Below, piece after piece: positions 1 through 64,000 of a DNA stretch of 64,000 nucleotides. Below the pieces are notes generated by a model that was not told where the DNA came from, made no database searches, and saw only the letters and a list, made by a program, of their open reading frames with translations. The stretch comes from Bacteroidota bacterium (GTDB lineage: Bacteria > Bacteroidota > Bacteroidia > Chitinophagales > Saprospiraceae). The position numbers and the translations under genes were made by a program. The stretch is taken from positions 1 through 64,000 of the forward strand of contig JASBVF010000021.1 of NCBI GenBank assembly GCA_030147525.1, read 5' to 3'. Every line of letters starts with the position of its first letter. Position 1 is the first letter of the stretch.

Positions 1-14
1 TTTCACAAGGGAGA

Positions 15-71
15 GGCCGGGTTATTTACCCGGCGATGTCTCAAAGGCAACGCCGGGTAGATAACCCGGCC
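15..71. repeat. Double-hairpin inverted repeat
   Basis: Two 21-nt arms (15-35 and 51-71) are reverse complements with one mismatch, separated by a 15-nt loop. Each arm is also a small hairpin by itself: 7-bp GCCGGGT/ACCCGGC stems around 5-nt loops. It lies just upstream of the first T9SS gene and reads as a REP-like palindrome or the end of a preceding transcription unit outside the window. There is no T-run directly after it, so a simple terminator is less likely. Confidence 0.6.
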
Positions 72-156
72 ACTCCTGGAGTCGAAAGGAATGGCACAAA
101 CCCATTTCACCTAAAAAAAGGGAGAAGCATAATTTTTTTGAAAAAAAATCAACACA

Positions 157-1242
157 ATGAAAAGTTATATCAATGCCACCCTCGTCATCTTCTCGCTTTT
201 CCCTGGAATACTGCCGGCTCAGGACATCGTTTTTTCCTACCAGGTCGAAACGGTCAGCAACACTGAAAGCAGGGTGAAAGTATTCGCCCGGGAGGACAAC
301 GGCGGCACGGAGAACCTCGTCGGTTTCACCGTCGATTTTTACTACGACAACACCGAGTCCACGCTCACATCATTCAATTACGCACCGCTAACGGCGCTCG
401 GTTGGGCAGTTAACCAGTCGCAGCTGCTGCACGACCCAACCACAAATCCGGCCGTGCCCATCACCCACACCGGTTTTGGCACCACCAATGTTTTTGATGA
501 CAATTTCACAGGTACAAGTATTGGGGCTACGCCCGTGCATGTTCTCACACTGAACTTCGATCACAGCACCGGCACCGCTGCTGCCAGCGAAGGTTTCCTT
601 GCATCTACGGTCAACAACCGCCCGGCCCTGGCTTATACAGAGTTCGACGGCAATAATTTTCACGAACATCCGGTGGTGGTCACAGGCCAGCAGGCACAGG
701 CGCTACCCGTCGAACTGCTGTTTTTCCGGGCCTTTAAATCCGGAGAGGCGTCCCGGTTGGAGTGGGCCACTGCCTCGGAATTCAATGCCGGTTACTTCGA
801 AATCCAGCATTCGGCGGATGGAATATTTTTCAAAAAAATCGGGAGGGTGCAAGCTGCCGGCTTTTCGACGACGGAACAGCGCTACGATTTTCTGCACGAA
901 ACGCCGGTGAATGGAGTGAACTACTACCGCCTGAAGCAGCATGACCTGGATGGGAGTTTTGACTATTCGAACGTGGTAAGCCTGAGTTTTTCAAGCCTTG
1001 GCGATTGGCAGCACCTGGTGCAGGTGTACCCAAACCCGGCATCGGATTTTATTTTTCTCGAAATACCGGAAACGGAAGATCTCAACGCCGAACTAGCTGA
1101 CAACTTTGGGCGCATAGTTTCAACAAAAAAAGGAACCGGTGAAATAGATGTCAGTGCATTAACGCCGGGAATGTATTTTTTGAAAATAGCAGGAAAGCAA
1201 GCAAATGAGTTTTTTGTCGTGCCGGTTTCCGTGATCAGGTAA
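157..1242 (+). CDS. Secreted T9SS type A sorting-domain protein with cohesin-like domain
   Basis: A 361-residue protein with an N-terminal signal peptide (hydrophobic stretch ending LPAQ, about residues 1-22). Residues ~23-180 form a beta-rich domain (VGFTVDFYYDN region) that resembles cohesin-type folds; this is inference from pattern. Residues ~183-275 are the linker module common in T9SS cargo (LPVELLFFRAF, then LEWATASEFNAGYFEIQ, then VNYYRLKQHDLDG). The last ~75 residues are a type A sorting domain (VYPNPASDF, GMYFLKI), so the protein should cross the outer membrane through the type IX system and be surface-attached or released. The ATG at 157 is chosen because the signal peptide begins there; no Shine-Dalgarno is visible, as is usual in this phylum. 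Substrate or partner unknown. Confidence 0.85.
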   Translation: MKSYINATLVIFSLFPGILPAQDIVFSYQVETVSNTESRVKVFAREDNGGTENLVGFTVDFYYDNTESTLTSFNYAPLTALGWAVNQSQLLHDPTTNPAVPITHTGFGTTNVFDDNFTGTSIGATPVHVLTLNFDHSTGTAAASEGFLASTVNNRPALAYTEFDGNNFHEHPVVVTGQQAQALPVELLFFRAFKSGEASRLEWATASEFNAGYFEIQHSADGIFFKKIGRVQAAGFSTTEQRYDFLHETPVNGVNYYRLKQHDLDGSFDYSNVVSLSFSSLGDWQHLVQVYPNPASDFIFLEIPETEDLNAELADNFGRIVSTKKGTGEIDVSALTPGMYFLKIAGKQANEFFVVPVSVIR

Positions 1243-1718
1243 ACAGGCTGCAAAACCAAATATTTGCCAGCCCGCCTGATTTTGACTTTGACACCTCGTC
1301 AAAACAGAGAGAATTTTCGCCTTAGCGGGCATGAGTCCGGGGGGCTGATGTCTGTCCACCAATTCATTGACCGTGATTTTTTTCTTGAAACAAAAATGAA
1401 TGTTGCAACAACTCTTCGCTGTAAATTTTCATAAAACAGGCACTTTCCGGCTGTTTTTCAGGATAAAAACGCCTGAAACAATCACCGGCTATGCTTCACG
1501 CTGTGAGTGAGCCGGATACTTTTTCTTTTCACCGATATGTAAAGGATTGGAGGGCGACTTCAGTCAACACTTTGTTATTTCAATCAAACTGAAAAAACAT
1601 CCATTCCTATTTTTCCATGTCAGCATAATTACTTTTCATTAGGCCCGGATTCTAAAAGTTGAAAAACCGGTTTATCAATTCTATGGCACTACTAAATGAT
1701 TTATTAAAAATGCTGAAC
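1243..1718. other. Intergenic region with weak hairpins
   Basis: 476 nt without a convincing gene. A hairpin with CCGGCT/AGCCGG ends and an inner CTTCAC/GTGAG pairing (about 1483-1514) is followed by a T-rich stretch and could terminate the first gene. A smaller TTTCAGG/CCTGAAA hairpin lies at 1456-1478. I found no clean TTTG-N20-TAnnTTTG promoter for the next gene. Confidence 0.35.
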
Positions 1719-4700
1719 ATGAAAAAAAAATTACTCTATCTATTCGCACTATTCATCTGCAGTCAATCCCTGATGGCGCAAATGGACACCATCCTGATCG
1801 ACTTCGGAAACAACATTTCACCCGCACCCTGGAACAACGTCACCGGCCCGGCTTCCGGCAGCATCGCTGACCTGATGAACTCCGCCGGAATCATGACCGG
1901 CAGGTCCATCTCTGTGGTCGACCCATTCAACAACATCAACACCGGCGGCACACAAAGCCCCGATCCGGCCATCGGATTCCCCGCCACCGCCACCGGCGAT
2001 AGTTTCTTCGGAAATACATCAGATTTCGGCGGTCAGGTGCAGCCTACCGGAGGGGTGAGACTGGGAAGTCTCGTCCCCGGCAAGGCTTACACCATCACAA
2101 TTTTCGCCTCTCGGGCTGCTTCCGACAACCGGGAAGCCCAGTACGTCCTCGAAGGCATGACCAACGACACGCTGTATCTCAACGCCTCTGACAACACAGA
2201 CATGGTGGTGACAGCTACGCTGATGCCCGCCGCTGACAGCTCCATCGTCATCACAGCTTCGCCGGGACCGAACAACAACAACGGCGCTGGTTTTTACTAC
2301 CTCGGCGCCATGAAGGTGGTGTACGAACACGAAGAACCACCGGCAGGACCGATGGACACTATCATGATTGATTTTGGGAACAACATTTCACCAGCTCCCT
2401 GGAACAATGTCACCGGTCCGGCATCCGGCAACATCGCCGACCTGATGAACTCCGCCGGAATCATGACCGGCAGGTCTATCGCCGTTGTCGACCCATTTAA
2501 CAACATCAACACCGGCGGCACGCAAAGCCCAGACCCGGCCATCGGATTCCCGGCCACTGCCACCGGCGACAGCTTCTTCGGAAACACATCGGACTTCGGT
2601 GGACAGGTACAGCCTACCGGCGGGGTGAGGCTGGGAAGCCTCGTCCCCGGCAAGGCTTACACCATCACGATTTTCGCCTCCCGGGATGCCTCCGACAACC
2701 GGGAAGCCCAGTACGTCCTCGAAGGCATGACCAACGACACGCTGTACCTCAATGCCTCCGGCAACACGGACATGGTGGTGACCGCCACGCTGATGCCAGA
2801 TGCCGACAGCAGCATCCTCATCACCGCATCGCCGGGTCCTAACAACGACAACGGCGCTGGATTTTACTACCTCGGCGCTATGAAAGTGACCTACGAGCAC
2901 GAAGAACCGCCCGTGGTTCAGACGATGGATACGCTCTTGATTGATTTTGGAAATAACCTCTCGCCCGCTCCCTGGAACAACATCACCGCCCCCGCCGACG
3001 GCCAGATCGACGACCTGATAAAATCGACAGGCGATCCATCGGGAAGAGGCATTCTGGTTTTTGACCCATTTAACAACATCAACACCGGCGGCACGCAAAG
3101 TCCCGATCCGGCCATCGGGTTCCCATCCACTGCCACCGGTGACAGTTTCTTCGGAAACACATCGGTCTTCGGCGGACAGGTACAGCCTACCGGCGGGGTG
3201 GAGCTCTTCAACCTCGACACGGCCAAACCCTACACCATCTCCATTTTTGCCTCCCGTGACGCTACCGACAACCGGGAAGCGCAGTACCTCGTCGAAGGTA
3301 TGACGAACGATACGCTGTATCTCAACGCCTCCGGCAACACGGACATGGTCGTGACGGCCACGCTGATGCCTGCCGCCAACGGCACCATCCGCATCACGGC
3401 GTCGCCGGGGCCTAACAACGACAACGGCTCCGGTTTTTACTACCTCGGCGCTATGAAAGTGGTGTACGAGCACGAAGAGCCGCCCGTCGAGCCGATGGAC
3501 ACCTTGCTGATCGACTTCGGTAATAACCCCACACCGGCGCCCTGGAACAACATCGGCGACCCGGTTGCCGGTCAGATTGACAACCTGATAACGTCGGCAG
3601 GCTTTTCGTCGGGAAAAAAGATTTCTATTATCGACGATTTCAATCACATCAATACCAACGGCACGCAGAGCCCTGATCCGTCCTTAGGCATCCCGGCCAC
3701 CGCCTCCGGCGATAGTTTTTATGGAAACACGGAAATTTGGAGTGGACAAACTCAGCCTACCGCCGGGGTAGAATTGTCCAACCTCAATCCGGACAAATCC
3801 TACACCCTTTCCATGTTCGCCTCCCGTGACGCTACGGACAACCGGGAGACCCAGTACATTGTGGAAGGTGCGACTACGGATACGCTTTACCTCCAGGTAG
3901 CCGGGAACACGAATGAACTGGCCACGACCACGATGATGCCGGATGCCAACGGAACCATCCGGGTGTTGATGTCCGCAGGGCCGAACAACAACAACGCCTA
4001 CCATTTTTACTACCTCGGCGCCATGAAGGTGATTTATGAACATGAGGAGCCCACAACACCGGCCGGCCTGGCGCTCGTTTCACCCAATGGCGGTGAAATA
4101 TGGCAGGTGGGTAAAACGCCGTCCATCAGTTGGGAAAGCGAAAACCTGATCGACGTTACCATCGAATATTCCACCGACAACGGTGCGGCATGGACTACCA
4201 TCGCCACGGTGCCCGCTTTTCAAAAAGAATACGTGTGGACCGTGCCCAACATGCCTTCGCAGGAATGTCTGGTGCGCCTGACTTCCGACACCCTGACGGA
4301 CGTGAGCGATGCTGTTTTTGAAATAACTTCCGACACGGTTACCTGCCGCATCGTAGTACTCGGTTCTTCCACCGCAGCAGGAGCAGGCGCTTCCTCCCCC
4401 GACAGCTCCTGGGTAGGCCGCTTCAGGAATACGATTTTTCAAAGAAACACCCGCTACGAAGTCGTCAACCTCGCCCAGGGAGGCTACACCACGTACCACA
4501 TTTTGCCCACCGGCACAACCATACCAGGGGGCACCGGCCCCATCGACCAGGGCCGGAATGTAACTCGGGCGCTATCGTTCGATCCATACGCCATCATCGT
4601 CAACATGCCTTCCAACGATGCCGCCAACAACTACCCGGTGGCGGATCAGTTGGCCAACTTCGACCTGATCGCCACCACGGCCAATGACCAGGGCGTGGAA

Positions 4701-5258
4701 GTTTGGATTGCCACCACGCAGCCCCGGAACTTCTCCAACTCCTCTCAAATCCAGATCCAGACGGATGTTCGGGATTCAATTCTCGCCATCTACGGAGAGT
4801 ATGCCATCGACTTCTGGAACGGAATGGCTGCTCCGGACGGATTCATCCTCGACGAGTACGATTCCGGCGATGGCGTTCACGTGAACGACGCCGGTCACAA
4901 ACTGCTTTTCGAAAGAGTGCTGGAAAAGGGGATCGACACGATCGATTGCACCGCCATCACCGGCACGGAGGATCAACTCCCACTGGGCGCCGCTCAGGTG
5001 AAAATCTTCCCCAATCCTTTCGATGAAATGATGACGGTAGAGTTTGAAACCGTTTCTGCCGGTGAGTTTGAAATAACGCTGACCGACCTGCTCGGAAGGC
5101 GGACAGGCACCTGGCAGCAAGCAGTTCCCGCAGGCGGAATCCACCGCTTACAGATTCGTCCGGCGCTGTCTGAAGGCCGGCAACTGTTGTTTGGACAAAT
5201 CACCATCCGTGATACACGAGGTCTCGTCCACGGAAGCGTGAAACTGGTGAAAGAATAA
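1719..5258 (+). CDS. Secreted SGNH/GDSL-family esterase with four tandem N-terminal modules, T9SS cargo
   Basis: About 1179 residues. The start is placed at ATG 1719 because it opens a standard signal peptide (MKKKLLYLFALF...); in-frame ATGs at 1683 and 1710 and a TTG at 1659 would only add a polar extension. Residues ~22-775 are four copies of a ~190-residue beta-rich module (LIDFGNN..PAPWNN at each start, FYYLGAMKV near each end). Residues ~784-870 are an Ig-like domain (LVSPNGGEIWQVGK). Residues ~874-1083 are an SGNH hydrolase: block I GSSTAAGAG, block III-like PSNDAANN, and block V DGVHVNDAGH supplying the Asp and His of the triad. The C-terminus is a type A T9SS signal (IFPNPFDE). A carbohydrate or polysaccharide O-acetyl esterase with repeated binding modules is a reasonable inference, not shown. 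Confidence 0.85.
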   Translation: MKKKLLYLFALFICSQSLMAQMDTILIDFGNNISPAPWNNVTGPASGSIADLMNSAGIMTGRSISVVDPFNNINTGGTQSPDPAIGFPATATGDSFFGNTSDFGGQVQPTGGVRLGSLVPGKAYTITIFASRAASDNREAQYVLEGMTNDTLYLNASDNTDMVVTATLMPAADSSIVITASPGPNNNNGAGFYYLGAMKVVYEHEEPPAGPMDTIMIDFGNNISPAPWNNVTGPASGNIADLMNSAGIMTGRSIAVVDPFNNINTGGTQSPDPAIGFPATATGDSFFGNTSDFGGQVQPTGGVRLGSLVPGKAYTITIFASRDASDNREAQYVLEGMTNDTLYLNASGNTDMVVTATLMPDADSSILITASPGPNNDNGAGFYYLGAMKVTYEHEEPPVVQTMDTLLIDFGNNLSPAPWNNITAPADGQIDDLIKSTGDPSGRGILVFDPFNNINTGGTQSPDPAIGFPSTATGDSFFGNTSVFGGQVQPTGGVELFNLDTAKPYTISIFASRDATDNREAQYLVEGMTNDTLYLNASGNTDMVVTATLMPAANGTIRITASPGPNNDNGSGFYYLGAMKVVYEHEEPPVEPMDTLLIDFGNNPTPAPWNNIGDPVAGQIDNLITSAGFSSGKKISIIDDFNHINTNGTQSPDPSLGIPATASGDSFYGNTEIWSGQTQPTAGVELSNLNPDKSYTLSMFASRDATDNRETQYIVEGATTDTLYLQVAGNTNELATTTMMPDANGTIRVLMSAGPNNNNAYHFYYLGAMKVIYEHEEPTTPAGLALVSPNGGEIWQVGKTPSISWESENLIDVTIEYSTDNGAAWTTIATVPAFQKEYVWTVPNMPSQECLVRLTSDTLTDVSDAVFEITSDTVTCRIVVLGSSTAAGAGASSPDSSWVGRFRNTIFQRNTRYEVVNLAQGGYTTYHILPTGTTIPGGTGPIDQGRNVTRALSFDPYAIIVNMPSNDAANNYPVADQLANFDLIATTANDQGVEVWIATTQPRNFSNSSQIQIQTDVRDSILAIYGEYAIDFWNGMAAPDGFILDEYDSGDGVHVNDAGHKLLFERVLEKGIDTIDCTAITGTEDQLPLGAAQVKIFPNPFDEMMTVEFETVSAGEFEITLTDLLGRRTGTWQQAVPAGGIHRLQIRPALSEGRQLLFGQITIRDTRGLVHGSVKLVKE
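1782..4050 (+). repeat. Four tandem ~570-bp repeats inside the SGNH esterase gene
   Basis: Units begin at 1782, 2352, 2925 and 3495, a spacing of 570, 573 and 570 nt. Units 1 and 2 are almost identical over long runs of DNA, unit 3 is close, and unit 4 has drifted most. This suggests recent duplication of the 5' units and gives a substrate for recombination-driven length change. Confidence 0.9.
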
Positions 5259-5271
5259 AATTTCACCCTCC

Positions 5272-5318
5272 GGGCAGCCATGTTTTTCTTTTTGTAAAAC
5301 ATGGCTGCCCTTTTTTTT
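5272..5318 (+). terminator. Rho-independent terminator
   Basis: GGGCAGCCATGTTTT pairs with AAAACATGGCTGCCC and is followed by eight T residues, 14 nt after the esterase stop codon. A-runs on the other side make it potentially bidirectional. Confidence 0.9.
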
Positions 5319-5346
5319 AAAACCTGCCAAAGCCATTTTCATCCCG

Positions 5347-5354
5347 TAAGTTTG
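5347..5354 (+). promoter_or_regulatory. Bacteroidota -7 element TAAGTTTG
   Basis: A perfect match to the TAnnTTTG core of the Bacteroidota sigma-ABfr promoter, 16 nt before the ATG of the pentapeptide-repeat gene. No good TTTG box lies 19-21 nt upstream, so the assignment is moderate. Confidence 0.4.
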
Positions 5355-5370
5355 ATGAAAAATTGAAAAC

Positions 5371-5928
5371 ATGGAAGACCAACATTTCAAAAACGCCAGC
5401 TTCGCCGGACAACCCCTGCCCGACACAGAATTCGACAACTGCACTTTTACCAACTGCGATTTTTTAAATGCCGATCTGTCGGAAATCAACTTCCTGGAAT
5501 GCCGCTTCGAAGATTGCAACCTCAGCAATGCACGGCTGGAAGAGACGGCTTTAAAAGATGTGAAATTCAGCGATTGCAAGCTGCTCGGCGTGGATTTCAG
5601 CCGTTGCAAGCCGTTCATGCTGGAACTCGGATTCACGGACTGTCAGCTCAACCTCGCTTCATTTTACCAACTGAAACTGAGAAGCACCGTTTTCAAAAAT
5701 TGCCAACTGCGGGAAACGGACTTCGTGAACTGCGACCTGACGGGCGCCGTGTTCGACCAATGCGACCTGGCCGGGGCCATGTTTGAAAATACTCTCCTGG
5801 AAAAAGCAGACTTGCGCAACGCCTTCCATTTCACCATTGATCCTGAATTTAATTTTATTAAAAAAGCGAAGTTTTCGAGCGTTGGGCTGGCCGGGCTGCT
5901 GGGGAGGTATGATTTGGAGATTGAGTGA
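5371..5928 (+). CDS. Pentapeptide-repeat protein
   Basis: A 185-residue cytoplasmic protein (no signal peptide) made almost wholly of A(D/N)LXX-type pentapeptides: CTFTNCDFLNADLSEINF near the start, then FVNCDLTGAVFDQCDLAGA. This predicts a right-handed quadrilateral beta-helix. The C-terminal segment with DPEFNFIKKAKF and GLLGRYDLEIE caps the helix and is common in Bacteroidota members of the family. The fold is shared with Qnr and MfpA gyrase-protecting DNA mimics, but most family members have unknown roles, and the sequence does not show quinolone resistance. It sits alone between two T9SS genes with its own terminator upstream and a -7 box. Confidence 0.85.
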   Translation: MEDQHFKNASFAGQPLPDTEFDNCTFTNCDFLNADLSEINFLECRFEDCNLSNARLEETALKDVKFSDCKLLGVDFSRCKPFMLELGFTDCQLNLASFYQLKLRSTVFKNCQLRETDFVNCDLTGAVFDQCDLAGAMFENTLLEKADLRNAFHFTIDPEFNFIKKAKFSSVGLAGLLGRYDLEIE

Positions 5929-6038
5929 GTTTTCCGGTCAATTAGCCGCACACCGGCCGAAAATGAGACCCTATTCCCAGTGATGTTTTTTCAAAACCAG
6001 CTAAATTGAGGCCTCGTTTTTCACCAAAATATTTAGCT

Positions 6039-7922
6039 ATGAAAAAAATGATTCTCCTCTTCGCTGTCGCTTTGACAGGCATTTCCTCCAGTCTTGCAAA
6101 TCAACTGCCGCCCGGCCAATGGCGTCCTTTGATCGATCACCTTACGGAAGTCAACAAGGAATGGAGCCGCCAATCCGTCGATTTGCCGGACCTGCAAATC
6201 CTCACCCGTTTTGACAACGACCGCCAGCGCATTCAAACCCACCTCCGGCTGGTGGAAAAAATTTTAAGGGAAAAGAAAACTCCCGGACTAACCCCGGCGC
6301 AAAAAATCAACCGCCTGCTACGGCTGGACGAACTTCGGACGTACTGGCAGGATGGTGTTTTTCCTCAAAATACCTTCCACCCAACGAGGCAACCGTATTT
6401 CATTGATATGCACGGAACTGCCTGTGCCGTAGGCTACCTGATGCTGCAAAGTGACAGCGGGCAAACAGCGTATCGCATTTCAAAAGAAAATAACTACGCT
6501 TACGTCCGGGAACTGACCGGTTATCCTGAGTTATTGGAATGGGCTGAAGTAAATGGGTTTACAGTGGATGAATTGGCGTGGATACAGCCGGGTTATCCGC
6601 CTGCGCCGCAGGAAATGTGTGCTGTTGGGAATGGGGGTGGAGCGAATGGAATTATCCATGTCATGTATCACGACCCAGAATATAATATGCCACTGATAGT
6701 TGCTGGAAATTTTACAGAAATAGACGGCGTTAAAGCCAACAGTATTGCCAGTTGGAATGGCAACGAATGGAATACTTACGATGGGGGAGTTATCGGGGAT
6801 ATTTATTGTGTCCGGCATGACAATGGAAGAACTTACGTCGGAGGCAATTTTACGCTACCTGGCTATACCGAGCCGGTCAATGTCGCCTATTTCAAAGATG
6901 GGCAATGGCATCCCATGCAAATTGGAGATATGGAAGGTAGCGTAAAAGTAATTGAAGTACGTCTCCTGGAAGTTATGATCGGCGGCACTTTTAAAAAAGT
7001 AGGTGGATTAGATATCGCCTATCTCGCACGATGGAAATTAAATACACAAATGTGGGACAATAGCGGAATGGTAAATGGCAATATCACGGACGGGGTTCTT
7101 TCGGTCGATGCACCCGTATATTCTTTTGCTAAAAATGGTTCCAATTTGCTGGTCGGAGGAGATTTCCAGACCCTGATGCCAGATACCTCCCCAACATCAA
7201 GTCAGTTCATTGCCTACTGGAATTTTACGCAAAAAAAATGGGTAAATACATTTTACGGACCTTACCAACCTGTACGGGTATGTAGTATCTACAAAGGTTA
7301 TATGGTACTCGGAGGGCATTTAGGTCAACAACCAGGTTTCGCTTATCTTGATGCTGGAGTTTGGATTCCAGAATTGTATTACTATCCAGCAGGAGACAGT
7401 CTTATCCATGGTTTTATGCACCATAATAACCGCCTGATTATGTACGGTGGGTTCGAAACATCTACATTTGATCATCCTTATAAGTTCTATATCTCCGAAG
7501 TACTCTACGAATATGAGCCTTCAAAACCACTCATCGGATTTTTAGCCAACAACACCGTCCGGGCCGCCGCTTCCTACGACGGCTATGCCTACTTTGCCGG
7601 AGATTTTACTGAAGTTAACAACCAGCCTTTCAACGGACTTTTCTGCTCCCCGCTCACTGGCGTCACTCCGGTACAGGAAACTGAAAATCAGGAGTTTGTA
7701 AAAGTTTTTCAATCAAATGGCTACCTGAATCTCCGTTGCGACGACCTGCCTGCGGAAGCTACGCTGATCATGTTCAACCTGCATGGACAGCCTTTGAAAG
7801 AGGTAAAACTGTCACCCGGTGAAGTAAATGTGCAAATTCCATTAACCGAATTCCCTGGCGGGATTTATTTTTATCAAATGCAGGGGAAAAACCTTACCCA
7901 GACGGGCAAGTTTGTGAAATAA
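6039..7922 (+). CDS. Secreted T9SS type A protein with beta-propeller-like repeats
   Basis: About 627 residues from the ATG at 6039, which opens a clear signal peptide (MKKMILLFAVALTG). An upstream in-frame start at 6006 adds only 11 polar residues. Residues ~25-190 form an N-terminal module seen in many Bacteroidota secreted proteins: PYFIDMHGTACAVGYLM, then YPELLEWAEVNGFTVDELAW, then IQPGYPP. Residues ~200-550 hold repeats of the type VAGNFTEIDG...IASWNG and YVGGNFT, suggesting a kelch- or WD-like propeller. The last ~75 residues are a type A sorting signal (GGIYFYQM). The middle (about 6640-7540) looks clearly more AT-rich than both ends. Function unknown; surface protein. Confidence 0.8.
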   Translation: MKKMILLFAVALTGISSSLANQLPPGQWRPLIDHLTEVNKEWSRQSVDLPDLQILTRFDNDRQRIQTHLRLVEKILREKKTPGLTPAQKINRLLRLDELRTYWQDGVFPQNTFHPTRQPYFIDMHGTACAVGYLMLQSDSGQTAYRISKENNYAYVRELTGYPELLEWAEVNGFTVDELAWIQPGYPPAPQEMCAVGNGGGANGIIHVMYHDPEYNMPLIVAGNFTEIDGVKANSIASWNGNEWNTYDGGVIGDIYCVRHDNGRTYVGGNFTLPGYTEPVNVAYFKDGQWHPMQIGDMEGSVKVIEVRLLEVMIGGTFKKVGGLDIAYLARWKLNTQMWDNSGMVNGNITDGVLSVDAPVYSFAKNGSNLLVGGDFQTLMPDTSPTSSQFIAYWNFTQKKWVNTFYGPYQPVRVCSIYKGYMVLGGHLGQQPGFAYLDAGVWIPELYYYPAGDSLIHGFMHHNNRLIMYGGFETSTFDHPYKFYISEVLYEYEPSKPLIGFLANNTVRAAASYDGYAYFAGDFTEVNNQPFNGLFCSPLTGVTPVQETENQEFVKVFQSNGYLNLRCDDLPAEATLIMFNLHGQPLKEVKLSPGEVNVQIPLTEFPGGIYFYQMQGKNLTQTGKFVK

Positions 7923-7934
7923 AAATTACGCAAA

Positions 7935-7963
7935 AGTCCGGCAGCCTGCGAGGCTGCCGGACT
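7935..7963. terminator. Bidirectional hairpin between convergent genes
   Basis: A perfect 12-bp stem (AGTCCGGCAGCC/GGCTGCCGGACT) with a 5-nt loop sits between the convergent stops at 7922 and 7972. T-rich tracts follow in both directions, weak on the plus side. Confidence 0.7.
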
Positions 7964-7971
7964 GAATATTT

Positions 7972-9042
7972 TCAAACCAACTCCAAATGCGCCCTCAACG
8001 ACCGCTCCACTGCATCCGCTACCAAGCCGTAAAACACCTCCGGCTCGTTGTCCACCTGCACTTTTTCGAGCGCCCGGTAGTAGGCCAGCCGGGAGTTGTT
8101 GTCGCCTTTGAGGTTGGCGATAGTGTAGCCGTTGCGGAGCAAAATGAGGTTCATCACCAGCCGTGAAGTGCGGCCGTTCCCGTCGATGAATGGGTGGATG
8201 CTCACCAGCCGCTCGTGCATTTCTGCCGCAAGGATGACCGGGTGCATCACGCCCTGCTGCGTGCGGTAGTGGATGAAATAATCCTCCATCAACTTGTCGA
8301 GCATGAACGGCTGCGGCGGCTCGTGGCGGCTCCCGGAAATCCGCACCGGCACGTTGCGATACCGGCCTGCATGGTCCCGGTCGAGGGTGCGCAGGATGAG
8401 CGCATGCAGTTCGAGCAGGGTGCGGCGGCTGAGGTCTTCCCGGCCCTGCGCCAGTTCTACGATGAAATCCACGGCTTCGGCATGGTTGATGGCTTCGAGA
8501 TGCTCCCGCATGGACTTGTTGCTGATGGTCAGCCCCTCGTTGACGACGAGGCTGGTCTCCTGTAAAGTCAGCGTATTTCCCTCGATGCGGTTGCTTTCGA
8601 AGGTGTATTCGATGTGAAAAAACGACCGCATTTTTCGCAACTGTGCCGGGTCGAGCGGCCGCCGGGCCTGCCATTCGGCTTTCAGTCCGTCGATAACGGT
8701 CAGTTTTTGCTGAAGGTCAAATGGCAACGTAGGCACTTCGAGCGCCCGTTTGCCGGTCAGGTACTCGACCCTGCTTTCGGCCACCATGAGCACTTCGGCG
8801 GCCTGCGGCTCGTACTGTAAGATTTGCAAAACCTTTTCGGCCAGCCAAAGCTTGCGCAATTCGCTGACGTTCAAGCCGTAAGCATTTGCCAGAATGGCGA
8901 TTTGCTCCTCCGTCGGCAGGCGGTTGCCGTTCTCAAATTTGCTGAGCAAGGCCTGGTCGATCCCGGTCGTGGCAGCCAGGTCTTTGAACTTGAGGTTGCG
9001 CTCCTGACGGGTGTCTTTGAGCAGGGTGAAAAGGGTTTTCAT
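7972..9042 (-). CDS. Fic-domain protein with N-terminal XRE helix-turn-helix
   Basis: 356 residues from the ATG at 9042; an upstream TTG at 9066 is less likely because it overlaps the operator-like repeats. Residues ~1-65 are an XRE-type HTH (GIDQALLSKFENGNRLPTEEQI). Residues ~140-330 are Fic/DOC with the intact core HPFIDGNGRTSR (His ~283), so it should transfer AMP, or another NMP or phosphate group, to a hydroxyl side chain. The inhibitory helix motif SNRIEGN (Ser ~150, Glu ~154, pattern [S/T]xxxE[G/N]) lies N-terminal to the core, so this is a self-inhibited class II Fic protein. The fused HTH suggests autoregulation or a single-gene toxin/regulator. It follows the aldolase gene by 63 nt on the same strand. 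The target protein cannot be read from sequence. Confidence 0.9.
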   Translation of the reverse strand: MKTLFTLLKDTRQERNLKFKDLAATTGIDQALLSKFENGNRLPTEEQIAILANAYGLNVSELRKLWLAEKVLQILQYEPQAAEVLMVAESRVEYLTGKRALEVPTLPFDLQQKLTVIDGLKAEWQARRPLDPAQLRKMRSFFHIEYTFESNRIEGNTLTLQETSLVVNEGLTISNKSMREHLEAINHAEAVDFIVELAQGREDLSRRTLLELHALILRTLDRDHAGRYRNVPVRISGSRHEPPQPFMLDKLMEDYFIHYRTQQGVMHPVILAAEMHERLVSIHPFIDGNGRTSRLVMNLILLRNGYTIANLKGDNNSRLAYYRALEKVQVDNEPEVFYGLVADAVERSLRAHLELV

Positions 9043-9044
9043 TT

Positions 9045-9090
9045 TTGACAATAATTTTCTTGACAAATTTAGTCAAAATATTTTTGATCA
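9045..9090 (-). promoter_or_regulatory. Operator-like TTGAC/GTCAA repeats upstream of fic
   Basis: TTGAC occurs at 9045-9049 and 9060-9064, and GTCAA at 9072-9076 forms TTGAC-N7-GTCAA with the second copy. A related GATCAAAA follows at about 9086. The cluster ends at the fic start codon. It is a candidate site for the protein's own XRE domain. Confidence 0.4.
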
Positions 9091-9105
9091 AAAGGTTTCC
9101 TGCCT

Positions 9106-10128
9106 TTAATTTTTCATCCCTTTCAAAATTTCAACGGTTTTCTCCAGCATTTCCTCCGTAAAATCCAGGTGCGTCACAAAGCGCACCGTCGCCGGGCCGA
9201 ATGGCGCTGCATTCACGCCCTGCTCCGCCAGTTTTTTCAAAAAAACATCCGCCATGAGGGGCGCTTTCAAATCGAAGATGACGATGTTCGTCTGCACGGG
9301 CCGCACGCTTTCCACCCAGGGTAGCGACTGCAAGGTTTCACCCAAAACCTTTGCCCGGTTGTTGTCGATTTTCAGACGCTCCACATGGTTTTCGAGGGCA
9401 AAAATACCTGTCGCAGCGAGATATCCCACCTGCCGCATACCACCGCCCATGACCTTGCGTACTCGCCTTGCGTTTTTTATAAAATCCTGATCACCAATGA
9501 GTAAGGACCCGACCGGGGCACCCAGACCTTTGGAAAGACAAATGGAAACGGAGTCGAATTGGGCACCCCAGTCCTGCGTGGTTTCACCCGTTTCAACAAG
9601 GGCATTGAACAGCCGGGCACCGTCGAGGTGGAGTTTCAGGCCACGCTTCCGGCAGAGTTGCCGGATGGGTTTCACTTCATCCAGCGTGTAAAAACTGCCG
9701 CCGCCTTTGTTGGCCGTATTTTCCAAAACAACCAGACGGCTCAAGGGCAGCCAGTCGTGAACAGGTTTGATGGCGGCCTCGACCTGGGTTGCCGTGATTT
9801 TGCCGTTGGTACCGGCGATGAGGTTGACACCCACACCGGAATTGTAGGCATAGCCCCCGGTCTCGTACTGGTACACGTGCGAGTAGTGGTCGAGAATGAC
9901 CTCGTCGAGCGGCTGGGTGTGCATTTTCACGGCGATCTGGTTGGTCATGGTGCCGGAAGGGCAAAACAGAGCAGCTTCCTTACCGAACATGACGGCCGCT
10001 TTTTCCTGCAAAGTGTTTACTGTTGGGTCTTCGCCAAATACGTCATCCCCTACTTGAGCTGCAAACATAGCGCTGAGCATTTCAGGAGTAGGCTTGGTGA
10101 TGGTATCGGAAATGAGATTAATGTGCAT
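9106..10128 (-). CDS. ltaE: Low-specificity L-threonine aldolase (beta-eliminating lyase family)
   Basis: 340 residues, the normal length for the family. A PLP-dependent fold type I enzyme that cleaves L-threonine or L-allo-threonine to glycine and acetaldehyde in the cytoplasm. The N-terminal [11 protein letters not shown] matches the conserved start of the family. [12 protein letters not shown] follows, HLDGAR (Asp 169) holds the pyridine-nitrogen aspartate, and [14 protein letters not shown] carries the PLP lysine (Lys 200). The ATG at 10128 begins exactly at the conserved N-terminus. Fic follows on the same strand. The upstream gap is shared with the divergent peroxidase gene. Confidence 0.93.
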
Positions 10129-10237
10129 ATCAAATTGTGATTTTTTTGGCCGGCAAGATAGTTGAAGGAAGGGAAATCGAAGGTTTCAGACCTGGATAAC
10201 CGGACTTAATGTTTCATTTCTGAACTTTTTTAAAACC

Positions 10238-10329
10238 TTGGCAAAGTTTTGGTTTAAATGACCTAACTTTGGTTCACATAGGTCGCAACCAGGACATTTT
10301 TTCTAAAGATAAAATGTATAACCTGTCCT
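10238..10329 (+). promoter_or_regulatory. Candidate promoter and palindromic operators of the peroxidase gene
   Basis: TAACTTTG (10264-10271) matches the TAnnTTTG -7 box, with TTGG 22 nt upstream. The -7 box is straddled by the inverted pair GACCTA (10260-10265) and TAGGTC (10279-10284). Just downstream, AGGACATTTT (10291-10300) faces AAAATGT (10311-10317) and TGTCCT (10324-10329). The stacked palindromes suggest a repressor or redox-regulator site; this is inference. Confidence 0.35.
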
Positions 10330-10418
10330 AAAGACAAAAAAAACTCCCTCCTGTTTTGACTCGCTCTCGGTAGTCACCCGCAGAAAAATTTTCTTTCACC
10401 GCTAAAATCTTCCATTAT

Positions 10419-11771
10419 ATGAACTTTAAAATGATTTCAGTCATAGCGCTTGGGGTGTGCCTTTTGGCTTCTTGTCAAAAAGATGACGACACCGACAATG
10501 CAGCAAAGCTTGATGCGCAGCTTTCGCAAGCGCTTCAGGATGCCTCCAATGGCTTAGGAAAATCCCATTTTTTACTGCCACTGAGCACTGAGCTGAATAA
10601 AATTCCCCAGGATCCGAAAAATCCGATCACACAGGCAAAAATTGATCTCGGCGCCTTGCTTTTTCATGAAACAGGCATCGGCCTTAACCCTAAGCATGCC
10701 AACCACATGGGCACCTACTCCTGCGCATCCTGCCACTTTGCCAGTGCAGGATTCCAGGCTGGCCGTCACCAGGGCATATCTGACGGAGGTATCGGCTTCG
10801 GTATCAATGGCGAAGGAAGAGTGCCTGACCCGGAATATGATTTTTCTGAACTCGATGTGCAGCCGGTCCGTTCTCCATCTGCTCTGAATATCGCCTACCA
10901 GGAAGCAATCCTTTGGAATGGCCAGTTTGGAGCCGTCGGTGTAAACGCCGGTACAGATGCCAACTGGACTCCGGGTACACCGAAATTTGTCAACCACCTG
11001 GGCTACCACGGCACAGAGAGCCAGGCTATCGCCGCCCAGGACGTGCACCGGCTCAAAATGGACTCTGATATTTGCGAAGACCTCAACTATCGCCAGCTTT
11101 TCGACAAAGCATTCCCCAACATACCACCACCAGGCCGCTATGACAAGGAGCGGACAGGCTTGGCCATCGCTGCCTACGAGCGCATCCTGCTACCTAACCA
11201 GGCGCCTTTCCAGCTCTGGCTCCGTGGCAAATCCAACGCCATGACCGAGCAGGAAAAACGGGGTGCTGTTCTGTTTTTCGGAAAGGCAAATTGTGCAAGC
11301 TGCCACAACGGACCCAACCTCGCCAGTATGGATTTTTATGCCCTCGGCATGAAAGATCTGTTTGAAAACCAGGAAGCTACCTACGGCGCTGACGCCAACT
11401 CAGACGGCAACCTCGGACGTTTCAGTTTTACAAAAAATGATGCGGATAAATACAAATTCAAAGTACCGCAACTCTACAATATTGCTGATTCCCCATTCTA
11501 CGGACATGGATCCAGCTTCAGAAACGTCCGGGATGTCGTAGCTTACAAAAATGCAGCGGTGAAAGAAAATCCGAACGTACCTGACAGCCAATTGGCTGAA
11601 GAATTCAAGCCGCTCGGGCTGACTGCAGAAGAAGTCAACGACATAGCTGCCTTCATCGAAACGGCTCTGCGTGACCCGAACTTGCTGCGCTACCAGCCGC
11701 TTTCAATCCGCTCCGGCAACTGCTTCCCAAACAACGATCCTCAGTCGAGGATTGATTTGGGTTGCGATTGA
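10419..11771 (+). CDS. Di-haem cytochrome c peroxidase / MauG-family lipoprotein
   Basis: 450 residues with a lipoprotein signal peptide (LLASC, Cys 19), so it is probably anchored in the periplasm. Two c-type haem sites are visible: CASCH at residues 102-106 and CASCH at about 291-295, in the usual two-domain arrangement of bacterial CCP/MauG proteins. The C-terminal part contains PQLYNIADSPFYGHGSSF and NDIAAFIETAL, typical of the family. It may reduce H2O2 with electrons from small c-type cytochromes, or oxidise an unknown substrate as in MauG-like relatives; the sequence does not decide. Convergent with the hydrogenase operon, sharing a terminator. Confidence 0.9.
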   Translation: MNFKMISVIALGVCLLASCQKDDDTDNAAKLDAQLSQALQDASNGLGKSHFLLPLSTELNKIPQDPKNPITQAKIDLGALLFHETGIGLNPKHANHMGTYSCASCHFASAGFQAGRHQGISDGGIGFGINGEGRVPDPEYDFSELDVQPVRSPSALNIAYQEAILWNGQFGAVGVNAGTDANWTPGTPKFVNHLGYHGTESQAIAAQDVHRLKMDSDICEDLNYRQLFDKAFPNIPPPGRYDKERTGLAIAAYERILLPNQAPFQLWLRGKSNAMTEQEKRGAVLFFGKANCASCHNGPNLASMDFYALGMKDLFENQEATYGADANSDGNLGRFSFTKNDADKYKFKVPQLYNIADSPFYGHGSSFRNVRDVVAYKNAAVKENPNVPDSQLAEEFKPLGLTAEEVNDIAAFIETALRDPNLLRYQPLSIRSGNCFPNNDPQSRIDLGCD

Positions 11772-11788
11772 TCACGGCGTTTGAGAAA

Positions 11789-11828
11789 CAAAAAATCCCT
11801 ACGGTGACTCATCGTGGGGATTTTTTGT
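11789..11828. terminator. Bidirectional terminator between peroxidase and hyaD
   Basis: AAAAATCCC...ACG pairs with CGT..GGGATTTTT, giving A- and T-tracts on both sides between convergent genes. Confidence 0.8.
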
Positions 11829-11829
11829 T

Positions 11830-12282
11830 TCACAAACGCTCCACCAGCTCAAACACCTGCCGCCGCAACTCCGGCAGCACCGATTCTATCTCCGGCGACA
11901 GCGTCACCTGTTGCTGTTGCAACGTTTCGATGGAAACGGCGAAGAGGTAAATTTTTGGCAGCGTGCCCATCAACGTCAGCGCTTCGATGAGGTCTTTCAT
12001 GCCAATGTCATGCGTACTCATGGCTTTGGGAAAATCCTTTGAAAAACGGGGCTTCAACGGCCGGATCGTGCCCGGCTGATGCCCGTCGAGCGTCGCATCC
12101 ACGAGGATGACAGTGGGGTAAGCTTCAAAAAAGTTGGTTAGGTGAAACCCGCCCGTACCACCGTCCACCACGTCTACACCGGACGGAAGTTTTTCATTTT
12201 CAAGCATTTGAGCAAAATGAACGCCTACGCCTTCGTCGCCCATGAGGTAGTTGCCGATACCGAGGATGAGGATTTTTTTCAA
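11830..12282 (-). CDS. hyaD: Hydrogenase maturation endopeptidase (HyaD/HybD family)
   Basis: About 150 residues. It removes the C-terminal tail of the [NiFe] large subunit after nickel insertion, here presumably the 15 residues after the DPCLACAVH motif of HyaB. The family motif GIGNYLMGDEGVG gives the first Ni-sensing acidic residue (Glu after Asp), DATLDG the second, and STHDIGMKDL the conserved His. The start is uncertain: the conserved N-terminus KKILILGIGN begins at a TTG (12282). An in-frame GTG at 12330 would add 16 polar residues and begin inside a hairpin. Last gene of the hyaABCD operon, separated from hyaC by 275 nt. Confidence 0.88.
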   Translation of the reverse strand: MKKILILGIGNYLMGDEGVGVHFAQMLENEKLPSGVDVVDGGTGGFHLTNFFEAYPTVILVDATLDGHQPGTIRPLKPRFSKDFPKAMSTHDIGMKDLIEALTLMGTLPKIYLFAVSIETLQQQQVTLSPEIESVLPELRRQVFELVERL

Positions 12283-12484
12283 AATATGGTTCAAGTTTAA
12301 TTTTTCATTTTCCGTTAAACACGAAGGCACCGGACCTTACCAGGAAGTAACCGGCACCTTCATTGATTTTTAGCAAGGCAGGCAGTTGAAGAGCGTACCT
12401 CCAACATCCAAACCTTCCCGGCAAAAAAAAGTCATTTATTATTTTCCGGAACTGTAGCTCAAAGTTTCACTCAAATCCAAAGGA

Positions 12485-12508
12485 AGGCCGGAAATCAACA
12501 TCCGGCCT
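12485..12508 (-). terminator. Hairpin downstream of hyaC
   Basis: A perfect 8-bp AGGCCGGA/TCCGGCCT stem with an 8-nt loop, 50 nt after the hyaC stop. It is followed leftward by a weak T-rich tract (TTCCTTTT). It could reduce read-through into hyaD or act as an mRNA 3' stabiliser. Confidence 0.4.
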
Positions 12509-12557
12509 CTGCCTTTTGAAAACAATCACAATTTACAAACTTTAGCTTGCGGTATTC

Positions 12558-13313
12558 TCAACGTATGGCTCTGCCTTTCTTCTTTACTTCCCACTCGGCG
12601 GTGTCCTGCTGGTCTTTGTGAAATGCCTCCTCATCGATAAATTTCCAGCCACCCACGATGGACGAAGTTTCACCCCGCCCTTCCACGTAATCATGGTAAA
12701 AAACAAGGTAAACGTGAACCATGGCGAAGACGATGAAAAACCACATCGTGGCGTGATGCCAGTTGCGCAGCGCAAAATCATCATGACCAAACAGCCACGA
12801 CGCCCAGATGAATAAATCGGCGAACCACCAGTCGCTCATGTTGGCGTAGAGGGCAAAACCGGTGATGCACTGCACCATGAAAGCAATGAAAGTGAAAAAG
12901 TAAACCAAACCTGCCAGCGCATTGTGCCCTACCGACATGTGCTCTTTGTTCTTTTTTAAAAAAATGTCGATGCTTAACACCTGCCAGATTTCCTGAAAAA
13001 ATTTCTTGTTTGTCGGAATGAAATTTTTCCAATCCGCATACTTATTCCCCACAAAGCCCCAGTAAATCCGGAACAGGAAATTGAAAAAGAAAATATAGGC
13101 CGCCACAAAGTGGACGAAACGAATCCACCCGAACAGGTACCGGTCCGACGCCTCAGCCCCCGACAGCAACGCAGGCGGATTTCCGATAAAATAGCCGGTG
13201 ATGCAAAGTGCCACAATGGCCAGTGCATTTAACCAGTGATAAACCCGCACGGGCAATTGCCAGACGAATACCCGCCGGAGTTTGTGGGGAGAACTATGGG
13301 TAATGGATGCCAT
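12558..13313 (-). CDS. hyaC: [NiFe]-hydrogenase b-type cytochrome subunit
   Basis: 251 residues from ATG 13313; the reading frame extends further upstream only through low-complexity octamer repeats, so that extension is not real coding. An integral membrane di-haem cytochrome b that takes electrons from the small subunit to the quinone pool. Four hydrophobic helices are visible, with histidines in the right places: VRVYHWLNAL in helix 1, IRFVHFVAAYIF in helix 2, and HHATMWF plus MVHVYLVFYHDY in the last part. Family length (about 220-260) fits. It lies between hyaB and hyaD, the normal operon order for group 1 uptake hydrogenases. Confidence 0.93.
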   Translation of the reverse strand: MASITHSSPHKLRRVFVWQLPVRVYHWLNALAIVALCITGYFIGNPPALLSGAEASDRYLFGWIRFVHFVAAYIFFFNFLFRIYWGFVGNKYADWKNFIPTNKKFFQEIWQVLSIDIFLKKNKEHMSVGHNALAGLVYFFTFIAFMVQCITGFALYANMSDWWFADLFIWASWLFGHDDFALRNWHHATMWFFIVFAMVHVYLVFYHDYVEGRGETSSIVGGWKFIDEEAFHKDQQDTAEWEVKKKGRAIR

Positions 13314-13320
13314 TTTGAAA

Positions 13321-13383
13321 GGATTGGAGGATTGGAGGACTGAGGGATTGGAGGCAGCTTCAATCCTCCAATCCCTCAATACT
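13321..13383. repeat. Octamer stutter hairpin between hyaB and hyaC
   Basis: One arm is four 8-nt units, GGATTGGA, GGATTGGA, GGACTGAG and GGATTGGA (13321-13352). The opposite arm (about 13361-13383) is their complement. The element ends 7 nt before the hyaC ATG and begins about 9 nt after the hyaB stop. It is the same unit as the tract inside the split ASPIC/UnbV gene near 36170. Confidence 0.8.
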
Positions 13384-13391
13384 TCTACCCT

Positions 13392-15110
13392 TTATAAAAC
13401 TTTCACCCTACTCACGTGCTTGCCATCTTCGTCGTAAACGTGGACGGCGCAGGCCAGGCAAGGGTCGAAAGAGTGAACGGTGCGTAAAATTTCAACTGGC
13501 TGCTCCGGATCGGCAATCGGGGTGTCTTTCAGGGCAGCTTCGTAGGCCGACATGTTCCCGTTCGGGTCACGGGGCGATGCGTTCCACGTTGTTGGAACAA
13601 CCAGTTGATAGTTCTTGATTTTCGTGTCTTCGATGACGATCCAGTGGGCCAGTGCACCCCTCGGAGCTTCGGTATGGCCGACGCCCTTGGCGGTTTTTTC
13701 CCATTTGGCCGGGTTGAATTTTTCCATTTCTGCCATGCGGGTGTCACCGTTTTTCAGGTTTAAAATCAGGCTGTCGTAAAATTCCAGCGCCCAATCGGCG
13801 ACGAGGATGCTCTCCAGGCCACGGGCCGCCGTCCTACCCAGCGTCGAGAACAGCGCCCCGACGGGCACGTTCAGCTTGGCCAGCGTCGAGTCCACCACCG
13901 CTTTGAAATCCTCACGGCCACGTGCGTAACCGATGAGCACACGAGCCAGCGGGCCGACCTCGACGGCGTTGCCTTTCCAGCGTGGCGTTTTCAGGTAGCT
14001 GTATTTTTCATTGACGTTCAGGTGTTCGTATGGCGGTTTCGGGCCGGTGTATTTCACCCTGCTTTCACCCGCCCACGGGTGCAGACCGGCATCTTCGCCG
14101 CCGTCGTACTCGTACCAGGAGCGCTTGATGAATTCCTGCACTTCGGTATCGTTGCGCAAGTCCACGTCCTGCACGTTGGCGATGTCTTTGTTTAAAATGA
14201 CGCCCGAAGGGAATTTGAAACTCGATGGGTCATTGTAGCCGTTCGTTGGCAGGTCGCCGTAGCTCATGTAACTTCCAAGGCCGCCACCAATGGCACCCCA
14301 GTCGAGGTAGTAGGGCGCCACGGCCAGCAGGTCGGGGATGTAAACCTGGTTGATGAAATCTTTGGCATTCTTCAAAAGCTGTTCCACGTAGGCCAGCCGT
14401 TCGGCGTTGATCCCGCTCACATCGTCGAGGCCGATGGCACAGGCCATGCCGCCGACGAGGTAGTTCGGGTGCGGGTTTTTACCGCCAAAAATGGTATGCA
14501 CCTTCACGATTTCTTTCTGCCATTCGAGCGCTTCGAGGTAGTGCGCCACGCCGATGAGGTTCACTTCCGGCGGCAATTTGTAAGCCGGATGGCCCCAGTA
14601 GCCGTTGGCGAAGATGCCAAGCTGGCCGCTTTCGACGAAAGTCGTCAGCCGTTTTTGCAGATCGGAAAAATAGCCGGGGGAACTCTTCGGCCAGTTCGAA
14701 ATGCTCTGTGCAATCTCCGAAGTTTTCTTTGGATCAGCCTTCAGGGCGGAGACCACGTCCACCCAGTCGAGGGCATGGAGGTGGTAAAAATGCACGACGT
14801 GATCGTGCATGTATTGCGTGCAGTACATGATGTTGCGCACCAACTCGGCGTTGGGCGGGATGACAATGCCGAGAGCATCCTCCACCGCCCGGCAAGAGGC
14901 CAGCGAGTGGACCGTGGTACACACCCCGCAAACCCGGCCCACGAAGGCCCATGCATCACGGGGGTCACGCCCTTTTAAAATTTCTTCCAGCAGCCTGACC
15001 ATGGTGCCGGAACTGTAGGCTTCGGAGATTTTGCCGTCTTTGATTTCGGCTTCAATTCTTAGGTGGCCCTCGATTCGGGTCACGGGGTCGACAACTATAC
15101 GTTCGGCCAT
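13392..15110 (-). CDS. hyaB: [NiFe]-hydrogenase large (catalytic) subunit
   Basis: 572 residues. It holds the Ni-Fe(CN)2CO site where H2 is split; after folding it travels with the Tat-exported small subunit to the outer face of the inner membrane. Nickel ligands are both present: RVCGVCTTVH (Cys 61, Cys 64) and DPCLACAVH (Cys 551, Cys 554). The 15 residues after His 557 form the tail expected to be cut off by HyaD. The N-terminus VVDPVTRIEGHLRIE is the conserved L1 region. The start ATG 15110 sits exactly at the family N-terminus. Length and motif spacing fit group 1 uptake enzymes. Preceded by hyaA with a 130-nt gap. Confidence 0.96.
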   Translation of the reverse strand: MAERIVVDPVTRIEGHLRIEAEIKDGKISEAYSSGTMVRLLEEILKGRDPRDAWAFVGRVCGVCTTVHSLASCRAVEDALGIVIPPNAELVRNIMYCTQYMHDHVVHFYHLHALDWVDVVSALKADPKKTSEIAQSISNWPKSSPGYFSDLQKRLTTFVESGQLGIFANGYWGHPAYKLPPEVNLIGVAHYLEALEWQKEIVKVHTIFGGKNPHPNYLVGGMACAIGLDDVSGINAERLAYVEQLLKNAKDFINQVYIPDLLAVAPYYLDWGAIGGGLGSYMSYGDLPTNGYNDPSSFKFPSGVILNKDIANVQDVDLRNDTEVQEFIKRSWYEYDGGEDAGLHPWAGESRVKYTGPKPPYEHLNVNEKYSYLKTPRWKGNAVEVGPLARVLIGYARGREDFKAVVDSTLAKLNVPVGALFSTLGRTAARGLESILVADWALEFYDSLILNLKNGDTRMAEMEKFNPAKWEKTAKGVGHTEAPRGALAHWIVIEDTKIKNYQLVVPTTWNASPRDPNGNMSAYEAALKDTPIADPEQPVEILRTVHSFDPCLACAVHVYDEDGKHVSRVKVL

Positions 15111-15240
15111 GGTGAATATTTTTTCAACCCACAGGCGCAGAAGGCACCCGGTTATTTATTTTAAAAAATTAACAATCAGTAAGTTAGGATAAACCAAAGT
15201 GTCTTCCGAGCCTATGCGTTTTATCAAGTTCAATTGATTT

Positions 15241-16359
15241 TTATAACTCTTTCTCCGCATCCTTACCTTCATGAATCAAATCATCGATCAGCTTTGCTTT
15301 CCTGAAATTCGTCGCAATGGCGTGCGCAGCAATGCCCACAGCCGTTGCTCCGGCAGCCACCATCCCGATTTTATCTGCATCCGCTTCGATGCCGAAGCCG
15401 GGGAAGTTGGCCATCTGGCGGTAGATCGGGCCGTTGTCCCAGAAATTTTCCTCGCTGCAACCGAAGCAGCCGTGGCCCGACTGGATGGGATAGCTCGTGC
15501 CGTTGTTCCACTTCGTTACACCGCAGGCGTTGTAGGTCATCGGGCCTTTGCAGCCGACTTTGTAGAGGCAGTAGCCCTTCTGAGCGTTTTCATCGTCAAA
15601 TGTTTCAACAAAAAGCCCGGCGTCGTAGAACGGGCGGCGGTAGCAGGTGTCGTGTACCCGCTTGGAGTAAAACGCCTTTGGCCGGCCAACCCGGTCGAGT
15701 TCCGGCAGGCGACCGAACGTGATGACGTGAACGATGACCCCGGCCATCACCTCGCCGATCGGCGGGCAGCCCGGCACTTTGATGATCGGTTTGCCTTTTA
15801 CCAGCTTGTGGATGGGGGTAGCACGGGTTGGATTCGGTTTGGCAGCCTGTACGCAACCGTTGCAGGCGCAACTGCCCCAGGCAATGATGGCCTTGGCGCC
15901 AGCCGCTGCTTCGTCCAAAATCTGCATCGCCGATTTGCCGCCAATGCAGCAGTACACGCCGTCTTCCGCCGTTGGTACGGAACCTTCCACGCAGAGGATG
16001 TACTCGCCATTGAAGTCCTGCATGGTTTTATGCATGGCAGCTTCGGCCTGGTGGCCGCTGGCAGCCATGAGCGTTTCGGTGTAATCCAGCGAAATTTTAT
16101 CCAGAATTATGTCTGCCACGATGGGGTGCGAAGACCGGATGAAACTCTCGCTGCAGCAGGTACACTCCTGGAAGTGCAGCCAGATGACCGGCACCCGTGA
16201 CGTTTTTTGCAGGGCGTTCGCTACCTGGGCAATGCCGCTGGCTTCGAGGCCGAGGTAGGCCCCGATCATGGAGCAGAATTTCATGAAATCCCGGCGGGAG
16301 TAGCCTTTTTGTCTCAATTCTTCGTAGTAGGTGGGTCGGTGGGTAGGCTTTGAAATCAT
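15241..16359 (-). CDS. hyaA: [NiFe]-hydrogenase small subunit, six-cysteine (O2-tolerant type)
   Basis: 372 residues with a twin-arginine signal (SRRDFMKFC, residues 21-29) and a C-terminal hydrophobic helix (about 335-355) that anchors it to HyaC. It carries three Fe-S clusters from the active site to the cytochrome. Proximal-cluster cysteines are Cys 66, 68, 69, 164, 169 and 198. These match E. coli Hyd-1 Cys 17, 19, 20, 115, 120 and 149 with a constant offset of 49, so both extra cysteines of the O2-tolerant [4Fe-3S] cluster are present. An additional Cys 166 lies in the same loop (GSCACNGC). Medial and distal ligands are seen in [20 protein letters not shown] and GHGCFGC. Predicted group 1d, from motif reading. 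Confidence 0.96.
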
Positions 16360-16560
16360 AGCAGGGAGGATTTTGATGATTTAAACCAATCACTAATTTC
16401 CTTCTGGAAACATTGCCCAAAGAAGAAGGTAATACATCTACATTATCATGACAACAATCATTTGTCCGGGTGATTTTTCTCACACCTGCCAGACTGCAAG
16501 TAAATTTACCTTGCCTCTCAAATTCTTTTTCACCAATTAATCTTTTGTAAAAAACGCACG
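16360..16560. promoter_or_regulatory. Divergent promoter region of the hydrogenase island
   Basis: A 201-nt gap between the divergently transcribed hyaA and the small HupE-like gene must hold both promoters. TAATCTTTTG at about 16536-16545, shortly before the plus-strand ATG, resembles a -7 box. I could not identify a clean -33 partner or a regulator site. Confidence 0.3.
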
Positions 16561-16752
16561 ATGAAAAAGTTGCTGTCCCTCGCTTTCGCTTCCATGCCGT
16601 TTGCCGTTTTTGCCCACGGCGGCCACAGTCATTTCGACCCCAATTCCGTCGTCCATTACCTTGGCACGCCCGAACATGCTTTACCGGCATTTGCCGTCGC
16701 TGCAATCGCCGGGTGGCTGCTGTTCCGCCGAAGACGAAAAGTAGAGGCTTGA
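16561..16752 (+). CDS. Small His-rich single-helix membrane protein, HupE-like start
   Basis: 63 residues: a signal peptide (to about FAHGG), a His-rich segment (HGGHSHFDPNSVVHYLGTPEH) split here as HGGHSHFDP and VVHYLGTPEH, one transmembrane helix (ALPAFAVAAIAGWLLF) and a positive tail RRRRK. The HYLGTPEHALPAF stretch recalls the HPLTGxDHLLAM start of HupE/UreJ nickel transporters, but those have about six helices; only the first is present. It is the first gene of the rightward hyp operon, 40 nt before hypA. A role in periplasmic nickel handling for the hydrogenase is inference from context and histidines. Confidence 0.6.
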   Translation: MKKLLSLAFASMPFAVFAHGGHSHFDPNSVVHYLGTPEHALPAFAVAAIAGWLLFRRRRKVEA

Positions 16753-16754
16753 AA

Positions 16755-16785
16755 GTTCATAGTTCATCATTCATAGTTCATCGTT
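16755..16785 (+). repeat. Heptamer tract before hypA (single arm)
   Basis: Four 7-nt units, GTTCATA, GTTCATC, ATTCATA and GTTCATC, plus GTT fill most of the 40-nt gap and end 7 nt before the hypA ATG. No complementary arm is present. The unit is nearly the same as in the hairpin before the response regulator at 63.8 kb. Confidence 0.75.
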
Positions 16786-16792
16786 AAAAAAC

Positions 16793-17134
16793 ATGCACGA
16801 ACTATCCATCATCGCCAGCATTGTTGACATTGCGGAAGAGCAGGTCAAAAAAGCCAGCGCCCAACAGGTGGACAGCATCGAACTTGAAATAGGCGAATTG
16901 GCAGGTGTGGAGTGGGCAGTGCTCGAATTTGCCTGGGAGGTGGGCGTGCAGCGCAGCGTGTTGGAAAACACGGACCGGTACATTCAGCGGATTCCCGGCA
17001 AAGCCCGGTGCGTTGAGTGTGGCAGTAGTTTTTTGATGAAACAAATTTTCGACCCCTGCCCGAAGTGCGGGTCATATTTTAATGAAATATTAAAAGGTAA
17101 AGAATTGAGGGTCAAAGCATTGACTGTTTCTTGA
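16793..17134 (+). CDS. hypA: Hydrogenase nickel incorporation protein HypA
   Basis: 113 residues, standard length. With HypB it delivers Ni2+ to the large-subunit precursor. The N-terminal Met-His-Glu binds nickel (MHELSII), which fixes the start at 16793. Zinc is held by two CxxC pairs, Cys 73/76 (CVEC) and Cys 89/92 (CPKC). Located between the small His-rich gene and hypB, on the strand opposite the structural genes. Confidence 0.95.
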   Translation: MHELSIIASIVDIAEEQVKKASAQQVDSIELEIGELAGVEWAVLEFAWEVGVQRSVLENTDRYIQRIPGKARCVECGSSFLMKQIFDPCPKCGSYFNEILKGKELRVKALTVS

Positions 17135-17139
17135 AACTT

Positions 17140-17212
17140 GTGAATTAGTAAATTGGTAAATCAGGGCAGCGCCCCCTACCAATTCACTACTTTACCAATT
17201 CACCAATTTACC
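17140..17212. repeat. Octamer stutter hairpin between hypA and hypB
   Basis: Left arm GTGAATTA, GTAAATTG, GTAAATCA (17140-17163). The right arm (17177-17212) is the complement of a string of GGTRAATT-like octamers. It starts 5 nt after the hypA stop and ends 6 nt before the hypB ATG. Confidence 0.8.
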
Positions 17213-17218
17213 AAAATC

Positions 17219-18055
17219 ATGTGCGGAATTTGCGGCTGCGGCCAACCGGATGGAACGATTAAAATCACAAAAGTGAGCGCTGAACATACGCACGGGCATG
17301 ACCATGACCACGGACATGGCCATGAACACCATCATCACCACGCTCACGGCAACGGGCGCCACCACGCCCCGCACCAACACCACGGCGGCAGTTTTCAGCC
17401 GGGCAAAACCGTACTCCAGATCGAGCAGGATATTTTAGGTAAAAACAACCTGCTGGCCGAGCACAACCGGGGCTTTTTTGAAGCCAAAAACATCCTTGCA
17501 CTCAACCTCGTCAGCTCGCCCGGCAGCGGCAAAACGGCCCTGCTGGAGCGCACGCTCACTGATTTAAAAAACGAATTCCCCTGCTACGTTATCGAAGGCG
17601 ACCAGCAGACCTCGAACGATGCCAGCCGCATCGCCGCTACCGGCGCTGAGGTCGTTCAGATCAACACCGGCAAGGGCTGCCACCTCGAAGCGGACATGAT
17701 CAACGACGCTTTGAAACAACTGAAGCCCGCTGATGACTCGCTGCTTTTCATCGAAAATGTGGGCAACCTCGTTTGCCCTGCCATGTTCGACCTTGGCGAG
17801 GGTGCACGGGTCGTCATCATCAGCGTGACCGAGGGCGAGGACAAGCCGGTGAAATACCCGGACATGTTTCACTCCTCGCAGCTTTGCATTATTAATAAAA
17901 TCGATCTGCTGCCGTACGTAAGTTTCGACGTTGAAAAAGCGAAAGAATACGCACGGCGAGTCAGCCATATCACTGAATTTATTGAACTCTCCGCCACCAC
18001 CGGCCAGGGCATGGAGCAATGGTACGAGTGGCTGCGGAAGAAAGTAGGCCGGTAG
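17219..18055 (+). CDS. hypB: Hydrogenase nickel incorporation GTPase HypB
   Basis: 278 residues from ATG 17219; an in-frame upstream start would run through the repeat element and is rejected. The N-terminal CGICGCG motif is the high-affinity nickel site. A stretch of about 20 histidines (residues ~22-56) is a nickel-storage region. The G domain has the P-loop SSPGSGKT, EGDQQTSNDA, NTGKGCHLEADM, and the base-recognition motif NKIDLL. GTP hydrolysis drives nickel transfer with HypA. Oddity: the stop codon TAG (18053-18055) and the last codons are part of the following octamer repeat, so the extreme C-terminus (VGR) may be repeat-derived. Confidence 0.95.
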   Translation: MCGICGCGQPDGTIKITKVSAEHTHGHDHDHGHGHEHHHHHAHGNGRHHAPHQHHGGSFQPGKTVLQIEQDILGKNNLLAEHNRGFFEAKNILALNLVSSPGSGKTALLERTLTDLKNEFPCYVIEGDQQTSNDASRIAATGAEVVQINTGKGCHLEADMINDALKQLKPADDSLLFIENVGNLVCPAMFDLGEGARVVIISVTEGEDKPVKYPDMFHSSQLCIINKIDLLPYVSFDVEKAKEYARRVSHITEFIELSATTGQGMEQWYEWLRKKVGR

Positions 18056-18143
18056 GCCGGTATGCGAGCAGGCCAGTAACGGATCGAAAAAAAATTCCCG
18101 GGGCTGCCTGCTCGCCTACTTGCCTACCAGCCTACTCGCCTAC
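18044..18143. repeat. Octamer stutter hairpin overlapping the hypB stop, before hypC
   Basis: Left arm GTAGGCCG, GTAGGCCG, GTATGCGA, GCAGGCCA (18044-18075). The right arm (18106-18143) is the complement of GTAGGCNN octamers. The hypB stop TAG lies in the second unit, and the element ends 7 nt before the hypC ATG. Confidence 0.85.
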
Positions 18144-18150
18144 TAAAAAA

Positions 18151-18399
18151 ATGTGTTTAGCAATACCAGGAAAAATAACGGCCATCACCGGGCAATTGGA
18201 TGAAACCTTCCGGGTTGGGAAAGTCTCATTCGGTGGCATTCAGAAAGAAGTCAATCTGGCGATGGTGCCGAAGGCGCAGGTGGGCGACTACGTGCTTGTT
18301 CATGTTGGCGTAGCCATCAGTGTGGTGGACGAGGAGGAGGCTATGACAACTTTTAAGTACCTAAAACAGATTGGAGAAGTCGATGAGCTATTGACGTAA
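18151..18399 (+). CDS. hypC: Hydrogenase assembly chaperone HypC
   Basis: 82 residues, normal length. HypC carries the Fe(CN)2CO unit from the HypD complex to the large-subunit precursor and keeps it open until nickel is inserted. The invariant N-terminus Met-Cys-Leu-Ala-Ile-Pro-Gly begins at ATG 18151; Cys 2 is the functional residue. The VGDYVLVHVGVAI beta segment is typical. Last hyp gene here; hypD, hypE and hypF must lie elsewhere in the genome if the enzyme is made. Confidence 0.95.
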   Translation: MCLAIPGKITAITGQLDETFRVGKVSFGGIQKEVNLAMVPKAQVGDYVLVHVGVAISVVDEEEAMTTFKYLKQIGEVDELLT

Positions 18400-18516
18400 T
18401 AATTAAAATTCAAAAAAATTTATTCCAGAGTGTGACCTTTTCATTTTTTTTTGTCTAAAGGCTGTATCCCACGAATCATTTAAAGAGAAAAGATTGTTTT
18501 CATTTGGTTTTTATTG

Positions 18517-18550
18517 ACTGCCTGGCCACCTTGTCAGGCAGTTCTTTTTT
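18517..18550 (+). terminator. Terminator of the hyp operon
   Basis: An ACTGCCTG/CAGGCAGT stem is followed by TCTTTTTT, about 120 nt after the hypC stop and shortly before the patatin gene. Confidence 0.7.
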
Positions 18551-18566
18551 AATCAAATGCAAAACC

Positions 18567-20792
18567 ATGATGAACAGGACCAGGATACTTCCCATACTTC
18601 TTATCCTTTTTCACATATTTCCGGGTGCTATTTTTTGCCAACAGCCGTTTAAAGTTGGCGTTGTATTGAGCGGCGGCGGCGCTAAAGGCTATGCCCATGT
18701 CGGCGCATTGAAAATAATAGAAGAGGCCGGCATTCGCATTGATTACATCGCAGGAGCGAGCATGGGCGCCATCATTGGCGGGCTTTATGCATCCGGCTGG
18801 ACAGCCAGCGAACTGGACAGCATTCTCCGCACGATGGATATGAGCGCCCTTCTACAAGACCCGATCCCACGTGACATTGTCCCGTTTTTCAATAAAATTT
18901 ACGGTGAAAAATACGCCCTTTCTCTTTCTGTGCAGGATTCAAAAATCAATCTGCCGGTCGCACTTTCAGATGGGCAAATGGCTTTCAACTTGCTCAGCCA
19001 ACTCACCGCCAGAGTAGCTTACGAAAGAGATTTTAGCAAATTACCGATTCCTTTTTTCTGCACCGGCACCGATGTGGCTTCCGGAGAGGGAGTCATACTG
19101 GAACATGGAAGCTTACCCCTGGCAATCCGGGCCAGCGGCTCTTTTCCCGGCTTACTGGCGCCAGTGGAGATCAACAATCGGCTCATAGCCGATGGAGGTA
19201 TCATTAATAATTTTCCGGCAAAAGAATTGAAAAATAAAGGAGTGGATCTGGTTATCGGCGTCAATGTGGAATCTGACCTTTTTGAAAAACAGGAGTTGAA
19301 TTCGGTTGAGAAAATTATCATGCAGATCAGCTCTTTTCAAATGACACAAAAATCTGCGGAGCAATACCTCTACTGCGACTTACTCATCTGTCCCAACATT
19401 TATGGCTATGGAATAACCAACTTTGAAGCCGTGGACACCCTCATCAATCGGGGCAGCCACGCAGCCATGACAATATGGGACCAACTGCAGGAGGTGGCAG
19501 AAAAACAAAGGCAGGCAGCCCCTGTACAGCATCCCTCCCCGGCGAATTTTAAGGAGAATTGGACGATTGACACAGTAGTCATAGCTCCGAATCCGGTTTA
19601 CACGCAGGCCAACATTTTACGCAACTTCCCGGCAAAAATTCCGGGAGAAATTACCAGCAATGAATTTTTCAGAGGAATTGTCAACCTCTACGGCACTGGC
19701 AATTTCCGTTTTGTCGATTACCACTTTGAAAAAAACGATGATGATGATCAACAAATGCTTTTTATTAAACCCCGTCTGAAACCAGGCTACGACCGCACAT
19801 TCAAGGTAGGCCTTCATTACGACGATGAATACCGCAGTGGCCTGCTTTTGAATGCAACGCTCCTCAACCTTGGTTTTAAAAACTCCATCACTTCGATTGA
19901 CCTCATTCTTGGCGACCAGTTTCGCTATGAGTTTCACTACTACATTGACCGTGGTACGAAACCCGGATTTGGCATTAACTCACGGCTCCACCTCAACGAT
20001 GTAAACTTTGGCCTGCAAAAAGACATCGTACTTCCGGATTCCTCTAAGCTCGGCAGCCTTGTCTTCGATCTGTTCGACTTTTCAAACGAAATCTACACCC
20101 ACCTCGTCACCAGTAATGACTATGCAATCGGGGTTGGAGCCGAATTGAAATATTACAAGTTCACAACCGACCAGGTGAGCGGCGGATTGGAGGAACTGGG
20201 GCTGTTTAATGACAGAGGCATGTACCTGACCGGATCTTTATTTTACAAGCACGATGACCGGGATCGCCGGTATTTTGCTACCAACGGTATGCAGGTAAAC
20301 TTACAGGCGAGGATGATTTACGAATTTCCGTTTTGGTCCAATCAGGAAACATCCGGTAAGATGGGCTACAACATCGATCTCTTTTTTCAAAATCTGATAC
20401 CAATTACCGAAAGGCTGACCGGTGGCTTCAGAGCAAACGCCGGGCTGAACTTCAACCGGCAAATGGCTCCTTACCGCTATTTTCTGGGGGGCAACAACCT
20501 GAACGTCATCAACAATTTCAAGCAGTTTCACGGACTCCGATTTGCTGAAAAAACAGGGAGCGACCTTGCCTCTGCTTCCATTTTCGGGCAGTATCGGATT
20601 TTAAAGTCTCACTATGTTACACTCAGCGCAAATGCTGCCTACCTGAAGCGTTCATCTGACGGCGAGCCCGAAAGCTTTTACAGTGGAAGCATCGGCTATG
20701 GACTGGACACGCCGCTTGGACCAATTGAGGTCACCTACGCCCGCTTCAACGGAGGGGACTCATTCTATTTTAACCTGGGATACTGGTTTTAA
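18567..20792 (+). CDS. Patatin-like phospholipase with C-terminal outer-membrane barrel
   Basis: About 741 residues from ATG 18567, which begins the signal peptide (RTRILPILLILFHIFPG). Residues ~25-250 are the patatin domain: oxyanion loop SGGGAKGYAHVGAL, nucleophile elbow GASMG (Ser of the Ser-Asp dyad) and DGGIINNFP with the catalytic Asp. The rest includes a POTRA-like stretch (~340-420) and a BamA/TamA-type 16-strand barrel, ending in a terminal aromatic YWF. This is the architecture of PlpD-type type Vd autotransporters and their Bacteroidota relatives. It probably hydrolyses phospholipids at the outer membrane. Stand-alone gene after the hyp terminator. Confidence 0.88.
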   Translation: MMNRTRILPILLILFHIFPGAIFCQQPFKVGVVLSGGGAKGYAHVGALKIIEEAGIRIDYIAGASMGAIIGGLYASGWTASELDSILRTMDMSALLQDPIPRDIVPFFNKIYGEKYALSLSVQDSKINLPVALSDGQMAFNLLSQLTARVAYERDFSKLPIPFFCTGTDVASGEGVILEHGSLPLAIRASGSFPGLLAPVEINNRLIADGGIINNFPAKELKNKGVDLVIGVNVESDLFEKQELNSVEKIIMQISSFQMTQKSAEQYLYCDLLICPNIYGYGITNFEAVDTLINRGSHAAMTIWDQLQEVAEKQRQAAPVQHPSPANFKENWTIDTVVIAPNPVYTQANILRNFPAKIPGEITSNEFFRGIVNLYGTGNFRFVDYHFEKNDDDDQQMLFIKPRLKPGYDRTFKVGLHYDDEYRSGLLLNATLLNLGFKNSITSIDLILGDQFRYEFHYYIDRGTKPGFGINSRLHLNDVNFGLQKDIVLPDSSKLGSLVFDLFDFSNEIYTHLVTSNDYAIGVGAELKYYKFTTDQVSGGLEELGLFNDRGMYLTGSLFYKHDDRDRRYFATNGMQVNLQARMIYEFPFWSNQETSGKMGYNIDLFFQNLIPITERLTGGFRANAGLNFNRQMAPYRYFLGGNNLNVINNFKQFHGLRFAEKTGSDLASASIFGQYRILKSHYVTLSANAAYLKRSSDGEPESFYSGSIGYGLDTPLGPIEVTYARFNGGDSFYFNLGYWF

Positions 20793-20973
20793 AAAAAAAT
20801 CTAAAATTATTTACAAACGACACAACCTGCTGATTAACAGCTATTTGAACTTAATCAATGCATTCAAAATCCAGCTATCAGCAGAATATTTAACATCTTA
20901 TTAAGTGTCCTCCCTTCGATGCTCCCGTCACAAGGCCGTGAATTTAATCACCACAATAAAAATAGAATCCAAC

Positions 20974-21465
20974 ATGAAATTATTCAAAATTATCCTCTCG
21001 TTGATCATCCTTATTTTTGCCACACAGTTTGCCGTTGCTCAAAGAGGCAACCCAACTAAAAAAACAGTCAAATCGAAAAGTGTAGAAGAAGTACAAAAAG
21101 AAAAAGGACAGGACAAAGCAATCGATGAGGCTGAGAAAAAGCCTCAGCGGGTAAAAGATATGCAAGCACAGCAAAAACTTGAAAAAGAGGAGCGCAAAGC
21201 TGAAAAAACCAGCCAAAAAGCTGACAAAGCAATTGATAAGGCTGAGAAAAAGCCGCAGCGGGTAAAGGAAATGCAAGCGCAGCAAAAGCTGGAAAAGGCG
21301 GAGCAAAAAGCTGAAAAAACCAGCCAAAAAGCTGACAAAGCAATTGATAAGGCTGAGAAAAAAGACAGGAAGTCCAATAAAAAATCTGACAAGGTTCAAA
21401 ATAAAGCCAAAGAGAAGAATACGCAGAAAGCAAAAAGTCAGGAAAGGACCTCTACATCCAAATAA
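20974..21465 (+). CDS. Secreted Lys/Gln-rich repeat protein
   Basis: 163 residues with a signal peptide (MKLFKIILSLIILIFAT... up to VAQ). The rest is very basic and helical: two nearly identical 37-residue units (each starts DKAID and contains KKPQRVK and MQAQQKLEK) followed by a third partial unit and a Lys-rich tail. A long alpha-helix or coiled coil in the periplasm or outside the cell is predicted. I do not recognise a family. Composition is far from the neighbours, but the codon set is simply Lys/Ala/Glu-driven. Own terminator downstream. Confidence 0.7.
   Translation: MKLFKIILSLIILIFATQFAVAQRGNPTKKTVKSKSVEEVQKEKGQDKAIDEAEKKPQRVKDMQAQQKLEKEERKAEKTSQKADKAIDKAEKKPQRVKEMQAQQKLEKAEQKAEKTSQKADKAIDKAEKKDRKSNKKSDKVQNKAKEKNTQKAKSQERTSTSK
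21113..21358 (+). repeat. 111-bp tandem repeats in the Lys-rich gene
   Basis: Units of 37 codons begin at about 21113 and 21224, with a partial third at about 21335. The DNA of the two full units is nearly identical, suggesting recent duplication and possible copy-number variation. Confidence 0.75.
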
Positions 21466-21529
21466 ATAAAAACGACGCCAAGAGATCAAGACTAAAACTA
21501 GAGGGAAAGTTTTTTTTAAAACTTTTTTG

Positions 21530-21558
21530 GACGGCTGCTTCGGTAGCCGTCTTTTTTT
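21530..21558 (+). terminator. Rho-independent terminator
   Basis: GACGGCT/AGCCGTC stem with a GCTTCGGT loop and seven T residues, 64 nt after the Lys-rich gene. Confidence 0.9.
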
Positions 21559-21701
21559 GATTTACATCAACAACCGGCGAACATTGAGCAGAAAAAACAC
21601 AGAAATCACCCGAAAATCCGACGGCTCGCATCAAATCTTTCCAAAATTGACAAAAAAAATGCGCAAGCAACTGATAAACAGTTACTTGCGCATTAAAATC
21701 G

Positions 21702-21787
21702 TACCCACGACTGGAGTCGAACCAGCACGTCCTATAACGGACACCAGGCCCTCAACCTGGCGCGTCTACCAATTCCGCCACGTGGGT
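21702..21787 (-). tRNA. tRNA-Leu (anticodon GAG)
   Basis: Read on the minus strand, an 86-nt cloverleaf with a perfect 7-bp acceptor stem (ACCCACG/CGTGGGT) and A73 discriminator. The D-arm carries GGTAGAC, the anticodon stem is CCAGG/CCTGG around the loop TTGAGGG (anticodon GAG, reading CUC and CUU), a long type II variable arm follows, and the T-arm contains GGTTCGACTCC. CCA is not encoded. Confidence 0.95.
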
Positions 21788-21902
21788 TTGTTGGTATTTT
21801 TTTAAATACTAAGAATGCTTTTCTTAAAAAGCGGGGCAAAGATAAATGAATTCTTAAAACATTCACCTAAAAAAAAGAATTTCAAAAAAAGTTGCTGTAA
21901 GT

Positions 21903-21935
21903 TTTGTTTTTGCATATAATTTTTTTCTATGTTTG
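21903..21935 (+). promoter_or_regulatory. Consensus Bacteroidota promoter
   Basis: TTTG (21903-21906), a 21-nt spacer, then TATGTTTG (21928-21935): a full match to TTTG-N19-21-TAnnTTTG. The predicted transcription start is about 21942, giving a leader of roughly 90 nt before the small ORF at 22034. Confidence 0.7.
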
Positions 21936-22033
21936 TATTTGCAAGCACAGAACGACACTGTCCCATTTAGTTAGCTGGTATCAAGAAAGAAGACACTATA
22001 ATTATTTATCCTAGAACATTTTAAGATCACACC

Positions 22034-22213
22034 ATGGAACACTCTGTACTCGCTTTGGCCATCTTGGCCTTCGGCTTGCTGCTTTTCACTGTCGGCGCTC
22101 GTCCGGCTCACTCAATCGATCCTTCAGGAGAAGACGCCTTCTCATCAACTTTTTCTCAAAATAATCATGCCACTGCATCAGGTCCGGCTTCCAAAAAGAA
22201 AAAGCCTGACTGA
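22034..22213 (+). CDS. Small membrane-anchored protein, unknown
   Basis: 59 residues: N-terminal hydrophobic helix (VLALAILAFGLLLFTVGA, about 5-22), then a polar tail rich in Ser/Ala/Asn and ending KKKKPD. I recognise no family. Support comes from the consensus promoter 100 nt upstream, coding-like composition, and the downstream secreted gene 99 nt away. It could instead be a leader peptide of that transcript. Confidence 0.45.
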   Translation: MEHSVLALAILAFGLLLFTVGARPAHSIDPSGEDAFSSTFSQNNHATASGPASKKKKPD

Positions 22214-22312
22214 AATGTACTTTTTCAAGTCTGCGTAACTACTTGTTTATCATTTCGCTACACGCAGAAATGGCACGATTTTTACATTACTAAAAACATA
22301 ATCTGTAAACCC

Positions 22313-22753
22313 ATGAACGTATATCGACTCCCCTCGCTGTTCGCACTTTTTTTATTTGCTTTCAGCACAACATCTTCCGCCCAATCCACCGCCTTCGCAG
22401 GTGGTAATGAAGCTTATGCCTCCGCTATGACTAACAGACCAGCGGCAGCAAGTTCAAATGCTTCAACGCCATATCATTTTCACAAGAAATTGCCGCAGAT
22501 GTTCTCTGGCTACGCTATCGAGATTGCTGCAACCAATAGATTTCCACTGGACCGTACAAACCCGATTTTCAGGCAATTCGGCAACATTTATTCTGAAAAA
22601 CTCACTGAAGGAGGATACTCTTATCTGATTCTTGGCAAATTTTCGTCGAAAGATTCAGCATTGCACTTCGTTCAGACCATCATCAAGCCCAAGGTTGAAG
22701 AGGCCCGGCTTTTTGAATACAAAGACGGCATTCGCAAGGTTATCCGGGATTAA
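22313..22753 (+). CDS. Secreted protein with SPOR-like domain
   Basis: 146 residues with a signal peptide (LPSLFALFLFAFSTTSSAQ). Residues ~60-146 have the pattern of a SPOR-type fold: GYAIEIAATN..., then YSYLILGKFSSKDSALHFV, then ARLFEYKDGIR, as in many short Bacteroidota periplasmic proteins. SPOR domains bind glycan strands lacking stem peptides; for this protein that is inference. Followed by a strong terminator. Confidence 0.65.
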   Translation: MNVYRLPSLFALFLFAFSTTSSAQSTAFAGGNEAYASAMTNRPAAASSNASTPYHFHKKLPQMFSGYAIEIAATNRFPLDRTNPIFRQFGNIYSEKLTEGGYSYLILGKFSSKDSALHFVQTIIKPKVEEARLFEYKDGIRKVIRD

Positions 22754-22814
22754 TTCCCGCCTGAGGTCTTGCGCCAACATAGTAGTTTTCTTTTCTTGAG
22801 ACCAATGACGATGG

Positions 22815-22856
22815 AGCCCGTGCCCGGATTTATGCCGGGTTGCGGGCTATTTTTTT
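22815..22856 (+). terminator. Rho-independent terminator
   Basis: AGCCCG..GCCCGG pairs with CCGGG..GCGGGCT, followed by ATTTTTTT, 61 nt after the SPOR-like gene and facing the convergent Fe-S gene. Confidence 0.85.
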
Positions 22857-22915
22857 ACAGAAAGTGAGCATAAAAACCAGGAAATTGATACCAGAAATTT
22901 CGTAGGCAACAATCA

Positions 22916-24277
22916 TCAAACCTGCGTCTTCCAAGAGTCTCTTTCGGTCGAAACCGCCCAGGCAGCCTGGCTGTTTTCCATACTGTTGAAAAGCGGCAGC
23001 CAGTCCGACGGACCGGCTGATTCCATCAAAATTTCATGCCGACGAAGCTGCAAAATAATGTCGAGCGGATTTATAAGTACCGGACAGGCTTCCACGCAGG
23101 CATTACAGGTGGTGCAGGCGTGAATTTCCTCCCGGCTGATGTAATCAAAAAGCGATTTTCCGTCGCCGTAGTTTTCTTTGGTTAAAACAGCGTCTTCACT
23201 GCGTTTATCTTCTGCAATGAATTTCACATCTCCACTGTCGAGGTTTTTACCAATCTCCTCCGCCCGGTCACGGGTGTCCATCATGATCTTTCTGGGAGAA
23301 AGTTTTTTACCGGTGATGTTCGCCGGGCAAACCGCTGTGCAGCGACCACATTCGGTACACGTGTAGGCGTCGAGCAGGTTTTTCCAGCTGAGCTTGAAAA
23401 CATCGTTGGCCCCGAAGGAAAACTCCATTTCACCCTCCGGCTGCGGTTCGGCGGCAGCTTCGGGGTTCATCATATTGGCCACTTCCTTTTGGATTTCGGG
23501 CATGTTGACCATCTGTCCTTTCGGAGTCAGTTTTGCAAAATAGGTATTCGGGAAGGCCAGTAAGATATGCAGGTGCTTGGAAATCGGCAGATAATTCAGA
23601 AATGCAAATACCACCAGAATGTGCAACCACCAGCCAAAACGTTCGATACCCACCAGCGTACCCTCGCTCAATCCGTCAAACAACATGGGCCCAAGCCAGC
23701 TGCTCACTGCGAAAGCGCCCGTTTGGTGATAGTGTTCTGCGCCCATGCCTTGCAGCACCTTGTCGGCGCCGTTCATACTGAAAATGCCTATGAGCAGCAG
23801 GATTTCACCATACAAAATCAGGTTACCGTCGAGCGTGGGCCAGCCTTTCATTTCCGGTTTGTGAAAACGGGGCACTTTCAGCAGGTTCCTTCTTGCCAGG
23901 AAAATGAACGTAGCCACGAATGCCAGCAGGCTCAGTATTTCAATAAAACTAATGAGGAAAGAATAAAAACCACCCAACGATGATGCAAAAAAACGATGGC
24001 TGCCGGTAAAACCATCCACCAAAATTTCAATCAACTCCACCTGCGTCAACAGAAATGCCACGTAAATGAACAGGTGAAAAACCGCCGGTATCCACCGCTT
24101 GAACATTTTTTGCTGGCCAAAAGCAATTAGTAAAACATTGCGCCAGCGCTCGCCGGTATTACCACTGATCTCCTCGTCTTTTCCGAGCAGGATATTGCGG
24201 CGGACTTTCATGTAATTTTTCCAGGCAAGGCCAAAAGCGGCAATCGTAATAATGAGAAATATGATGGCTTGGATCAT
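22916..24277 (-). CDS. Membrane Fe-S protein of the HdrC/GlpC-like type
   Basis: 453 residues. The N-terminal ~260 residues hold several transmembrane helices (first IIFLIITIAAFGLAW; others around FHLFIYVAFLLTQ and LLAFVATFIFLA), resembling NarI/DsrM-type quinone-interacting cytochromes. The C-terminal part has two [4Fe-4S] motifs: CTECGRCTAVCP and CTTCNACVEACP. In Bacteroidota this protein is normally followed by a CCG-domain (HdrB/GlpC-C-like) partner, and the pair moves electrons between quinones and a cytoplasmic acceptor. Here only ~160 nt follow before a convergent gene, so the partner is missing at this site. The C-terminus (after about residue 420) looks normal. Confidence 0.85.
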   Translation of the reverse strand: MIQAIIFLIITIAAFGLAWKNYMKVRRNILLGKDEEISGNTGERWRNVLLIAFGQQKMFKRWIPAVFHLFIYVAFLLTQVELIEILVDGFTGSHRFFASSLGGFYSFLISFIEILSLLAFVATFIFLARRNLLKVPRFHKPEMKGWPTLDGNLILYGEILLLIGIFSMNGADKVLQGMGAEHYHQTGAFAVSSWLGPMLFDGLSEGTLVGIERFGWWLHILVVFAFLNYLPISKHLHILLAFPNTYFAKLTPKGQMVNMPEIQKEVANMMNPEAAAEPQPEGEMEFSFGANDVFKLSWKNLLDAYTCTECGRCTAVCPANITGKKLSPRKIMMDTRDRAEEIGKNLDSGDVKFIAEDKRSEDAVLTKENYGDGKSLFDYISREEIHACTTCNACVEACPVLINPLDIILQLRRHEILMESAGPSDWLPLFNSMENSQAAWAVSTERDSWKTQV

Positions 24278-24311
24278 GGTTGAGCTTTTTTAACTGGGTT
24301 TTTAAGGCGGC

Positions 24312-24342
24312 TAAAATTACAACCTAAATTTAACTGCCCAAA
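24312..24342 (-). promoter_or_regulatory. Promoter of the HdrC-like gene
   Basis: On the minus strand TTTG (24342-24339), 19-nt spacer, TAATTTTA (24319-24312): 7 of 8 in the -7 box, at the correct spacing, about 35 nt before the start codon. Confidence 0.55.
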
Positions 24343-24415
24343 TTTTGGTACAAACATGATGGGGTCAGTTGTTGAAACTCACCGTATTTTCCCGCCCACC
24401 TGAAACATACATCGC

Positions 24416-25255
24416 ATGAAAAAAGGCCTGCAAAGTCACCTCCATGATCACACCTACCCGGCATTCCTGATTCTCCGCCCACGGTTGATCGGGTTCATCC
24501 ATGCATGGAATCTGCTCATTTTACAACGCAACCAAATTACCCGCCGGACGATGATGAAACTACTGCCAGTCCTTCCAGCCGGCAGTCTGATCGTTGACGC
24601 CGGCTGTGGCGACGGGCAGCACATTTTCCCCTACCGCCGGAAATTTCCCTGGCTACGTTTTTTGGGAATTGATAAAAACGACAGCCACATTGCTTTCTGT
24701 GAAAAATACTGCGAAGCAATTCCACCGGGTTCCAGGCCAAAATTTTTCAAACAAAACCTCATAAACTTACAGCTCGAAAACGAGGCGAACGTCCTGCTCT
24801 CCATCGGAATTTTACAGTACATCGAACAGGATAGGCTCGTGCTGGAAAATTTTTATAAAACACTGAAAACCAATGGGAAACTTATCCTTTACACACCTGT
24901 GAACGGACGCATGATCCTCCCACTATACCGCCGTTTTTTCAAAAAACTGAACCACTATGAAAAGAGCCAGGAGCGCCGCAGAGTCTATTCGCCGGATGAG
25001 ATTCTGGAAAAAGTAGAAACCGCCGGATTCGAAGTCCGGGAGCAGCATTTCACCTACGGAACGCTTGGAATTATAGGCCACGAAATTTATTCGCTGCTGC
25101 TGATGGCATTGGGCAATGCAGGCTGGTGGGTGTGGCTGTTGGTACCGTTTTTCATCTTCCTATTACCAGTGGTCCTGCTGCTGAAAATGATCGATTATTT
25201 TTTACCAAAAAAAATTGGAAATGGATTGCTCATTTTGGCTGAAAAGTCGGGCTGA
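24416..25255 (+). CDS. SAM-dependent methyltransferase with C-terminal membrane helices
   Basis: 279 residues. Class I methyltransferase core: motif I LIVDAGCGDGQH (about residues 59-70), motif II region FLGIDKND, motif IV-like NVLLSIGILQYI, and GKLILYTPVNG. The C-terminus (~225-265) has two hydrophobic helices (WWVWLLVPFFIFLLPVVLLL), so the enzyme is probably membrane-associated and may act on a lipid or a quinone-like substrate. That is inference; the substrate is not visible. Divergent from the Fe-S gene. Confidence 0.8.
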   Translation: MKKGLQSHLHDHTYPAFLILRPRLIGFIHAWNLLILQRNQITRRTMMKLLPVLPAGSLIVDAGCGDGQHIFPYRRKFPWLRFLGIDKNDSHIAFCEKYCEAIPPGSRPKFFKQNLINLQLENEANVLLSIGILQYIEQDRLVLENFYKTLKTNGKLILYTPVNGRMILPLYRRFFKKLNHYEKSQERRRVYSPDEILEKVETAGFEVREQHFTYGTLGIIGHEIYSLLLMALGNAGWWVWLLVPFFIFLLPVVLLLKMIDYFLPKKIGNGLLILAEKSG

Positions 25256-25330
25256 TTTATTCGTAGAAATATTTTTTCTGACAAAGCAAATATCTCAACT
25301 TCGGGCATCTTCTAACGAAATCATATTACC

Positions 25331-26746
25331 ATGAAAATAGCTAACGTCATCCTACATTTACTTCTTGTTTTTGCCTTTTCTTCTTACGGTCAAAACAACA
25401 TTTCCGGCGACTGGCACGGTACGCTTAATTTTCAAAATGTGATTAAACTCCGACTCATCTTTCACATCTCCGAAACGAACGGCCAACTCTCTGCTACAAT
25501 CGACAGTCCCGATCAAGATGCTTTTGGACTTCCAACTGGCGAAATAACTTTCACAAATTCCCTCCTGAAAATTAAACTGCCGGATCAAATGGCTGAATAC
25601 ATTGCTATCGTCAACGATGATTTCACCAAACTCAATGGAATTTTCACCCAGTATGGCAAAGAAATACCTTTAGAGATGGGCCGAAATGTAGAGGCAAAAG
25701 AAGTGCTGAACCGACCTCAGGAACCCATCCCTCCCTTCCCTTATTTTGAGGAAGAAGTTACTTTTAAAAACCCCGAAGCTGGAAACACACTAGCTGGAAC
25801 AATCACCCTTCCTATGAGAGGAGAACATTTTCCCATCGTCGTTCTCCTAAGCGGTAGTGGACAGCAAGACCGAAATGAGGAGCTATGTGGTCACAAACCT
25901 TTCCTTGTACTGGCCGACCACCTGACTCGGCAAGGCATTGGCGTATTACGCTATGATGATCGTGGCATGGGCGGGTCTACAGGCAATTTTGACAATGCCA
26001 ATGCCGAAGATTTTGCCACGGATGCAATGGCTGCAGTGAACTACCTGAAAACCCGCCCGGAATTGAAATTTGGACAAATTGGCATCATTGGCCACTCTGA
26101 GGGCGGAATGATTGCCCCAATGATAGCAGCACAGTCTGAGGATATTGGTTTTATCGTACTATTAGCCGGACCGGGTGTACCTGGCGATGAGCTTTTAGCC
26201 AAACAAATCGAGTTAATTAGCCGTGCTAATGGAGAGTCTGAGACCTACATCAATGATGTAACTGAAAACAATCGAATGTTTTTTGAATTGGTAAAAAATG
26301 AAACGGATGACGAAAAACTCAAGAAGAAAGTGCGTGAACTGATTCAGCAACAATATAACAATGCACCAGATGAGGAGAAGGCTAGAATCAGCGACTTTGA
26401 GGCACTTTTTGAAGTGGAATCTGCCGAATTACTCGAACCTTGGATGATTTACTTCCTTCGCTTTGATCCAGCTAAGTTTTTGACCAAAGTAAAATGCCCC
26501 GTTCTCGCCCTAAATGGCGAAAAGGACTTACAGGTAGAGCCAAAGTCGAATCTTGCCGGCATCAGATCGGCCCTCGAAAAGGGTGGCAACAAAAACTTCG
26601 TAGTGAAAGAACTACCCGGCCTCAACCACCTCTTCCAGACCTGCAAAACGGGTGCCCTCAGCGAATACCGCACCATCGAAGAGACGTTTTCGCCGGTAGC
26701 GCTGGAGCAAGTTTCGAGCTGGATTTTAAAAATTGTAGAACAATGA
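25331..26746 (+). CDS. Secreted alpha/beta hydrolase
   Basis: 471 residues with signal peptide (ANVILHLLLVFAFSSYG). Residues ~23-125 are a small beta-sandwich common at the front of these Bacteroidota hydrolases (ISGDWHGTLNF). Residues ~150-470 are the hydrolase: oxyanion region LLSGSGQQDRNE, nucleophile GHSEGG (Ser about 259), acid ALNGEKDLQV, and His in PGLNHLFQ. Likely an esterase or acyl-transfer enzyme in the periplasm; substrate unknown. The stop overlaps the start of the next gene (ATGA), so the two are co-translated. Base composition is more AT-rich than the flanking genes. Confidence 0.88.
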   Translation: MKIANVILHLLLVFAFSSYGQNNISGDWHGTLNFQNVIKLRLIFHISETNGQLSATIDSPDQDAFGLPTGEITFTNSLLKIKLPDQMAEYIAIVNDDFTKLNGIFTQYGKEIPLEMGRNVEAKEVLNRPQEPIPPFPYFEEEVTFKNPEAGNTLAGTITLPMRGEHFPIVVLLSGSGQQDRNEELCGHKPFLVLADHLTRQGIGVLRYDDRGMGGSTGNFDNANAEDFATDAMAAVNYLKTRPELKFGQIGIIGHSEGGMIAPMIAAQSEDIGFIVLLAGPGVPGDELLAKQIELISRANGESETYINDVTENNRMFFELVKNETDDEKLKKKVRELIQQQYNNAPDEEKARISDFEALFEVESAELLEPWMIYFLRFDPAKFLTKVKCPVLALNGEKDLQVEPKSNLAGIRSALEKGGNKNFVVKELPGLNHLFQTCKTGALSEYRTIEETFSPVALEQVSSWILKIVEQ

Positions 26747-27099
26747 AAATTTTCAACCTCCTCCTCGCAGGGCTTTTCCTGCTCTTTGCCATCGTACAAC
26801 TCAACGACCCCGACCCGTGGGGCTGGGCTGCCATGTACACTTTCGTGGCGGGTGTTTGCGGGTTTGCTGCCTTTGGCAAAACGAATCTCTGGGTGCTTTG
26901 GACCGGCATCGCAGCGGCCCTGGCCTGGATGGCTTTTTTGCTGCCGGAATTCATCAATTGGGTAAAAATGGGCGCACCCAACATCGCCACCGGCATGAAA
27001 GCTGAGACGCCCTATGTCGAGTTCACCAGGGAGTTTCTGGGTTTGTTGATTTGCCTGGGAGCTTTGGGCTGGCAGCTTTGGAGGGTTAGGAAAAGGTAA
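26743..27099 (+). CDS. TMEM220-family small membrane protein
   Basis: 118 residues with about four transmembrane helices: LLLAGLFLLFAIVQLND, AAMYTFVAGVCGFAAF, LWVLWTGIAAALAWMAFL and FLGLLICLGALGWQLW. The pattern of the first helix ending QLNDPDPWGW and the acidic/aromatic loop is that of the TMEM220 family, function unknown. Starts at ATG 26743, overlapping the hydrolase stop by 4 nt. Confidence 0.8.
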   Translation: MKIFNLLLAGLFLLFAIVQLNDPDPWGWAAMYTFVAGVCGFAAFGKTNLWVLWTGIAAALAWMAFLLPEFINWVKMGAPNIATGMKAETPYVEFTREFLGLLICLGALGWQLWRVRKR

Positions 27100-27149
27100 A
27101 AGTTTGACCTTTTTGTGTAGTTCTGCGTTCTACTTCCGAATTTTACCGC

Positions 27150-27890
27150 ATGATTTTACGAACTGAAAATTTAGTCAAACGCTACGGCGACCGCACCGTC
27201 GCCAAAGAAGTTTCCCTCAATGTCCACCAGGGGGAAATCGTCGGACTGCTGGGCCCCAACGGCGCAGGCAAAACCACCACTTTTTACATGGTCGTCGGTT
27301 TCATCAAACCCAACGGCGGCAATGTTTTCCTTGAAAAACGGGACATCACTGCCCTGCCGATGTACAAACGGGCAAGGCTCGGCATTGGCTACCTGCCGCA
27401 GGAACCATCTGTTTTCCGGAAACTGAGCGTGGAAGACAACATCAAAGCCGTGCTGGAAATGATGCCGCTGACGAAAGAGGAACAATCACAACGCCTCGAA
27501 GGGCTGATCACCGAATTCGGTCTTGAAAAAGTGCGTACCAGCAAGGGCGATACCCTCTCCGGCGGTGAGCGCCGCCGTACGGAAATCGCACGGGCGCTGG
27601 CCAGCGACCCCAAATTTATCCTGCTCGACGAGCCCTTCGCCGGTATCGACCCCATTGCTGTGGAAGACATCCAGACCATCGTTTTTAAACTCAAAGCCCG
27701 CAACATCGGCATCCTCATCACCGATCACAACGTGCAGGAAACCCTTTCCATCACCGACCGGGCTTACCTGATGTACGACGGCGCCATCCTCATGGCCGGA
27801 ACGGCAGAAGAACTCGCCGCCGACGAACAGGTGCGCCGCCTCTACCTCGGCCGGAATTTTGAATTGAAACGGAAGATACTGGATGTGTGA
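27150..27890 (+). CDS. lptB: LPS export ABC transporter ATP-binding protein
   Basis: 246 residues, the family norm. Cytoplasmic ATPase of the LptBFGC extractor that moves lipopolysaccharide from the inner membrane to the Lpt bridge. Walker [12 protein letters not shown]-loop [18 protein letters not shown], signature LSGGERRR, Walker [12 protein letters not shown] and the H-loop [10 protein letters not shown]. The [11 protein letters not shown] and [10 protein letters not shown] segments are typical of LptB. LptF/G/C are not adjacent. The stop codon TGA lies at the start of a low-complexity octamer tract. Confidence 0.95.
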
Positions 27891-28010
27891 GAGAATGAGA
27901 GGATGAGAACGGTAAAAGCAAAATTTTCAGCTTTGGTCTGCAACCATTTTTTATCTAAAACCCTCTGTAAAAACGGGAACTCAATAACTCATTAACCTAA
28001 TAACTCAAAA
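27887..28010 (+). repeat. Octamer tracts flanking the lptB-BatD gap
   Basis: GTGAGAGA, ATGAGAGG, ATGAGAAC (27887-27910) begins inside the lptB stop codon. AACTCAAT, AACTCATT, AACCTAAT, AACTCAAA (27979-28010) ends 3 nt before the next ATG. The two tracts are not good complements of each other, so they may be remains of two elements. Confidence 0.6.
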
Positions 28011-28013
28011 CTT

Positions 28014-28583
28014 ATGAAAAAGGGATTTTTCAGTTTTTTCTTCGCAATGGCTTTCCTGGCAACGGCCACTGCCCAGGACAAGCCTGTTAAATTCACCGTA
28101 CAGGTCAGCACCGATTCCATCCTCGTAGGTAACTATTTCGAGGTGAAATTCACCCTCGAAAACGCCAGCGGCCAGAACTTCGAAGCGCCCGATTTTAAAG
28201 ATCACTTCAACGTGGTGAGCGGCCCGAACCATTCCACTTCCATGAGCATCGTCAACGGCAACATGACACAAAGCATGACCATCACCTACTACCTCGAACC
28301 AAAAGACGTGGGCGCTTTTTACATCCTGCCGGCCAGCGTCAAAGCTGGCGATAAAGTACTGGAAACCAGCCCATTGGAAGTACTCGTCGTACCGAATCCC
28401 GACGGCATCAAGCAAAATCAACCCCGCCGGATGGACAGTTTCCAGTTCAATTGGGGAGACATGCCGGACATGAATTTTGATTTTTCCTTCCCTGATTTCA
28501 GGAATTTAATGCCGCCACCGCCACCGGCGGAGGAAGCTCCGAAAGAAGCGCCGAAAAAGAAGAAAAAGACCATCCGGATTTAG
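28014..28583 (+). CDS. Short BatD-like secreted protein
   Basis: 189 residues with signal peptide (GFFSFFFAMAFLATATAQ). The remainder matches the first Ig-like domain of BatD-type oxygen-tolerance proteins: ILVGNYFEVKFTLENASG, FNVVSGPNHS and ITYYLEPKDVGAFYILPASV. Full BatD proteins are about 550-600 residues with a C-terminal membrane helix. This one stops after one domain with a Pro/Lys-rich tail (PPPPPAEEAPKEAPKKKKK). No batA, batB or batC neighbours. Either a truncated relic or a small relative with its own role. Confidence 0.75.
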   Translation: MKKGFFSFFFAMAFLATATAQDKPVKFTVQVSTDSILVGNYFEVKFTLENASGQNFEAPDFKDHFNVVSGPNHSTSMSIVNGNMTQSMTITYYLEPKDVGAFYILPASVKAGDKVLETSPLEVLVVPNPDGIKQNQPRRMDSFQFNWGDMPDMNFDFSFPDFRNLMPPPPPAEEAPKEAPKKKKKTIRI

Positions 28584-28586
28584 GAT

Positions 28587-28650
28587 GAACGCAGAGACGC
28601 AGTGACGCAGAGTACCACATTCACCTCTGCGTCCTTGCGTCTCAGCGTTC
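28587..28650. repeat. Octamer stutter hairpin filling a convergent gap
   Basis: Arm ACGCAGAG, ACGCAGTG, ACGCAGAG (28589-28612) faces the complement of ACGCTGAG, ACGCAAGG, ACGCAGAG (about 28624-28650). It begins 3 nt after the BatD-like stop. On the other side it reaches into the TGA of the glycosidase gene. Confidence 0.85.
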
Positions 28651-31063
28651 AAAAAACTTCCACCGAGTTAGTCGCCCCAGAAACCTCCAACATTTCCAGC
28701 CCGCCATCCCGCTCCGGCGTCACCACCTTCCCGTTCAACGTCCATTTTTTAAACTTCCCTTCGGGAAATGCCACCCGGATTTTCCAGTCTGTTTTTGTTT
28801 GGGTCAAATCGATTTTTACGCCGCTCCCCTGCCGTAAGTATTTCATCGTCAAACTATTATCGCCAATGGTCAAATTTTCCAGACTGGCCTCGTCCCAAGT
28901 CGATGGCATCAGCGGACGCAAGTTCACCAGCCGGTTTTGTGCCTCCGGCCGGATGCCAAAAAACTGCGTCACCACCGGTACCGCCAGGGCATACACGTTC
29001 CACGCCTGCGCCATCATCCCGAAGTCCGGCGACACCTCGTACATCGAGCCGGGCATGGCGTAGCTGAACGACCGCACCATGCGTTGCAGGTAGTCCAGCG
29101 CCTCGTCAGGACGGCCGTAGTTGTTTTCGGCGATGGCCTGCACGCCCGTCGGCAGGGTCATCACGGCGCCGACGTAGGAGAAAATTTTCTTTTTCGCTGC
29201 AAACGACCCCTCGTCCTGCCCTGCCGTCTCGTCCCGGTCGATGCCGGTGACGAACATCCCGAACGGATTGACGAATTGACTGCCCGTTTCCAGCGCCGCC
29301 ACTGCCTTTTCAGGGTCGGCGATGCCGGTTTCCATGGGCGTGTTCACCACCCAGTTGTGGTAAAGTACGAATCCCTGCTTCCGGTCGGGCGGCAAGCTGG
29401 CGATTTTGGCTTTGGTGGCCCGAAGTTCCTCCACAGCCCAGGGCTTGCCCAGCGTGTCGGCTCTGACAATGGCGTCGTCGATGAGGTGCAGCGCCTGCCG
29501 GGTGGTTCCGATGAAGTCGGCGTAGGAGTTAAATTCCGGCACCCAAAACTCCGAGTTGATGCGCTGCCTGAGCTGTTCTGCCACTTTACGGTACTCAGCC
29601 GCTTGTTCCGTTTCACCCATTTCATCTGCCATGTTGGCGGCATCGGCGAAAGCCTGGCAGGTGTAGGCCGCCACGTCGATCATCTCGCTGTCGAGGCCGT
29701 GGATCTCCATCATGCCGAAGCCGTCGGGCAGCAGGTTGCCGTCGGCATCATTTTCTTTGAGTAGCCAGGCGAGGCCCTGCTTCACGAGTGGGTAGTATTT
29801 TTTTAAAAAAGCCCGGTCGCCCGTCCACTGGTAAGTCGTCCAGATGAGGGAGGCGAACTGCGGCGTTTCGTTGATGTTGCCGGGGTTGAAAACCGAGCCG
29901 TTCGTCGATGCTTCGTGGAGGATGCGGCCATTACCGTTAGTCTCGTCCGAAAGTTTTTTCAGCAGATCAATCGTACTGAAAACGATATCTGTGCGGCCCG
30001 TTGCCAGCACGCCAGGCAGGGCGTATTCGCTGTCGCAACCGAACCACCACGGGTAGTCGGGCGTGCCTGCCGAGATGCCCCTCCCCTGCCCCGGCACGTC
30101 CCGGATGAGCCAGTCGGTGTTGTATTTCACCCACTCGAAAGCCTGCTGGATGTTTTTGTCGGGCACGGTGAGGCGGGCCGTGGCAGCTATGCCGGCGTAG
30201 CGTTCTTTTTTGCTTCGCAACAAATCCCCGGCATTTCGCTGCAGGTTTTGCAAAGTTTTTACCGCCGCTGTCTGCGATTGGTACGACCCGGCGATGACGA
30301 TGGGCAGCACCGCCGTTCCGCCCGCCTGAACACTGATTGGGTAGGAAAGCGAGCCGTTGGCGCCCCTGCCCGCCCGCTCGAAATCGCAAGCCTGGCTGCC
30401 AATTTCATGTTCCGAAGGAACCTGCACCGAACCCCACACCACGAACCAGTCGTTCAGACTATCCTTGCCGACCATACTGCCGGTGGACTCGTCGAAACGG
30501 ACGAAGTCGCCGCCGTCCTCCATGCCCGTGCGCTCGCCGAGCCAGACGGGGCGCAGGTCGGTCATGCCGTTGAAATCGAAGGTGAAGCTTTGCGCCGTTT
30601 GGGTTTCATTTTCAAAAACAAACTCCACCACCACCGCCTCCTCGCCATCCGGCACAAACTGGAAGCGCTCCACACTCACCCCCAGCGGCGTTTTTTCATA
30701 AAAATGACTGCTGGCAAACGGGTACTTGACGAACCTCTCTGCCCGGTCGAGGCAGTGCGTTTGCCCGTCCGTGCGAAGCGCCGCAGCGAAGCCGTCCATC
30801 AGTTTGATGGGATGATCCCAGATGCCGCCCATTTCACCGGTCACGTGCCAGCCGAGGTCCGGGAAAGTACCGTCCTGATGGCCCACCACGTACAACCGGT
30901 CGCCGGAGGTGACGCAGGGGGAATTGAGGTAGCTGGGTTTGCCTTCGATGCCCTCCACGCCCTGCATGATTTCCTGCAGGCTGGCAGAGCTGGCAGGCTG
31001 CGGTTTTTGACACTGGAAAAAGGTGAGGGCAAGGGTGATGGCGAGGGTGAGTTTTAGTCGCAT
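28649..31063 (-). CDS. Six-hairpin glycosidase (glycogen-debranching-enzyme-like), secreted
   Basis: About 804 residues from ATG 31063; the frame runs further upstream but the signal sequence (LKLTLAITLALTFFQC) starts here. The Cys after FFQ suggests a lipoprotein. The N-terminal half is a beta-sandwich (VERFQFVPDGEEAVVVEFVF). The C-terminal half is an (alpha/alpha)6 barrel with DYPWWFGCDSEYALPG, GNGRILHEAST, DADGNLLPDG and ASLIWTTYQWTGD, as in amylo-alpha-1,6-glucosidase/GH15-like families. It likely trims oligosaccharides taken up by the SusC/SusD system encoded upstream on the same strand. Exact GH family and linkage are not determined. Confidence 0.8.
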   Translation of the reverse strand: MRLKLTLAITLALTFFQCQKPQPASSASLQEIMQGVEGIEGKPSYLNSPCVTSGDRLYVVGHQDGTFPDLGWHVTGEMGGIWDHPIKLMDGFAAALRTDGQTHCLDRAERFVKYPFASSHFYEKTPLGVSVERFQFVPDGEEAVVVEFVFENETQTAQSFTFDFNGMTDLRPVWLGERTGMEDGGDFVRFDESTGSMVGKDSLNDWFVVWGSVQVPSEHEIGSQACDFERAGRGANGSLSYPISVQAGGTAVLPIVIAGSYQSQTAAVKTLQNLQRNAGDLLRSKKERYAGIAATARLTVPDKNIQQAFEWVKYNTDWLIRDVPGQGRGISAGTPDYPWWFGCDSEYALPGVLATGRTDIVFSTIDLLKKLSDETNGNGRILHEASTNGSVFNPGNINETPQFASLIWTTYQWTGDRAFLKKYYPLVKQGLAWLLKENDADGNLLPDGFGMMEIHGLDSEMIDVAAYTCQAFADAANMADEMGETEQAAEYRKVAEQLRQRINSEFWVPEFNSYADFIGTTRQALHLIDDAIVRADTLGKPWAVEELRATKAKIASLPPDRKQGFVLYHNWVVNTPMETGIADPEKAVAALETGSQFVNPFGMFVTGIDRDETAGQDEGSFAAKKKIFSYVGAVMTLPTGVQAIAENNYGRPDEALDYLQRMVRSFSYAMPGSMYEVSPDFGMMAQAWNVYALAVPVVTQFFGIRPEAQNRLVNLRPLMPSTWDEASLENLTIGDNSLTMKYLRQGSGVKIDLTQTKTDWKIRVAFPEGKFKKWTLNGKVVTPERDGGLEMLEVSGATNSVEVF

Positions 31064-31134
31064 GGTTGTGTTTTTTTGAAAATTTTGATTTGGCATCCGC
31101 TGCCTTGTCATTGCCGCAGGCAACCCGCAACGTA

Positions 31135-31172
31135 ATGAGGGCTGTTCGAACAGCACCTTTTACAGCCCTCAT
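31135..31172. repeat. Inverted repeat between glycosidase and ASPIC/UnbV gene
   Basis: ATGAGGGCTGT (31135-31145) and ACAGCCCTCAT (31162-31172) are perfect 11-nt complements with a 16-nt loop in the 189-nt gap. It may be a processing or attenuation hairpin. No T-run follows. Confidence 0.5.
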
Positions 31173-31252
31173 GATGTAGCAGGTTCCCTACCGGGAATGA
31201 CAACCGGCGTTATCAGAAAATCGTGGATTTATTTCCAAGAATCAATTGATTT

Positions 31253-34200
31253 TCAAAACCGAAACACCTGCATCTCCGCATCATTCCTCGCCACCAGCAG
31301 CAGGCGCTGCCCGCCGGATTTCACCACGGCAAAATCCCGTACCTGACCCACCAGCCGCAGGCCGGACACCTTCGGTGGGATGTATTCGAACGTCCCGTCT
31401 CCCCTACCCTTCAGCAGGCAGCCGAAGCTGGCGTCGTAGCGGCCCATCTCCGGTTTTACGTTGTAGAGATTGCCGCCGAGCAGCAGGTCCATCTTACCGT
31501 CGCCGTCGAAATCCTGCGGCAGGATGGCGTACACGGGCGAAAGCTGCGCCTCCAACGGCAGCGGCACGGGGGTGAAATTGCCCTTCCCGTCGTTCAGGTA
31601 AACCGAAGTTTCGAGGCGGGTGACCTCGTGGACGAGCGAATTCTGTAGCTGTTCCGGAGTAAAAATATCCTGGATCGTCTGCTCCTTGAACGACTCGTAT
31701 TTCAGGTATTTTTTCTTCAAATTCGGCATCTGCGAGATCAGGTCGTGGCGCAAAACCAGCGGGTAGGATTTTTCACCATTAAACTGGCAGATAATCTGCT
31801 CCACCGAGCCGTTTTGATCGAAATCATTGATGTAACACGAGATCGGTTTTTCCTCGCTGGCCCGGAAGCGGGAGTTGCGGCCGTGGTTCCCGGCGATGAG
31901 GTCGGGGTGGCCGTCGCCGTTGAGGTCGGCGACTTCGAGGCAGTTCCACCAGCCGGAGGAGAGAGCGAGAGGGTGAGAGAGTGAGAGAGTGAGAGGTGAG
32001 AAGCGGCCGTTTTCATTTTTGAAAATTTTAATGGGCATCCACTCTCCCACGACGGCCAGGTCGAGGTCGCCGTCGCCATCGATGTCGAGCCAGGCGGCGT
32101 CGGTGATCATTCCAACTTCCTTCAGTTCGGGGGCGATTTCATTGGACACATTTTTAAAATTGCCCTTGCCGTCGTTCTGCAAAATGTAGCCGTTGCAGGG
32201 CACCCCGTAGTAAAACGGGACGAGCCGCATGCCCACGAACAAATCGAGGTCGCCGTCGCCGTCGAAGTCGGCGGGCTTGACGCAGGAGGTGCTTTCGAAG
32301 CGCCCGGCGGGCAGCATGACGTCTTTCAGGGTGAAATTTCCACGCCCGTCGTTCAGGTAGAGCCGGTCACGGAGGGCGGACGAACTGGCGGAAAATTCAT
32401 TGCCGCCGCTACAAACGTACAGGTCGAGGTCGCCGTCGCCGTCTGCATCGAAGAGGGCGCTGCCGAGGTCTTCGCTGAGGCTGTCTTTTTGAAGTATCGC
32501 CTCGTTGGTTTTGATGAAACGACCACCCCGTTGCACGATCATAGCCCCCGGCGAATCCTTGGCATTTCCGATGAAAAAATCGTCCTGCCCGTCGCCGTTC
32601 ACATCGCCAACGCTGATTTTCGGGCCTTCCGTGGAAATCATCTGGTAGATCAACCGGTCACGGTCGAAATCGACGAAGAGGTTTTCGGTGTGGCGGTAGT
32701 TGGTGACTGGTGATTGGTGATTGGTGATTGGGGTGAAAAGGGCCGCCGAAGTGAGGCGGTAACTTGAAGTTACCGCTTCACTTGCAGCCGCTTCTTTTTC
32801 ATCTAAAACCAACACCTGGTTCGTGGGCACGTTCGTCAGCACGGTCACCTTACCGTAGTACCACTCAACGATCAGAGAATCAACGGTTTGTATTTCACCC
32901 AAACCAAAATGCGCCTTGTACTCCATCGAACTTTCGAAGCCCCGAATGGGGTTGTGTTCGAGGTAAAATTGCTGCCCCTGGTGTTTCACCGTAATTTTTG
33001 TGCCTACGGCAAACGGGTTAGCGCCTTCGCCTTTCAGCACCACGGAGAGCCAGCGGTTTTGCGGAGCAAAAGTTTCAACATTGTTGCGATAGATGAAGGC
33101 TGGCATGTTCAGGTTGTTGACCACCAGGTCGAGGTCGCCGTCGAGGTCGAGGTCGGCGTAGGCGCTGCCGTTAGAGAAACCGGGTTTGGCAAGGCCCCAC
33201 TCCTGCGCACGGTTTTTAAAAGAAAGATTTCCCTGCCCTTCGAACAGGTAGTTCGGCACCGCTTCCGAAGGGATATAATCCACGAGTTTTTTAAAATCCA
33301 CCCCTTCCTTGCTGATGACCGAGCGCTTCGTTTCATCGTCGGCAATGAACTGCAGGAAATCCTGATCGGTGAGATCCTGGTAGATGCCGTTTGCGACAAA
33401 AATATCTTTCAGCCCGTCGTTGTTGAAGTCCTGAATGAGGGCGCCCCAGCTCCAGTCGGTCGCCTCCACCCCGGCCAGCCGCCCGATCTCGCTGAAGCTG
33501 CCGTCGCCGTTGTTGAGCTGGAGCATGTTGCGGGTGAACTGGTGGAAATAGCCGTTTTTGATGCCCTCCTGATAGCGGTTCCAGTTTTCGAAGGTGGTTT
33601 TGGTTTTGATGCGGGCTTCGGGTTCTGGCAGCATTTCGGTGACGAAAAAGTCCGGCCAGCCGTCGTTGTTGATGTCGGCCACGTCGGCGCCCATGCTGGC
33701 GGCGCTGATGCTGCCCATCTGCTGGTCGAGCACCTCCCGGAAAGTGCCGTTCTGGTTGTTTAAATACAAATAATCCCGCTCGAAAAAGTCATTGGAAACG
33801 TAGATGTCCTGCCAGCCGTCCTTGTCCACATCGCCGACCGTGACGCCGAGGCCGAAGCCGACGATACTGCCGTAGATGCCGGCTTGCTCGCTGACATCTG
33901 TAAATTTTTCACCGTCGTTCCTGAACAACTTGTCGCCACCCACGGGGTCCCGCTTTTCCCGCTCATTTTTCCTCAAATCAAAACTGCCGATGGCCCGGAA
34001 GGAGTTGTTGAGCAGGTACATATCGAGGTCGCCGTCCTTGTCGTAGTCGAAAAAGGCGGCGTGGGTGCTGAGGCCGGGGTCGGCGAGGCCGTAGGCTTTG
34101 GCTTGTTCGGTGAAGGTAGGTATTTGTTGTTCGTTGTTCGTTGTTTGTTGTTCGTTTAGCAGACCGTTGTTGATGTAGAGTTCATTTTCCTTGTTGTCGC

Positions 34201-34735
34201 CCTCCACGTCGCCGGAGTTGCAGACGTAGATGTCGAGCCAGCCGTCGCCGTTGACGTCAGCCATGGCGGCGCCGGTGCTCCAGCGGCCCATGCCTTCGAT
34301 GCCGGCTTCTTTGGAGATGTCCTTAAATTTCCAGTTGCCGAGGTTGAGGTAGAGGCGGTTGGGCAACATGTTGGCGGTGAAAAAAATGTCGGGAAGCCCG
34401 TCGTTGTTTACGTCGCCGATGGCCACGCCGCCACCGTTGTAGAAATTCCGGTAGGTGTAAATGTTGAAATCCTGCCGGAATTCGAGCTTGTTCTCGAAGT
34501 CGATGCCGGTGAAACTGGCGGGCATTTCGGTGAACATCGTGTCAGGCGGCGGGGCTTTTTCGGTGCAGGATTGAAGCAGAAAAATGATGAGGAGCGTGAC
34601 GAGGGCACCCCTGACCCCACCCCTGACCCCTAAAGGGGAACCACTTCGGACAGTTTTAGCAGAAATTTCCCTGTGTGGTTCCCCTTTAGGGGTAAGGGGT
34701 GCCGTATTTTTAAAAAAACCTTTATCTAATTTCAT
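31253..34735 (-). CDS. ASPIC/UnbV (VCBS/FG-GAP repeat) lipoprotein 1
   Basis: 1160 residues. A lipoprotein signal (LVTLLIIFLLQSC) is found only at about residues 45-57, preceded by ~44 residues encoded by an inserted palindrome. After that come many FG-GAP/VCBS calcium-binding repeats of the type GDVNNDGLPDIFF and DFDGDGDLDLFVG, predicting one or two seven-bladed propellers, with an ASPIC/UnbV segment (VDSLIVEWYYGKVTVLTNVPTNQVLVL, here near residues 620-645) between them. Such proteins commonly accompany SusC/SusD pairs in Bacteroidota and are thought to be surface-exposed binding proteins. Three low-complexity 7/8-nt tracts are translated in-frame inside it. A paralogue lies upstream. Confidence 0.88.
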   Translation of the reverse strand: MKLDKGFFKNTAPLTPKGEPHREISAKTVRSGSPLGVRGGVRGALVTLLIIFLLQSCTEKAPPPDTMFTEMPASFTGIDFENKLEFRQDFNIYTYRNFYNGGGVAIGDVNNDGLPDIFFTANMLPNRLYLNLGNWKFKDISKEAGIEGMGRWSTGAAMADVNGDGWLDIYVCNSGDVEGDNKENELYINNGLLNEQQTTNNEQQIPTFTEQAKAYGLADPGLSTHAAFFDYDKDGDLDMYLLNNSFRAIGSFDLRKNEREKRDPVGGDKLFRNDGEKFTDVSEQAGIYGSIVGFGLGVTVGDVDKDGWQDIYVSNDFFERDYLYLNNQNGTFREVLDQQMGSISAASMGADVADINNDGWPDFFVTEMLPEPEARIKTKTTFENWNRYQEGIKNGYFHQFTRNMLQLNNGDGSFSEIGRLAGVEATDWSWGALIQDFNNDGLKDIFVANGIYQDLTDQDFLQFIADDETKRSVISKEGVDFKKLVDYIPSEAVPNYLFEGQGNLSFKNRAQEWGLAKPGFSNGSAYADLDLDGDLDLVVNNLNMPAFIYRNNVETFAPQNRWLSVVLKGEGANPFAVGTKITVKHQGQQFYLEHNPIRGFESSMEYKAHFGLGEIQTVDSLIVEWYYGKVTVLTNVPTNQVLVLDEKEAAASEAVTSSYRLTSAALFTPITNHQSPVTNYRHTENLFVDFDRDRLIYQMISTEGPKISVGDVNGDGQDDFFIGNAKDSPGAMIVQRGGRFIKTNEAILQKDSLSEDLGSALFDADGDGDLDLYVCSGGNEFSASSSALRDRLYLNDGRGNFTLKDVMLPAGRFESTSCVKPADFDGDGDLDLFVGMRLVPFYYGVPCNGYILQNDGKGNFKNVSNEIAPELKEVGMITDAAWLDIDGDGDLDLAVVGEWMPIKIFKNENGRFSPLTLSLSHPLALSSGWWNCLEVADLNGDGHPDLIAGNHGRNSRFRASEEKPISCYINDFDQNGSVEQIICQFNGEKSYPLVLRHDLISQMPNLKKKYLKYESFKEQTIQDIFTPEQLQNSLVHEVTRLETSVYLNDGKGNFTPVPLPLEAQLSPVYAILPQDFDGDGKMDLLLGGNLYNVKPEMGRYDASFGCLLKGRGDGTFEYIPPKVSGLRLVGQVRDFAVVKSGGQRLLLVARNDAEMQVFRF
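31955..32004. repeat. In-gene octamer tract in ASPIC/UnbV gene 1
   Basis: Units GAGAGAGC, GAGAGGGT, GAGAGAGT, GAGAGAGT on the plus strand, in a 50-nt segment between flanks shared with the paralogue (CACCAGCC and GGCCGTTTTC). It encodes the low-complexity peptide LTLSLSHPLALSSG. The corresponding segment of the paralogue is 33 nt of a different octamer. Confidence 0.85.
32700..32783. repeat. In-gene heptamer tract plus palindrome in ASPIC/UnbV gene 1
   Basis: Five 7-nt units TTGGTGA/CTGGTGA/TTGGTGA/TTGGTGA/TTGGGGT (32700-32734), then an inverted repeat with 17-nt arms (32749-32765 and 32767-32783, one mismatch). Both are translated in-frame in the linker between the ASPIC region and the next propeller repeat. 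Confidence 0.8.
34124..34158. repeat. In-gene heptamer tract in ASPIC/UnbV gene 1
   Basis: Five 7-nt units TTGTTGT, TCGTTGT, TCGTTGT, TTGTTGT, TCGTTTA. It encodes the Asn/Gln-rich insert NEQQTTNNEQQ, which is absent from the paralogue at the same place. Confidence 0.85.
34604..34703. repeat. 100-nt palindrome inserted at the 5' end of ASPIC/UnbV gene 1
   Basis: The right arm (34676-34703) is the complement of the left arm (34604-34643), apart from a single change and a 12-nt tandem duplication in the left arm. The loop is 32 nt. Translated, it gives LTPKGEP...GSPLGVRGGVRG, a peptide pattern I associate with a repeated palindrome in Bacteroidota genomes. It separates the start codon from the lipoprotein signal. 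Confidence 0.8.
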
Positions 34736-34839
34736 CTGTATCTTTTTGACTAAACCGTGGCTCGGTGAACTTTTTAAAATGATAGCTGCCCCCGCAACCT
34801 GATAATCGTGTTAAAAAAAGGTAACTGGGAGAGAATCTG

Positions 34840-35433
34840 TCAAAGCTGCTCCTCTCCGGATTTCCTCGCTTCTTTCTCCGCATTCATTTCTTTCTCTTTC
34901 GTCAAATCGGTGTACAGCGCCTTCACGTACTGGTCGTCTTCTTTCCACAAAATAATGCGGCGGTTGCCGTCCACTTTCACGAAGCGGAAGCCTTTTTCAG
35001 GGTGTTCCATTTTAACGAAATCATTCCCGCCGTACCACTTTCCCATCATGTTTTTCACATCGACGATCAGGCTGTCTGACCAAAGGTCTTTGTTCCAGGG
35101 CGCCCAGGCGATGTAGTTAAACATGGCGGGCATTTCATGGATTTCATCCTGGAAAAAAGTGGGATAAAAATTCATCAGCGCCGGACTTTTCAGCTCTTTC
35201 ATTTCGTACTCCACACTGGTGTTGGAGTTGCCTTGCTTGATGAGGTGCTGCTTGTTCAACTCCCAGCAGTGGGCAAAAAAATCTTTCTTCGTCATGCCCA
35301 GGTAAATGCCTAGAAACAGGGTGTCGTTTCGCACACCGGAGGCCAGGCCTTCCTCCACCATTCGCTCATAATCTGATTTACAGGCTGAAAAAAGCACAGC
35401 AGAAAGCGTGAACAAAAGCATCAGTTTTTTCAT
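34840..35433 (-). CDS. Small lipoprotein between the two ASPIC/UnbV genes
   Basis: 197 residues from ATG 35433 (upstream ATGs at 35439 and 35445 add up to four residues). Lipoprotein signal KKLMLLFTLSAVLFSAC. The mature part has no motif I recognise; it is mixed alpha/beta, with LGMTKKDFFAHCWELNKQ near the front and a charged Lys/Glu tail. It starts 15 nt after the split ASPIC/UnbV gene and lies in the same transcription direction, so it is probably part of the same surface complex. Confidence 0.75.
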   Translation of the reverse strand: MKKLMLLFTLSAVLFSACKSDYERMVEEGLASGVRNDTLFLGIYLGMTKKDFFAHCWELNKQHLIKQGNSNTSVEYEMKELKSPALMNFYPTFFQDEIHEMPAMFNYIAWAPWNKDLWSDSLIVDVKNMMGKWYGGNDFVKMEHPEKGFRFVKVDGNRRIILWKEDDQYVKALYTDLTKEKEMNAEKEARKSGEEQL

Positions 35434-35448
35434 CGTCATTACCATTTT

Positions 35449-36195
35449 TTACCATTTAAAAACTTCAAGCGGGCCGTCGTTTTTGCCCACCAACACGAGG
35501 TTGTTTTTCTTGTTTTTTAAAATTAAAAAATCCCGGATTTCACCTTTCACAAAAAAGCCGGATTGCGAGGGCAACTGCGCCGTGAAGCCGCCCTGGCCGT
35601 CGCCTTTCAGAAACCAGCCGTAGCTGCCATCGTAGATTCCCACCTCCGGCTTGGAGCGGTAAAAATTGCCACCGAGCAGCAGGTCGGTCTTCCCGTCGCC
35701 GTCAAAATCTTCAGCAGCGATGGCATACACCGGGGCGAACTGGGCCGCCAGCGGCAACGGCCGCATTTCAAAATTGCCCTTGCCGTCGTTCATGAATACG
35801 GCCGACTCGAAGGTTTGGGCTTCCAGTTTCACAGCGTTTTGCAGTTGTTCCGGGGTGAAAATATCCTGCACCGCCTGGTTGGCGTAGTCCCGGAAGTACA
35901 GGTATTTTTTCTTGAGGTAGGGCATCTGCATCACCATGTCGTTGCGCAGCGCCATGGGGTACGATTTTTCACCGTTGAAATAAGTCAGTATCTGCTCCGG
36001 CGAGCCATTTTGATCGAAATCATTGATCCACATCGTCACGGGCCGTTCGGGGCTGGCTTTCCAGCGGGAGTTCAGGCCGTGGTTCCCGGCGACGAGGTCG
36101 GGATGGCCGTCGTCGTTGAGGTCGGTGACGATGAGGCAGTTCCACCAGCCACGGGAGGATTGGAGGATTGGAGGATTGGAGGTGGCCGTTTTCAT
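35449..36195 (-). pseudogene. ASPIC/UnbV lipoprotein 2, 3' part (out of frame with 5' part)
   Basis: This open frame carries the C-terminal ~240 residues of the paralogue: RGWWNCLIVTDLNDDGHPDL, then FTPEQLQNAVKLEAQ, then YAIAAEDFDGDGKTDLLLGGNF, aligning over its whole length with the last part of ASPIC/UnbV protein 1. It lacks a signal peptide and propeller start, so on its own it would be useless. It is in the frame reached from the 5' part by adding 2 (mod 3) nucleotides at the octamer tract 36154-36182: one more 8-nt unit, or two fewer, would join them. Read as a phase-variable or recently broken gene. An assembly or sequencing error in the tract is the main alternative. Confidence 0.8.
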
Positions 36196-38986
36196 TTTTG
36201 AAAATGGTGAGGGGCATGTACTCGCCGGCGAGGGCGAGGTCGGGGTCGCCGTCGCTGTCGATGTCGAGCCAGGCGGCGGAGGTGATCATTCCGATGTCTT
36301 TCAGGGCGGGAGCGACGGTGGCGGTGACGTCGGTGAAGTTGCCCTTGCCATCATTTTGCAAAATAAAACCGCTGCACGGCACGCCGTAGAGGAACGGCCG
36401 CAGACGGACGCCGACGAACAAATCCAGGTCGCCGTCGCCGTCGAAGTCGGCGGTTTGCACGGCGCCGGTGCTTTCAAATTTTGAAAAGGGCGGTTTTTGC
36501 GATTTGGTAAAATTCCCACGCCCGTCGTTCAGGTAGAGGCGGTCGAGCAGGGCGGAGGCACTGGACGGGAATTCGTTGCCGCCGCTGGCGACGTAGAGGT
36601 CGAGGTCCCGGTCGCCGTCGGCGTCGAAGAAGATGCAGTCGGTGTCTTCGCTGATTTTATCTTCTTCGAAAGTTGCCTGGTTGATTTGGGTGAAACCGCC
36701 ACCGGCTTTTTGCAGGAACAACGCCCCCGGCGAGTCCTTCGCTCCGCCGATGTAAAAATCTTCGAGGCCGTCGCCGTTCACGTCACCCTTGCACATGGGC
36801 GGGCCGCTGGCGGAGAGCATGTTGAAAATCAGGCGGTCACGATCGAAATCGTTGAAGTCGTTTTCCCGGTGCTGGTAATTGATGGAAAATGAGGGAGACG
36901 GTTTTTTGAAAATCTTTTTAAAATCCTCCGGATGAGGACTTTGAAAAAGCCAATTCTGGGCCCTCCAAGCACTGAAGAATGCCGGATCCATTTGATCTTC
37001 CGGTTTCAAGGTCAAAAACTGGTTGGTAGGCACGTCCGTCATCATGATGGCCCCTCCATAAGCCGGCCAGATCACTACCATTGTATCGATTTTTTCAATA
37101 TCCCCCAACCCGAAGTGCAGGCGGTTGTCCACCGTCGATTCAAAACCCCGCATGGGTGCAATCTCCTGGTAAAATATTTTGCCATCGTGCAGGATGGTGG
37201 CTTTCGCTCCGATGGCCTGCGTGTTTTTGCCCTCGCCCACGATTTTCAGGTTCAAAAAGCGGTTGTTTTTCAGCAGCGTATCCGCATTGTTCCGGTAGAT
37301 GAAGGCGGGCATGTCCTGGTTGTTCACCACGAGGTCGAGGTCGCCGTCGTTGTCGAGGTCGCCGTAGGCGCTACCGTTAGAAAAGCTGGGCTGGGCGAGG
37401 CCCCATTCAGCGGCTTTGTTTTGAAAGGTGGGGACTTTCAGTTGTGGCGACCGGTATTTCATTTCTGCCTGAGGATAGACACCGAGACTGTCCAATTCTT
37501 GAATCGTATATTTTTTGGGCTTTGGAAATTTGCTTTGAAAGAGTTGATTTTGAAATGCGTAGTTCGCAATCTTCTCAGCCGGCATGTCGTCCACCATTTT
37601 GGTGATAGCCTTGCCTTCAGCTTTCAGGACGGCCCGCACGTTGTCCGGGTCTGAGTAAAAATTGACGTAGTCCTGGTCGGTGAGGTCTTTCCCGATGCCG
37701 TTGGCAACGAAAATGTCCTTCCAGCCATCATTGTCCATGTCGAAAATGAGCGCTCCCCAGCTCCAGTCGGTGGCCTGCACGCCGGCCAGGCGGCTGATTT
37801 CGGTGAAATGGACGCCTACTTTTGAATATTCTTCGGGGAAAGCATCGATTTTTAAACTCTGATGGTTTGCCTCCAGGGCAGTCGCAGCACCCAGGTTGAG
37901 TTGCAATGCATTCCGGGTGAACTGGTGGTAGTAACCGTTTTTCACCTCCTGCTGGTAGAGGTCCCAGTTTTCGAATTTGGTTTTGGTTTTAATGCGTAAG
38001 TCGCTTTCGGGCAGCATCTCGGTGACGAAGATGTCGGGCCAGCCGTCGTTGTTCAGGTCAGCGATGTCGGCGCCCATGCTGCCCATGCTGGTTTCCCGGA
38101 TGCAATCTTCGAGAGCTTCTTCGAAGTAGCCGTCGTAGCTGTTCAGGTAGAGGTAATCCCTTTCAAAAAAATCGTTGGAAACGAACATGTCCGGCAGTTT
38201 GTCCTGGTTGAGGTCGCCGATGGCCACGCCGAGGCCGAAGCCGATGTTGCTGCTGAAAATATTGGTGGCACTGGTCACATCGATGAAAAAGGGTTCGCCG
38301 TTGTTACGGGTATCGTTTCGGTAGAGTTTATTCCCACCCTGCGGGTCGGGTGTGTTGCGCTGGCCTTTGATCAAATCGTAGCCGCCGACGGAGCGCAGGG
38401 AGTTATTGAGCAGGTAGAGGTCAAGGTCGCCGTCGAGGTCGTAGTCGAAAAAGGCGGCGTGAACGGAGAGGCCCTCGTCGTGGAGGTTGTAGTCTTTGCT
38501 TTTTTCAGTGAACGTTAGGTCTTTGTTGTTGATGAACAATTCGTTGTGGCGTTTTTCGCCGCCGGGCGGGCCTGATTTGCATACGTAGATGTCGAGCCAG
38601 CCGTCGCCGTTCACGTCGGCGATGGAGACGCCGCTGGACCAGACGCCGCTGCTGCCGACACCGGCCTGTTCGGTGATGTCTTCGAATTTGAAATTGCCCT
38701 TGTTGAGGTAGAGGCGGTTGGAGACCATGTTTCCGCAAAAGAAAATATCAAGCAGGCCGTCGTTGTTGAAATCGCCGAGGCCGACGCCGCCGCCGTTGTA
38801 GAAATTGCGGAAGGTGTAGCAGTTGAGTTCTTCGGTGTATTTGACGTTGTTGGCGAATTCGATGCCGGAGTATTCGGAGGGAACAAGGGTGAAAAGGGTG
38901 TCGGTTTTCAACTCGACTTTCTGCCGGCAGGCAGCTACGGATAGCATTAAAACCGATAAAACGAAAGCCTTGTGAAGGTTGCCCAT
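36020..38986 (-). CDS. ASPIC/UnbV (VCBS/FG-GAP repeat) lipoprotein 2, 5' part
   Basis: The frame runs 988 codons, but homology to its paralogue stops at about 36180; the last ~50 residues (Arg/Pro-rich) are out-of-frame read-through. Lipoprotein signal LSVLMLSVAAC at the N-terminus. FG-GAP repeats such as GDFNNDGLLDIFF and DINDFDRDR-type loops follow, an ASPIC/UnbV element (IDTMVVIWPAYGG, NVPTNQ-like DVPTNQFLTL), then more repeats. It is the first gene after the SusD terminator, so it needs its own promoter in the ~170-nt gap 38987-39155, which I could not pinpoint. With the 3' part restored the protein would be about 1180 residues. Confidence 0.85.
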   Translation of the reverse strand: MGNLHKAFVLSVLMLSVAACRQKVELKTDTLFTLVPSEYSGIEFANNVKYTEELNCYTFRNFYNGGGVGLGDFNNDGLLDIFFCGNMVSNRLYLNKGNFKFEDITEQAGVGSSGVWSSGVSIADVNGDGWLDIYVCKSGPPGGEKRHNELFINNKDLTFTEKSKDYNLHDEGLSVHAAFFDYDLDGDLDLYLLNNSLRSVGGYDLIKGQRNTPDPQGGNKLYRNDTRNNGEPFFIDVTSATNIFSSNIGFGLGVAIGDLNQDKLPDMFVSNDFFERDYLYLNSYDGYFEEALEDCIRETSMGSMGADIADLNNDGWPDIFVTEMLPESDLRIKTKTKFENWDLYQQEVKNGYYHQFTRNALQLNLGAATALEANHQSLKIDAFPEEYSKVGVHFTEISRLAGVQATDWSWGALIFDMDNDGWKDIFVANGIGKDLTDQDYVNFYSDPDNVRAVLKAEGKAITKMVDDMPAEKIANYAFQNQLFQSKFPKPKKYTIQELDSLGVYPQAEMKYRSPQLKVPTFQNKAAEWGLAQPSFSNGSAYGDLDNDGDLDLVVNNQDMPAFIYRNNADTLLKNNRFLNLKIVGEGKNTQAIGAKATILHDGKIFYQEIAPMRGFESTVDNRLHFGLGDIEKIDTMVVIWPAYGGAIMMTDVPTNQFLTLKPEDQMDPAFFSAWRAQNWLFQSPHPEDFKKIFKKPSPSFSINYQHRENDFNDFDRDRLIFNMLSASGPPMCKGDVNGDGLEDFYIGGAKDSPGALFLQKAGGGFTQINQATFEEDKISEDTDCIFFDADGDRDLDLYVASGGNEFPSSASALLDRLYLNDGRGNFTKSQKPPFSKFESTGAVQTADFDGDGDLDLFVGVRLRPFLYGVPCSGFILQNDGKGNFTDVTATVAPALKDIGMITSAAWLDIDSDGDPDLALAGEYMPLTIFKNENGHLQSSNPPILPWLVELPHRHRPQRRRPSRPRRREPRPELPLESQPRTARDDVDQ
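36151..36183. repeat. Octamer tract at the frameshift site of ASPIC/UnbV gene 2
   Basis: Units GGAGGATT x3 plus GGAGG (36154-36182), inside a 33-nt segment flanked by sequence shared with the paralogue, whose segment is 50 nt. The length difference of 17 nt is 2 mod 3, which is the frameshift. Tract length therefore decides whether the full protein is made. Confidence 0.85.
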
Positions 38987-39155
38987 AGAAAGTTTTTTGA
39001 TGTTTGTCAGGGAATGATTCCGTGCGAAGATACGAGAGAAAAAGCGCTACAAAAACGGATGCCAGCCCGGGAAAGCTGCCTTTTTTATGAATTTATCGGA
39101 CCTGCCCTCAGACAGGGTCAGGTTTCAAATACAGGAGCCAAAAGTTCGGGTAGCG

Positions 39156-39195
39156 GCTAAAAAAAAGCGGGTGACAAAATGCCACCCGCTTTTTA
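39156..39195 (-). terminator. Terminator after susD
   Basis: AGCGGGTG..CACCCGCT stem, followed on the minus strand by eight or more T residues, 30-60 nt after the susD stop. T-rich on both sides. Confidence 0.85.
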
Positions 39196-39220
39196 TCAAT
39201 TTCTATAAATCGTTGCCTGA

Positions 39221-40780
39221 TTAGAAGCAAGGATTTTGTACAAGATTCGGGTTGGCCTGAATCTGCTCAGCCGGAATCGGGAAGAGCGTCTTGCAAGCCT
39301 CAGAAGCATTTTTGAATGCCCAGGGAGCGGTGAACTTACCGAAACGAACGAGATCCTGACGGCGCCAGCCTTCGTAGAACATTTCACGACCACGCTCTGC
39401 CAACAGGTTGTCAGCAGTGAGGGAAGTAAATTCAGCTACGCCTGCACGGGTGCGGATCTGGTTGACCAACGTCAGTGCTTCTGCGCTACCTGAGTTCATT
39501 CTCCAAAGTGCTTCCGCTTTCATCAAAACAGCATCGCCGTAACGGAAAATCGGGAAGTCGTTGTCCAGGTTTTCAGTAGCACCTGAAACGAATTCAAATT
39601 TACCTACACGTGCGCCAGCCTGGCGGTGTGCATTTGGCTCAAGTGCATTGACTGCAGGATCGAAAACGAGTTCAGGTCCGCCCGGGTCATCCGCACTGGA
39701 ATCAAGGATTGGATCTACGCCGTTCGACTTGTACTGCGGGCCAGCGTGGAAGTTACCACGTACTTTCTGGTCGCCGTAAACGCCTTTGCGCACGTCGTCG
39801 TCGCTGTAAGACTCATAAAACTCCTGCAGGGTGCAGTAACCGTTCCATGGCTGGAAAGTCAGGTTGAAAGTTTCCTGGCTGCTGTAGTGCAGCGTCATGG
39901 CAGGCAGGTTGAAGCCCTGCGCCTGGTTTCTGTCGTAAGGAATTACAAAGATGTTCTCTTTGCTTGTTTCGTTACGGGCATTGAAGTTTGCGAAGTAGTT
40001 ACCCTCGATGCTGTACAGACCGGAGTTAATTACCTCGTCGCAGGCAGCAACGGCATCAGACCAACGTGGCGTGCCGGTGTAAACTTCAGCGTTCAGGTAA
40101 AGCTTAGCCAACAACATCTGACCAACGTAGTAATTCATACGAGCATAAGTCGAACCGTCCACTTTTTTGGACAAGTTTGGCACATTGGTTTTCAATTCGT
40201 TTTCAATGAATGTAAAAACTTCAGTTCTTGACTTGGTAGGCGGATTTGGCTCAGCATCTGCGAAGCTGGTTACGATAGGCACATTGCCATAAGCGTCCAT
40301 CAGCCAGTAGTAAAACAAAGCACGCAGTACTTTCACCTCACCGATGAAACCTGCTGCCTGAGTAGGGTCTGTTTTGCCTTCGGCAACCAATGTTTCGAAC
40401 AATGCGATTACACGGTTACAGTTGTTGACACCTCCATAGAGGAAGTTCCAACCGCCGGCAACAGCACCTTCGTCCTTGGTGAACTGGTGGCGGTGAACAC
40501 GCAGCCAGATACCACCGTCGAACCAGTCAGAGCCACGCTGTGGGATCATGATTTCATCGGAAGAAACTTCCTGCAGAGAGAAGATACCGCCGTGGTTGGC
40601 AAAGCCATAAAGGCTGGTGTAAGTGGCGCCGAGAGCTGAGATAAATTGCTCTTCGGTCGTCGGAAATGTCTCGTCGGTCAGCTCACTGAACGGAGTCTCG
40701 TCCAGGTTGGTACAAGACTGCGTAGAAAAAGCTACGAGCAATCCGACAAGAAACAATTTACTGAAAATCTGAATTTTCAT
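39221..40780 (-). CDS. susD: SusD/RagB-family nutrient-binding outer-membrane lipoprotein
   Basis: 519 residues. Surface lipoprotein that caps the SusC channel and binds the substrate. Lipoprotein signal LFLVGLLVAFSTQSC. The N-terminal SusD region has LGATYTSLYGF, and the C-terminal RagB/SusD part has DFPIFRYGDAVLMKAEALWR, TLVNQIRTRAG, and LLAERGREMFYEGWRRQDLVRFG, the most conserved signature of the family. Starts 95 nt after susC on the same strand. The substrate is not determined by sequence; the neighbouring glycosidase suggests an oligosaccharide. Confidence 0.95.
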   Translation of the reverse strand: MKIQIFSKLFLVGLLVAFSTQSCTNLDETPFSELTDETFPTTEEQFISALGATYTSLYGFANHGGIFSLQEVSSDEIMIPQRGSDWFDGGIWLRVHRHQFTKDEGAVAGGWNFLYGGVNNCNRVIALFETLVAEGKTDPTQAAGFIGEVKVLRALFYYWLMDAYGNVPIVTSFADAEPNPPTKSRTEVFTFIENELKTNVPNLSKKVDGSTYARMNYYVGQMLLAKLYLNAEVYTGTPRWSDAVAACDEVINSGLYSIEGNYFANFNARNETSKENIFVIPYDRNQAQGFNLPAMTLHYSSQETFNLTFQPWNGYCTLQEFYESYSDDDVRKGVYGDQKVRGNFHAGPQYKSNGVDPILDSSADDPGGPELVFDPAVNALEPNAHRQAGARVGKFEFVSGATENLDNDFPIFRYGDAVLMKAEALWRMNSGSAEALTLVNQIRTRAGVAEFTSLTADNLLAERGREMFYEGWRRQDLVRFGKFTAPWAFKNASEACKTLFPIPAEQIQANPNLVQNPCF

Positions 40781-40811
40781 AATTATATTCTTTATGTTTT
40801 AATTAAAGTTA

Positions 40812-40865
40812 GGGAGAACAAATCCTTAAAAAAAACCTCAACAGTGCTTACCGGATTTTGTTCCC
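40812..40865 (-). promoter_or_regulatory. Hairpin between susC and susD
   Basis: GGGAGAACAAATCC (40812-40825) and GGATTTTGTTCCC (40853-40865) are near-perfect complements spanning the susC stop and the gap. It may set the susC:susD ratio by partial termination or protect the mRNA; this is inference. Confidence 0.4.
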
Positions 40866-40875
40866 GCAAAAAAGT

Positions 40876-43800
40876 TTAGAAGCTCACATTCACGCCAAAG
40901 CTGACGGAATAAGAGCGGAAATAAGTTGTACGACGATCGAGGCCCGGAGCCAATGGATCGTTGCGGAAGCTTTGACCGCCGTTGTCGGCATCGCCGGTAT
41001 CCACAAAGCGTACGTTAGGATCAACACCAGTGTAGTTGGTGATGTAGAACAGGTTGCGACCAGTGAGGTATAATCTCAATGGACGATCGCCCGGCAGTGT
41101 CAGGTTGTAACCGAGTGTAGCGTTGTCAAGGCAAAGGAAAGATGCTTTTTCAACAGCATAGCTGGAGAACTTTGGCTGACCGAAGAGGTCTTCACGGAAC
41201 TCATCCGTTTTAACCTGGTTTTCAATCGGCCTGGAGGATGCGTTACCCAGCGGCTCGTAGAAGTTACGGTACATGTTCACGAGGTCATGACCGAAATCAC
41301 CACGGAGGAAAAAGCTGAAATCAAGATTGCCAAAACGGAAAGTGTTTTGGAAACCGATAGAGAAATCAGGTAAACCATTACCAATGACCACACGGTCGTC
41401 ACCACCAACACCAATTTCAAGCGTTCCGTCACCATCAACATCCTGGAATCTCCAGTCACCGTTTTCGTCAACGCCTTCAAATACTGGACCTACGATTTGG
41501 CCGATTTCAGAACCACCGAATACTCCGATAGTCGGATCGTCGTTCTGACCAGGAGCACCAGGTGAAGTAGCGAAATCATAAGTAACAGCATTACCGCCCT
41601 GGAAGAACTGGTAGGTCGGGTTCGTAACATCCAAAGTATCGAGGATGGTTTTGAAAGTTGCAAAAGTCACACGTGGTTCCCAGCTGAACTTGTCATTCGT
41701 GTGGAGGTAACCAACAGACAATTCGACACCGGAGCTTTTCAAAGCAACGTCTTCGAGGTTAGCCCAGGTACGTGGTGCAAAGTTTGGCGGTACAGGTACC
41801 GGAGTGAAGTAAATCAGGTCTTTTGTTGTACGGTTGTAGTAATCGATAGAACCGGTAAGTTTGTAATCCATCAAAGCGAAGTCCAAACCTGCGTCAAACT
41901 CGCCTTTTGTTTCCCACTTCAGATCAGGGTTGCCGTTACGTGACGGGCCGATGGCCGGTACGAAAGCACCATTGTAGAAGAAGTTACCCTGACGGTTGTA
42001 AGTAAACTGAGACAGGTAGCTCTGTGGAGGAATGGCACCGGTAACACCGTAAGCCAAACGCAGTTTCAGGTTGTCAACTCCGCTGATGTCAGCCAGTTTG
42101 CTGATATCCAAACCTGCAGAGAAGGCTGGGAAAAGACCCCACTTGTTGCCTTCACCAAAACGGCTGGAACCTTCCCGGCGAACAGACGCCATCAGGTAGT
42201 AAGTATCGTTGATATTAATGTTGGCACGGCCAAAGAAACCGATTACACGATATTCTTCCTGGAAAGAACCCACTGCATTCGGGTCACCCAAAGAGGCCAT
42301 TTGACCGAAGTTCAGGTTGTTGTAAGACAGGTCGTTCGTGATGAAACGGGTAGCGTTAGCATTGAAACGCTGTGTGTTGAACTCCTGGAAAGAATAACCT
42401 CCAAGCAGTTGCAAAGTATTTCTGCCAAAATCTACAGTATAGTTAGCAGTTGTTTCGAACAGCTCTGTGCTGCGATCTTCAGTTTGGCGCTGAGCCCTTC
42501 CTTTGTCGTTAAAACCACGGAAGTAAGCAGTGCTTGGGTACCACTGACCGAAGATGTCGCTCTCTTTCTGCTGTGAATAAGAAACCGAGGCAGTCAGTCC
42601 GTCCGTAATTTCATAGTCTCCACGAATGTTAACAAGGAGATCTTTCAGCGTTCCTTCATTCACACCCTGCTCAGCGATGGCAAGCGGGTTGAAGTAGTCA
42701 AAGTTTTCCTGCTGGAAGTAGCCACCGTACTTGGCATCCAGTTCTGCGTTGTACTTCGCCGAGCCCTGAATGTCAGCCCATCTGGCAGGAGCAGTCGGGT
42801 TGTAAATAGTGGCATAACGGAAAGCTTCTGTGAAACCGAACTGAGATTTCCGCTCAGTAGCAGAAACGTTCAAACCGATGGTCAAACGATCGTTCAATGC
42901 TTTCTGAGAAAGGTTCAAACGTCCGTTCAGTTGGTTGAAGCCTGTGTTAATTCCGATACCATCGATGTCACGGTAGTTGAATGCTGCACGGTAAGTCGTT
43001 TTGCCGACACCACCTGACATGGAAAGGTTGTGAACCTGAGAGAATGCATTGCGGGTTACCAGATCCATCCAGTCAGTATCTTCGCCAAAGTCAAGTTTTG
43101 CCAATTGATCAGCAGCTTCAGTCGGATCATAGAAGTGGTCAAAACCAATTTTGCGCAAGCGCAAAAACTCATCACGGCCTGTTACCGGCACCTGACGGCC
43201 AATGGCTTCCATCGTTACGAAGCCGTTGTAATCAACAGCCGTTTTACCACCAACACCTCTCTTTGTGGTGATAAGGATTACACCGGAAGATGCCCGTGAA
43301 CCGTAAATGGCAGCTGCAGAACCGTCCTTCAATACGTCGATAGATGCGATGTCGTTAGGGTCAACCGTTTGCAGAGAGGCGCCAATGACACCGTCAATAA
43401 CTACCAACGGCTCCGTGTTGGCACCCAGCGTACTCAAACCACGGAGACGTACTGTTGCCTGTCCGTTAGGATCGCCGCCCGGCTGAGACATTTGAAGACC
43501 TGCAACTTTACCCTGCACCAGCTGGAGCGGGTCGTTTACCTGTCCCTGGTTGAAATCTTCAGCTTTCACGCTGGAGACAGCACTGGTAACTTCCTTTGAC
43601 TTCTGAGTACCGTAACCTACTACCACAACTTCGTCGAGCAGTGCACCGGCCGACATAGCAACGTCGTAAACATTGCTGGCGCCGAGGGTAACCCGCTGAG
43701 AAGCATAACCAGTGTAGGTAAACTCGATTTGGGTAGCTCCTTCCGGAACTTGTAACTCGTAAGTGCCATCTATGTCAGTGATGGTACCAGCGCTGGTCCC

Positions 43801-43956
43801 GATGACAAGAATGTTTGCACCAATGAGTGGGTCGCCTGTCTGAGCATCGGTCGCAGTACCTTTTATGGTACGTTGAGCCATTGCCAGACTGCTCATACCC
43901 ATCGCCACGAAAAGCAGCAACAGGCACTTAGTGAGAAAGTCGAACTTAAGTTTCAT
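40876..43956 (-). CDS. susC: SusC/RagA-family TonB-dependent outer-membrane transporter
   Basis: 1026 residues. Signal peptide (FLTKCLLLLFVAMGMSSLAMAQ region), then a carboxypeptidase-regulatory-like domain (IKGTATDAQTGDPLIGANILV, residues ~29-110), the TonB-box-like segment DEVVVVGYGTQKS, and the plug domain (VAGLQMSQPGGDPNGQATVRLRG, then DVLKDGSAAAIYGSRASSGVI). A 22-strand barrel follows, ending in a terminal Phe (SVSFGVNVSF). It imports ligand captured by SusD using TonB-transmitted energy. A candidate promoter and a repeated 14-bp element lie upstream. Confidence 0.96.
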   Translation of the reverse strand: MKLKFDFLTKCLLLLFVAMGMSSLAMAQRTIKGTATDAQTGDPLIGANILVIGTSAGTITDIDGTYELQVPEGATQIEFTYTGYASQRVTLGASNVYDVAMSAGALLDEVVVVGYGTQKSKEVTSAVSSVKAEDFNQGQVNDPLQLVQGKVAGLQMSQPGGDPNGQATVRLRGLSTLGANTEPLVVIDGVIGASLQTVDPNDIASIDVLKDGSAAAIYGSRASSGVILITTKRGVGGKTAVDYNGFVTMEAIGRQVPVTGRDEFLRLRKIGFDHFYDPTEAADQLAKLDFGEDTDWMDLVTRNAFSQVHNLSMSGGVGKTTYRAAFNYRDIDGIGINTGFNQLNGRLNLSQKALNDRLTIGLNVSATERKSQFGFTEAFRYATIYNPTAPARWADIQGSAKYNAELDAKYGGYFQQENFDYFNPLAIAEQGVNEGTLKDLLVNIRGDYEITDGLTASVSYSQQKESDIFGQWYPSTAYFRGFNDKGRAQRQTEDRSTELFETTANYTVDFGRNTLQLLGGYSFQEFNTQRFNANATRFITNDLSYNNLNFGQMASLGDPNAVGSFQEEYRVIGFFGRANININDTYYLMASVRREGSSRFGEGNKWGLFPAFSAGLDISKLADISGVDNLKLRLAYGVTGAIPPQSYLSQFTYNRQGNFFYNGAFVPAIGPSRNGNPDLKWETKGEFDAGLDFALMDYKLTGSIDYYNRTTKDLIYFTPVPVPPNFAPRTWANLEDVALKSSGVELSVGYLHTNDKFSWEPRVTFATFKTILDTLDVTNPTYQFFQGGNAVTYDFATSPGAPGQNDDPTIGVFGGSEIGQIVGPVFEGVDENGDWRFQDVDGDGTLEIGVGGDDRVVIGNGLPDFSIGFQNTFRFGNLDFSFFLRGDFGHDLVNMYRNFYEPLGNASSRPIENQVKTDEFREDLFGQPKFSSYAVEKASFLCLDNATLGYNLTLPGDRPLRLYLTGRNLFYITNYTGVDPNVRFVDTGDADNGGQSFRNDPLAPGLDRRTTYFRSYSVSFGVNVSF

Positions 43957-44318
43957 ACATTACTAAGGTTTAGTTAGACAAATTGAGAATTATATCTTGA
44001 GTAAATGGGAAAATCTTGCTGGCAGGAATCGGGGTAACTAAGTGTCATAGTAACGCTATGAAGGCAAATCTGCGAAAATCATTTCAAACGACCAAACAGT
44101 ATGGCCTTCGAAATTACTTTTCGGGAATTAAAATTATTACCGTGTTGTGCTAATATAGAATTTAATTAATTTGGTAAAGCCTGCGATAGGTAAAACTATC
44201 TTTCAAACGACCAACTTTACCACAAAGCTGCTTGTTTGACAATAAAGATTATAATTTTATCATGTTTCTTGAAAAAAGGAATCAGCAATCCGTTTTTTTA
44301 GAAATCTACCCGACTCAC
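43957..44318. other. Divergent region between susC and aspartyl-protease gene
   Basis: 362 nt. It holds the susC promoter candidate (44065-44096) and two exact copies of TTTCAAACGACCAA at 44082-44095 and 44201-44214, spaced 119 nt. The rest is AT-rich without further clear structure. The promoter of the rightward gene was not identified. Confidence 0.4.
44065..44096 (-). promoter_or_regulatory. Promoter candidate of susC
   Basis: On the minus strand TTTG (44096-44093), a 20-nt spacer and CAGATTTG (44072-44065), 7 of 8 to TAnnTTTG. It predicts a leader of roughly 100 nt before susC. Confidence 0.55.
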
Positions 44319-45545
44319 ATGAAAACCTCCTTTTGGTACATATTGATTTTCCTTTTTGCCGGCAATTTGTCGTATGGCCAGCCGGGTTTTGAGATACTTA
44401 AAGATGTAAAAAAAATCGACATCCCATTTGAGTATGAGAATAACCTGATCATTGTTAGAGTCACTTTCAACAGAATTTTCCCCCTCAAATTCATTTTTGA
44501 CACCGGCGCCGAGCACACCATCCTTTCCAAGCGTGAAATCACTGACATGCTGAACATCCCATACCTACGGGAATTCAAAATATTCGGCTCGGACATGAAA
44601 ACGGAACTTACGGCCTATCTCGTCCGGGGCATTCATCTCAAAGTGGGCGAGATGATCGTACCCAGCCACTCCATGTTAGTCCTCGGAGATGATTATTTTA
44701 AATTTGAGGAAATGACAGGACTGGAAGTACACGGCATTCTCGGCGCAGATATTTTCAGGGGGTTGGCACTTAAAATCAATTATGAAAAAAAGATTATCAC
44801 ACTCACCAGACTGAATCATTTTACCCCTCCCACCAACAAATATATGAGCATCCCAATTGATGTTTCCCGCAACAAACCCTACCTGGAAACCACCATTCAA
44901 GTACAGAAAGACTCAACCATCAAGGTCAGACTGCTGCTGGATACCGGTGCGATGCTCTCCCTCCTGCTCAACACCGACACGCACCCAAACCTCGGCCTGC
45001 CACCCAACACGATCAAAGGTAACCTTGGTGCCGGACTTGGAGGGTTCATTGAAGGATACCTGGGCCGGGTCTCGACGCTTCAGTTCGGGGATTTGCAGTG
45101 TAAGGAGGTGCTTACCAACTTTCAGGAATTCGATGCAGATGCAGATACCACCATCCTCATGGGAAGAAATGGTATTATCGGCAATGAGGTTCTCAGCCGG
45201 TTTCACCTTGTTATTGACTACCCCGGCCAGATGCTTTACCTTCAACCAAATCGCCGGTACAAGGAAGAATTTGAGTTTGACAAAAGCGGAATGATCATAA
45301 TTGCAGCCGATATTTATCTGAATAAGTTCATTATTCACAGCGTTTTGCCCGGATCTCCGGCTGAGGAAGCAGGCCTCCTGCCGGGCGATGAAATTGTCAG
45401 AATTAACTTCAGTCACCGGGCTTTTCTGTCGCTGAAAAGTATTCAACAAAAACTCCGAAAGAAGGAAGGCAAAAAAGTGACTGTGGTAGTGAAGCGAAAA
45501 GGTGAGAAATTAAAGTTCTGCTTTGAACTGCGAAAGCTAATTTGA
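44319..45545 (+). CDS. Secreted retropepsin-like aspartyl protease with PDZ domain
   Basis: 408 residues from ATG 44319 (signal peptide SFWYILIFLFAGNLSYG); the frame upstream is not needed. Two aspartyl-protease half domains, each with a DTGA catalytic motif: FIFDTGAEHTIL (about residues 60-72) and LLLDTGAMLSLL (about 205-217). A C-terminal PDZ domain (~320-405) has HSVLPGSPAEEAGLLPGDEI. Having both DTGA motifs in one chain suggests an intramolecular pseudo-dimer. This is a common Bacteroidota periplasmic protein type; substrate unknown. Divergent from susC. Confidence 0.88.
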   Translation: MKTSFWYILIFLFAGNLSYGQPGFEILKDVKKIDIPFEYENNLIIVRVTFNRIFPLKFIFDTGAEHTILSKREITDMLNIPYLREFKIFGSDMKTELTAYLVRGIHLKVGEMIVPSHSMLVLGDDYFKFEEMTGLEVHGILGADIFRGLALKINYEKKIITLTRLNHFTPPTNKYMSIPIDVSRNKPYLETTIQVQKDSTIKVRLLLDTGAMLSLLLNTDTHPNLGLPPNTIKGNLGAGLGGFIEGYLGRVSTLQFGDLQCKEVLTNFQEFDADADTTILMGRNGIIGNEVLSRFHLVIDYPGQMLYLQPNRRYKEEFEFDKSGMIIIAADIYLNKFIIHSVLPGSPAEEAGLLPGDEIVRINFSHRAFLSLKSIQQKLRKKEGKKVTVVVKRKGEKLKFCFELRKLI

Positions 45546-45902
45546 CCCGATATCCATCGCTTATTCCTGTAAAAAACCGTATTTTACTGTCCTATCTTCC
45601 GAAATTAGTTTGTTCAGCATAAAAGTTGTTAATTTTATAACTAATCCTTGCTAAATTTGGCCCTGAAAGGAAACAGTCCAAATCTTTCCCAAAAAGAACA
45701 TTTTTCACTCCGAAGCTTTAGCACACGATTCTTTAACATTTTAGCCTTTTTTTGGTCAAATTCCCTCGTTTAAAAACAAACCTCGCCTTGAAAACAATGC
45801 GCCCCACTTGCCTTAATTGACAATAATAAATCCCACGTTCTCACATCACTTAAGTATTTTTTTTTATTAAATTACATTTTGACACTATCAAACTCGAAGA
45901 CG
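45546..45902. other. AT-rich leader region of the SprB-like gene
   Basis: 357 nt without a gene. TAAATTTG at 45652-45659 is a perfect -7 box match, but the upstream -33 is weak (TTG at 23-nt spacing). If used, the leader would be about 240 nt. T- and A-rich tracts follow; no hairpin stands out. Confidence 0.3.
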
Positions 45903-48900
45903 ATGAGAATACGTTTACTTACTGTTATTACAGCGGTTCTGACTTTTTTGAATATCCCGGCTGAAGCCCAGTCATTTTCAAAAAACGGAATCCAGATCGA
46001 CCTGAGCCAGGATCGCTACCGACAGGAACTCTTTTTCAAAGGAACAGAGCAAGCTGTTCGAATCTGTCAGTTGCAGCCCGGTGAAACCTATACCGTCTGG
46101 GCCTCGCAGGCTGATGGCTGCACGCCTACTTTGCGCTTGAACGAGACCAATCAGTCTGGTACCACCTTCAGTTTCAACGCTTCCGGAGAATGCATGGACT
46201 TTGTTATGAAGCGTGATTTACTGACCACAGCCTGCCAGGATGGCTCCATTTGGCTTTCCATCGAGCGAACTTCCGGCAAAAAAGGCGAAACTCCATTTGA
46301 AAAACTGGCCAACCTTCAGGTCACCGGTGGTTTTACCGATCAGTACCTGATTCAGGATGTTTTTATTGGTGGAGGTTGTTTTGATGTGACGAGTGTTACG
46401 GGTGTAGGCCCGCAGGCGGCCAAAGGTACCTTCTCGAGTGGCGGCTCTTCTATTTTCATTGATGAAGGCGTCATCATTTCCACCGGTAACATCACCAACG
46501 CTCCCGGCCCGAACAACTCCAACGGTGCAGGTAATGTCGTCGGTGGTGGCAACAGCGACCCCGACTTATCGCTGCTTACAGGCGGGCAACTTGTAGACGT
46601 TGTGGGGATTGAGTTTAATTTCAAACCCACGATCAGCACCATCAATTTTGACTACGTTTTCGCTTCAGAAGAATATTGTGAATATGTGAACACTCAATTC
46701 AACGATGTTTTCGGCTTTTTTATCAGTGGCCCCGGGATCAACGGAGGGTTTACCATGAACGGGCAGAACATTGCTGTCATTCCGAATACTGCCACACCGA
46801 TCGCCATCAACAACGTCAACCACTTACAAAATACCGGCTTTTTCATTGGCAACCAGGGCAATTGCAACAGTCAGTGGAACATGAGCGACATCCAGTTCGA
46901 TGGTTTTACCACCTTGCTGACTGCAGTGGCAAACGTTGTCCCCTGTGAAACTTACCACATACGCCTGATGATCGCCGACGTCGGCGATGGCATTTTCGAC
47001 TCAGCGGTATTCCTCAGGGCCAACAGCTTTAGCGCCGGAGGAACCGGCACCGGGGAAGCGACTTCGGTAACAACCGGGGATAATATAATCTATGAATCCT
47101 GCAACGACGGCTCGCTGGTATTCACCCGTGCCGGTGGCGACATCAACCTGCCGCTGGTTTTGAACTACACAGTTTCACCGGCAAGCACAGCCACGCCAGG
47201 CGTAGATTACAGTCCGCTCTCCGGTCAGGTCGTAATTCCTCCCGGTTTCACTTCATGGTCAGTTCCGATCAACGTTTTCAACGACAACATTGTGGAGGGT
47301 GTGGAAACGATCATCATATCTGTCACCAACTCATGCTCGTGCAGTAGTTTAAATATTGAGGTAGAAATACACGACCCGCCACCGGTGGATGCGACCTTGC
47401 CGAACTTCGACATTTGCGAGGCGACACCTATTATATTAGATCCAACGATAACAGGCGGTATTCCGAACAACCCGTTCACCTACAGTTGGACCGGCGGCAG
47501 CACTGCGCCGTTTCTGACGGCAGTACCAACCTCGTCAACGTCTTACACCGTCACCGTGACAGACGTTTGCGGGACTTCAGCCACTGCCACCAGCAATGTC
47601 AATGTTTCACCCATTCCTACTGCGATCATCACCGGGTCAGGGCTGCTTTGTCCCGGCGCCCAAAATCCATCCGTAGATATTCAGGTTGATTTTACGGGAA
47701 TTGGGCCCTGGGAGTTTGTGCTTTTGCTGGACGGCGTTCCGCAACCTCCTATCGTAACCAATGACAACCCCTATATTTTTTCAGCCACTAACACCGGCAC
47801 TTACCAGCTACAAAGCGTAACGGCCATCACGGGCAACTGTCCCGGCGCTGTAGGTGGAATAGCACCGGTTATTTTCAGTAACCTCGCTACCACGGCTACC
47901 ACGACGCCTGCTTCCTGCGTTGGAAATGGCACCATGACCGCAGCTCCCACCGGCGGATCGCAACCTTACCATTATACCTGGAGCACAGGATATCCCAGCG
48001 AGCCGACGGTCATCGGACTGCTGCCGGGCACCTACACCGTCACGGTTACAGATCTCGACGGATGTACTGCAACGGCGAGTGGTACGGTTGGATCCTCACC
48101 TTCTTTGACCGCTTCAGCAACTTCGCCCACCGGCGCTTCTTGCGCCAATCCGAACGGAGGTAGTATCAACGTAACCATTAACGGTGGTACGCAACCTTTC
48201 TCGTTCAACTGGACCGGCGGCATCGGCAACGTGCAAAACCCGACCGGACTTGCCGGCGGCAACTACCAGGTAACAATTACCGACGGAATCGGCTGCACCT
48301 CAACTGCTTCGGCAACGGTGAGTGAGAACATCACTCCTCCCACGGCCGTGGCTGCGTCTCCCGGCGAGTTGAACTGCGTTTTTTCAAGTATTGACGTTTC
48401 GGGAACAGGTTCGTCCACCGGTGCGAATTTCACCTATCAGTGGAGTGGGCCAGGCGTAGTGGGCGCCGGAAACACCATCAATACGCCGGTCAATCAACCC
48501 GGCACCTACACGCTCGTGGTTACTAATCAAACCAACGGTTGTACAGCTGACGCAAGCGTGGACGTAACGGCCAACACCAACTTACCAACGGCCATTGCAA
48601 TCGGTAATGAAATGACCTGCACGACTACGCAGGTTAGCTTAGATGGCAGTGGCTCCAGCGCTGGCGCCAACATCGAATACAGCTGGAGCGGCCCCGGCGT
48701 TGTGAGCGGCGGCAGCACCACAACACCAACCGTGAATGCCGCTGGAATTTATACTTTGACAGTTACCAACCTGGACAACGGGTGCTCTGCAACTTCAACA
48801 GCGGAAGTCACGACGAACAATTCGCCCCCGGTCGCAAGCATTGCTGCGCCAAACCCGCTGACCTGCACCACCAACACTGTGATATTGAACGGAGGAGGTT

Positions 48901-51900
48901 CTTCTTCGGGTCCTAATTTCACTTATCAGTGGTTTAACGGATCAACACAATTACCCGGCGAGACAGGGCCGACGCTCAGCACCGGCGCCACCGGCACGTA
49001 CCAGATCGTGGTGACCAACCAGGACAATGGTTGCACCGCTACCGCATCTGTTCAGGTGACTGAAAACCTGACTCCGCCAGCAATCAATGCTACGGCTTCC
49101 GGTGAAATCACCTGTAACAATACCTCCGTCGGGATCAATGGCACCGTCACCGGCAATGCTTCCAACTTCAGCTTTCAGTGGACCACTCAGAATGGCAATA
49201 TTCTGAGCGGAGCCAATTCAGCATCAGCCACTGCGGGCACTCCGGGTACTTACATTTTAACAGTAACCAGCCTGACCAACGGCTGCACAGCTACCACGCC
49301 GGTCGAAGTAACACAGGATGCAAGCATCCCGCAGGTTGAAATACTGGCAGGCAATACGCTCAATTGCCTCACGACCCAGGTGCAGATCGACGGCAGCAAC
49401 TCCAGCCAGGGAACTACCCTGACCTATACCTGGACTACCCAGGGCGGCAACATTGTTTCGGGTCAAAATACGCTGACACCAAACGTAAACGCCCCGGGTA
49501 CTTACACCCTGACTATTTTTGATTCCAGCAACAATTGCGAAAGCACCAGTAGCGTGGTCATTTCACAAGACATTGCTTCGCCTGATATCGTCATGCCTGC
49601 CTCGCCGATGCTGGATTGCAACGTCAATTCCCAACCGCTGGGCGCATCGGTTCCAAACACGCCGGCCAGCGACCTGACCTATCAGTGGAGTACGCTCGAT
49701 GGCGTCATCAACGGCCCAGGCAATATACTCGTGCCTACCGTCAACTCGCCGGGAACTTACACCCTGCTGGTAACCAATACGATCAACGGCTGCACGGATC
49801 AGGCATCCATCACTGTCAACCACAACGTAACGCCGCCAACGGCTCAGGTTGCAGCACCAGACGAACTGACCTGTTCGAACAATACCGTAACACTGAACGG
49901 AAGCGGCTCGAGTACGGGCGCAAATTTCACTTACCAATGGTCAACAACCGATGGTAGCATTGTCAACGGCGCCAACACCCTGAACCCGGTCGTTGATGCT
50001 CCCGGAACTTATAATCTTTTGATTACCAACACCTCGAACGGTTGCACCACCACCGCACAGTCAGTCGTCATTGAAGATGTGCAGCTGCCTTCGGCCAATG
50101 CAGGCGCTCCCGCAACCCTGACCTGCTCCGATCAGCAATTAACCCTGAACGGAAGCGGCTCAACCGGCTCGCAGTTTGAATACGTCTGGACAGGCCCCGG
50201 CATTCTGAGCGGCGGCAGTACACCGGCTCCGGTGGTAAACGTTCCCGGAACCTACAACCTGGTCGTCACCAACCTGACCAACGATTGCACCGCTACCGCA
50301 TCCGTCAACATCGGACAGGATATCGCCGCTCCAACTGCCGAAGCCGGCAACGGCGGAGAACTTTCCTGCACCGTAACGCAAATGTCATTGGACGGCAGCG
50401 GCAGCAGCTCCGGCAATAACATCGCATACCTGTGGACTTCACAGGACGGGAATATTGTCAGTGGTGAAACGACTTTGAACCCGGCCATCAATGCTCCCGG
50501 TTCTTACGAAATCGTGGTGACCAACACTGCCAATGGTTGCACCAGCACAGACCAGGTCACCATCACGCAGGACGATGACCTTCCAACTGTGAGCGCAGGC
50601 ACAGCACAGCCTCTCACCTGTCTTGTCACCGAAGTGACGCTCAACGGATCAGGTTCAGCCTCAGGTCCGAATTTCACCTATCAGTGGAGTACGGTTAACG
50701 GGAATATCGTCTCCGGTGCTACCACCACCAACCCGATGGTGAATGCTCCCGGCATCTACGTACTGACGGTCACCAATACTGCCACCAACTGCACCAATCT
50801 TGGTAGTGTGACCGTGCAATCCCAAACAGCGCCACCGGCAGCCGAAGCAGGCCCCGCTGACGAACTGACCTGCACGGAAACCAGTCTGACACTGAACGGC
50901 GCCGGTTCTTCTTCGGGAAGTAATTTCACCTATCAATGGTCGACGGCTAACGGCAACATTCTGAGCGGCGGCAATACGCTCAACCCCATGATCGGCGATG
51001 CGGGTACTTATTCTTTGCTCGTTACTAATTCTGTGACAGGTTGCACCGCAACCGATCAGGTTGTCATCTCTCAGAGCCTCGATGCGCCGCAGGCTTTTGC
51101 CAGTGCGCCAATGGGCCTGACCTGCACAACAACGACAGTTACTCTCAACGCAACCGGCACGAGCACGGGAAATAATTTCGCCTACGAATGGACTACATCG
51201 GGTGGAAACATCGTCAGTGGTGCCAATTCACTGGCGCCGGTGGTGAACCAACCCGGTACCTACCAGTTGCTCGTCACCAACACGGCGAACGGCTGTACTG
51301 AAACGGCACAAACTACCGTTTCGCAAGACATTCAACTCCCTGCGGCGGAGGCCGGCACTGCCAATCCGCTTACCTGCACCGTGCAATCACTTTCGCTGAA
51401 TGGCACAGGCAGCAGCACGGGTGCTAACTTCACCTATCAGTGGAGCACGATCAACGGAAACATTGTTTCAGGCGCCAATACCCTGATGCCATCTGTCAAC
51501 CAAACCGGCACCTACACGCTGCTCGTTACAAACACGGCCAACGGCTGTACCAGCACCGATCAGGTCACCGTCAACCAGGATGACAGTTTGCCGCAGGCCG
51601 CCATTGCGCAGCCTGGAAAACTGACTTGCAACATCACTGAAATTACATTGAGCGCCTCGGCTTCTCAGGGCGCCAATTTCGAATACGAATGGACTACCAC
51701 AGGCGGTTACATCATCGGCGGCGGCACTTCGCTGAACCCGCAGATTAACGCTCCCGGCGTCTATGTTTTAACCGTAACCAACACAACCAACGGATGTACG
51801 AAAGTTGTGCAGGTGACTGTCAATCAGGACATTGCCCAACCAACGGCCAGCGCAGGCGCTGCTTTCGTAATGGATTGTTTTGATGAAATTAATTACCTGG

Positions 51901-52862
51901 ACGGCAGCGGCTCCACCGGAACCGGAAACCTTTCATTCGCATGGCAAACTTCGAACGGCAGTATCATATCAGGTAATAATACCGCCCAACCTGGTGTAAA
52001 CGAACCTGGTACTTACCTCCTCACGGTAACGAATCAAGCCAACGGCTGCACCGATACGGATCAGGTAACTATTACCCGTGACGGCCCGTCGGTACTGCCC
52101 GAAACCCAGCAACCACTGTGTTACGGCGACCGGGGTTTGATCAATCTTTCAGGCGCCACAGGCGGGCAAAAGCCTTACCTCTTCTCGGTCAACGGCGGCG
52201 AAAGCTTCGGCACACAGGCTATTTTCAACAACCTGCAGGCTGGTCAATACAATATCATCGTCCAGGATGCCAAGGGTTGCGAGTTTGAAGCGTTCACGGA
52301 GATTGAGCAACCGGATCAATTCAACATCGATCTGGAGCCGGAGGTAACCCTGACACTCGGCGACAGTTACCAGATCAATACTCTGATCAACTTCCCGCCC
52401 GATGACATAGCCGAGGTCACCTGGTTCCCTTCCAGCACTTTGAGTTGCCCGGATTGCCTGAGCCCGGTTGCAACGCCCGTAACTACGACGCTATACAAAG
52501 TCAGGGTGGTCACTAAAAACGGCTGCGAGGACTCAGCGCCCATACTTTTCAGAGTAGACAAACGGGGTGGAATTTATGTGCCAAACGCATTTTCACCCAA
52601 CGGCGACGGCACCAACGATATTTTCATGATTTATTCCGATTCAAAAAGCGTTGTGAAGATCAAATCTTTTCTGGTTTTCAACCGCTGGGGAGAAACAGTG
52701 CATCAGTACTTCAACTTCAGCCCGAACGATCCGGCTTTTGGATGGAATGGCTTCCATCGTGGCGAAGAACTGAACCCGGCCGTGTTCACCTGGTTCGCAC
52801 TCGTGGAATTTATCGATGGCAGGCTTGAATTATATGAAGGAGACGTTACACTGATGAAATAA
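45903..52862 (+). CDS. Giant SprB-like surface adhesin, T9SS type B (CHU_C) cargo
   Basis: 2319 residues from ATG 45903, which opens the signal peptide (LLTVITAVLTFLNIPAEAQ). Order: choice-of-anchor-L-type domain (~140-375; VIISTGNI, FDYVFASEEYCEYV, IADVGDGIFDSAVFL), Calx-beta-like domain (~395-490; TPGVDYSPLSGQVVIPPG, VEGVETIIISV), Ig/PKD-like stretch, two SprB repeats (~665-805; TYTVTVTDLDGC, NYQVTITDGIGC). Fifteen ~83-residue repeats (~810-2060) follow, each with LTC near the start and NGCT near the end, probably a disulfide pair. Another SprB-like repeat and the gliding-motility CHU_C domain close it (VPNAFSPNGDGTNDIF). It should be exported by T9SS and act in adhesion or gliding. Confidence 0.92.
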   Translation: MRIRLLTVITAVLTFLNIPAEAQSFSKNGIQIDLSQDRYRQELFFKGTEQAVRICQLQPGETYTVWASQADGCTPTLRLNETNQSGTTFSFNASGECMDFVMKRDLLTTACQDGSIWLSIERTSGKKGETPFEKLANLQVTGGFTDQYLIQDVFIGGGCFDVTSVTGVGPQAAKGTFSSGGSSIFIDEGVIISTGNITNAPGPNNSNGAGNVVGGGNSDPDLSLLTGGQLVDVVGIEFNFKPTISTINFDYVFASEEYCEYVNTQFNDVFGFFISGPGINGGFTMNGQNIAVIPNTATPIAINNVNHLQNTGFFIGNQGNCNSQWNMSDIQFDGFTTLLTAVANVVPCETYHIRLMIADVGDGIFDSAVFLRANSFSAGGTGTGEATSVTTGDNIIYESCNDGSLVFTRAGGDINLPLVLNYTVSPASTATPGVDYSPLSGQVVIPPGFTSWSVPINVFNDNIVEGVETIIISVTNSCSCSSLNIEVEIHDPPPVDATLPNFDICEATPIILDPTITGGIPNNPFTYSWTGGSTAPFLTAVPTSSTSYTVTVTDVCGTSATATSNVNVSPIPTAIITGSGLLCPGAQNPSVDIQVDFTGIGPWEFVLLLDGVPQPPIVTNDNPYIFSATNTGTYQLQSVTAITGNCPGAVGGIAPVIFSNLATTATTTPASCVGNGTMTAAPTGGSQPYHYTWSTGYPSEPTVIGLLPGTYTVTVTDLDGCTATASGTVGSSPSLTASATSPTGASCANPNGGSINVTINGGTQPFSFNWTGGIGNVQNPTGLAGGNYQVTITDGIGCTSTASATVSENITPPTAVAASPGELNCVFSSIDVSGTGSSTGANFTYQWSGPGVVGAGNTINTPVNQPGTYTLVVTNQTNGCTADASVDVTANTNLPTAIAIGNEMTCTTTQVSLDGSGSSAGANIEYSWSGPGVVSGGSTTTPTVNAAGIYTLTVTNLDNGCSATSTAEVTTNNSPPVASIAAPNPLTCTTNTVILNGGGSSSGPNFTYQWFNGSTQLPGETGPTLSTGATGTYQIVVTNQDNGCTATASVQVTENLTPPAINATASGEITCNNTSVGINGTVTGNASNFSFQWTTQNGNILSGANSASATAGTPGTYILTVTSLTNGCTATTPVEVTQDASIPQVEILAGNTLNCLTTQVQIDGSNSSQGTTLTYTWTTQGGNIVSGQNTLTPNVNAPGTYTLTIFDSSNNCESTSSVVISQDIASPDIVMPASPMLDCNVNSQPLGASVPNTPASDLTYQWSTLDGVINGPGNILVPTVNSPGTYTLLVTNTINGCTDQASITVNHNVTPPTAQVAAPDELTCSNNTVTLNGSGSSTGANFTYQWSTTDGSIVNGANTLNPVVDAPGTYNLLITNTSNGCTTTAQSVVIEDVQLPSANAGAPATLTCSDQQLTLNGSGSTGSQFEYVWTGPGILSGGSTPAPVVNVPGTYNLVVTNLTNDCTATASVNIGQDIAAPTAEAGNGGELSCTVTQMSLDGSGSSSGNNIAYLWTSQDGNIVSGETTLNPAINAPGSYEIVVTNTANGCTSTDQVTITQDDDLPTVSAGTAQPLTCLVTEVTLNGSGSASGPNFTYQWSTVNGNIVSGATTTNPMVNAPGIYVLTVTNTATNCTNLGSVTVQSQTAPPAAEAGPADELTCTETSLTLNGAGSSSGSNFTYQWSTANGNILSGGNTLNPMIGDAGTYSLLVTNSVTGCTATDQVVISQSLDAPQAFASAPMGLTCTTTTVTLNATGTSTGNNFAYEWTTSGGNIVSGANSLAPVVNQPGTYQLLVTNTANGCTETAQTTVSQDIQLPAAEAGTANPLTCTVQSLSLNGTGSSTGANFTYQWSTINGNIVSGANTLMPSVNQTGTYTLLVTNTANGCTSTDQVTVNQDDSLPQAAIAQPGKLTCNITEITLSASASQGANFEYEWTTTGGYIIGGGTSLNPQINAPGVYVLTVTNTTNGCTKVVQVTVNQDIAQPTASAGAAFVMDCFDEINYLDGSGSTGTGNLSFAWQTSNGSIISGNNTAQPGVNEPGTYLLTVTNQANGCTDTDQVTITRDGPSVLPETQQPLCYGDRGLINLSGATGGQKPYLFSVNGGESFGTQAIFNNLQAGQYNIIVQDAKGCEFEAFTEIEQPDQFNIDLEPEVTLTLGDSYQINTLINFPPDDIAEVTWFPSSTLSCPDCLSPVATPVTTTLYKVRVVTKNGCEDSAPILFRVDKRGGIYVPNAFSPNGDGTNDIFMIYSDSKSVVKIKSFLVFNRWGETVHQYFNFSPNDPAFGWNGFHRGEELNPAVFTWFALVEFIDGRLELYEGDVTLMK
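48330..52080 (+). repeat. Fifteen tandem ~250-bp repeats in the SprB-like gene
   Basis: Fifteen protein units of about 83 residues with consensus LTC..., SGANFTYQWST, NGNIVSGANTLNP, APGTYTLLVTNTANGCT. DNA identity is high in short blocks but no two units are identical over their whole length, so the array is old relative to the esterase repeats at 1.8-4 kb. Confidence 0.85.
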
Positions 52863-53519
52863 TTTACAAAAACAGATTTTTATAAAATGCCGTACTGGAA
52901 ATTTGACCAGTACGGCATTTTTTTTGTTAGGTAAAACCCGTCAGCCGAAATGAAGCTGAGATCGCCCCGCTCAAGAATATTTATTATTTTAATAACTGTT
53001 AGTTTTAAAGGGGTTTTGAAACAATTGACTTTTATCAGCTGAATAATAATTCGTTAAATATTTTATTTTAACTAAATTATCTTTTATTTTGTGCCTCTGC
53101 TACAAACAGTATCCAAAACGAAAATTTTTAGTAGCAGCGTTTTTCCCATATCAAGAAATTTCCCTCCACCAGTGAAAGCAGCTTAGCGTATCCCATTTTC
53201 TTCCCATGAACATTTCCCTGCAAGGGTAGTACGGCCGTTTGCCGTTCTCCCAAATCGTTTGCTTTCAACCCAATGATCTTCATCGAAGGATTCAAAGCTT
53301 GAAACAAACGCACTTCTATTCGAGCATCAACTATGTTCCGACACTTACCCTATACTTCTATGTGATGTGATCACAAGGCTGAACAACTAACTTATTTCAC
53401 TAACAACCGATGCCTGGTTTAATCGCCCCCCTGGATGAACCCTGCATCAAAAACTAACTTGCTGAACTAAAAAATGAAGTGCTAACCTTCATTTGAAACC
53501 GGCTAAACACCACACGACT
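52863..53519. other. Intergenic region after the SprB-like gene
   Basis: 657 nt. It holds the terminator at 52889-52926. Beyond it is AT-rich sequence, a 61-codon minus-strand open frame (53128-53313) without recognisable homology, and a long AT-rich leader before the next ATG. I see no RNA gene. A fragment of a lost gene cannot be excluded. Confidence 0.4.
52889..52926 (+). terminator. Rho-independent terminator of the SprB-like gene
   Basis: A perfect GCCGTACTGG/CCAGTACGGC stem with an 8-nt loop and a run of eight T residues, 27 nt after the stop. Confidence 0.93.
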
Positions 53520-54647
53520 ATGAAAAGACTTTTTTTACTTACCGCCGCTTTCGTGCTCGGCCTGTTCGCTCTTCCCAAGGCTGAATCTCAGTGTATCGGA
53601 GACATCTCCTACCTCATCGACAGTCCGCAACCTTGTTTTTTCGTCGGCTCGATCGATGCCAATAAGCTGGAGTGCTTTGATCCGTTCACTTTTTTCCTGT
53701 GGAAGTACACCTGGAAAATCAGGGGGGCAGACGATGGAGAACTCATCGCAACTTATGATGGCATTGCATTTCAACACACTTTCCAAAAATTTGGGGGATA
53801 CGAGTTCAGCCTTGAAATCGACAAGGACGGCAACCACCTCACCCCTCCCGAAATCATGGAATTTGTAACGTACACCACCTGCGAACCCTGTGGGGAATCC
53901 AGCATCGAAGTCAAATACAACGACTGCCCGGTAGGCTACAGCTGTAACATTGAGCTCACTGCAAAAATGGAAGCTGAAAATGCGGTAGGACTGTTGCCCG
54001 ATGCAAAATTCATCGTCACCTACTACCCGACCAGCTACGAACTCAATGGCGGCGTCGGTGCTTACGACCTTGAATTCCCGGATATCGACGTAAACTACAA
54101 TCCACACACCGGCCTGATTACCGTTTCGGAAGACATTGAAGTGCCTTACGAAAGAGGCTGCTTCATCCCAAGGCTCCAGTTTGAATTGTCCTACAATGCC
54201 GGCGCCCGTGATCAGTGGCTGGATACACCCTGTCAATATCTTGATATTCAAGGCATTAAAACTTTCAGATGCATTGCCTGCAATGATCCCAACGGCGACT
54301 GCAAGGCCAGCGTCAAGGCTACCGAGCGGGGGGATTGTGAACCTTACTACTGTGTTGGATTACGTGGCGACGAGGGCAATGAAGATGTTGAGAGCATTAC
54401 AGAAGAAGCCGGAAGTTTTCAGGTGAGCCCCAACCCTGCCCGCAACAACCTCCACGTGGAGCTCCCGCTGAGCAACCGTGAGCGTATGATCTGGCTCTAC
54501 GATGCCTTTGGCAAGCCTGTCAGATCGCTCCAGGGCACTGACCACAACGATATCGACCTGGCAGACCTGGCAAGTGGCATGTACCATCTGCTCGTTACGG
54601 AAGAAGGTCAGCGGGTGTTTTCTGAAAAAATAATTATCGCAAAATAA
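53520..54647 (+). CDS. Secreted Cys-rich T9SS type A protein
   Basis: 375 residues from ATG 53520 (signal peptide RLFLLTAAFVLGLFALPKAESQ). The mature part has about 19 cysteines in pairs, a PKD-like segment (FTFFLWKYTWKIRG...YDGIAFQHTFQKFGGYEFSLEI), and a second beta-rich region (YDLEFPDIDVNYNPHTGLITVS). The last ~80 residues are a type A sorting domain (VSPNPARNNLHVELP, GMYHLLVTEEGQ). No catalytic motif is visible. Exported through T9SS; function unknown. It follows the SprB-like gene and may be a partner of it; this is positional inference only. Confidence 0.82.
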   Translation: MKRLFLLTAAFVLGLFALPKAESQCIGDISYLIDSPQPCFFVGSIDANKLECFDPFTFFLWKYTWKIRGADDGELIATYDGIAFQHTFQKFGGYEFSLEIDKDGNHLTPPEIMEFVTYTTCEPCGESSIEVKYNDCPVGYSCNIELTAKMEAENAVGLLPDAKFIVTYYPTSYELNGGVGAYDLEFPDIDVNYNPHTGLITVSEDIEVPYERGCFIPRLQFELSYNAGARDQWLDTPCQYLDIQGIKTFRCIACNDPNGDCKASVKATERGDCEPYYCVGLRGDEGNEDVESITEEAGSFQVSPNPARNNLHVELPLSNRERMIWLYDAFGKPVRSLQGTDHNDIDLADLASGMYHLLVTEEGQRVFSEKIIIAK

Positions 54648-54699
54648 ACTACCGGCCACCTTCGGGCGGTCCCTCACACTTTGAAACAATCCATGTAGA

Positions 54700-54729
54700 C
54701 CACTCTGCTTTCGCAGGGTGGTTTTTTTT
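54700..54729. terminator. Terminator between convergent genes
   Basis: CCACTCTGC/GCAGGGTGG stem with a short TTTC-type loop and eight T residues; A-rich on the opposite side so it may serve both genes. Confidence 0.8.
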
Positions 54730-54731
54730 AT

Positions 54732-55370
54732 TTAAAAATGCCAGCCGAGCCCCGCCCGAAGCCGTGGTTTGAACGCAGCAAATAAAAAATCAATACTGTC
54801 AACCTGCTCATCCACAAAATTTGGATTATAATCAAACTCTCGCCGGACGCCAAAATTGGCGATGTCGAGGTAGGGACTGAAGTCAAGAAACAGATTTTCA
54901 ATAATATTCAGCTCCAGATGTGGCGTCATTGAAATTATCCAACCGACCCCATCCTGATCAATTGGATATCCGTCGAAGCCACCGGTAAAATTTGAATACG
55001 AGTACGTGTATCCCCTAAGCGACAACCCAAACCGCAGCTGCATGTTCGTCGCCCGCTTTTTTTCCAGTGAAAAACCAGCTTCGTAGCGCAGGCTCAGCGA
55101 GCTTTTTTCATACGGATCGGAGCCTTCCTCCACATTTTTATAGTAAACTCTCGACAGCTCAAACTCCTGGTAGAGGCCATTTTCATTCTGAAAAAATAAG
55201 GCCGGCGCCAGCCCGCCAAAGGCAACGATTTCGCTCGCCGGCTCGTCATAGCCCAGCAGTGTCCGGGCGTCGAACAGAGTGGCATGGCTATACAGTTTGA
55301 CCGCAATTTCTTTTTGGCCAACCGCTGCCAGCGACGGTGCCAGCAGCAACAAAATAAATAGATTTTTCAT
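54732..55370 (-). CDS. Outer-membrane beta-barrel-like protein, unknown
   Basis: 212 residues with signal peptide (KNLFILLLLAPSLAAVG). The remainder alternates polar and hydrophobic residues in beta-strand fashion (YKNVEEGSDPYEKSSLSLRY, GFSLEKKRATNMQLRFGLSL) and ends in an aromatic (GWHF), typical of an 8-stranded outer-membrane barrel. No family recognised. Convergent with the T9SS gene and 18 nt from the aminotransferase stop. Confidence 0.7.
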   Translation of the reverse strand: MKNLFILLLLAPSLAAVGQKEIAVKLYSHATLFDARTLLGYDEPASEIVAFGGLAPALFFQNENGLYQEFELSRVYYKNVEEGSDPYEKSSLSLRYEAGFSLEKKRATNMQLRFGLSLRGYTYSYSNFTGGFDGYPIDQDGVGWIISMTPHLELNIIENLFLDFSPYLDIANFGVRREFDYNPNFVDEQVDSIDFLFAAFKPRLRAGLGWHF

Positions 55371-55388
55371 CCTGAAAATAGATTTGCC

Positions 55389-56558
55389 TTAAGTTAAAGA
55401 CTTTTCAAAAACAGCCGTCAGCCGCTCAAAATCCTGCTCGTCATTAAAAATATGAGTAGAAACCCGAACGGCATTCCCACGGAACGAAACAAAAACGCCA
55501 GCCTCCGCCGCTGCTGTTTTCAATCCTTCCGGATTAACACCCGCCGGCAAACGTACGCCGGTCAGGTGCCCGCTGCGGTGTCCCTCATTTTCCACCCAGC
55601 AACCCATTTTTTTTAACCGCTCAAAATAGGGCGCCGACAACGCACCAGCATAATCCTGAATATTTTGAACACCCCAACCGAGTACCAACTCCAACGCTGC
55701 CGTCAGCATCGGCACGGCAATGAACTGGCTGTTTTCACCCATTGAATATCGCTGTGCTTTGGGCCGGTACGCCGGCTGATAGTTGACGAGCGCCTGAAAA
55801 TTGTGACTGTCCAGCCGGTTGATCCAGTTTTCTTCAACAGGTACGCCTTCGTCAAAATGCTCCCCATACCAGGCCAGTCCCAAACCATACGGCCCCAACA
55901 GCCATTTGTATCCGGCACAAATCAGCGCATCCGGTTGTATTTTTCGAAGATCAAACGGCAGGGCGCCGACGGACTGGGTGCCATCTACTACGAGTAATGC
56001 CCCAACCTCACGGGTTTTGCGCCGCACAGCTTCGAGATCGAACAGCGTACCGTCTGCCCAGTGAACGTGAGGCAATGCTGCCGCAACGGTCTGATCATCA
56101 ATGGCTTCCAGCAGCGATTGATTCCATATTTCACCTCTCGACTGCCCGGCAGGCAGCGGGAAAGCGGGCGCTTTCACCAAACGGATTTCGGCTCCGGTTT
56201 CATCTGCCAGGCGCTTCCACGGGTAGTAGTTGCTGGGGAAAATCTCCTCGATGACGACAATATTCTGCCCGGGCTTTGCCTTTACATTTTTCACTACAGC
56301 TGCCATTCCGTAGGAAACAGACGGAATGATGGCTACCCGCTCAGCATCATCGCCGTGAATGAGTTGGGTAAACAACTGCCGGAGCTTGTCCGTCGGTTCG
56401 AAAAAGTCAGGGATACCCACTTCGAACGGCAGGTTTTTTTTTGCAACGCCGTGATAGCCGGCCAACTCGACAGGCTCGGCATTGGGCGACATATAGGCGC
56501 AGTTAAGATAGGCGATCTCGTCAGGCAGGCTGAACAGGTGTTTTTGACAAGCAAGCAT
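55389..56558 (-). CDS. Class V aminotransferase-fold PLP enzyme
   Basis: 389 residues from ATG 56558 (MLACQKHLFSLP); the longer frame upstream has no conserved sequence. Fold type I PLP enzyme of the kynureninase/cysteine desulfurase/isopenicillin-N-epimerase group: ALPHVHWADGTLFDLEA, LLVVDGTQSVGALPFD (Asp for the pyridine N and Gln), and the PLP lysine in CAGYKWLLGPYGLGL. C-terminal domain with RSGHLTGVRLP and VSFRGNAVRVSTH. The reaction cannot be assigned; no desulfurase cysteine loop is obvious. Downstream of it on the same strand is the barrel protein. Confidence 0.85.
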   Translation of the reverse strand: MLACQKHLFSLPDEIAYLNCAYMSPNAEPVELAGYHGVAKKNLPFEVGIPDFFEPTDKLRQLFTQLIHGDDAERVAIIPSVSYGMAAVVKNVKAKPGQNIVVIEEIFPSNYYPWKRLADETGAEIRLVKAPAFPLPAGQSRGEIWNQSLLEAIDDQTVAAALPHVHWADGTLFDLEAVRRKTREVGALLVVDGTQSVGALPFDLRKIQPDALICAGYKWLLGPYGLGLAWYGEHFDEGVPVEENWINRLDSHNFQALVNYQPAYRPKAQRYSMGENSQFIAVPMLTAALELVLGWGVQNIQDYAGALSAPYFERLKKMGCWVENEGHRSGHLTGVRLPAGVNPEGLKTAAAEAGVFVSFRGNAVRVSTHIFNDEQDFERLTAVFEKSLT

Positions 56559-56615
56559 AGGCAGTTTTGAATTGAAAAATTTAAAACCGAAAGGTAACAC
56601 GTGCAAGCCAGAGCA

Positions 56616-56658
56616 TAAAAAATAAAAAGCCTGTCTGCACACAACATGCAAACAGGCC
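56616..56658 (-). terminator. Terminator of the sigma factor operon
   Basis: On the minus strand GCCTGTTTGCA pairs with TGCAGACAGGC, followed by TTTTTATTTTTT, 20 nt after the stop of the barrel-like gene. Confidence 0.88.
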
Positions 56659-56677
56659 GTCTGATTTTCCAACAAAT

Positions 56678-57985
56678 TTATTTACCCTTTGTCAAATTAT
56701 AGCGCAGCGTTACCCTGACCATGCGGTTGAAATCACCGGCGCCGTTATCTGGAATCAGGTCGACTACACCGAACTGATACCCCAAACCAACGCCTAACCG
56801 GGGCGTCATGCGAACATCGAGGCCGGCGGTTGCGGCAAGGTCAAACTGGTTTAACTTAGCGGATGGTTGTTCGCCATTGTAATCGAAAGACGCTTCATTC
56901 TGGTCTTCCTCGATACTCGCAAGGTCGAGCGAACGATTAAAAATTCCGCCGGTCGTATAATCCGAAGAGGAACTCATCAGCACAGCAGCATTCAATCCGC
57001 CTTTGAGGCTAAACCGTGGCGAAATGCGATAACTCGCAGCGAGCGGCACTTCGAGGTAGTGCAGTTGCAGGGTTCGCAGCAATTTCGCTGCACTTGCAGT
57101 AGCGCCCAACTTATTTTCAATCCTCGCATCGCCCAGCACAGTACTGAAGGAATTAAAAGTAGAACTGGTGGAAACCGTGCTGATGTCTGAAGTAAAAATT
57201 ACCGAAATCGGTTGCTGAAGGTACGCATACCCTACCCCGCCCTCAAGCGTAAAATTGGAATTTTTCACAAGCGAAGATTTCACTAAACCAGCAGCTAAAC
57301 CACCTGCTCCGGCGCCTGGCACAGTAAGCCCGCTGCCATAAACGGCCCAAGCGCCCGGCCCGCCGGTTATCGGATCGGTATCGGCAAGCGGTGCGACATG
57401 TTCCGTTACCGGCAATTGTTCCAGGCGAAGATTTTCAAGTTTTGCAACTTTGGCCAATGTGCCGGACGCCGTAGTTTGAAGGGAAGCGACCTGCTGTTTT
57501 TCAGCATCAATTTGTTTGGCCTGCATGGCCAAACCGAACTCATCATTTATTTCAAAAACCGCCGGAGGCAGGTACGCCGCATCCGTCTCTACTTTGCCTT
57601 GCCCGACGACAGCCGCCGAAACTGGTCGGGTTGTTTTTGATGAAATGCCTGAACCGCCGGAGGCAGTTTCGGGCAGTTGCCGACCTGGATTCCCAGCATC
57701 CGCCTGTGGTAGCAGAGCAGCGGCGTCCCGGGTGTCAGGCTCTCCGGCCTCTTCCGCTGCGATGGGGATGTTGGTTTCGACCGGCTGCGCTTTGGTTTGG
57801 GTAAAATATTTCACCACAAAAACGCCGGAAGCCAGACCCACGGTAAGGCCCAGCAACACGAACAACCAAACGAACCGCCTTCGCTTTTCCCCGGCAGTGG
57901 GCATTTCCTGGTCGAGCAGTTTGCTCATTTCACCCCAACCCCGGTCGGTCATTTTTTTATTGATATGTACGCTTTTATCCTGCAT
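56678..57985 (-). CDS. Membrane-anchored anti-sigma-like protein with barrel-like C-terminus
   Basis: 435 residues. Residues 1-35 are cytoplasmic (DRGWGEMSKLLDQEMP, like the short N-terminal regions found in Bacteroidota anti-sigma-type proteins). One transmembrane helix (FVWLFVLLGLTVGLASGVFVV, about 38-58) follows, then a low-complexity periplasmic linker and a short coiled-coil stretch (MQAKQIDAEKQQVASLQ). Residues ~225-435 read as an outer-membrane-barrel domain (PorT-like; GVGYAYLQQPISV, GLNAAVLMSS, LDVRMTPRLGVGLGYQFG) ending RVTLRYNLTKGK. Its start overlaps the end of the ECF sigma gene by 11 nt, so the two are translationally coupled and the N-terminus probably binds that sigma factor. 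Confidence 0.75.
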   Translation of the reverse strand: MQDKSVHINKKMTDRGWGEMSKLLDQEMPTAGEKRRRFVWLFVLLGLTVGLASGVFVVKYFTQTKAQPVETNIPIAAEEAGEPDTRDAAALLPQADAGNPGRQLPETASGGSGISSKTTRPVSAAVVGQGKVETDAAYLPPAVFEINDEFGLAMQAKQIDAEKQQVASLQTTASGTLAKVAKLENLRLEQLPVTEHVAPLADTDPITGGPGAWAVYGSGLTVPGAGAGGLAAGLVKSSLVKNSNFTLEGGVGYAYLQQPISVIFTSDISTVSTSSTFNSFSTVLGDARIENKLGATASAAKLLRTLQLHYLEVPLAASYRISPRFSLKGGLNAAVLMSSSSDYTTGGIFNRSLDLASIEEDQNEASFDYNGEQPSAKLNQFDLAATAGLDVRMTPRLGVGLGYQFGVVDLIPDNGAGDFNRMVRVTLRYNLTKGK

Positions 57986-58532
57986 AGTTCTTCAGTTCTT
58001 GCTGTTGGATCATTGATTTCAGTGCCTTTCTTGCTGTCGAAAGATGCCATTTTGAGGTGCCTTCGCTAATCCCCATTTGCTCCGCAACCTCGGCATGGCT
58101 GTAACCTTCAATGGCGTAGAGCCGGAAAACCTCGGCGCTTGCCGGCGGCAGGGTGTCAATCATTTTTAAAATATCTTCAGCGTAAAGCTGGCTGGCCGGA
58201 CTGCTGTGAACGGGTTCGTCCCGCTCCTCGAACACCAGGAAATGGACATACTTCTGCCGGTCCCGGAAATAATCAGCCAGGCTATGCCAAACCAGCCGGC
58301 GAATCCACCCTTCCAGCGATCCTTTGAACGAGTAGAGATGGATTTTTTTAAAAACCCGCATGAAACCATTGTTCACGATCGTCATGGCTTCCTCCTCGTC
58401 GTCCGTACGCCGCAGACACATTTCCATCATGGTTGGGAAATAACGGCGGTACAACTGTTCCTGCCAGTGCCGGTCGTTGGCCACGCAGCCATTGACGAGT
58501 TCTTCTTCTGTATATTGTTTTCGTTTGAACAA
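57975..58532 (-). CDS. ECF-type RNA polymerase sigma factor
   Basis: 185 residues. Region 2: MMEMCLRRTDDEEEAMTIVNNGFMRVFKKIHLY with the -10-binding helix and GWIRRLVWHSLADYFR. Region 4: LPPASAEVFRLYAIEGYSHAEVAEQMGISEGTSKWHLSTARKAL, a clear HTH. The start is a TTG at 58532, since no ATG precedes region 2 in frame. Overlaps the downstream anti-sigma-like gene. Its target promoter is unknown; autoregulation is usual for such pairs. Confidence 0.9.
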   Translation of the reverse strand: MFKRKQYTEEELVNGCVANDRHWQEQLYRRYFPTMMEMCLRRTDDEEEAMTIVNNGFMRVFKKIHLYSFKGSLEGWIRRLVWHSLADYFRDRQKYVHFLVFEERDEPVHSSPASQLYAEDILKMIDTLPPASAEVFRLYAIEGYSHAEVAEQMGISEGTSKWHLSTARKALKSMIQQQELKNYAG

Positions 58533-58639
58533 GCAGTGAAGGGTTTTGAGAGTTTAAAAGCTTTGAAGTTCAAGGGTTTAACTGCGGAAAAACTGTCAAT
58601 CCGCCCTATTAAACTTTTAACCAAAAAACTTTTACCCCC

Positions 58640-59422
58640 CTATTTCCACAGCGTCAATCCAACCCTGACCACAAAACGGCGGTAAAGTATGTCCCGTATT
58701 TCGACGTCGCCATTGAACAGACTTCGGGTGAATTTTGCTTTTTGAAATTTAATGCCAATATCCACATTGACATCCAGTCCTTCAGCGGATGCTACCCGGT
58801 ACCCGATGGCCGGGTGTGCCATGTAGCCGCCTTCCGCTTCCGTGATGCCAACATTTTCTCTTTTGAAGGCGAATCCGTATCCGCCGGTTGCGGCGAGATA
58901 GTAATTCCCTTGTTTGTTTTTTGATGGGATGAAACAACGCAATTCGGCAAATACCGGAATCAGCGTTTCCCCCCGCCGGGCGTAGTTATCAAATCCAAAG
59001 CCTACTCCTGCACCGATCGCCTTGAACTGATAACCGGTAACGTTATTGAAGCCAGCTCCCAGTTGCAGGTTGTTTCGGCCACCGCTCCCCATGGCAAATG
59101 AAAGAAAAGTGGTGTTGTAAAGTCCGGTATTCTTGGCCTTCACCGGTTTCTTTTCATCCCCCCGGCGCTCCTCCGCCCCTTTGTTGCCAGGCGTTACTCC
59201 CTGGACAATCCTCCGGATTCCGTCATCCGGAATTTCAATTTCCCGGCCATCGGATTGGCGGAGTACGACTTTCACTCCCTGCTCATAGCTTACAATTTGG
59301 CCGGTGTACTTTTCACCGGTTTTAAGGTAAACTATATCCACGGTCTGCTGATCTGTCTGCGCTTGTAAGTTCAACGTCAAGAGCAACGCTGCAAGCAGTA
59401 AAATAATCCTGTATTGACTCAT
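58640..59422 (-). CDS. Secreted protein with SH3/LSm-like start and barrel-like C-terminus
   Basis: About 260 residues from ATG 59422 (signal peptide YRIILLLAALLLTLNLQAQ). Residues ~25-70 are a small beta-barrel-like domain (DIVYLKTGEKYTGQIVSYE, then LRQSDGREIEIPDDGIRRI), a pattern I have seen in Bacteroidota proteins that start with an LSm/SH3-like fold. A polar linker follows, then strands typical of an outer-membrane barrel (NNLQLGAGFNNVTGYQF, YYLAATGGYGFAFKRENVG) to RVGLTLWK. Function unknown. Confidence 0.7.
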   Translation of the reverse strand: MSQYRIILLLAALLLTLNLQAQTDQQTVDIVYLKTGEKYTGQIVSYEQGVKVVLRQSDGREIEIPDDGIRRIVQGVTPGNKGAEERRGDEKKPVKAKNTGLYNTTFLSFAMGSGGRNNLQLGAGFNNVTGYQFKAIGAGVGFGFDNYARRGETLIPVFAELRCFIPSKNKQGNYYLAATGGYGFAFKRENVGITEAEGGYMAHPAIGYRVASAEGLDVNVDIGIKFQKAKFTRSLFNGDVEIRDILYRRFVVRVGLTLWK

Positions 59423-59581
59423 GTTCCGGATCGTTTTTGTTAAAATTCCAGACAAGGTAATACTGGAAACGGGTACTTACAAACTTGTAAAATGTTAAAA
59501 GCCACCCGGCAACGGGTTAGACAGGAGGGAAAAAGAAGAAGGTTGGGTGTATTTTAAAAAATTACGGGAGCCGGAAAAAAT

Positions 59582-60139
59582 TCAGTTCCAGGTCACGCCA
59601 TCCGGCATGGTTGCAATGACGGAAAAAGAGTCTCCTTTGTTGGACATAATTTGTGACCAAAGCTCATCGGGGCTGGATTTGAAAATATAATTGGGATGCA
59701 TGTCAGCAGTGACCCAGGAGCCGATGGCCATTTCATCCAGCAACTGACCTTCCGACCAGCCGGAGTAACCGACGTAGAAACGAATATTAGCAGGTGTGAT
59801 CAACTGGGAAGAAATGAGAAACTTTAATTTTTCAAAATCACCGCCCCACCAAACGCCCTCGGTGATTTTGCGGCTGTCTTCCAGCAGATCGCCCACGTTG
59901 TGAATGTAGTGAATGGTATCGGTTTGCACGGGGCCGCCATAAAAAACCTCGGTATCGAACTCCGGAAAATCAGCGAGCAATTCATCCACCCGCATGTCCA
60001 GTTTTTTATTCATGATAAAACCAATGCTGCCCTCTTCGTTGTGCTCGCAGAGCAGCACAGCAGAACGCTTGAAGTTTGGGTCGAGCATGAAGGGCTCCGC
60101 AAGCAAAATATTTCCGGTTTTTAACGTAGTTCTTGCCAT
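59582..60139 (-). CDS. YqgE/AlgH family protein
   Basis: 185 residues from ATG 60139 (MARTTLKTGNILLAEPF). The family signature is present: FKRSAVLLCEHNEEGSIGFIMNK, VFYGGPVQTDTIHYIHN, RFYVGYSGWSEGQLLDE and GSWVTADM. Cytoplasmic protein of unknown biochemical role, widespread in Bacteroidota and Proteobacteria; AlgH has been linked to alginate regulation in Pseudomonas, which need not apply here. Downstream of fabD on the same strand. Confidence 0.9.
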   Translation of the reverse strand: MARTTLKTGNILLAEPFMLDPNFKRSAVLLCEHNEEGSIGFIMNKKLDMRVDELLADFPEFDTEVFYGGPVQTDTIHYIHNVGDLLEDSRKITEGVWWGGDFEKLKFLISSQLITPANIRFYVGYSGWSEGQLLDEMAIGSWVTADMHPNYIFKSSPDELWSQIMSNKGDSFSVIATMPDGVTWN

Positions 60140-60265
60140 AGTAATCAGGTTTGAAAACGCCAATTTGCGGTAAGTATTTTAGAAATGCAAATGGGTTTTG
60201 GGCTCCGGGCAACAATCTATCAACAAAAACAAAGGATGAGCAGCTTGGTTTGATGTTCAGAATCA

Positions 60266-60307
60266 AGGAAATTGATGAAACTAAAAATTTCCAATTTCAT
60301 CAATTTC
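60266..60307. repeat. Inverted repeat between fabD and yqgE-like gene
   Basis: Perfect 14-nt arms GGAAATTGATGAAA (60266-60279) and TTTCATCAATTTCC (60294-60307). The arms and loop are made of GAAATT-like words spaced 7-9 nt, so this is probably a degenerate member of the stutter-hairpin family. Confidence 0.65.
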
Positions 60308-60350
60308 CTCTCTCAAGTTTCTGTCTCTTATTTTTGAAACGACCCAGCAT

Positions 60351-61229
60351 TTACAAAGTAGAAGTCGGGAAACGCCTGTCCACTCTGGCGACAAATCCCC
60401 GGAGTACTTTACCTGTACCGCCAACTTCGATGAACTCCGTAACGCCGCCTGCGATCATGTTTTTCATGGTCTGCGTCCAGCGGACGGGGGCCGTGAGTTG
60501 ATCTACCAGGTTTTTCTGAATTTGAACGGGATCGGTTTCCGCCTGTGCGTTCACGTTTTGATAAATCGGGCAAACAGGTTTTGCGAAATTCGTCGCTTCG
60601 ATGGCGGCTTGCAGTTCATCTTTTGCCGGTTGCATCAGCGGCGAGTGAAATGCTCCGCCAACCTGAAGAACTACAGCCTTCATGGCGCCTGCCTCCTGGC
60701 ATTTTTTGACGGCCTCGTCAATGCCTTCCAATGAGCCGGAAATAACCAGCTGGCCTGGACAGTTGTAGTTGGCAGGAACGACGACAGCTGAAATTTCATC
60801 ACAGATTTTTTCAACCGCTTCATCATCCAAACCCAGAACGGCGGCCATTGTGCTTTCAACCATTTCGCAGGCTTTTTGCATGGCGAGCGCCCGCTGCTGA
60901 ACGAGTTTCAGGCCGTCTTCAAACGACATGGAGCCAGCTGCAACCAGCGCAGAAAATTCGCCCAGCGAATGGCCCGCCACAGCGCCCGGTTGAAAATCAG
61001 CGCCTGCCATTTTTGCTCTGACAATAGAGTGCAGGAACACGGCTGGCTGTGTGATTTTTGTCTGTTTCAAATCCTCGGCACTGCCTTCGAACATCACGTC
61101 AGTGATGCGGTAACCGAGGATTTCGTTGGCTTGTTCGAATAGTTCTTTTGCAAGGCCGTTGTTCTCGTACATGTCTTTACCCATGCCTTCGAACTGAGAA
61201 CCCTGGCCAGGAAATACGTATGCTTTCAT
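60351..61229 (-). CDS. fabD: Malonyl-CoA:ACP transacylase
   Basis: 292 residues, normal length. It loads malonyl groups onto acyl carrier protein for fatty-acid synthesis in the cytoplasm. The conserved N-terminus AYVFPGQGSQFEGMG begins at ATG 61229; the frame upstream is only octamer repeat (NPTIQQSNNSTIQQ) and should not be annotated. Nucleophile elbow GHSLGEFSAL (Ser about 91), oxyanion Gln in PGQGSQ, catalytic His in GAFHSPLM, and VEVGGTGKVL near the end. Between folE and yqgE on the same strand, with a stutter hairpin on each side. Confidence 0.96.
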   Translation of the reverse strand: MKAYVFPGQGSQFEGMGKDMYENNGLAKELFEQANEILGYRITDVMFEGSAEDLKQTKITQPAVFLHSIVRAKMAGADFQPGAVAGHSLGEFSALVAAGSMSFEDGLKLVQQRALAMQKACEMVESTMAAVLGLDDEAVEKICDEISAVVVPANYNCPGQLVISGSLEGIDEAVKKCQEAGAMKAVVLQVGGAFHSPLMQPAKDELQAAIEATNFAKPVCPIYQNVNAQAETDPVQIQKNLVDQLTAPVRWTQTMKNMIAGGVTEFIEVGGTGKVLRGFVARVDRRFPTSTL

Positions 61230-61237
61230 AAATTTCA

Positions 61238-61326
61238 ATTGCTGGATTGTTGAATTGTTTGATTGCTGGATTGTTGGATTGCTCATAAACGCTTAACAAT
61301 CAAACAATTCAACCGTCAAACAATCA
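61238..61326. repeat. Octamer stutter hairpin between folE and fabD
   Basis: Six 8-nt units of the ATTGCTGG/ATTGTTGA type (61238-61285). The opposite arm (61295-61326) is their complement. Its outer end contains the folE stop codon TGA (61324-61326). The near end is 8 nt before the fabD ATG. Confidence 0.88.
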
Positions 61327-61938
61327 GTGTAATTTAGACCCGATCAAGTTCATAAACTCCGACCTCGTCTCCGGGTTTTGAAATTGCCCGGTGAAGGCCG
61401 AGGTAGTCGTAACGGAATTTTGCTTCTGCACCCCCCGCATCATCATGCACATGTGCATCGCTTCGATCACAATGGCGACGCCCTGCGGTTTGAGCGTGTT
61501 GTCAATGGCATTCAGAATGTCGAGCGTCAACCGTTCCTGCACCTGCAGGCGGCGGGCAAAAACATCCACCCCTCTTGGAATTTTACTCAAACCTACAATC
61601 TGTCCGTTGGGGATGTAAGCAATGTGCGCTTTGCCAAGAAATGGCAACATATGGTGCTCGCAAAGAGAGTAAATTTCTATGTCTTTGACAAGCACCATTT
61701 CGCTGTATTCTTCCTTGAACATGGCGGAGCGCAAAATTTCTTCCGCATCCATCCCATAGCCGGAAGTAAGGAATTGCATGGCTTTGGCAGCACGTTCCGG
61801 GGTTTTCAGCAGGCCGTCTCTGAAGACATCTTCTCCGAGGCCGCCAATGATAGAGCGGTAATTTTCCGTGAGCTGCTCTGTCATTTCATCGTTGTAGGTT
61901 TCTTCTTTTAAGTAGGACATTTCCTTTGTTTTTACCAT
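61324..61938 (-). CDS. folE: GTP cyclohydrolase I
   Basis: 204 residues. It converts GTP to 7,8-dihydroneopterin triphosphate, first step of folate (and queuosine) biosynthesis. The zinc site is present: [10 protein letters not shown] (Cys and His), with the second Cys in [32 protein letters not shown] is the family core. ATG 61938 or 61920 are both possible; a TACCTTTA -7-like box at 61948-61941 would favour 61920. The next gene upstream is queD, which uses the same product. Confidence 0.95.
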
Positions 61939-62067
61939 GATAAAGGTAGCTAAGAAGTTGGTAAGTTACGATTTAACAGGTATGAAAACAGAGCCTATGC
62001 CTTTTTGTTCCGCCGGCAAATTTATTTGACAGTCAGAGACCGTCTGGTTATTTCGAAGAAAAAAACC

Positions 62068-62478
62068 TTATTCTCCAAAATATTCCACGTAGATATTCTC
62101 CGTTTCGTAGAGCTTGATGCTGTGCAGCTTGCAGTTTTTGATGTGTGGTTCAAGCTGTTGCCAGAACAGAATGGCAAGGTTCTCCGTGGTAGGCTGCATA
62201 CCTTTGGGAATGAAATCCACGTCGAGGTTCAAATTGGAATGATCCACCTTGTCGACGATGGTCATTTTGATGAGTTTGCTCAGCTCTTTTACGTCCATGA
62301 CGAAACCGGTCACAGGATCGGGTTGGCCTTTCACCGTAACGAACAAGTCGTAGTTGTGGCCATGCCAGTTGCGGTTGGAGCATTTACCAAACATCTGCTG
62401 GTTTTTCTCATCGCTCCATGCTTCCACCCAGAGTTTATGGGCAGCATTAAATCGTTCTCTCCTTGTCAGATATACCAT
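62068..62478 (-). CDS. queD: 6-carboxytetrahydropterin synthase (QueD family)
   Basis: About 136 residues from ATG 62478. It converts dihydroneopterin triphosphate to 6-carboxy-tetrahydropterin for queuosine, or acts as a sepiapterin/PTPS-like enzyme. Zinc histidines in FNAAHKLW and HGHNY; catalytic Cys in FGKCSNRNWHGH; the family element DHSNLNLD is present. An in-frame ATG at 62490 adds four residues but lies inside a heptamer repeat, so 62478 is preferred. Next to folE, which supplies its substrate. Confidence 0.93.
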   Translation of the reverse strand: MVYLTRRERFNAAHKLWVEAWSDEKNQQMFGKCSNRNWHGHNYDLFVTVKGQPDPVTGFVMDVKELSKLIKMTIVDKVDHSNLNLDVDFIPKGMQPTTENLAILFWQQLEPHIKNCKLHSIKLYETENIYVEYFGE

Positions 62479-62480
62479 GC

Positions 62481-62546
62481 CAGTTGACATTGTGCAGTTG
62501 GCGGCGAGCAGCAGGGATGTGAAAGACTGCCAACTGCCAACTGAAA
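62481..62546. repeat. Heptamer stutter hairpin before queD
   Basis: Near arm CAGTTGA, CATTGTG, CAGTTGG (62481-62501). Far arm ACTGCCA, ACTGCCA, ACTGAAA (62526-62546). Ends 2-3 nt before the queD ATG at 62478. Confidence 0.75.
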
Positions 62547-62747
62547 TTCGGGGCGCAAAGGTAAGAAAATGCTGAACTTTTTGCTTTCCCTTCCCCTCGC
62601 CTTATTCCGTTTATTTTCAGGCCGGATTAAACATCGTACCAACTCACCATTTTATCTAAATAATTCCCACCTTTCGTCCTTTTCGACCGACCATTGCTTT
62701 AACATTTGTTTCTTTCGGCCTGTTTACCGGCTGAAATCTTGTTGTAC

Positions 62748-63812
62748 ATGAGTTTGACACTAAGCGAAAATATCAGGCAGAGAATATTGCGGCTTGTTTC
62801 CAACCGGGCCGTTTATCACTCCCTTTTCTGGGCAGGGATTTTAATTTTTTATTCCATTGTCGATATGGTCTTCACCGGCCAGGGCTTTTTTTACACCCTG
62901 AGCAACAATGTGGTCCGGCTCATCATTCTCGGCGCTGCGGTTTATTACAATATTTACGTGTTGATTCCCAAATACTTAGTCAGTAAAAAATTCATGGGCT
63001 ACATCGGTTTCCTGTTGCTCGTCGTGTTCATCGTCTCGCCGTTGGAAGCCTTTTTGATTTACGTGAAATCAAGTGACATCCCCGAAATGCAGTCCAACGT
63101 CCTCATGAGCCTCAACTGGTCATTTATCCCCAATTTTTTCATCCTCGGCACCTCCACCGTCGTAAAAATCACCGTCGACTGGTACAAAAACATCCGGGAA
63201 CGGCAGGAACTGGAAACCGAAACCATGCAGTCGGAACTGCGTTTTTTAAAATCGCAGATCAATCCGCATTTTCTTTTTAATACCCTCAACAGCCTCTACG
63301 CCCTCACACTCAAAAAATCGGATCTGGCCCCCGACATCGTGCTCAAACTCTCCGAAATGATGCGTTACATGCTCTACGAGTGCAACGAAAAGTGGGTAGA
63401 TTTGAGCAAGGAAGTCAACTACATCGCCAACTACCTGGAACTGGAACGCCTGCGCCAGGGCAACCACGTTGACATCCATTTCGATGTGCAGGGCAACATC
63501 AGCGACCAGAAAATCGCACCGCTGATGTTCATTCCTTTTATCGAAAACTGTTTCAAACACGGGCTGGGCCATCATCTTTCCAAAGGTTTTGTCAACATCC
63601 GTCTGCATGTTACCGAGAATAAAGTAGATTTGTTTATCGAAAACAGCAAGCCTGAGAGCATGCCTAAACCCCTGCACCCTCGCAGCGGCGGCATTGGCCT
63701 CGTCAACGTACGCCGCCGCCTCGACCTGCTCTACCCCGGCCATTATTCCCTGAACATTGAAGACAGCCCGAAAACCTATGCCGTAAATTTGAAATTATCG
63801 CTTGAATCGTAA
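62748..63812 (+). CDS. LytS/YpdA-type sensor histidine kinase
   Basis: 354 residues from ATG 62748. Four transmembrane helices in the first ~150 residues (YHSLFWAGILIFYSIVDMV, NNVVRLIILGAAVYYNIYVL, YIGFLLLVVFIVSPLEAFLIY, IPNFFILGTSTVVKI). A short coiled segment is followed by the His_kinase motif ELRFLKSQINPHFLFNTLN (phospho-His in NPHF). The ATPase part is of the HATPase type with PLMFIPFIENCFKHG (N box) and GGIGLVNVRRRLDLLYPG (G box). It pairs with the response regulator that starts 88 nt downstream. Stimulus unknown. Confidence 0.93.
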   Translation: MSLTLSENIRQRILRLVSNRAVYHSLFWAGILIFYSIVDMVFTGQGFFYTLSNNVVRLIILGAAVYYNIYVLIPKYLVSKKFMGYIGFLLLVVFIVSPLEAFLIYVKSSDIPEMQSNVLMSLNWSFIPNFFILGTSTVVKITVDWYKNIRERQELETETMQSELRFLKSQINPHFLFNTLNSLYALTLKKSDLAPDIVLKLSEMMRYMLYECNEKWVDLSKEVNYIANYLELERLRQGNHVDIHFDVQGNISDQKIAPLMFIPFIENCFKHGLGHHLSKGFVNIRLHVTENKVDLFIENSKPESMPKPLHPRSGGIGLVNVRRRLDLLYPGHYSLNIEDSPKTYAVNLKLSLES

Positions 63813-63816
63813 ATTA

Positions 63817-63891
63817 ATGATGAATGATGAACGATAAATGATAAATATATCCACGCTCATTCATCGTTCATCATTCATCATTCATCATTAT
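63817..63891. repeat. Heptamer stutter hairpin between kinase and response regulator
   Basis: Arm ATGATGA, ATGATGA, ACGATAA, ATGATAA (63817-63844) faces TCATTCA, TCGTTCA, TCATTCA, TCATTCA, TCATTAT (63857-63891). It begins 4 nt after the kinase stop and ends 9 nt before the next ATG. Confidence 0.88.
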
Positions 63892-63900
63892 AAAACCGCC

Positions 63901-64000
63901 ATGATCAATACCATTATCGTTGACGACGAACCGCTCGCACTCGACGTGCTTGAAACCTACATCGAAAAAATTCCCGACCTGAACCTCGTGAAGCGCTGCA
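63901..64000 (+). CDS. Response regulator, N-terminal fragment (probable LytTR type)
   Basis: Only 33 codons are inside the window. The start INTIIVDDEPLALDVLETYI is the receiver-domain beginning with the acidic pair DDE that forms the Mg2+ pocket. The position directly after a LytS-type kinase makes a LytTR DNA-binding output domain likely, but that part is outside the window. Confidence 0.8.
   Translation, partial: MINTIIVDDEPLALDVLETYIEKIPDLNLVKRC

Follow-up and report, generated by a model that had tools for sequence, protein, structure and literature searches.

The gaps between genes in the window, by which is meant here the whole 64,000-nt stretch of DNA analysed, hold imperfect hairpins with arms made of short tandem units, and the question they raise is how such stutter hairpins came to stand at so many gene junctions. 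They probably belong, as IVP-less members, to a class of dispersed elements. In its complete form such an element consists of a G-rich array of 7-9 nt units, a gene for the 23S rRNA intervening-sequence protein (IVP or S23, PF05635) and a complementary C-rich array.

Stutter hairpins of the window and their place in gaps

Ungapped inverted repeats with a score of at least 14, stuttered or not, number 12 in the window and 0 in each of five Markov shuffles. Eleven places had been named in the first-pass annotation; seven are stutter hairpins, and the others comprise one single arm, one weak case and two places that are not stuttered. The unit period of 7 or 8 nt that had been claimed is borne out by the arrays of the window. 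The places are as follows, with z-scores of the RNA fold against shuffles taken on the listed coordinates or on slightly wider stretches:

13320-13383: stutter hairpin, unit GGATTGGA, between two minus-strand genes; fold z -3.9
15128-15218: fold without a 7/8 array, not stuttered; z -3.9
16755-16785: single arm of the 7-nt unit AGTTCAT, partner arm absent; fold 0 kcal/mol
17138-17214: stutter hairpin, unit TTGGTRAA, in the gap called hypA-hypB; fold z -4.6
18043-18144: stutter hairpin, unit GTAGGCRR, in the gap called hypB-hypC; fold z -8.2
27887-28012: weak case, short TGAGAGAA and AACTCAAT arrays; fold z 0.01, the level of shuffles
28586-28651: stutter hairpin, unit ACGCAGAG, convergent genes on either side; fold z -9.8
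60266-60309: plain hairpin, not clearly stuttered, 7/8 array absent; fold z -5.5
61238-61326: stutter hairpin, unit ATTGTTGR, between two minus-strand genes; fold z -3.8
62478-62548: stutter hairpin, 7-nt unit TTGGCAG/CTGCCAA, array clear only in the right arm; fold z -2.9
63814-63891: stutter hairpin, 7-nt unit AATGATG/RTTCATC; fold z -8.4

By fold, the weakest of the seven stutter hairpins is 62478-62548, for which 2 of 200 shuffles are equally good. The hairpins of the window enclose no ORF, and a scan for terminators with loops of 3-8 nt found no site coinciding with a stutter stem, the site at 28570-28588 overlapping the edge of one. The genes flanking 13320-13383 are called hydrogenase genes, names that come from the sequence-only first-pass annotation.

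Beyond the window, 26 of the 35 tandem runs found in 277 gaps (464 kb) have a period of 7, 8, 14 or 16, against a total of 2 runs in shuffled gaps and 3.6 in coding DNA of equal length. The dominant periods are 7 and 8, and 9-nt units are present too. In 864 kb, 42 of the 44 stutter inverted repeats lie at gaps, one of these 42 wholly within a called gene end, and 28 of the 42 have codirectional neighbours. Hairpins are borne by 11 of 60 convergent gaps versus 3 of 87 divergent ones (Fisher p 0.004), the comparison between codirectional and divergent gaps giving p 0.07. The closeness to the next ATG that had been described holds for about half of the codirectional cases: in 15 of 28, counted by eye with an overlap of up to 10 nt allowed, both ends lie within 50 nt of the flanking genes.

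The arms also have a direction. Of 67 stutter inverted repeats, 65 have a five-prime arm rich in G and poor in C (one opposite, one tie), whereas in plain inverted repeats G exceeds C in 57 five-prime arms and the opposite is seen in 56, with 11 ties, all these counts including repeats of one family that are not independent. The arms of 71 bare hairpins contain 185 stop triplets on the five-prime side and 49 on the three-prime side, and the triplets TGA, TAG, ATG, GTA, AGT and GAT are present in 75, 57, 43, 45, 59 and 62 of 144 arms, respectively. Stops in all three frames were rejected as the cause of the 7/8 spacing, the C-poor composition being able to explain most of the difference.

IVP genes in the loops of long stutter hairpins

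IVP genes tend to sit in the loops of long stutter hairpins. Among the testable IVP loci of the genus, drawn from the best-scoring 35 of 133 PF05635 matches, 30 of 34 have paired flanks scoring at least 14, a score reached by 7 of 170 non-cognate flank pairs and by 14 of 413 control genes of 200-900 bp given the flank lengths of the IVP test. An earlier gene control with gap-only flanks, in which 19 of the 413 genes had flanks too short to be scored, gave 12 genes at this level: two of them are IVPs, others are DUF559-, GIY-YIG- and RAYT-like ORFs by other repeats, and others are nuo genes between stutter hairpins. Within the same genus, other hairpin families enclose RAYT-, GIY-YIG- or DUF559-like ORFs, named by eye.

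The association extends to many phyla. In a sample of the best 80 of at least 587 IVP loci from GTDB, 43 of 80 reach a score of 14 (7 of 240 non-cognate pairs), and among the 69 of these loci with long flanks pairing is found near the gene in 38 and farther away in none; in 60 of these 69 the IVP gene has an array of period 7, 8, 9, 14 or 16 nearby, and in 11 such an array is found far away. On cyanobacterial plasmids, 6 of 11 IVP loci are paired and 9 of 11 have an array in at least one flank. Paired flanks stay below 14 at 37 of the 80 GTDB loci and at 5 of the 11 plasmid loci. The IVP gene is sense-oriented within gene rows, in the same direction as both neighbours at 61 of 73 loci and opposite to both at 2 of 73. 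Twenty loci, drawn from the 25 GTDB loci without paired flanks among the 80 overall, were searched for a location in rRNA, and none lies there. That the number of IVP genes sets the number of hairpins was considered and is not clearly supported by two genomes: G171, with 6 PF05635 matches, lacks stutter inverted repeats over 80 kb, and G005 has 7 matches, with no inverted repeat of period 6-9 in one 100-kb sample and four in the nuo region.

The window itself is tied to these elements through its arms, since four of its arrays match IVP-element arms, for three of which the element lies in the same genome. The arm at 13320-13383 resembles that of IVP-bearing locus L268 (score 26, maximum 12 in 30 shuffles), 17138-17214 resembles L264 (23, shuffled maximum 12) and 18043-18144 resembles L262 (15, shuffled maximum 9), and the right arm of 62478-62548 resembles the congener IVP loci L292, L290 and L281 (18, 15 and 15, shuffled maximum 9). 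Five of the nine arrayed places match none of the IVP arms tested, among them 28586-28651 and 63814-63891, each with no match, and 61238-61326, which has no clear match (scores of 12 and 12 against shuffled maxima of 15 and 11). Moreover, one family, with the unit AATGTAG, has bare hairpins as well as a copy with an IVP gene: about 11 loci carry an identical odd unit within the arm, and the IVP gene sits at one of these loci.

Such an element would spread within its genome, more often to nearby sites, and would be tolerated because its place, in transcribed gaps, lies after one gene's stop codon and before the next start codon. Its transcript would fold and may be cut by RNase III, by analogy with rRNA intervening sequences. 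The IVP, which has a ring-forming relative and a likeness to Avd (both described below), may bind the repeated arm with one unit per subunit, and the spacing would therefore be kept while the sequence drifts.

Unit families, sister species and competing explanations

The first-pass annotation described a different sequence at each site, which is right in that units differ between families, but units recur across the genome. The GTAGGCRR unit-pair has 145 matches in this genome but no more than one in any of 13 congeners; TTGGTRAA occurs at 40 distinct related loci genome-wide; and the three-unit AATGATG/RTTCATC pattern has 44 matches. The hairpin at 28586-28651 has a second copy at G000_C10 75741, and units resembling ATTGTTGR of 61238-61326 are found at G000_C25 33282 and G000_C46 95795. 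Unit sequences universal in the phylum can be rejected, as among 247 genomes the three-unit GTAGGCRR pattern is found in this one alone and the three-unit RTTCATC pattern in 8.

The best-surviving rival, although unlikely, is local generation without a mobile element, in which slippage would produce the tandem units, template switching would add the second arm and the IVP would be a later guest. Changing units at a conserved position, the pattern that the first-pass annotation had proposed as its support, are found at several orthologous gaps: the hypA-hypB gap has the unit TTGGTAAA here and ATTGGGT in G001, and the gap after the gene at 28014-28583 has ACGCAGAG here and AGTCTTC in G004, in a comparison in which 7 of the 14 best loci were on the opposite strand and left unturned. 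At nuoJ-nuoK, all three species scored have stutter hairpins with differing units, those of G001 and G009 looking related. Inheritance is seen too, because at nuoA-nuoB one unit is common to 5 of 7 species (by eye). Private variants common to both arms at L009, L378 and L383 also favour local generation. Some local remaking of hairpins is plausible, because sister copies, judged by eye, have unrelated loops while their arms are alike. Against generation afresh at each site, however, stand the odd in-arm unit common to the AATGTAG loci, one with an IVP, the multiplication of GTAGGCRR in only one species, the single G/C direction of the arms and the clustering of related loci, the 40 TTGGTRAA loci forming 27 pairs no more than 15 kb apart (random mean 3.3, highest of 5000 draws 15). 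Local generation as first proposed is thereby partly supported. Two results speak against the reading as IVP-less elements. Likeness between arms of one site is 0.93, a slight excess only over the 0.89 for arms of different sites. A mirrored order of units between arms was also tried and is not persuasive, 6 of 74 cases falling below 0.05, which is not significant.

A second and quite improbable reading takes the heptad hairpins as the footprint of an IVP/Avd-dependent, RNA-templated process. RNA of the C-rich arm would be copied onto both three-prime ends of an opened gene junction, each end would gain an identical G-rich repeat of 7-8 nt, and the ends would be joined via filler or the IVP gene. 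If true, it would account for the inversion of the arms and their G/C direction, for the loop-less spread of arms and for the unit dialects, and it would unite the known repeats discussed below as STRRs, TAACTGA repeats and rRNA intervening sequences.

It is very unlikely that these are RNA hairpins with a function, preserved by selection because they stabilise mRNA or couple the translation of operon genes, as suggested for STRRs. Their position near stop and start codons, the richness of nuo gaps in hairpins (28 of 82) and the fact that most window cases out-fold shuffles agree with such a role, but the mismatches of codirectional hairpins show no G-U preference (G-U 17 versus A-C 35). Pairing kept by selection is not supported by this test, which goes against the RNA-hairpin role proposed in the first-pass annotation. 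In addition, many orthologous gaps have no hairpin by the automatic rule (nuoL-nuoM 0 of 4, nuoC-nuoD 0 of 6), and 80 kb of each of four genomes from other genera contain only 0, 0, 1 and 2 periodic inverted repeats. In nuoC-nuoD of G006, one hairpin is visible by eye despite the zero of the automatic rule.

Classical miniature transposable elements or REP-like repeats, with a transposase acting in trans, are very doubtful: dispersed families with inverted arms, and the RAYT-, GIY-YIG- and DUF559-like ORFs in other hairpin families of the genus, speak for them, but neither the sequence (within the class) nor the loops are kept, and the enclosed gene encodes a four-helix-bundle protein that is not known to have any enzyme activity.

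Likeness to known systems

Read as IVP-less members of a dispersed class, the window hairpins resemble in design both rRNA intervening sequences and the STRR (short tandemly repeated repetitive) hairpins of cyanobacteria. The first-pass annotation knew of no named family with this design, yet STRRs come very close. They are described, in the sections consulted, as usually 7-bp tandem units in gaps, capable of forming hairpins and reported between the hydrogenase genes hupS and hupL; their function was not known in 2009, transcript stability or translational coupling being suggested (PMC2670836). Tandem units of about 7 bp, intergenic position, many copies per genome and hairpin folds are all found here. 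The differences are that the host here appears Bacteroidota-like and not cyanobacterial, that 8- and 9-nt units occur too, and that the link with the IVP is absent from the STRR description in those sections (PMC2670836).

In the relevant part of its description, the rRNA intervening sequence with an S23/IVP gene is a stem-loop with the IVP ORF in the loop, of origin and function called unclear in 2016 and suggested earlier to be a mobile element (PMC4990558). The likeness lies in complementary ends around a loop with an IVP ORF, as at 30 of 34 genus loci; the window hairpins differ in lying between protein genes, not in 16S or 23S rRNA genes, and in having stuttered arms. The rule that IVP genes tend to lie in heptad hairpin loops links rRNA intervening sequences with STRR hairpins, which, though described apart, may be elements of a single kind. 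It further hints that repeats standing between genes of operons may in many cases be members of a single spreading class, for which PF05635 with flanking arrays offers a marker for counting in any genome, and the IVP is the protein to test. No work joining IVP genes with 7-nt repeats was found in the accessible text of open-licence PMC papers.

Other repeats are more distant. TAACTGA repeats of Beggiatoaceae, Cyanobacteria and some Bacteroidetes are, in the excerpts available, arrays of heptamers between genes, most of them immediately before a start codon; they consist of one fixed heptamer in direct orientation, the main genome having only one indirect or inverted case, and these excerpts do not mention the IVP (PMC4679880). 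BrickBuilt, a MITE of Porphyromonas gingivalis, shares a tandem repeat inside a dispersed Bacteroidota element, but according to the portion of its description covered this is a fixed-sequence 23-nt direct repeat with small inverted ends, unlike the stuttered hairpins here (PMC4596501). REP/REPIN sequences with RAYT have a palindrome conserved across copies, whereas here units differ between families and loops within a family.

Finally, an IVP relative from Xanthomonas is a ring of five four-helix bundles, and PF05635 resembles the Avd protein of diversity-generating retroelements, according to the part of the source consulted (PMC10053308). The IVPs match 2gsc and 2rld, of five chains each, and 2 of 8 match the bAvd profile below its cut-off. 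For the IVP of one congener, the nearest named relative comes from a Saprospiraceae MAG.

Intervening-sequence protein genes between paired arrays

Genes for the 23S rRNA intervening-sequence protein (IVP; S23, PF05635), the first of which was spotted by eye between nuoC and nuoD of the congener G001 and then recognised with Pfam, are commonly enclosed by stutter hairpins, inverted repeats whose arms consist of tandem 7-, 8- or 9-nt units. All seven PF05635 matches in the source genome lie between complementary arrays, and the genus holds 133 matches, with the family present in 14 of 14 genomes. From these 133 loci, 35 were extracted and 34 scored, one being too near a contig end; the flank-pairing score reached at least 14 in 30 and at least 12 in 31 of the 34, versus at least 14 in 7 of 170 non-cognate flank pairs. 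Three genus loci (L269, L270 and L272) score below 12. L294, which Pfam matches partially and below its cut-off, scores 13 and is poorly periodic. Among control genes of 200-900 bp from three genomes, 14 of 413 reach 14 with flank lengths as in the IVP test; with gap-only flanks 12 do so, two of which are themselves IVPs.

The arrangement extends well beyond the genus. Of at least 587 GTDB matches, the best 80 were scored: 43 reach 14 and 55 reach 12, whereas 240 non-cognate pairs do so in 7 and 17 cases. Near the gene, the 69 of these loci that have long flanks reach 14 in 38 cases and 12 in 49; farther from it the counts are none and two. The commonest readable period at the 43 paired loci is 7 (34/43), and loci paired at 14 or more outside Bacteroidota include, as the records name them, Planctomycetota, Ignavibacteriae, Desulfosarcina, Thiodictyon and Alphaproteobacteria. 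IVP matches also occur in 31 plasmid records, mostly cyanobacterial; 11 loci were inspected, of which six have paired flanks and nine carry an array on one or both sides of the gene. Three of these 11 genes sit within CRISPR-Cas operons of cyanobacterial plasmids (L387, L388 and L396; cas6-IVP-cas4 and cas10-IVP-cmr3); their flanking arrays have a 7-nt unit at L387 and L388 and an 8-nt unit at L396.

Eight IVPs checked by Pfam all belong to PF05635, two also giving a bAvd match below cut-off, and a profile built from seven IVPs matches 2gsc and 2rld. The cited part of PMC10053308 describes PF05635 as akin to Avd, a protein of diversity-generating retroelements, and reports a ring made up of five four-helix bundles.

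Hairpins of the window and of the genome

The window is contig C15 of a 7.08 Mb draft genome, compared here with 13 congeners. The first-pass annotation had named eleven places, three of them as weaker cases; seven are stutter hairpins whose arrays repeat every 7 or 8 nt, and the others are one single arm, one weak case and two places without stutter. The seven are:

13320-13383, stutter hairpin
17138-17214, stutter hairpin
18043-18144, stutter hairpin
28586-28651, stutter hairpin
61238-61326, stutter hairpin
62478-62548, stutter hairpin
63814-63891, stutter hairpin

Counting ungapped inverted repeats scoring at least 14, stuttered or not, the window has 12 and five Markov shuffles have none. 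Window arms at 13320, 17138, 18043 and 62526 match IVP-locus arms well above shuffles; those of the remaining five arrayed places have no such match. Family models were run for IVP alone, and gene names such as hypA, hypB, hyaB and nuo are provisional, given by eye or taken from the first-pass annotation. Elsewhere in the window, 34618-34701 is a separate hairpin family with CACCCCTGACCCCTAAAGGGGAACC arms, its sequence recurring between nuo genes in G005 and G009; 10-76 is a strong inverted repeat (GGCCGGGTTATTTACCCGGCG) that resembles one at L016 16042 and is perhaps another dispersed palindrome; and 21112-21362 is a 111-nt tandem repeat of 2.3 copies overlapping an open frame.

Genome-wide, 35 tandem runs were counted in the 277 gaps of a 464 kb sample, 26 of them with period 7, 8, 14 or 16; the corresponding totals are 2 runs in shuffled gaps and 3.6 in coding DNA of equal length. 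In 864 kb there are 44 stutter inverted repeats (score at least 12, arm autocorrelation at least 0.6 at lag 6-9), with a few weak cases among them; two are in coding sequence and 42 were assigned to gaps. Those 42 comprise 11 in 60 convergent, 28 in 286 codirectional and 3 in 87 divergent gaps of at least 40 nt by our own gene finder (Fisher, convergent versus divergent p 0.004, codirectional versus divergent p 0.07).

The earlier view that the unit differs at each site needs qualifying: units can differ at one junction between species, but the same ones recur within this genome, namely TTGGTRAA (at least 40 loci, a lower bound from scoring 40 of 77 first-look candidates), the GTAGGCRR pair (145 matches) and the RTTCATC triplet (44 matches). 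Neighbouring gaps often have a common unit, with 27 TTGGTRAA locus pairs within 15 kb versus 3.3 expected under a null that ignores contig ends and gap supply.

The AATGTAG family (about 11 loci in this genome) includes one copy with an IVP in the loop (L267). Among nine further loci, seen in short stretches, six, including a short one, keep paired family arms; L382, L384 and L385 retain one arm or fragments. The arms have in common an odd unit, AATTTTC/AATTTTT, and the loops appear unrelated by eye. At L009, L378 and L383 the two arms have private variants in common, and over eight loci the arms of one site average 0.93 identity (8 pairs) versus 0.89 for arms of different sites (111 pairs).

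Direction of the arms and known relatives

The 5' arm is G-rich and C-poor in 65 of 67 stutter hairpins, with one opposite and one tie, family members not being independent; plain hairpins of the same genomes divide 57 versus 56, with 11 ties. IVP arms follow the same direction (genus 29 versus 1; GTDB 37 versus 1, 5 ties). By a crude longest-ORF rule that drops loci without a clear neighbour, the IVP gene is codirectional with both neighbours at 19/31 genus and 61/73 GTDB loci and opposed to both at 0/31 and 2/73. Both asymmetries point to, rather than prove, the RNA level or single-stranded copying; selective loss of antisense copies would explain them too. As regards an RNA role, a strong fold alone is what any inverted repeat would give. 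G-U is not favoured over A-C among mismatches in codirectional hairpins (17 versus 35) or in IVP stems (29 versus 33 and 19 versus 23).

In design, the window hairpins closely resemble cyanobacterial short tandemly repeated repetitive (STRR) hairpins, including a hydrogenase operon location (cited part of PMC2670836), and the IVP loci resemble rRNA intervening sequences (IVS) in having a stem whose loop holds an IVP ORF (cited part of PMC4990558). TAACTGA repeats are a possible further relative, from what is set out in the cited part of PMC4679880. Because the window hairpins, unlike IVS, lie outside rRNA and, unlike STRR, have a host that is not cyanobacterial, they are filed within the STRR/IVS kind as a variant new to it.

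Sister species and orthologous junctions

G009 and G001 also carry many stutter hairpins, with units mostly different from those of this genome, GGATTGAA-like and TTGTTGGA-like units being common to both sides; GTAGGCRR gives at most one match in each of 13 congeners. The expectation of changing units at orthologous gaps is upheld at hypA-hypB, nuoA-nuoB and nuoJ-nuoK, but only in part, since at nuoA-nuoB one unit is, by eye, common to five of seven species. In G001, the 9-nt unit GGTTTAGRR recurs along the nuo operon, at nuoA-B, B-C, C-IVP, IVP-D and G-H, among other junctions. Across the nuo regions of eight species, an automatic rule, which misses some visible hairpins such as G006 nuoA-nuoB and nuoC-nuoD, finds a stutter hairpin in 28 of 82 gaps of at least 15 nt. 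Samples of 80 kb from each of four genomes of other genera in the family contain 0, 0, 1 and 2 periodic inverted repeats.

Three further ORFs, likened by eye to known families, are flanked by inverted repeat copies: a DUF559-like ORF between CCCCCTAACCCCCTTCAAAGGGGG copies in the nuo operon at G001_C38 74271-74654 (L105, L106 and L186-L189 joined), and a GIY-YIG-like ORF (G009_C17 67260-67727) and a RAYT/Y1-like ORF (G009_C18b 36554-37030), each between copies of its own repeat.
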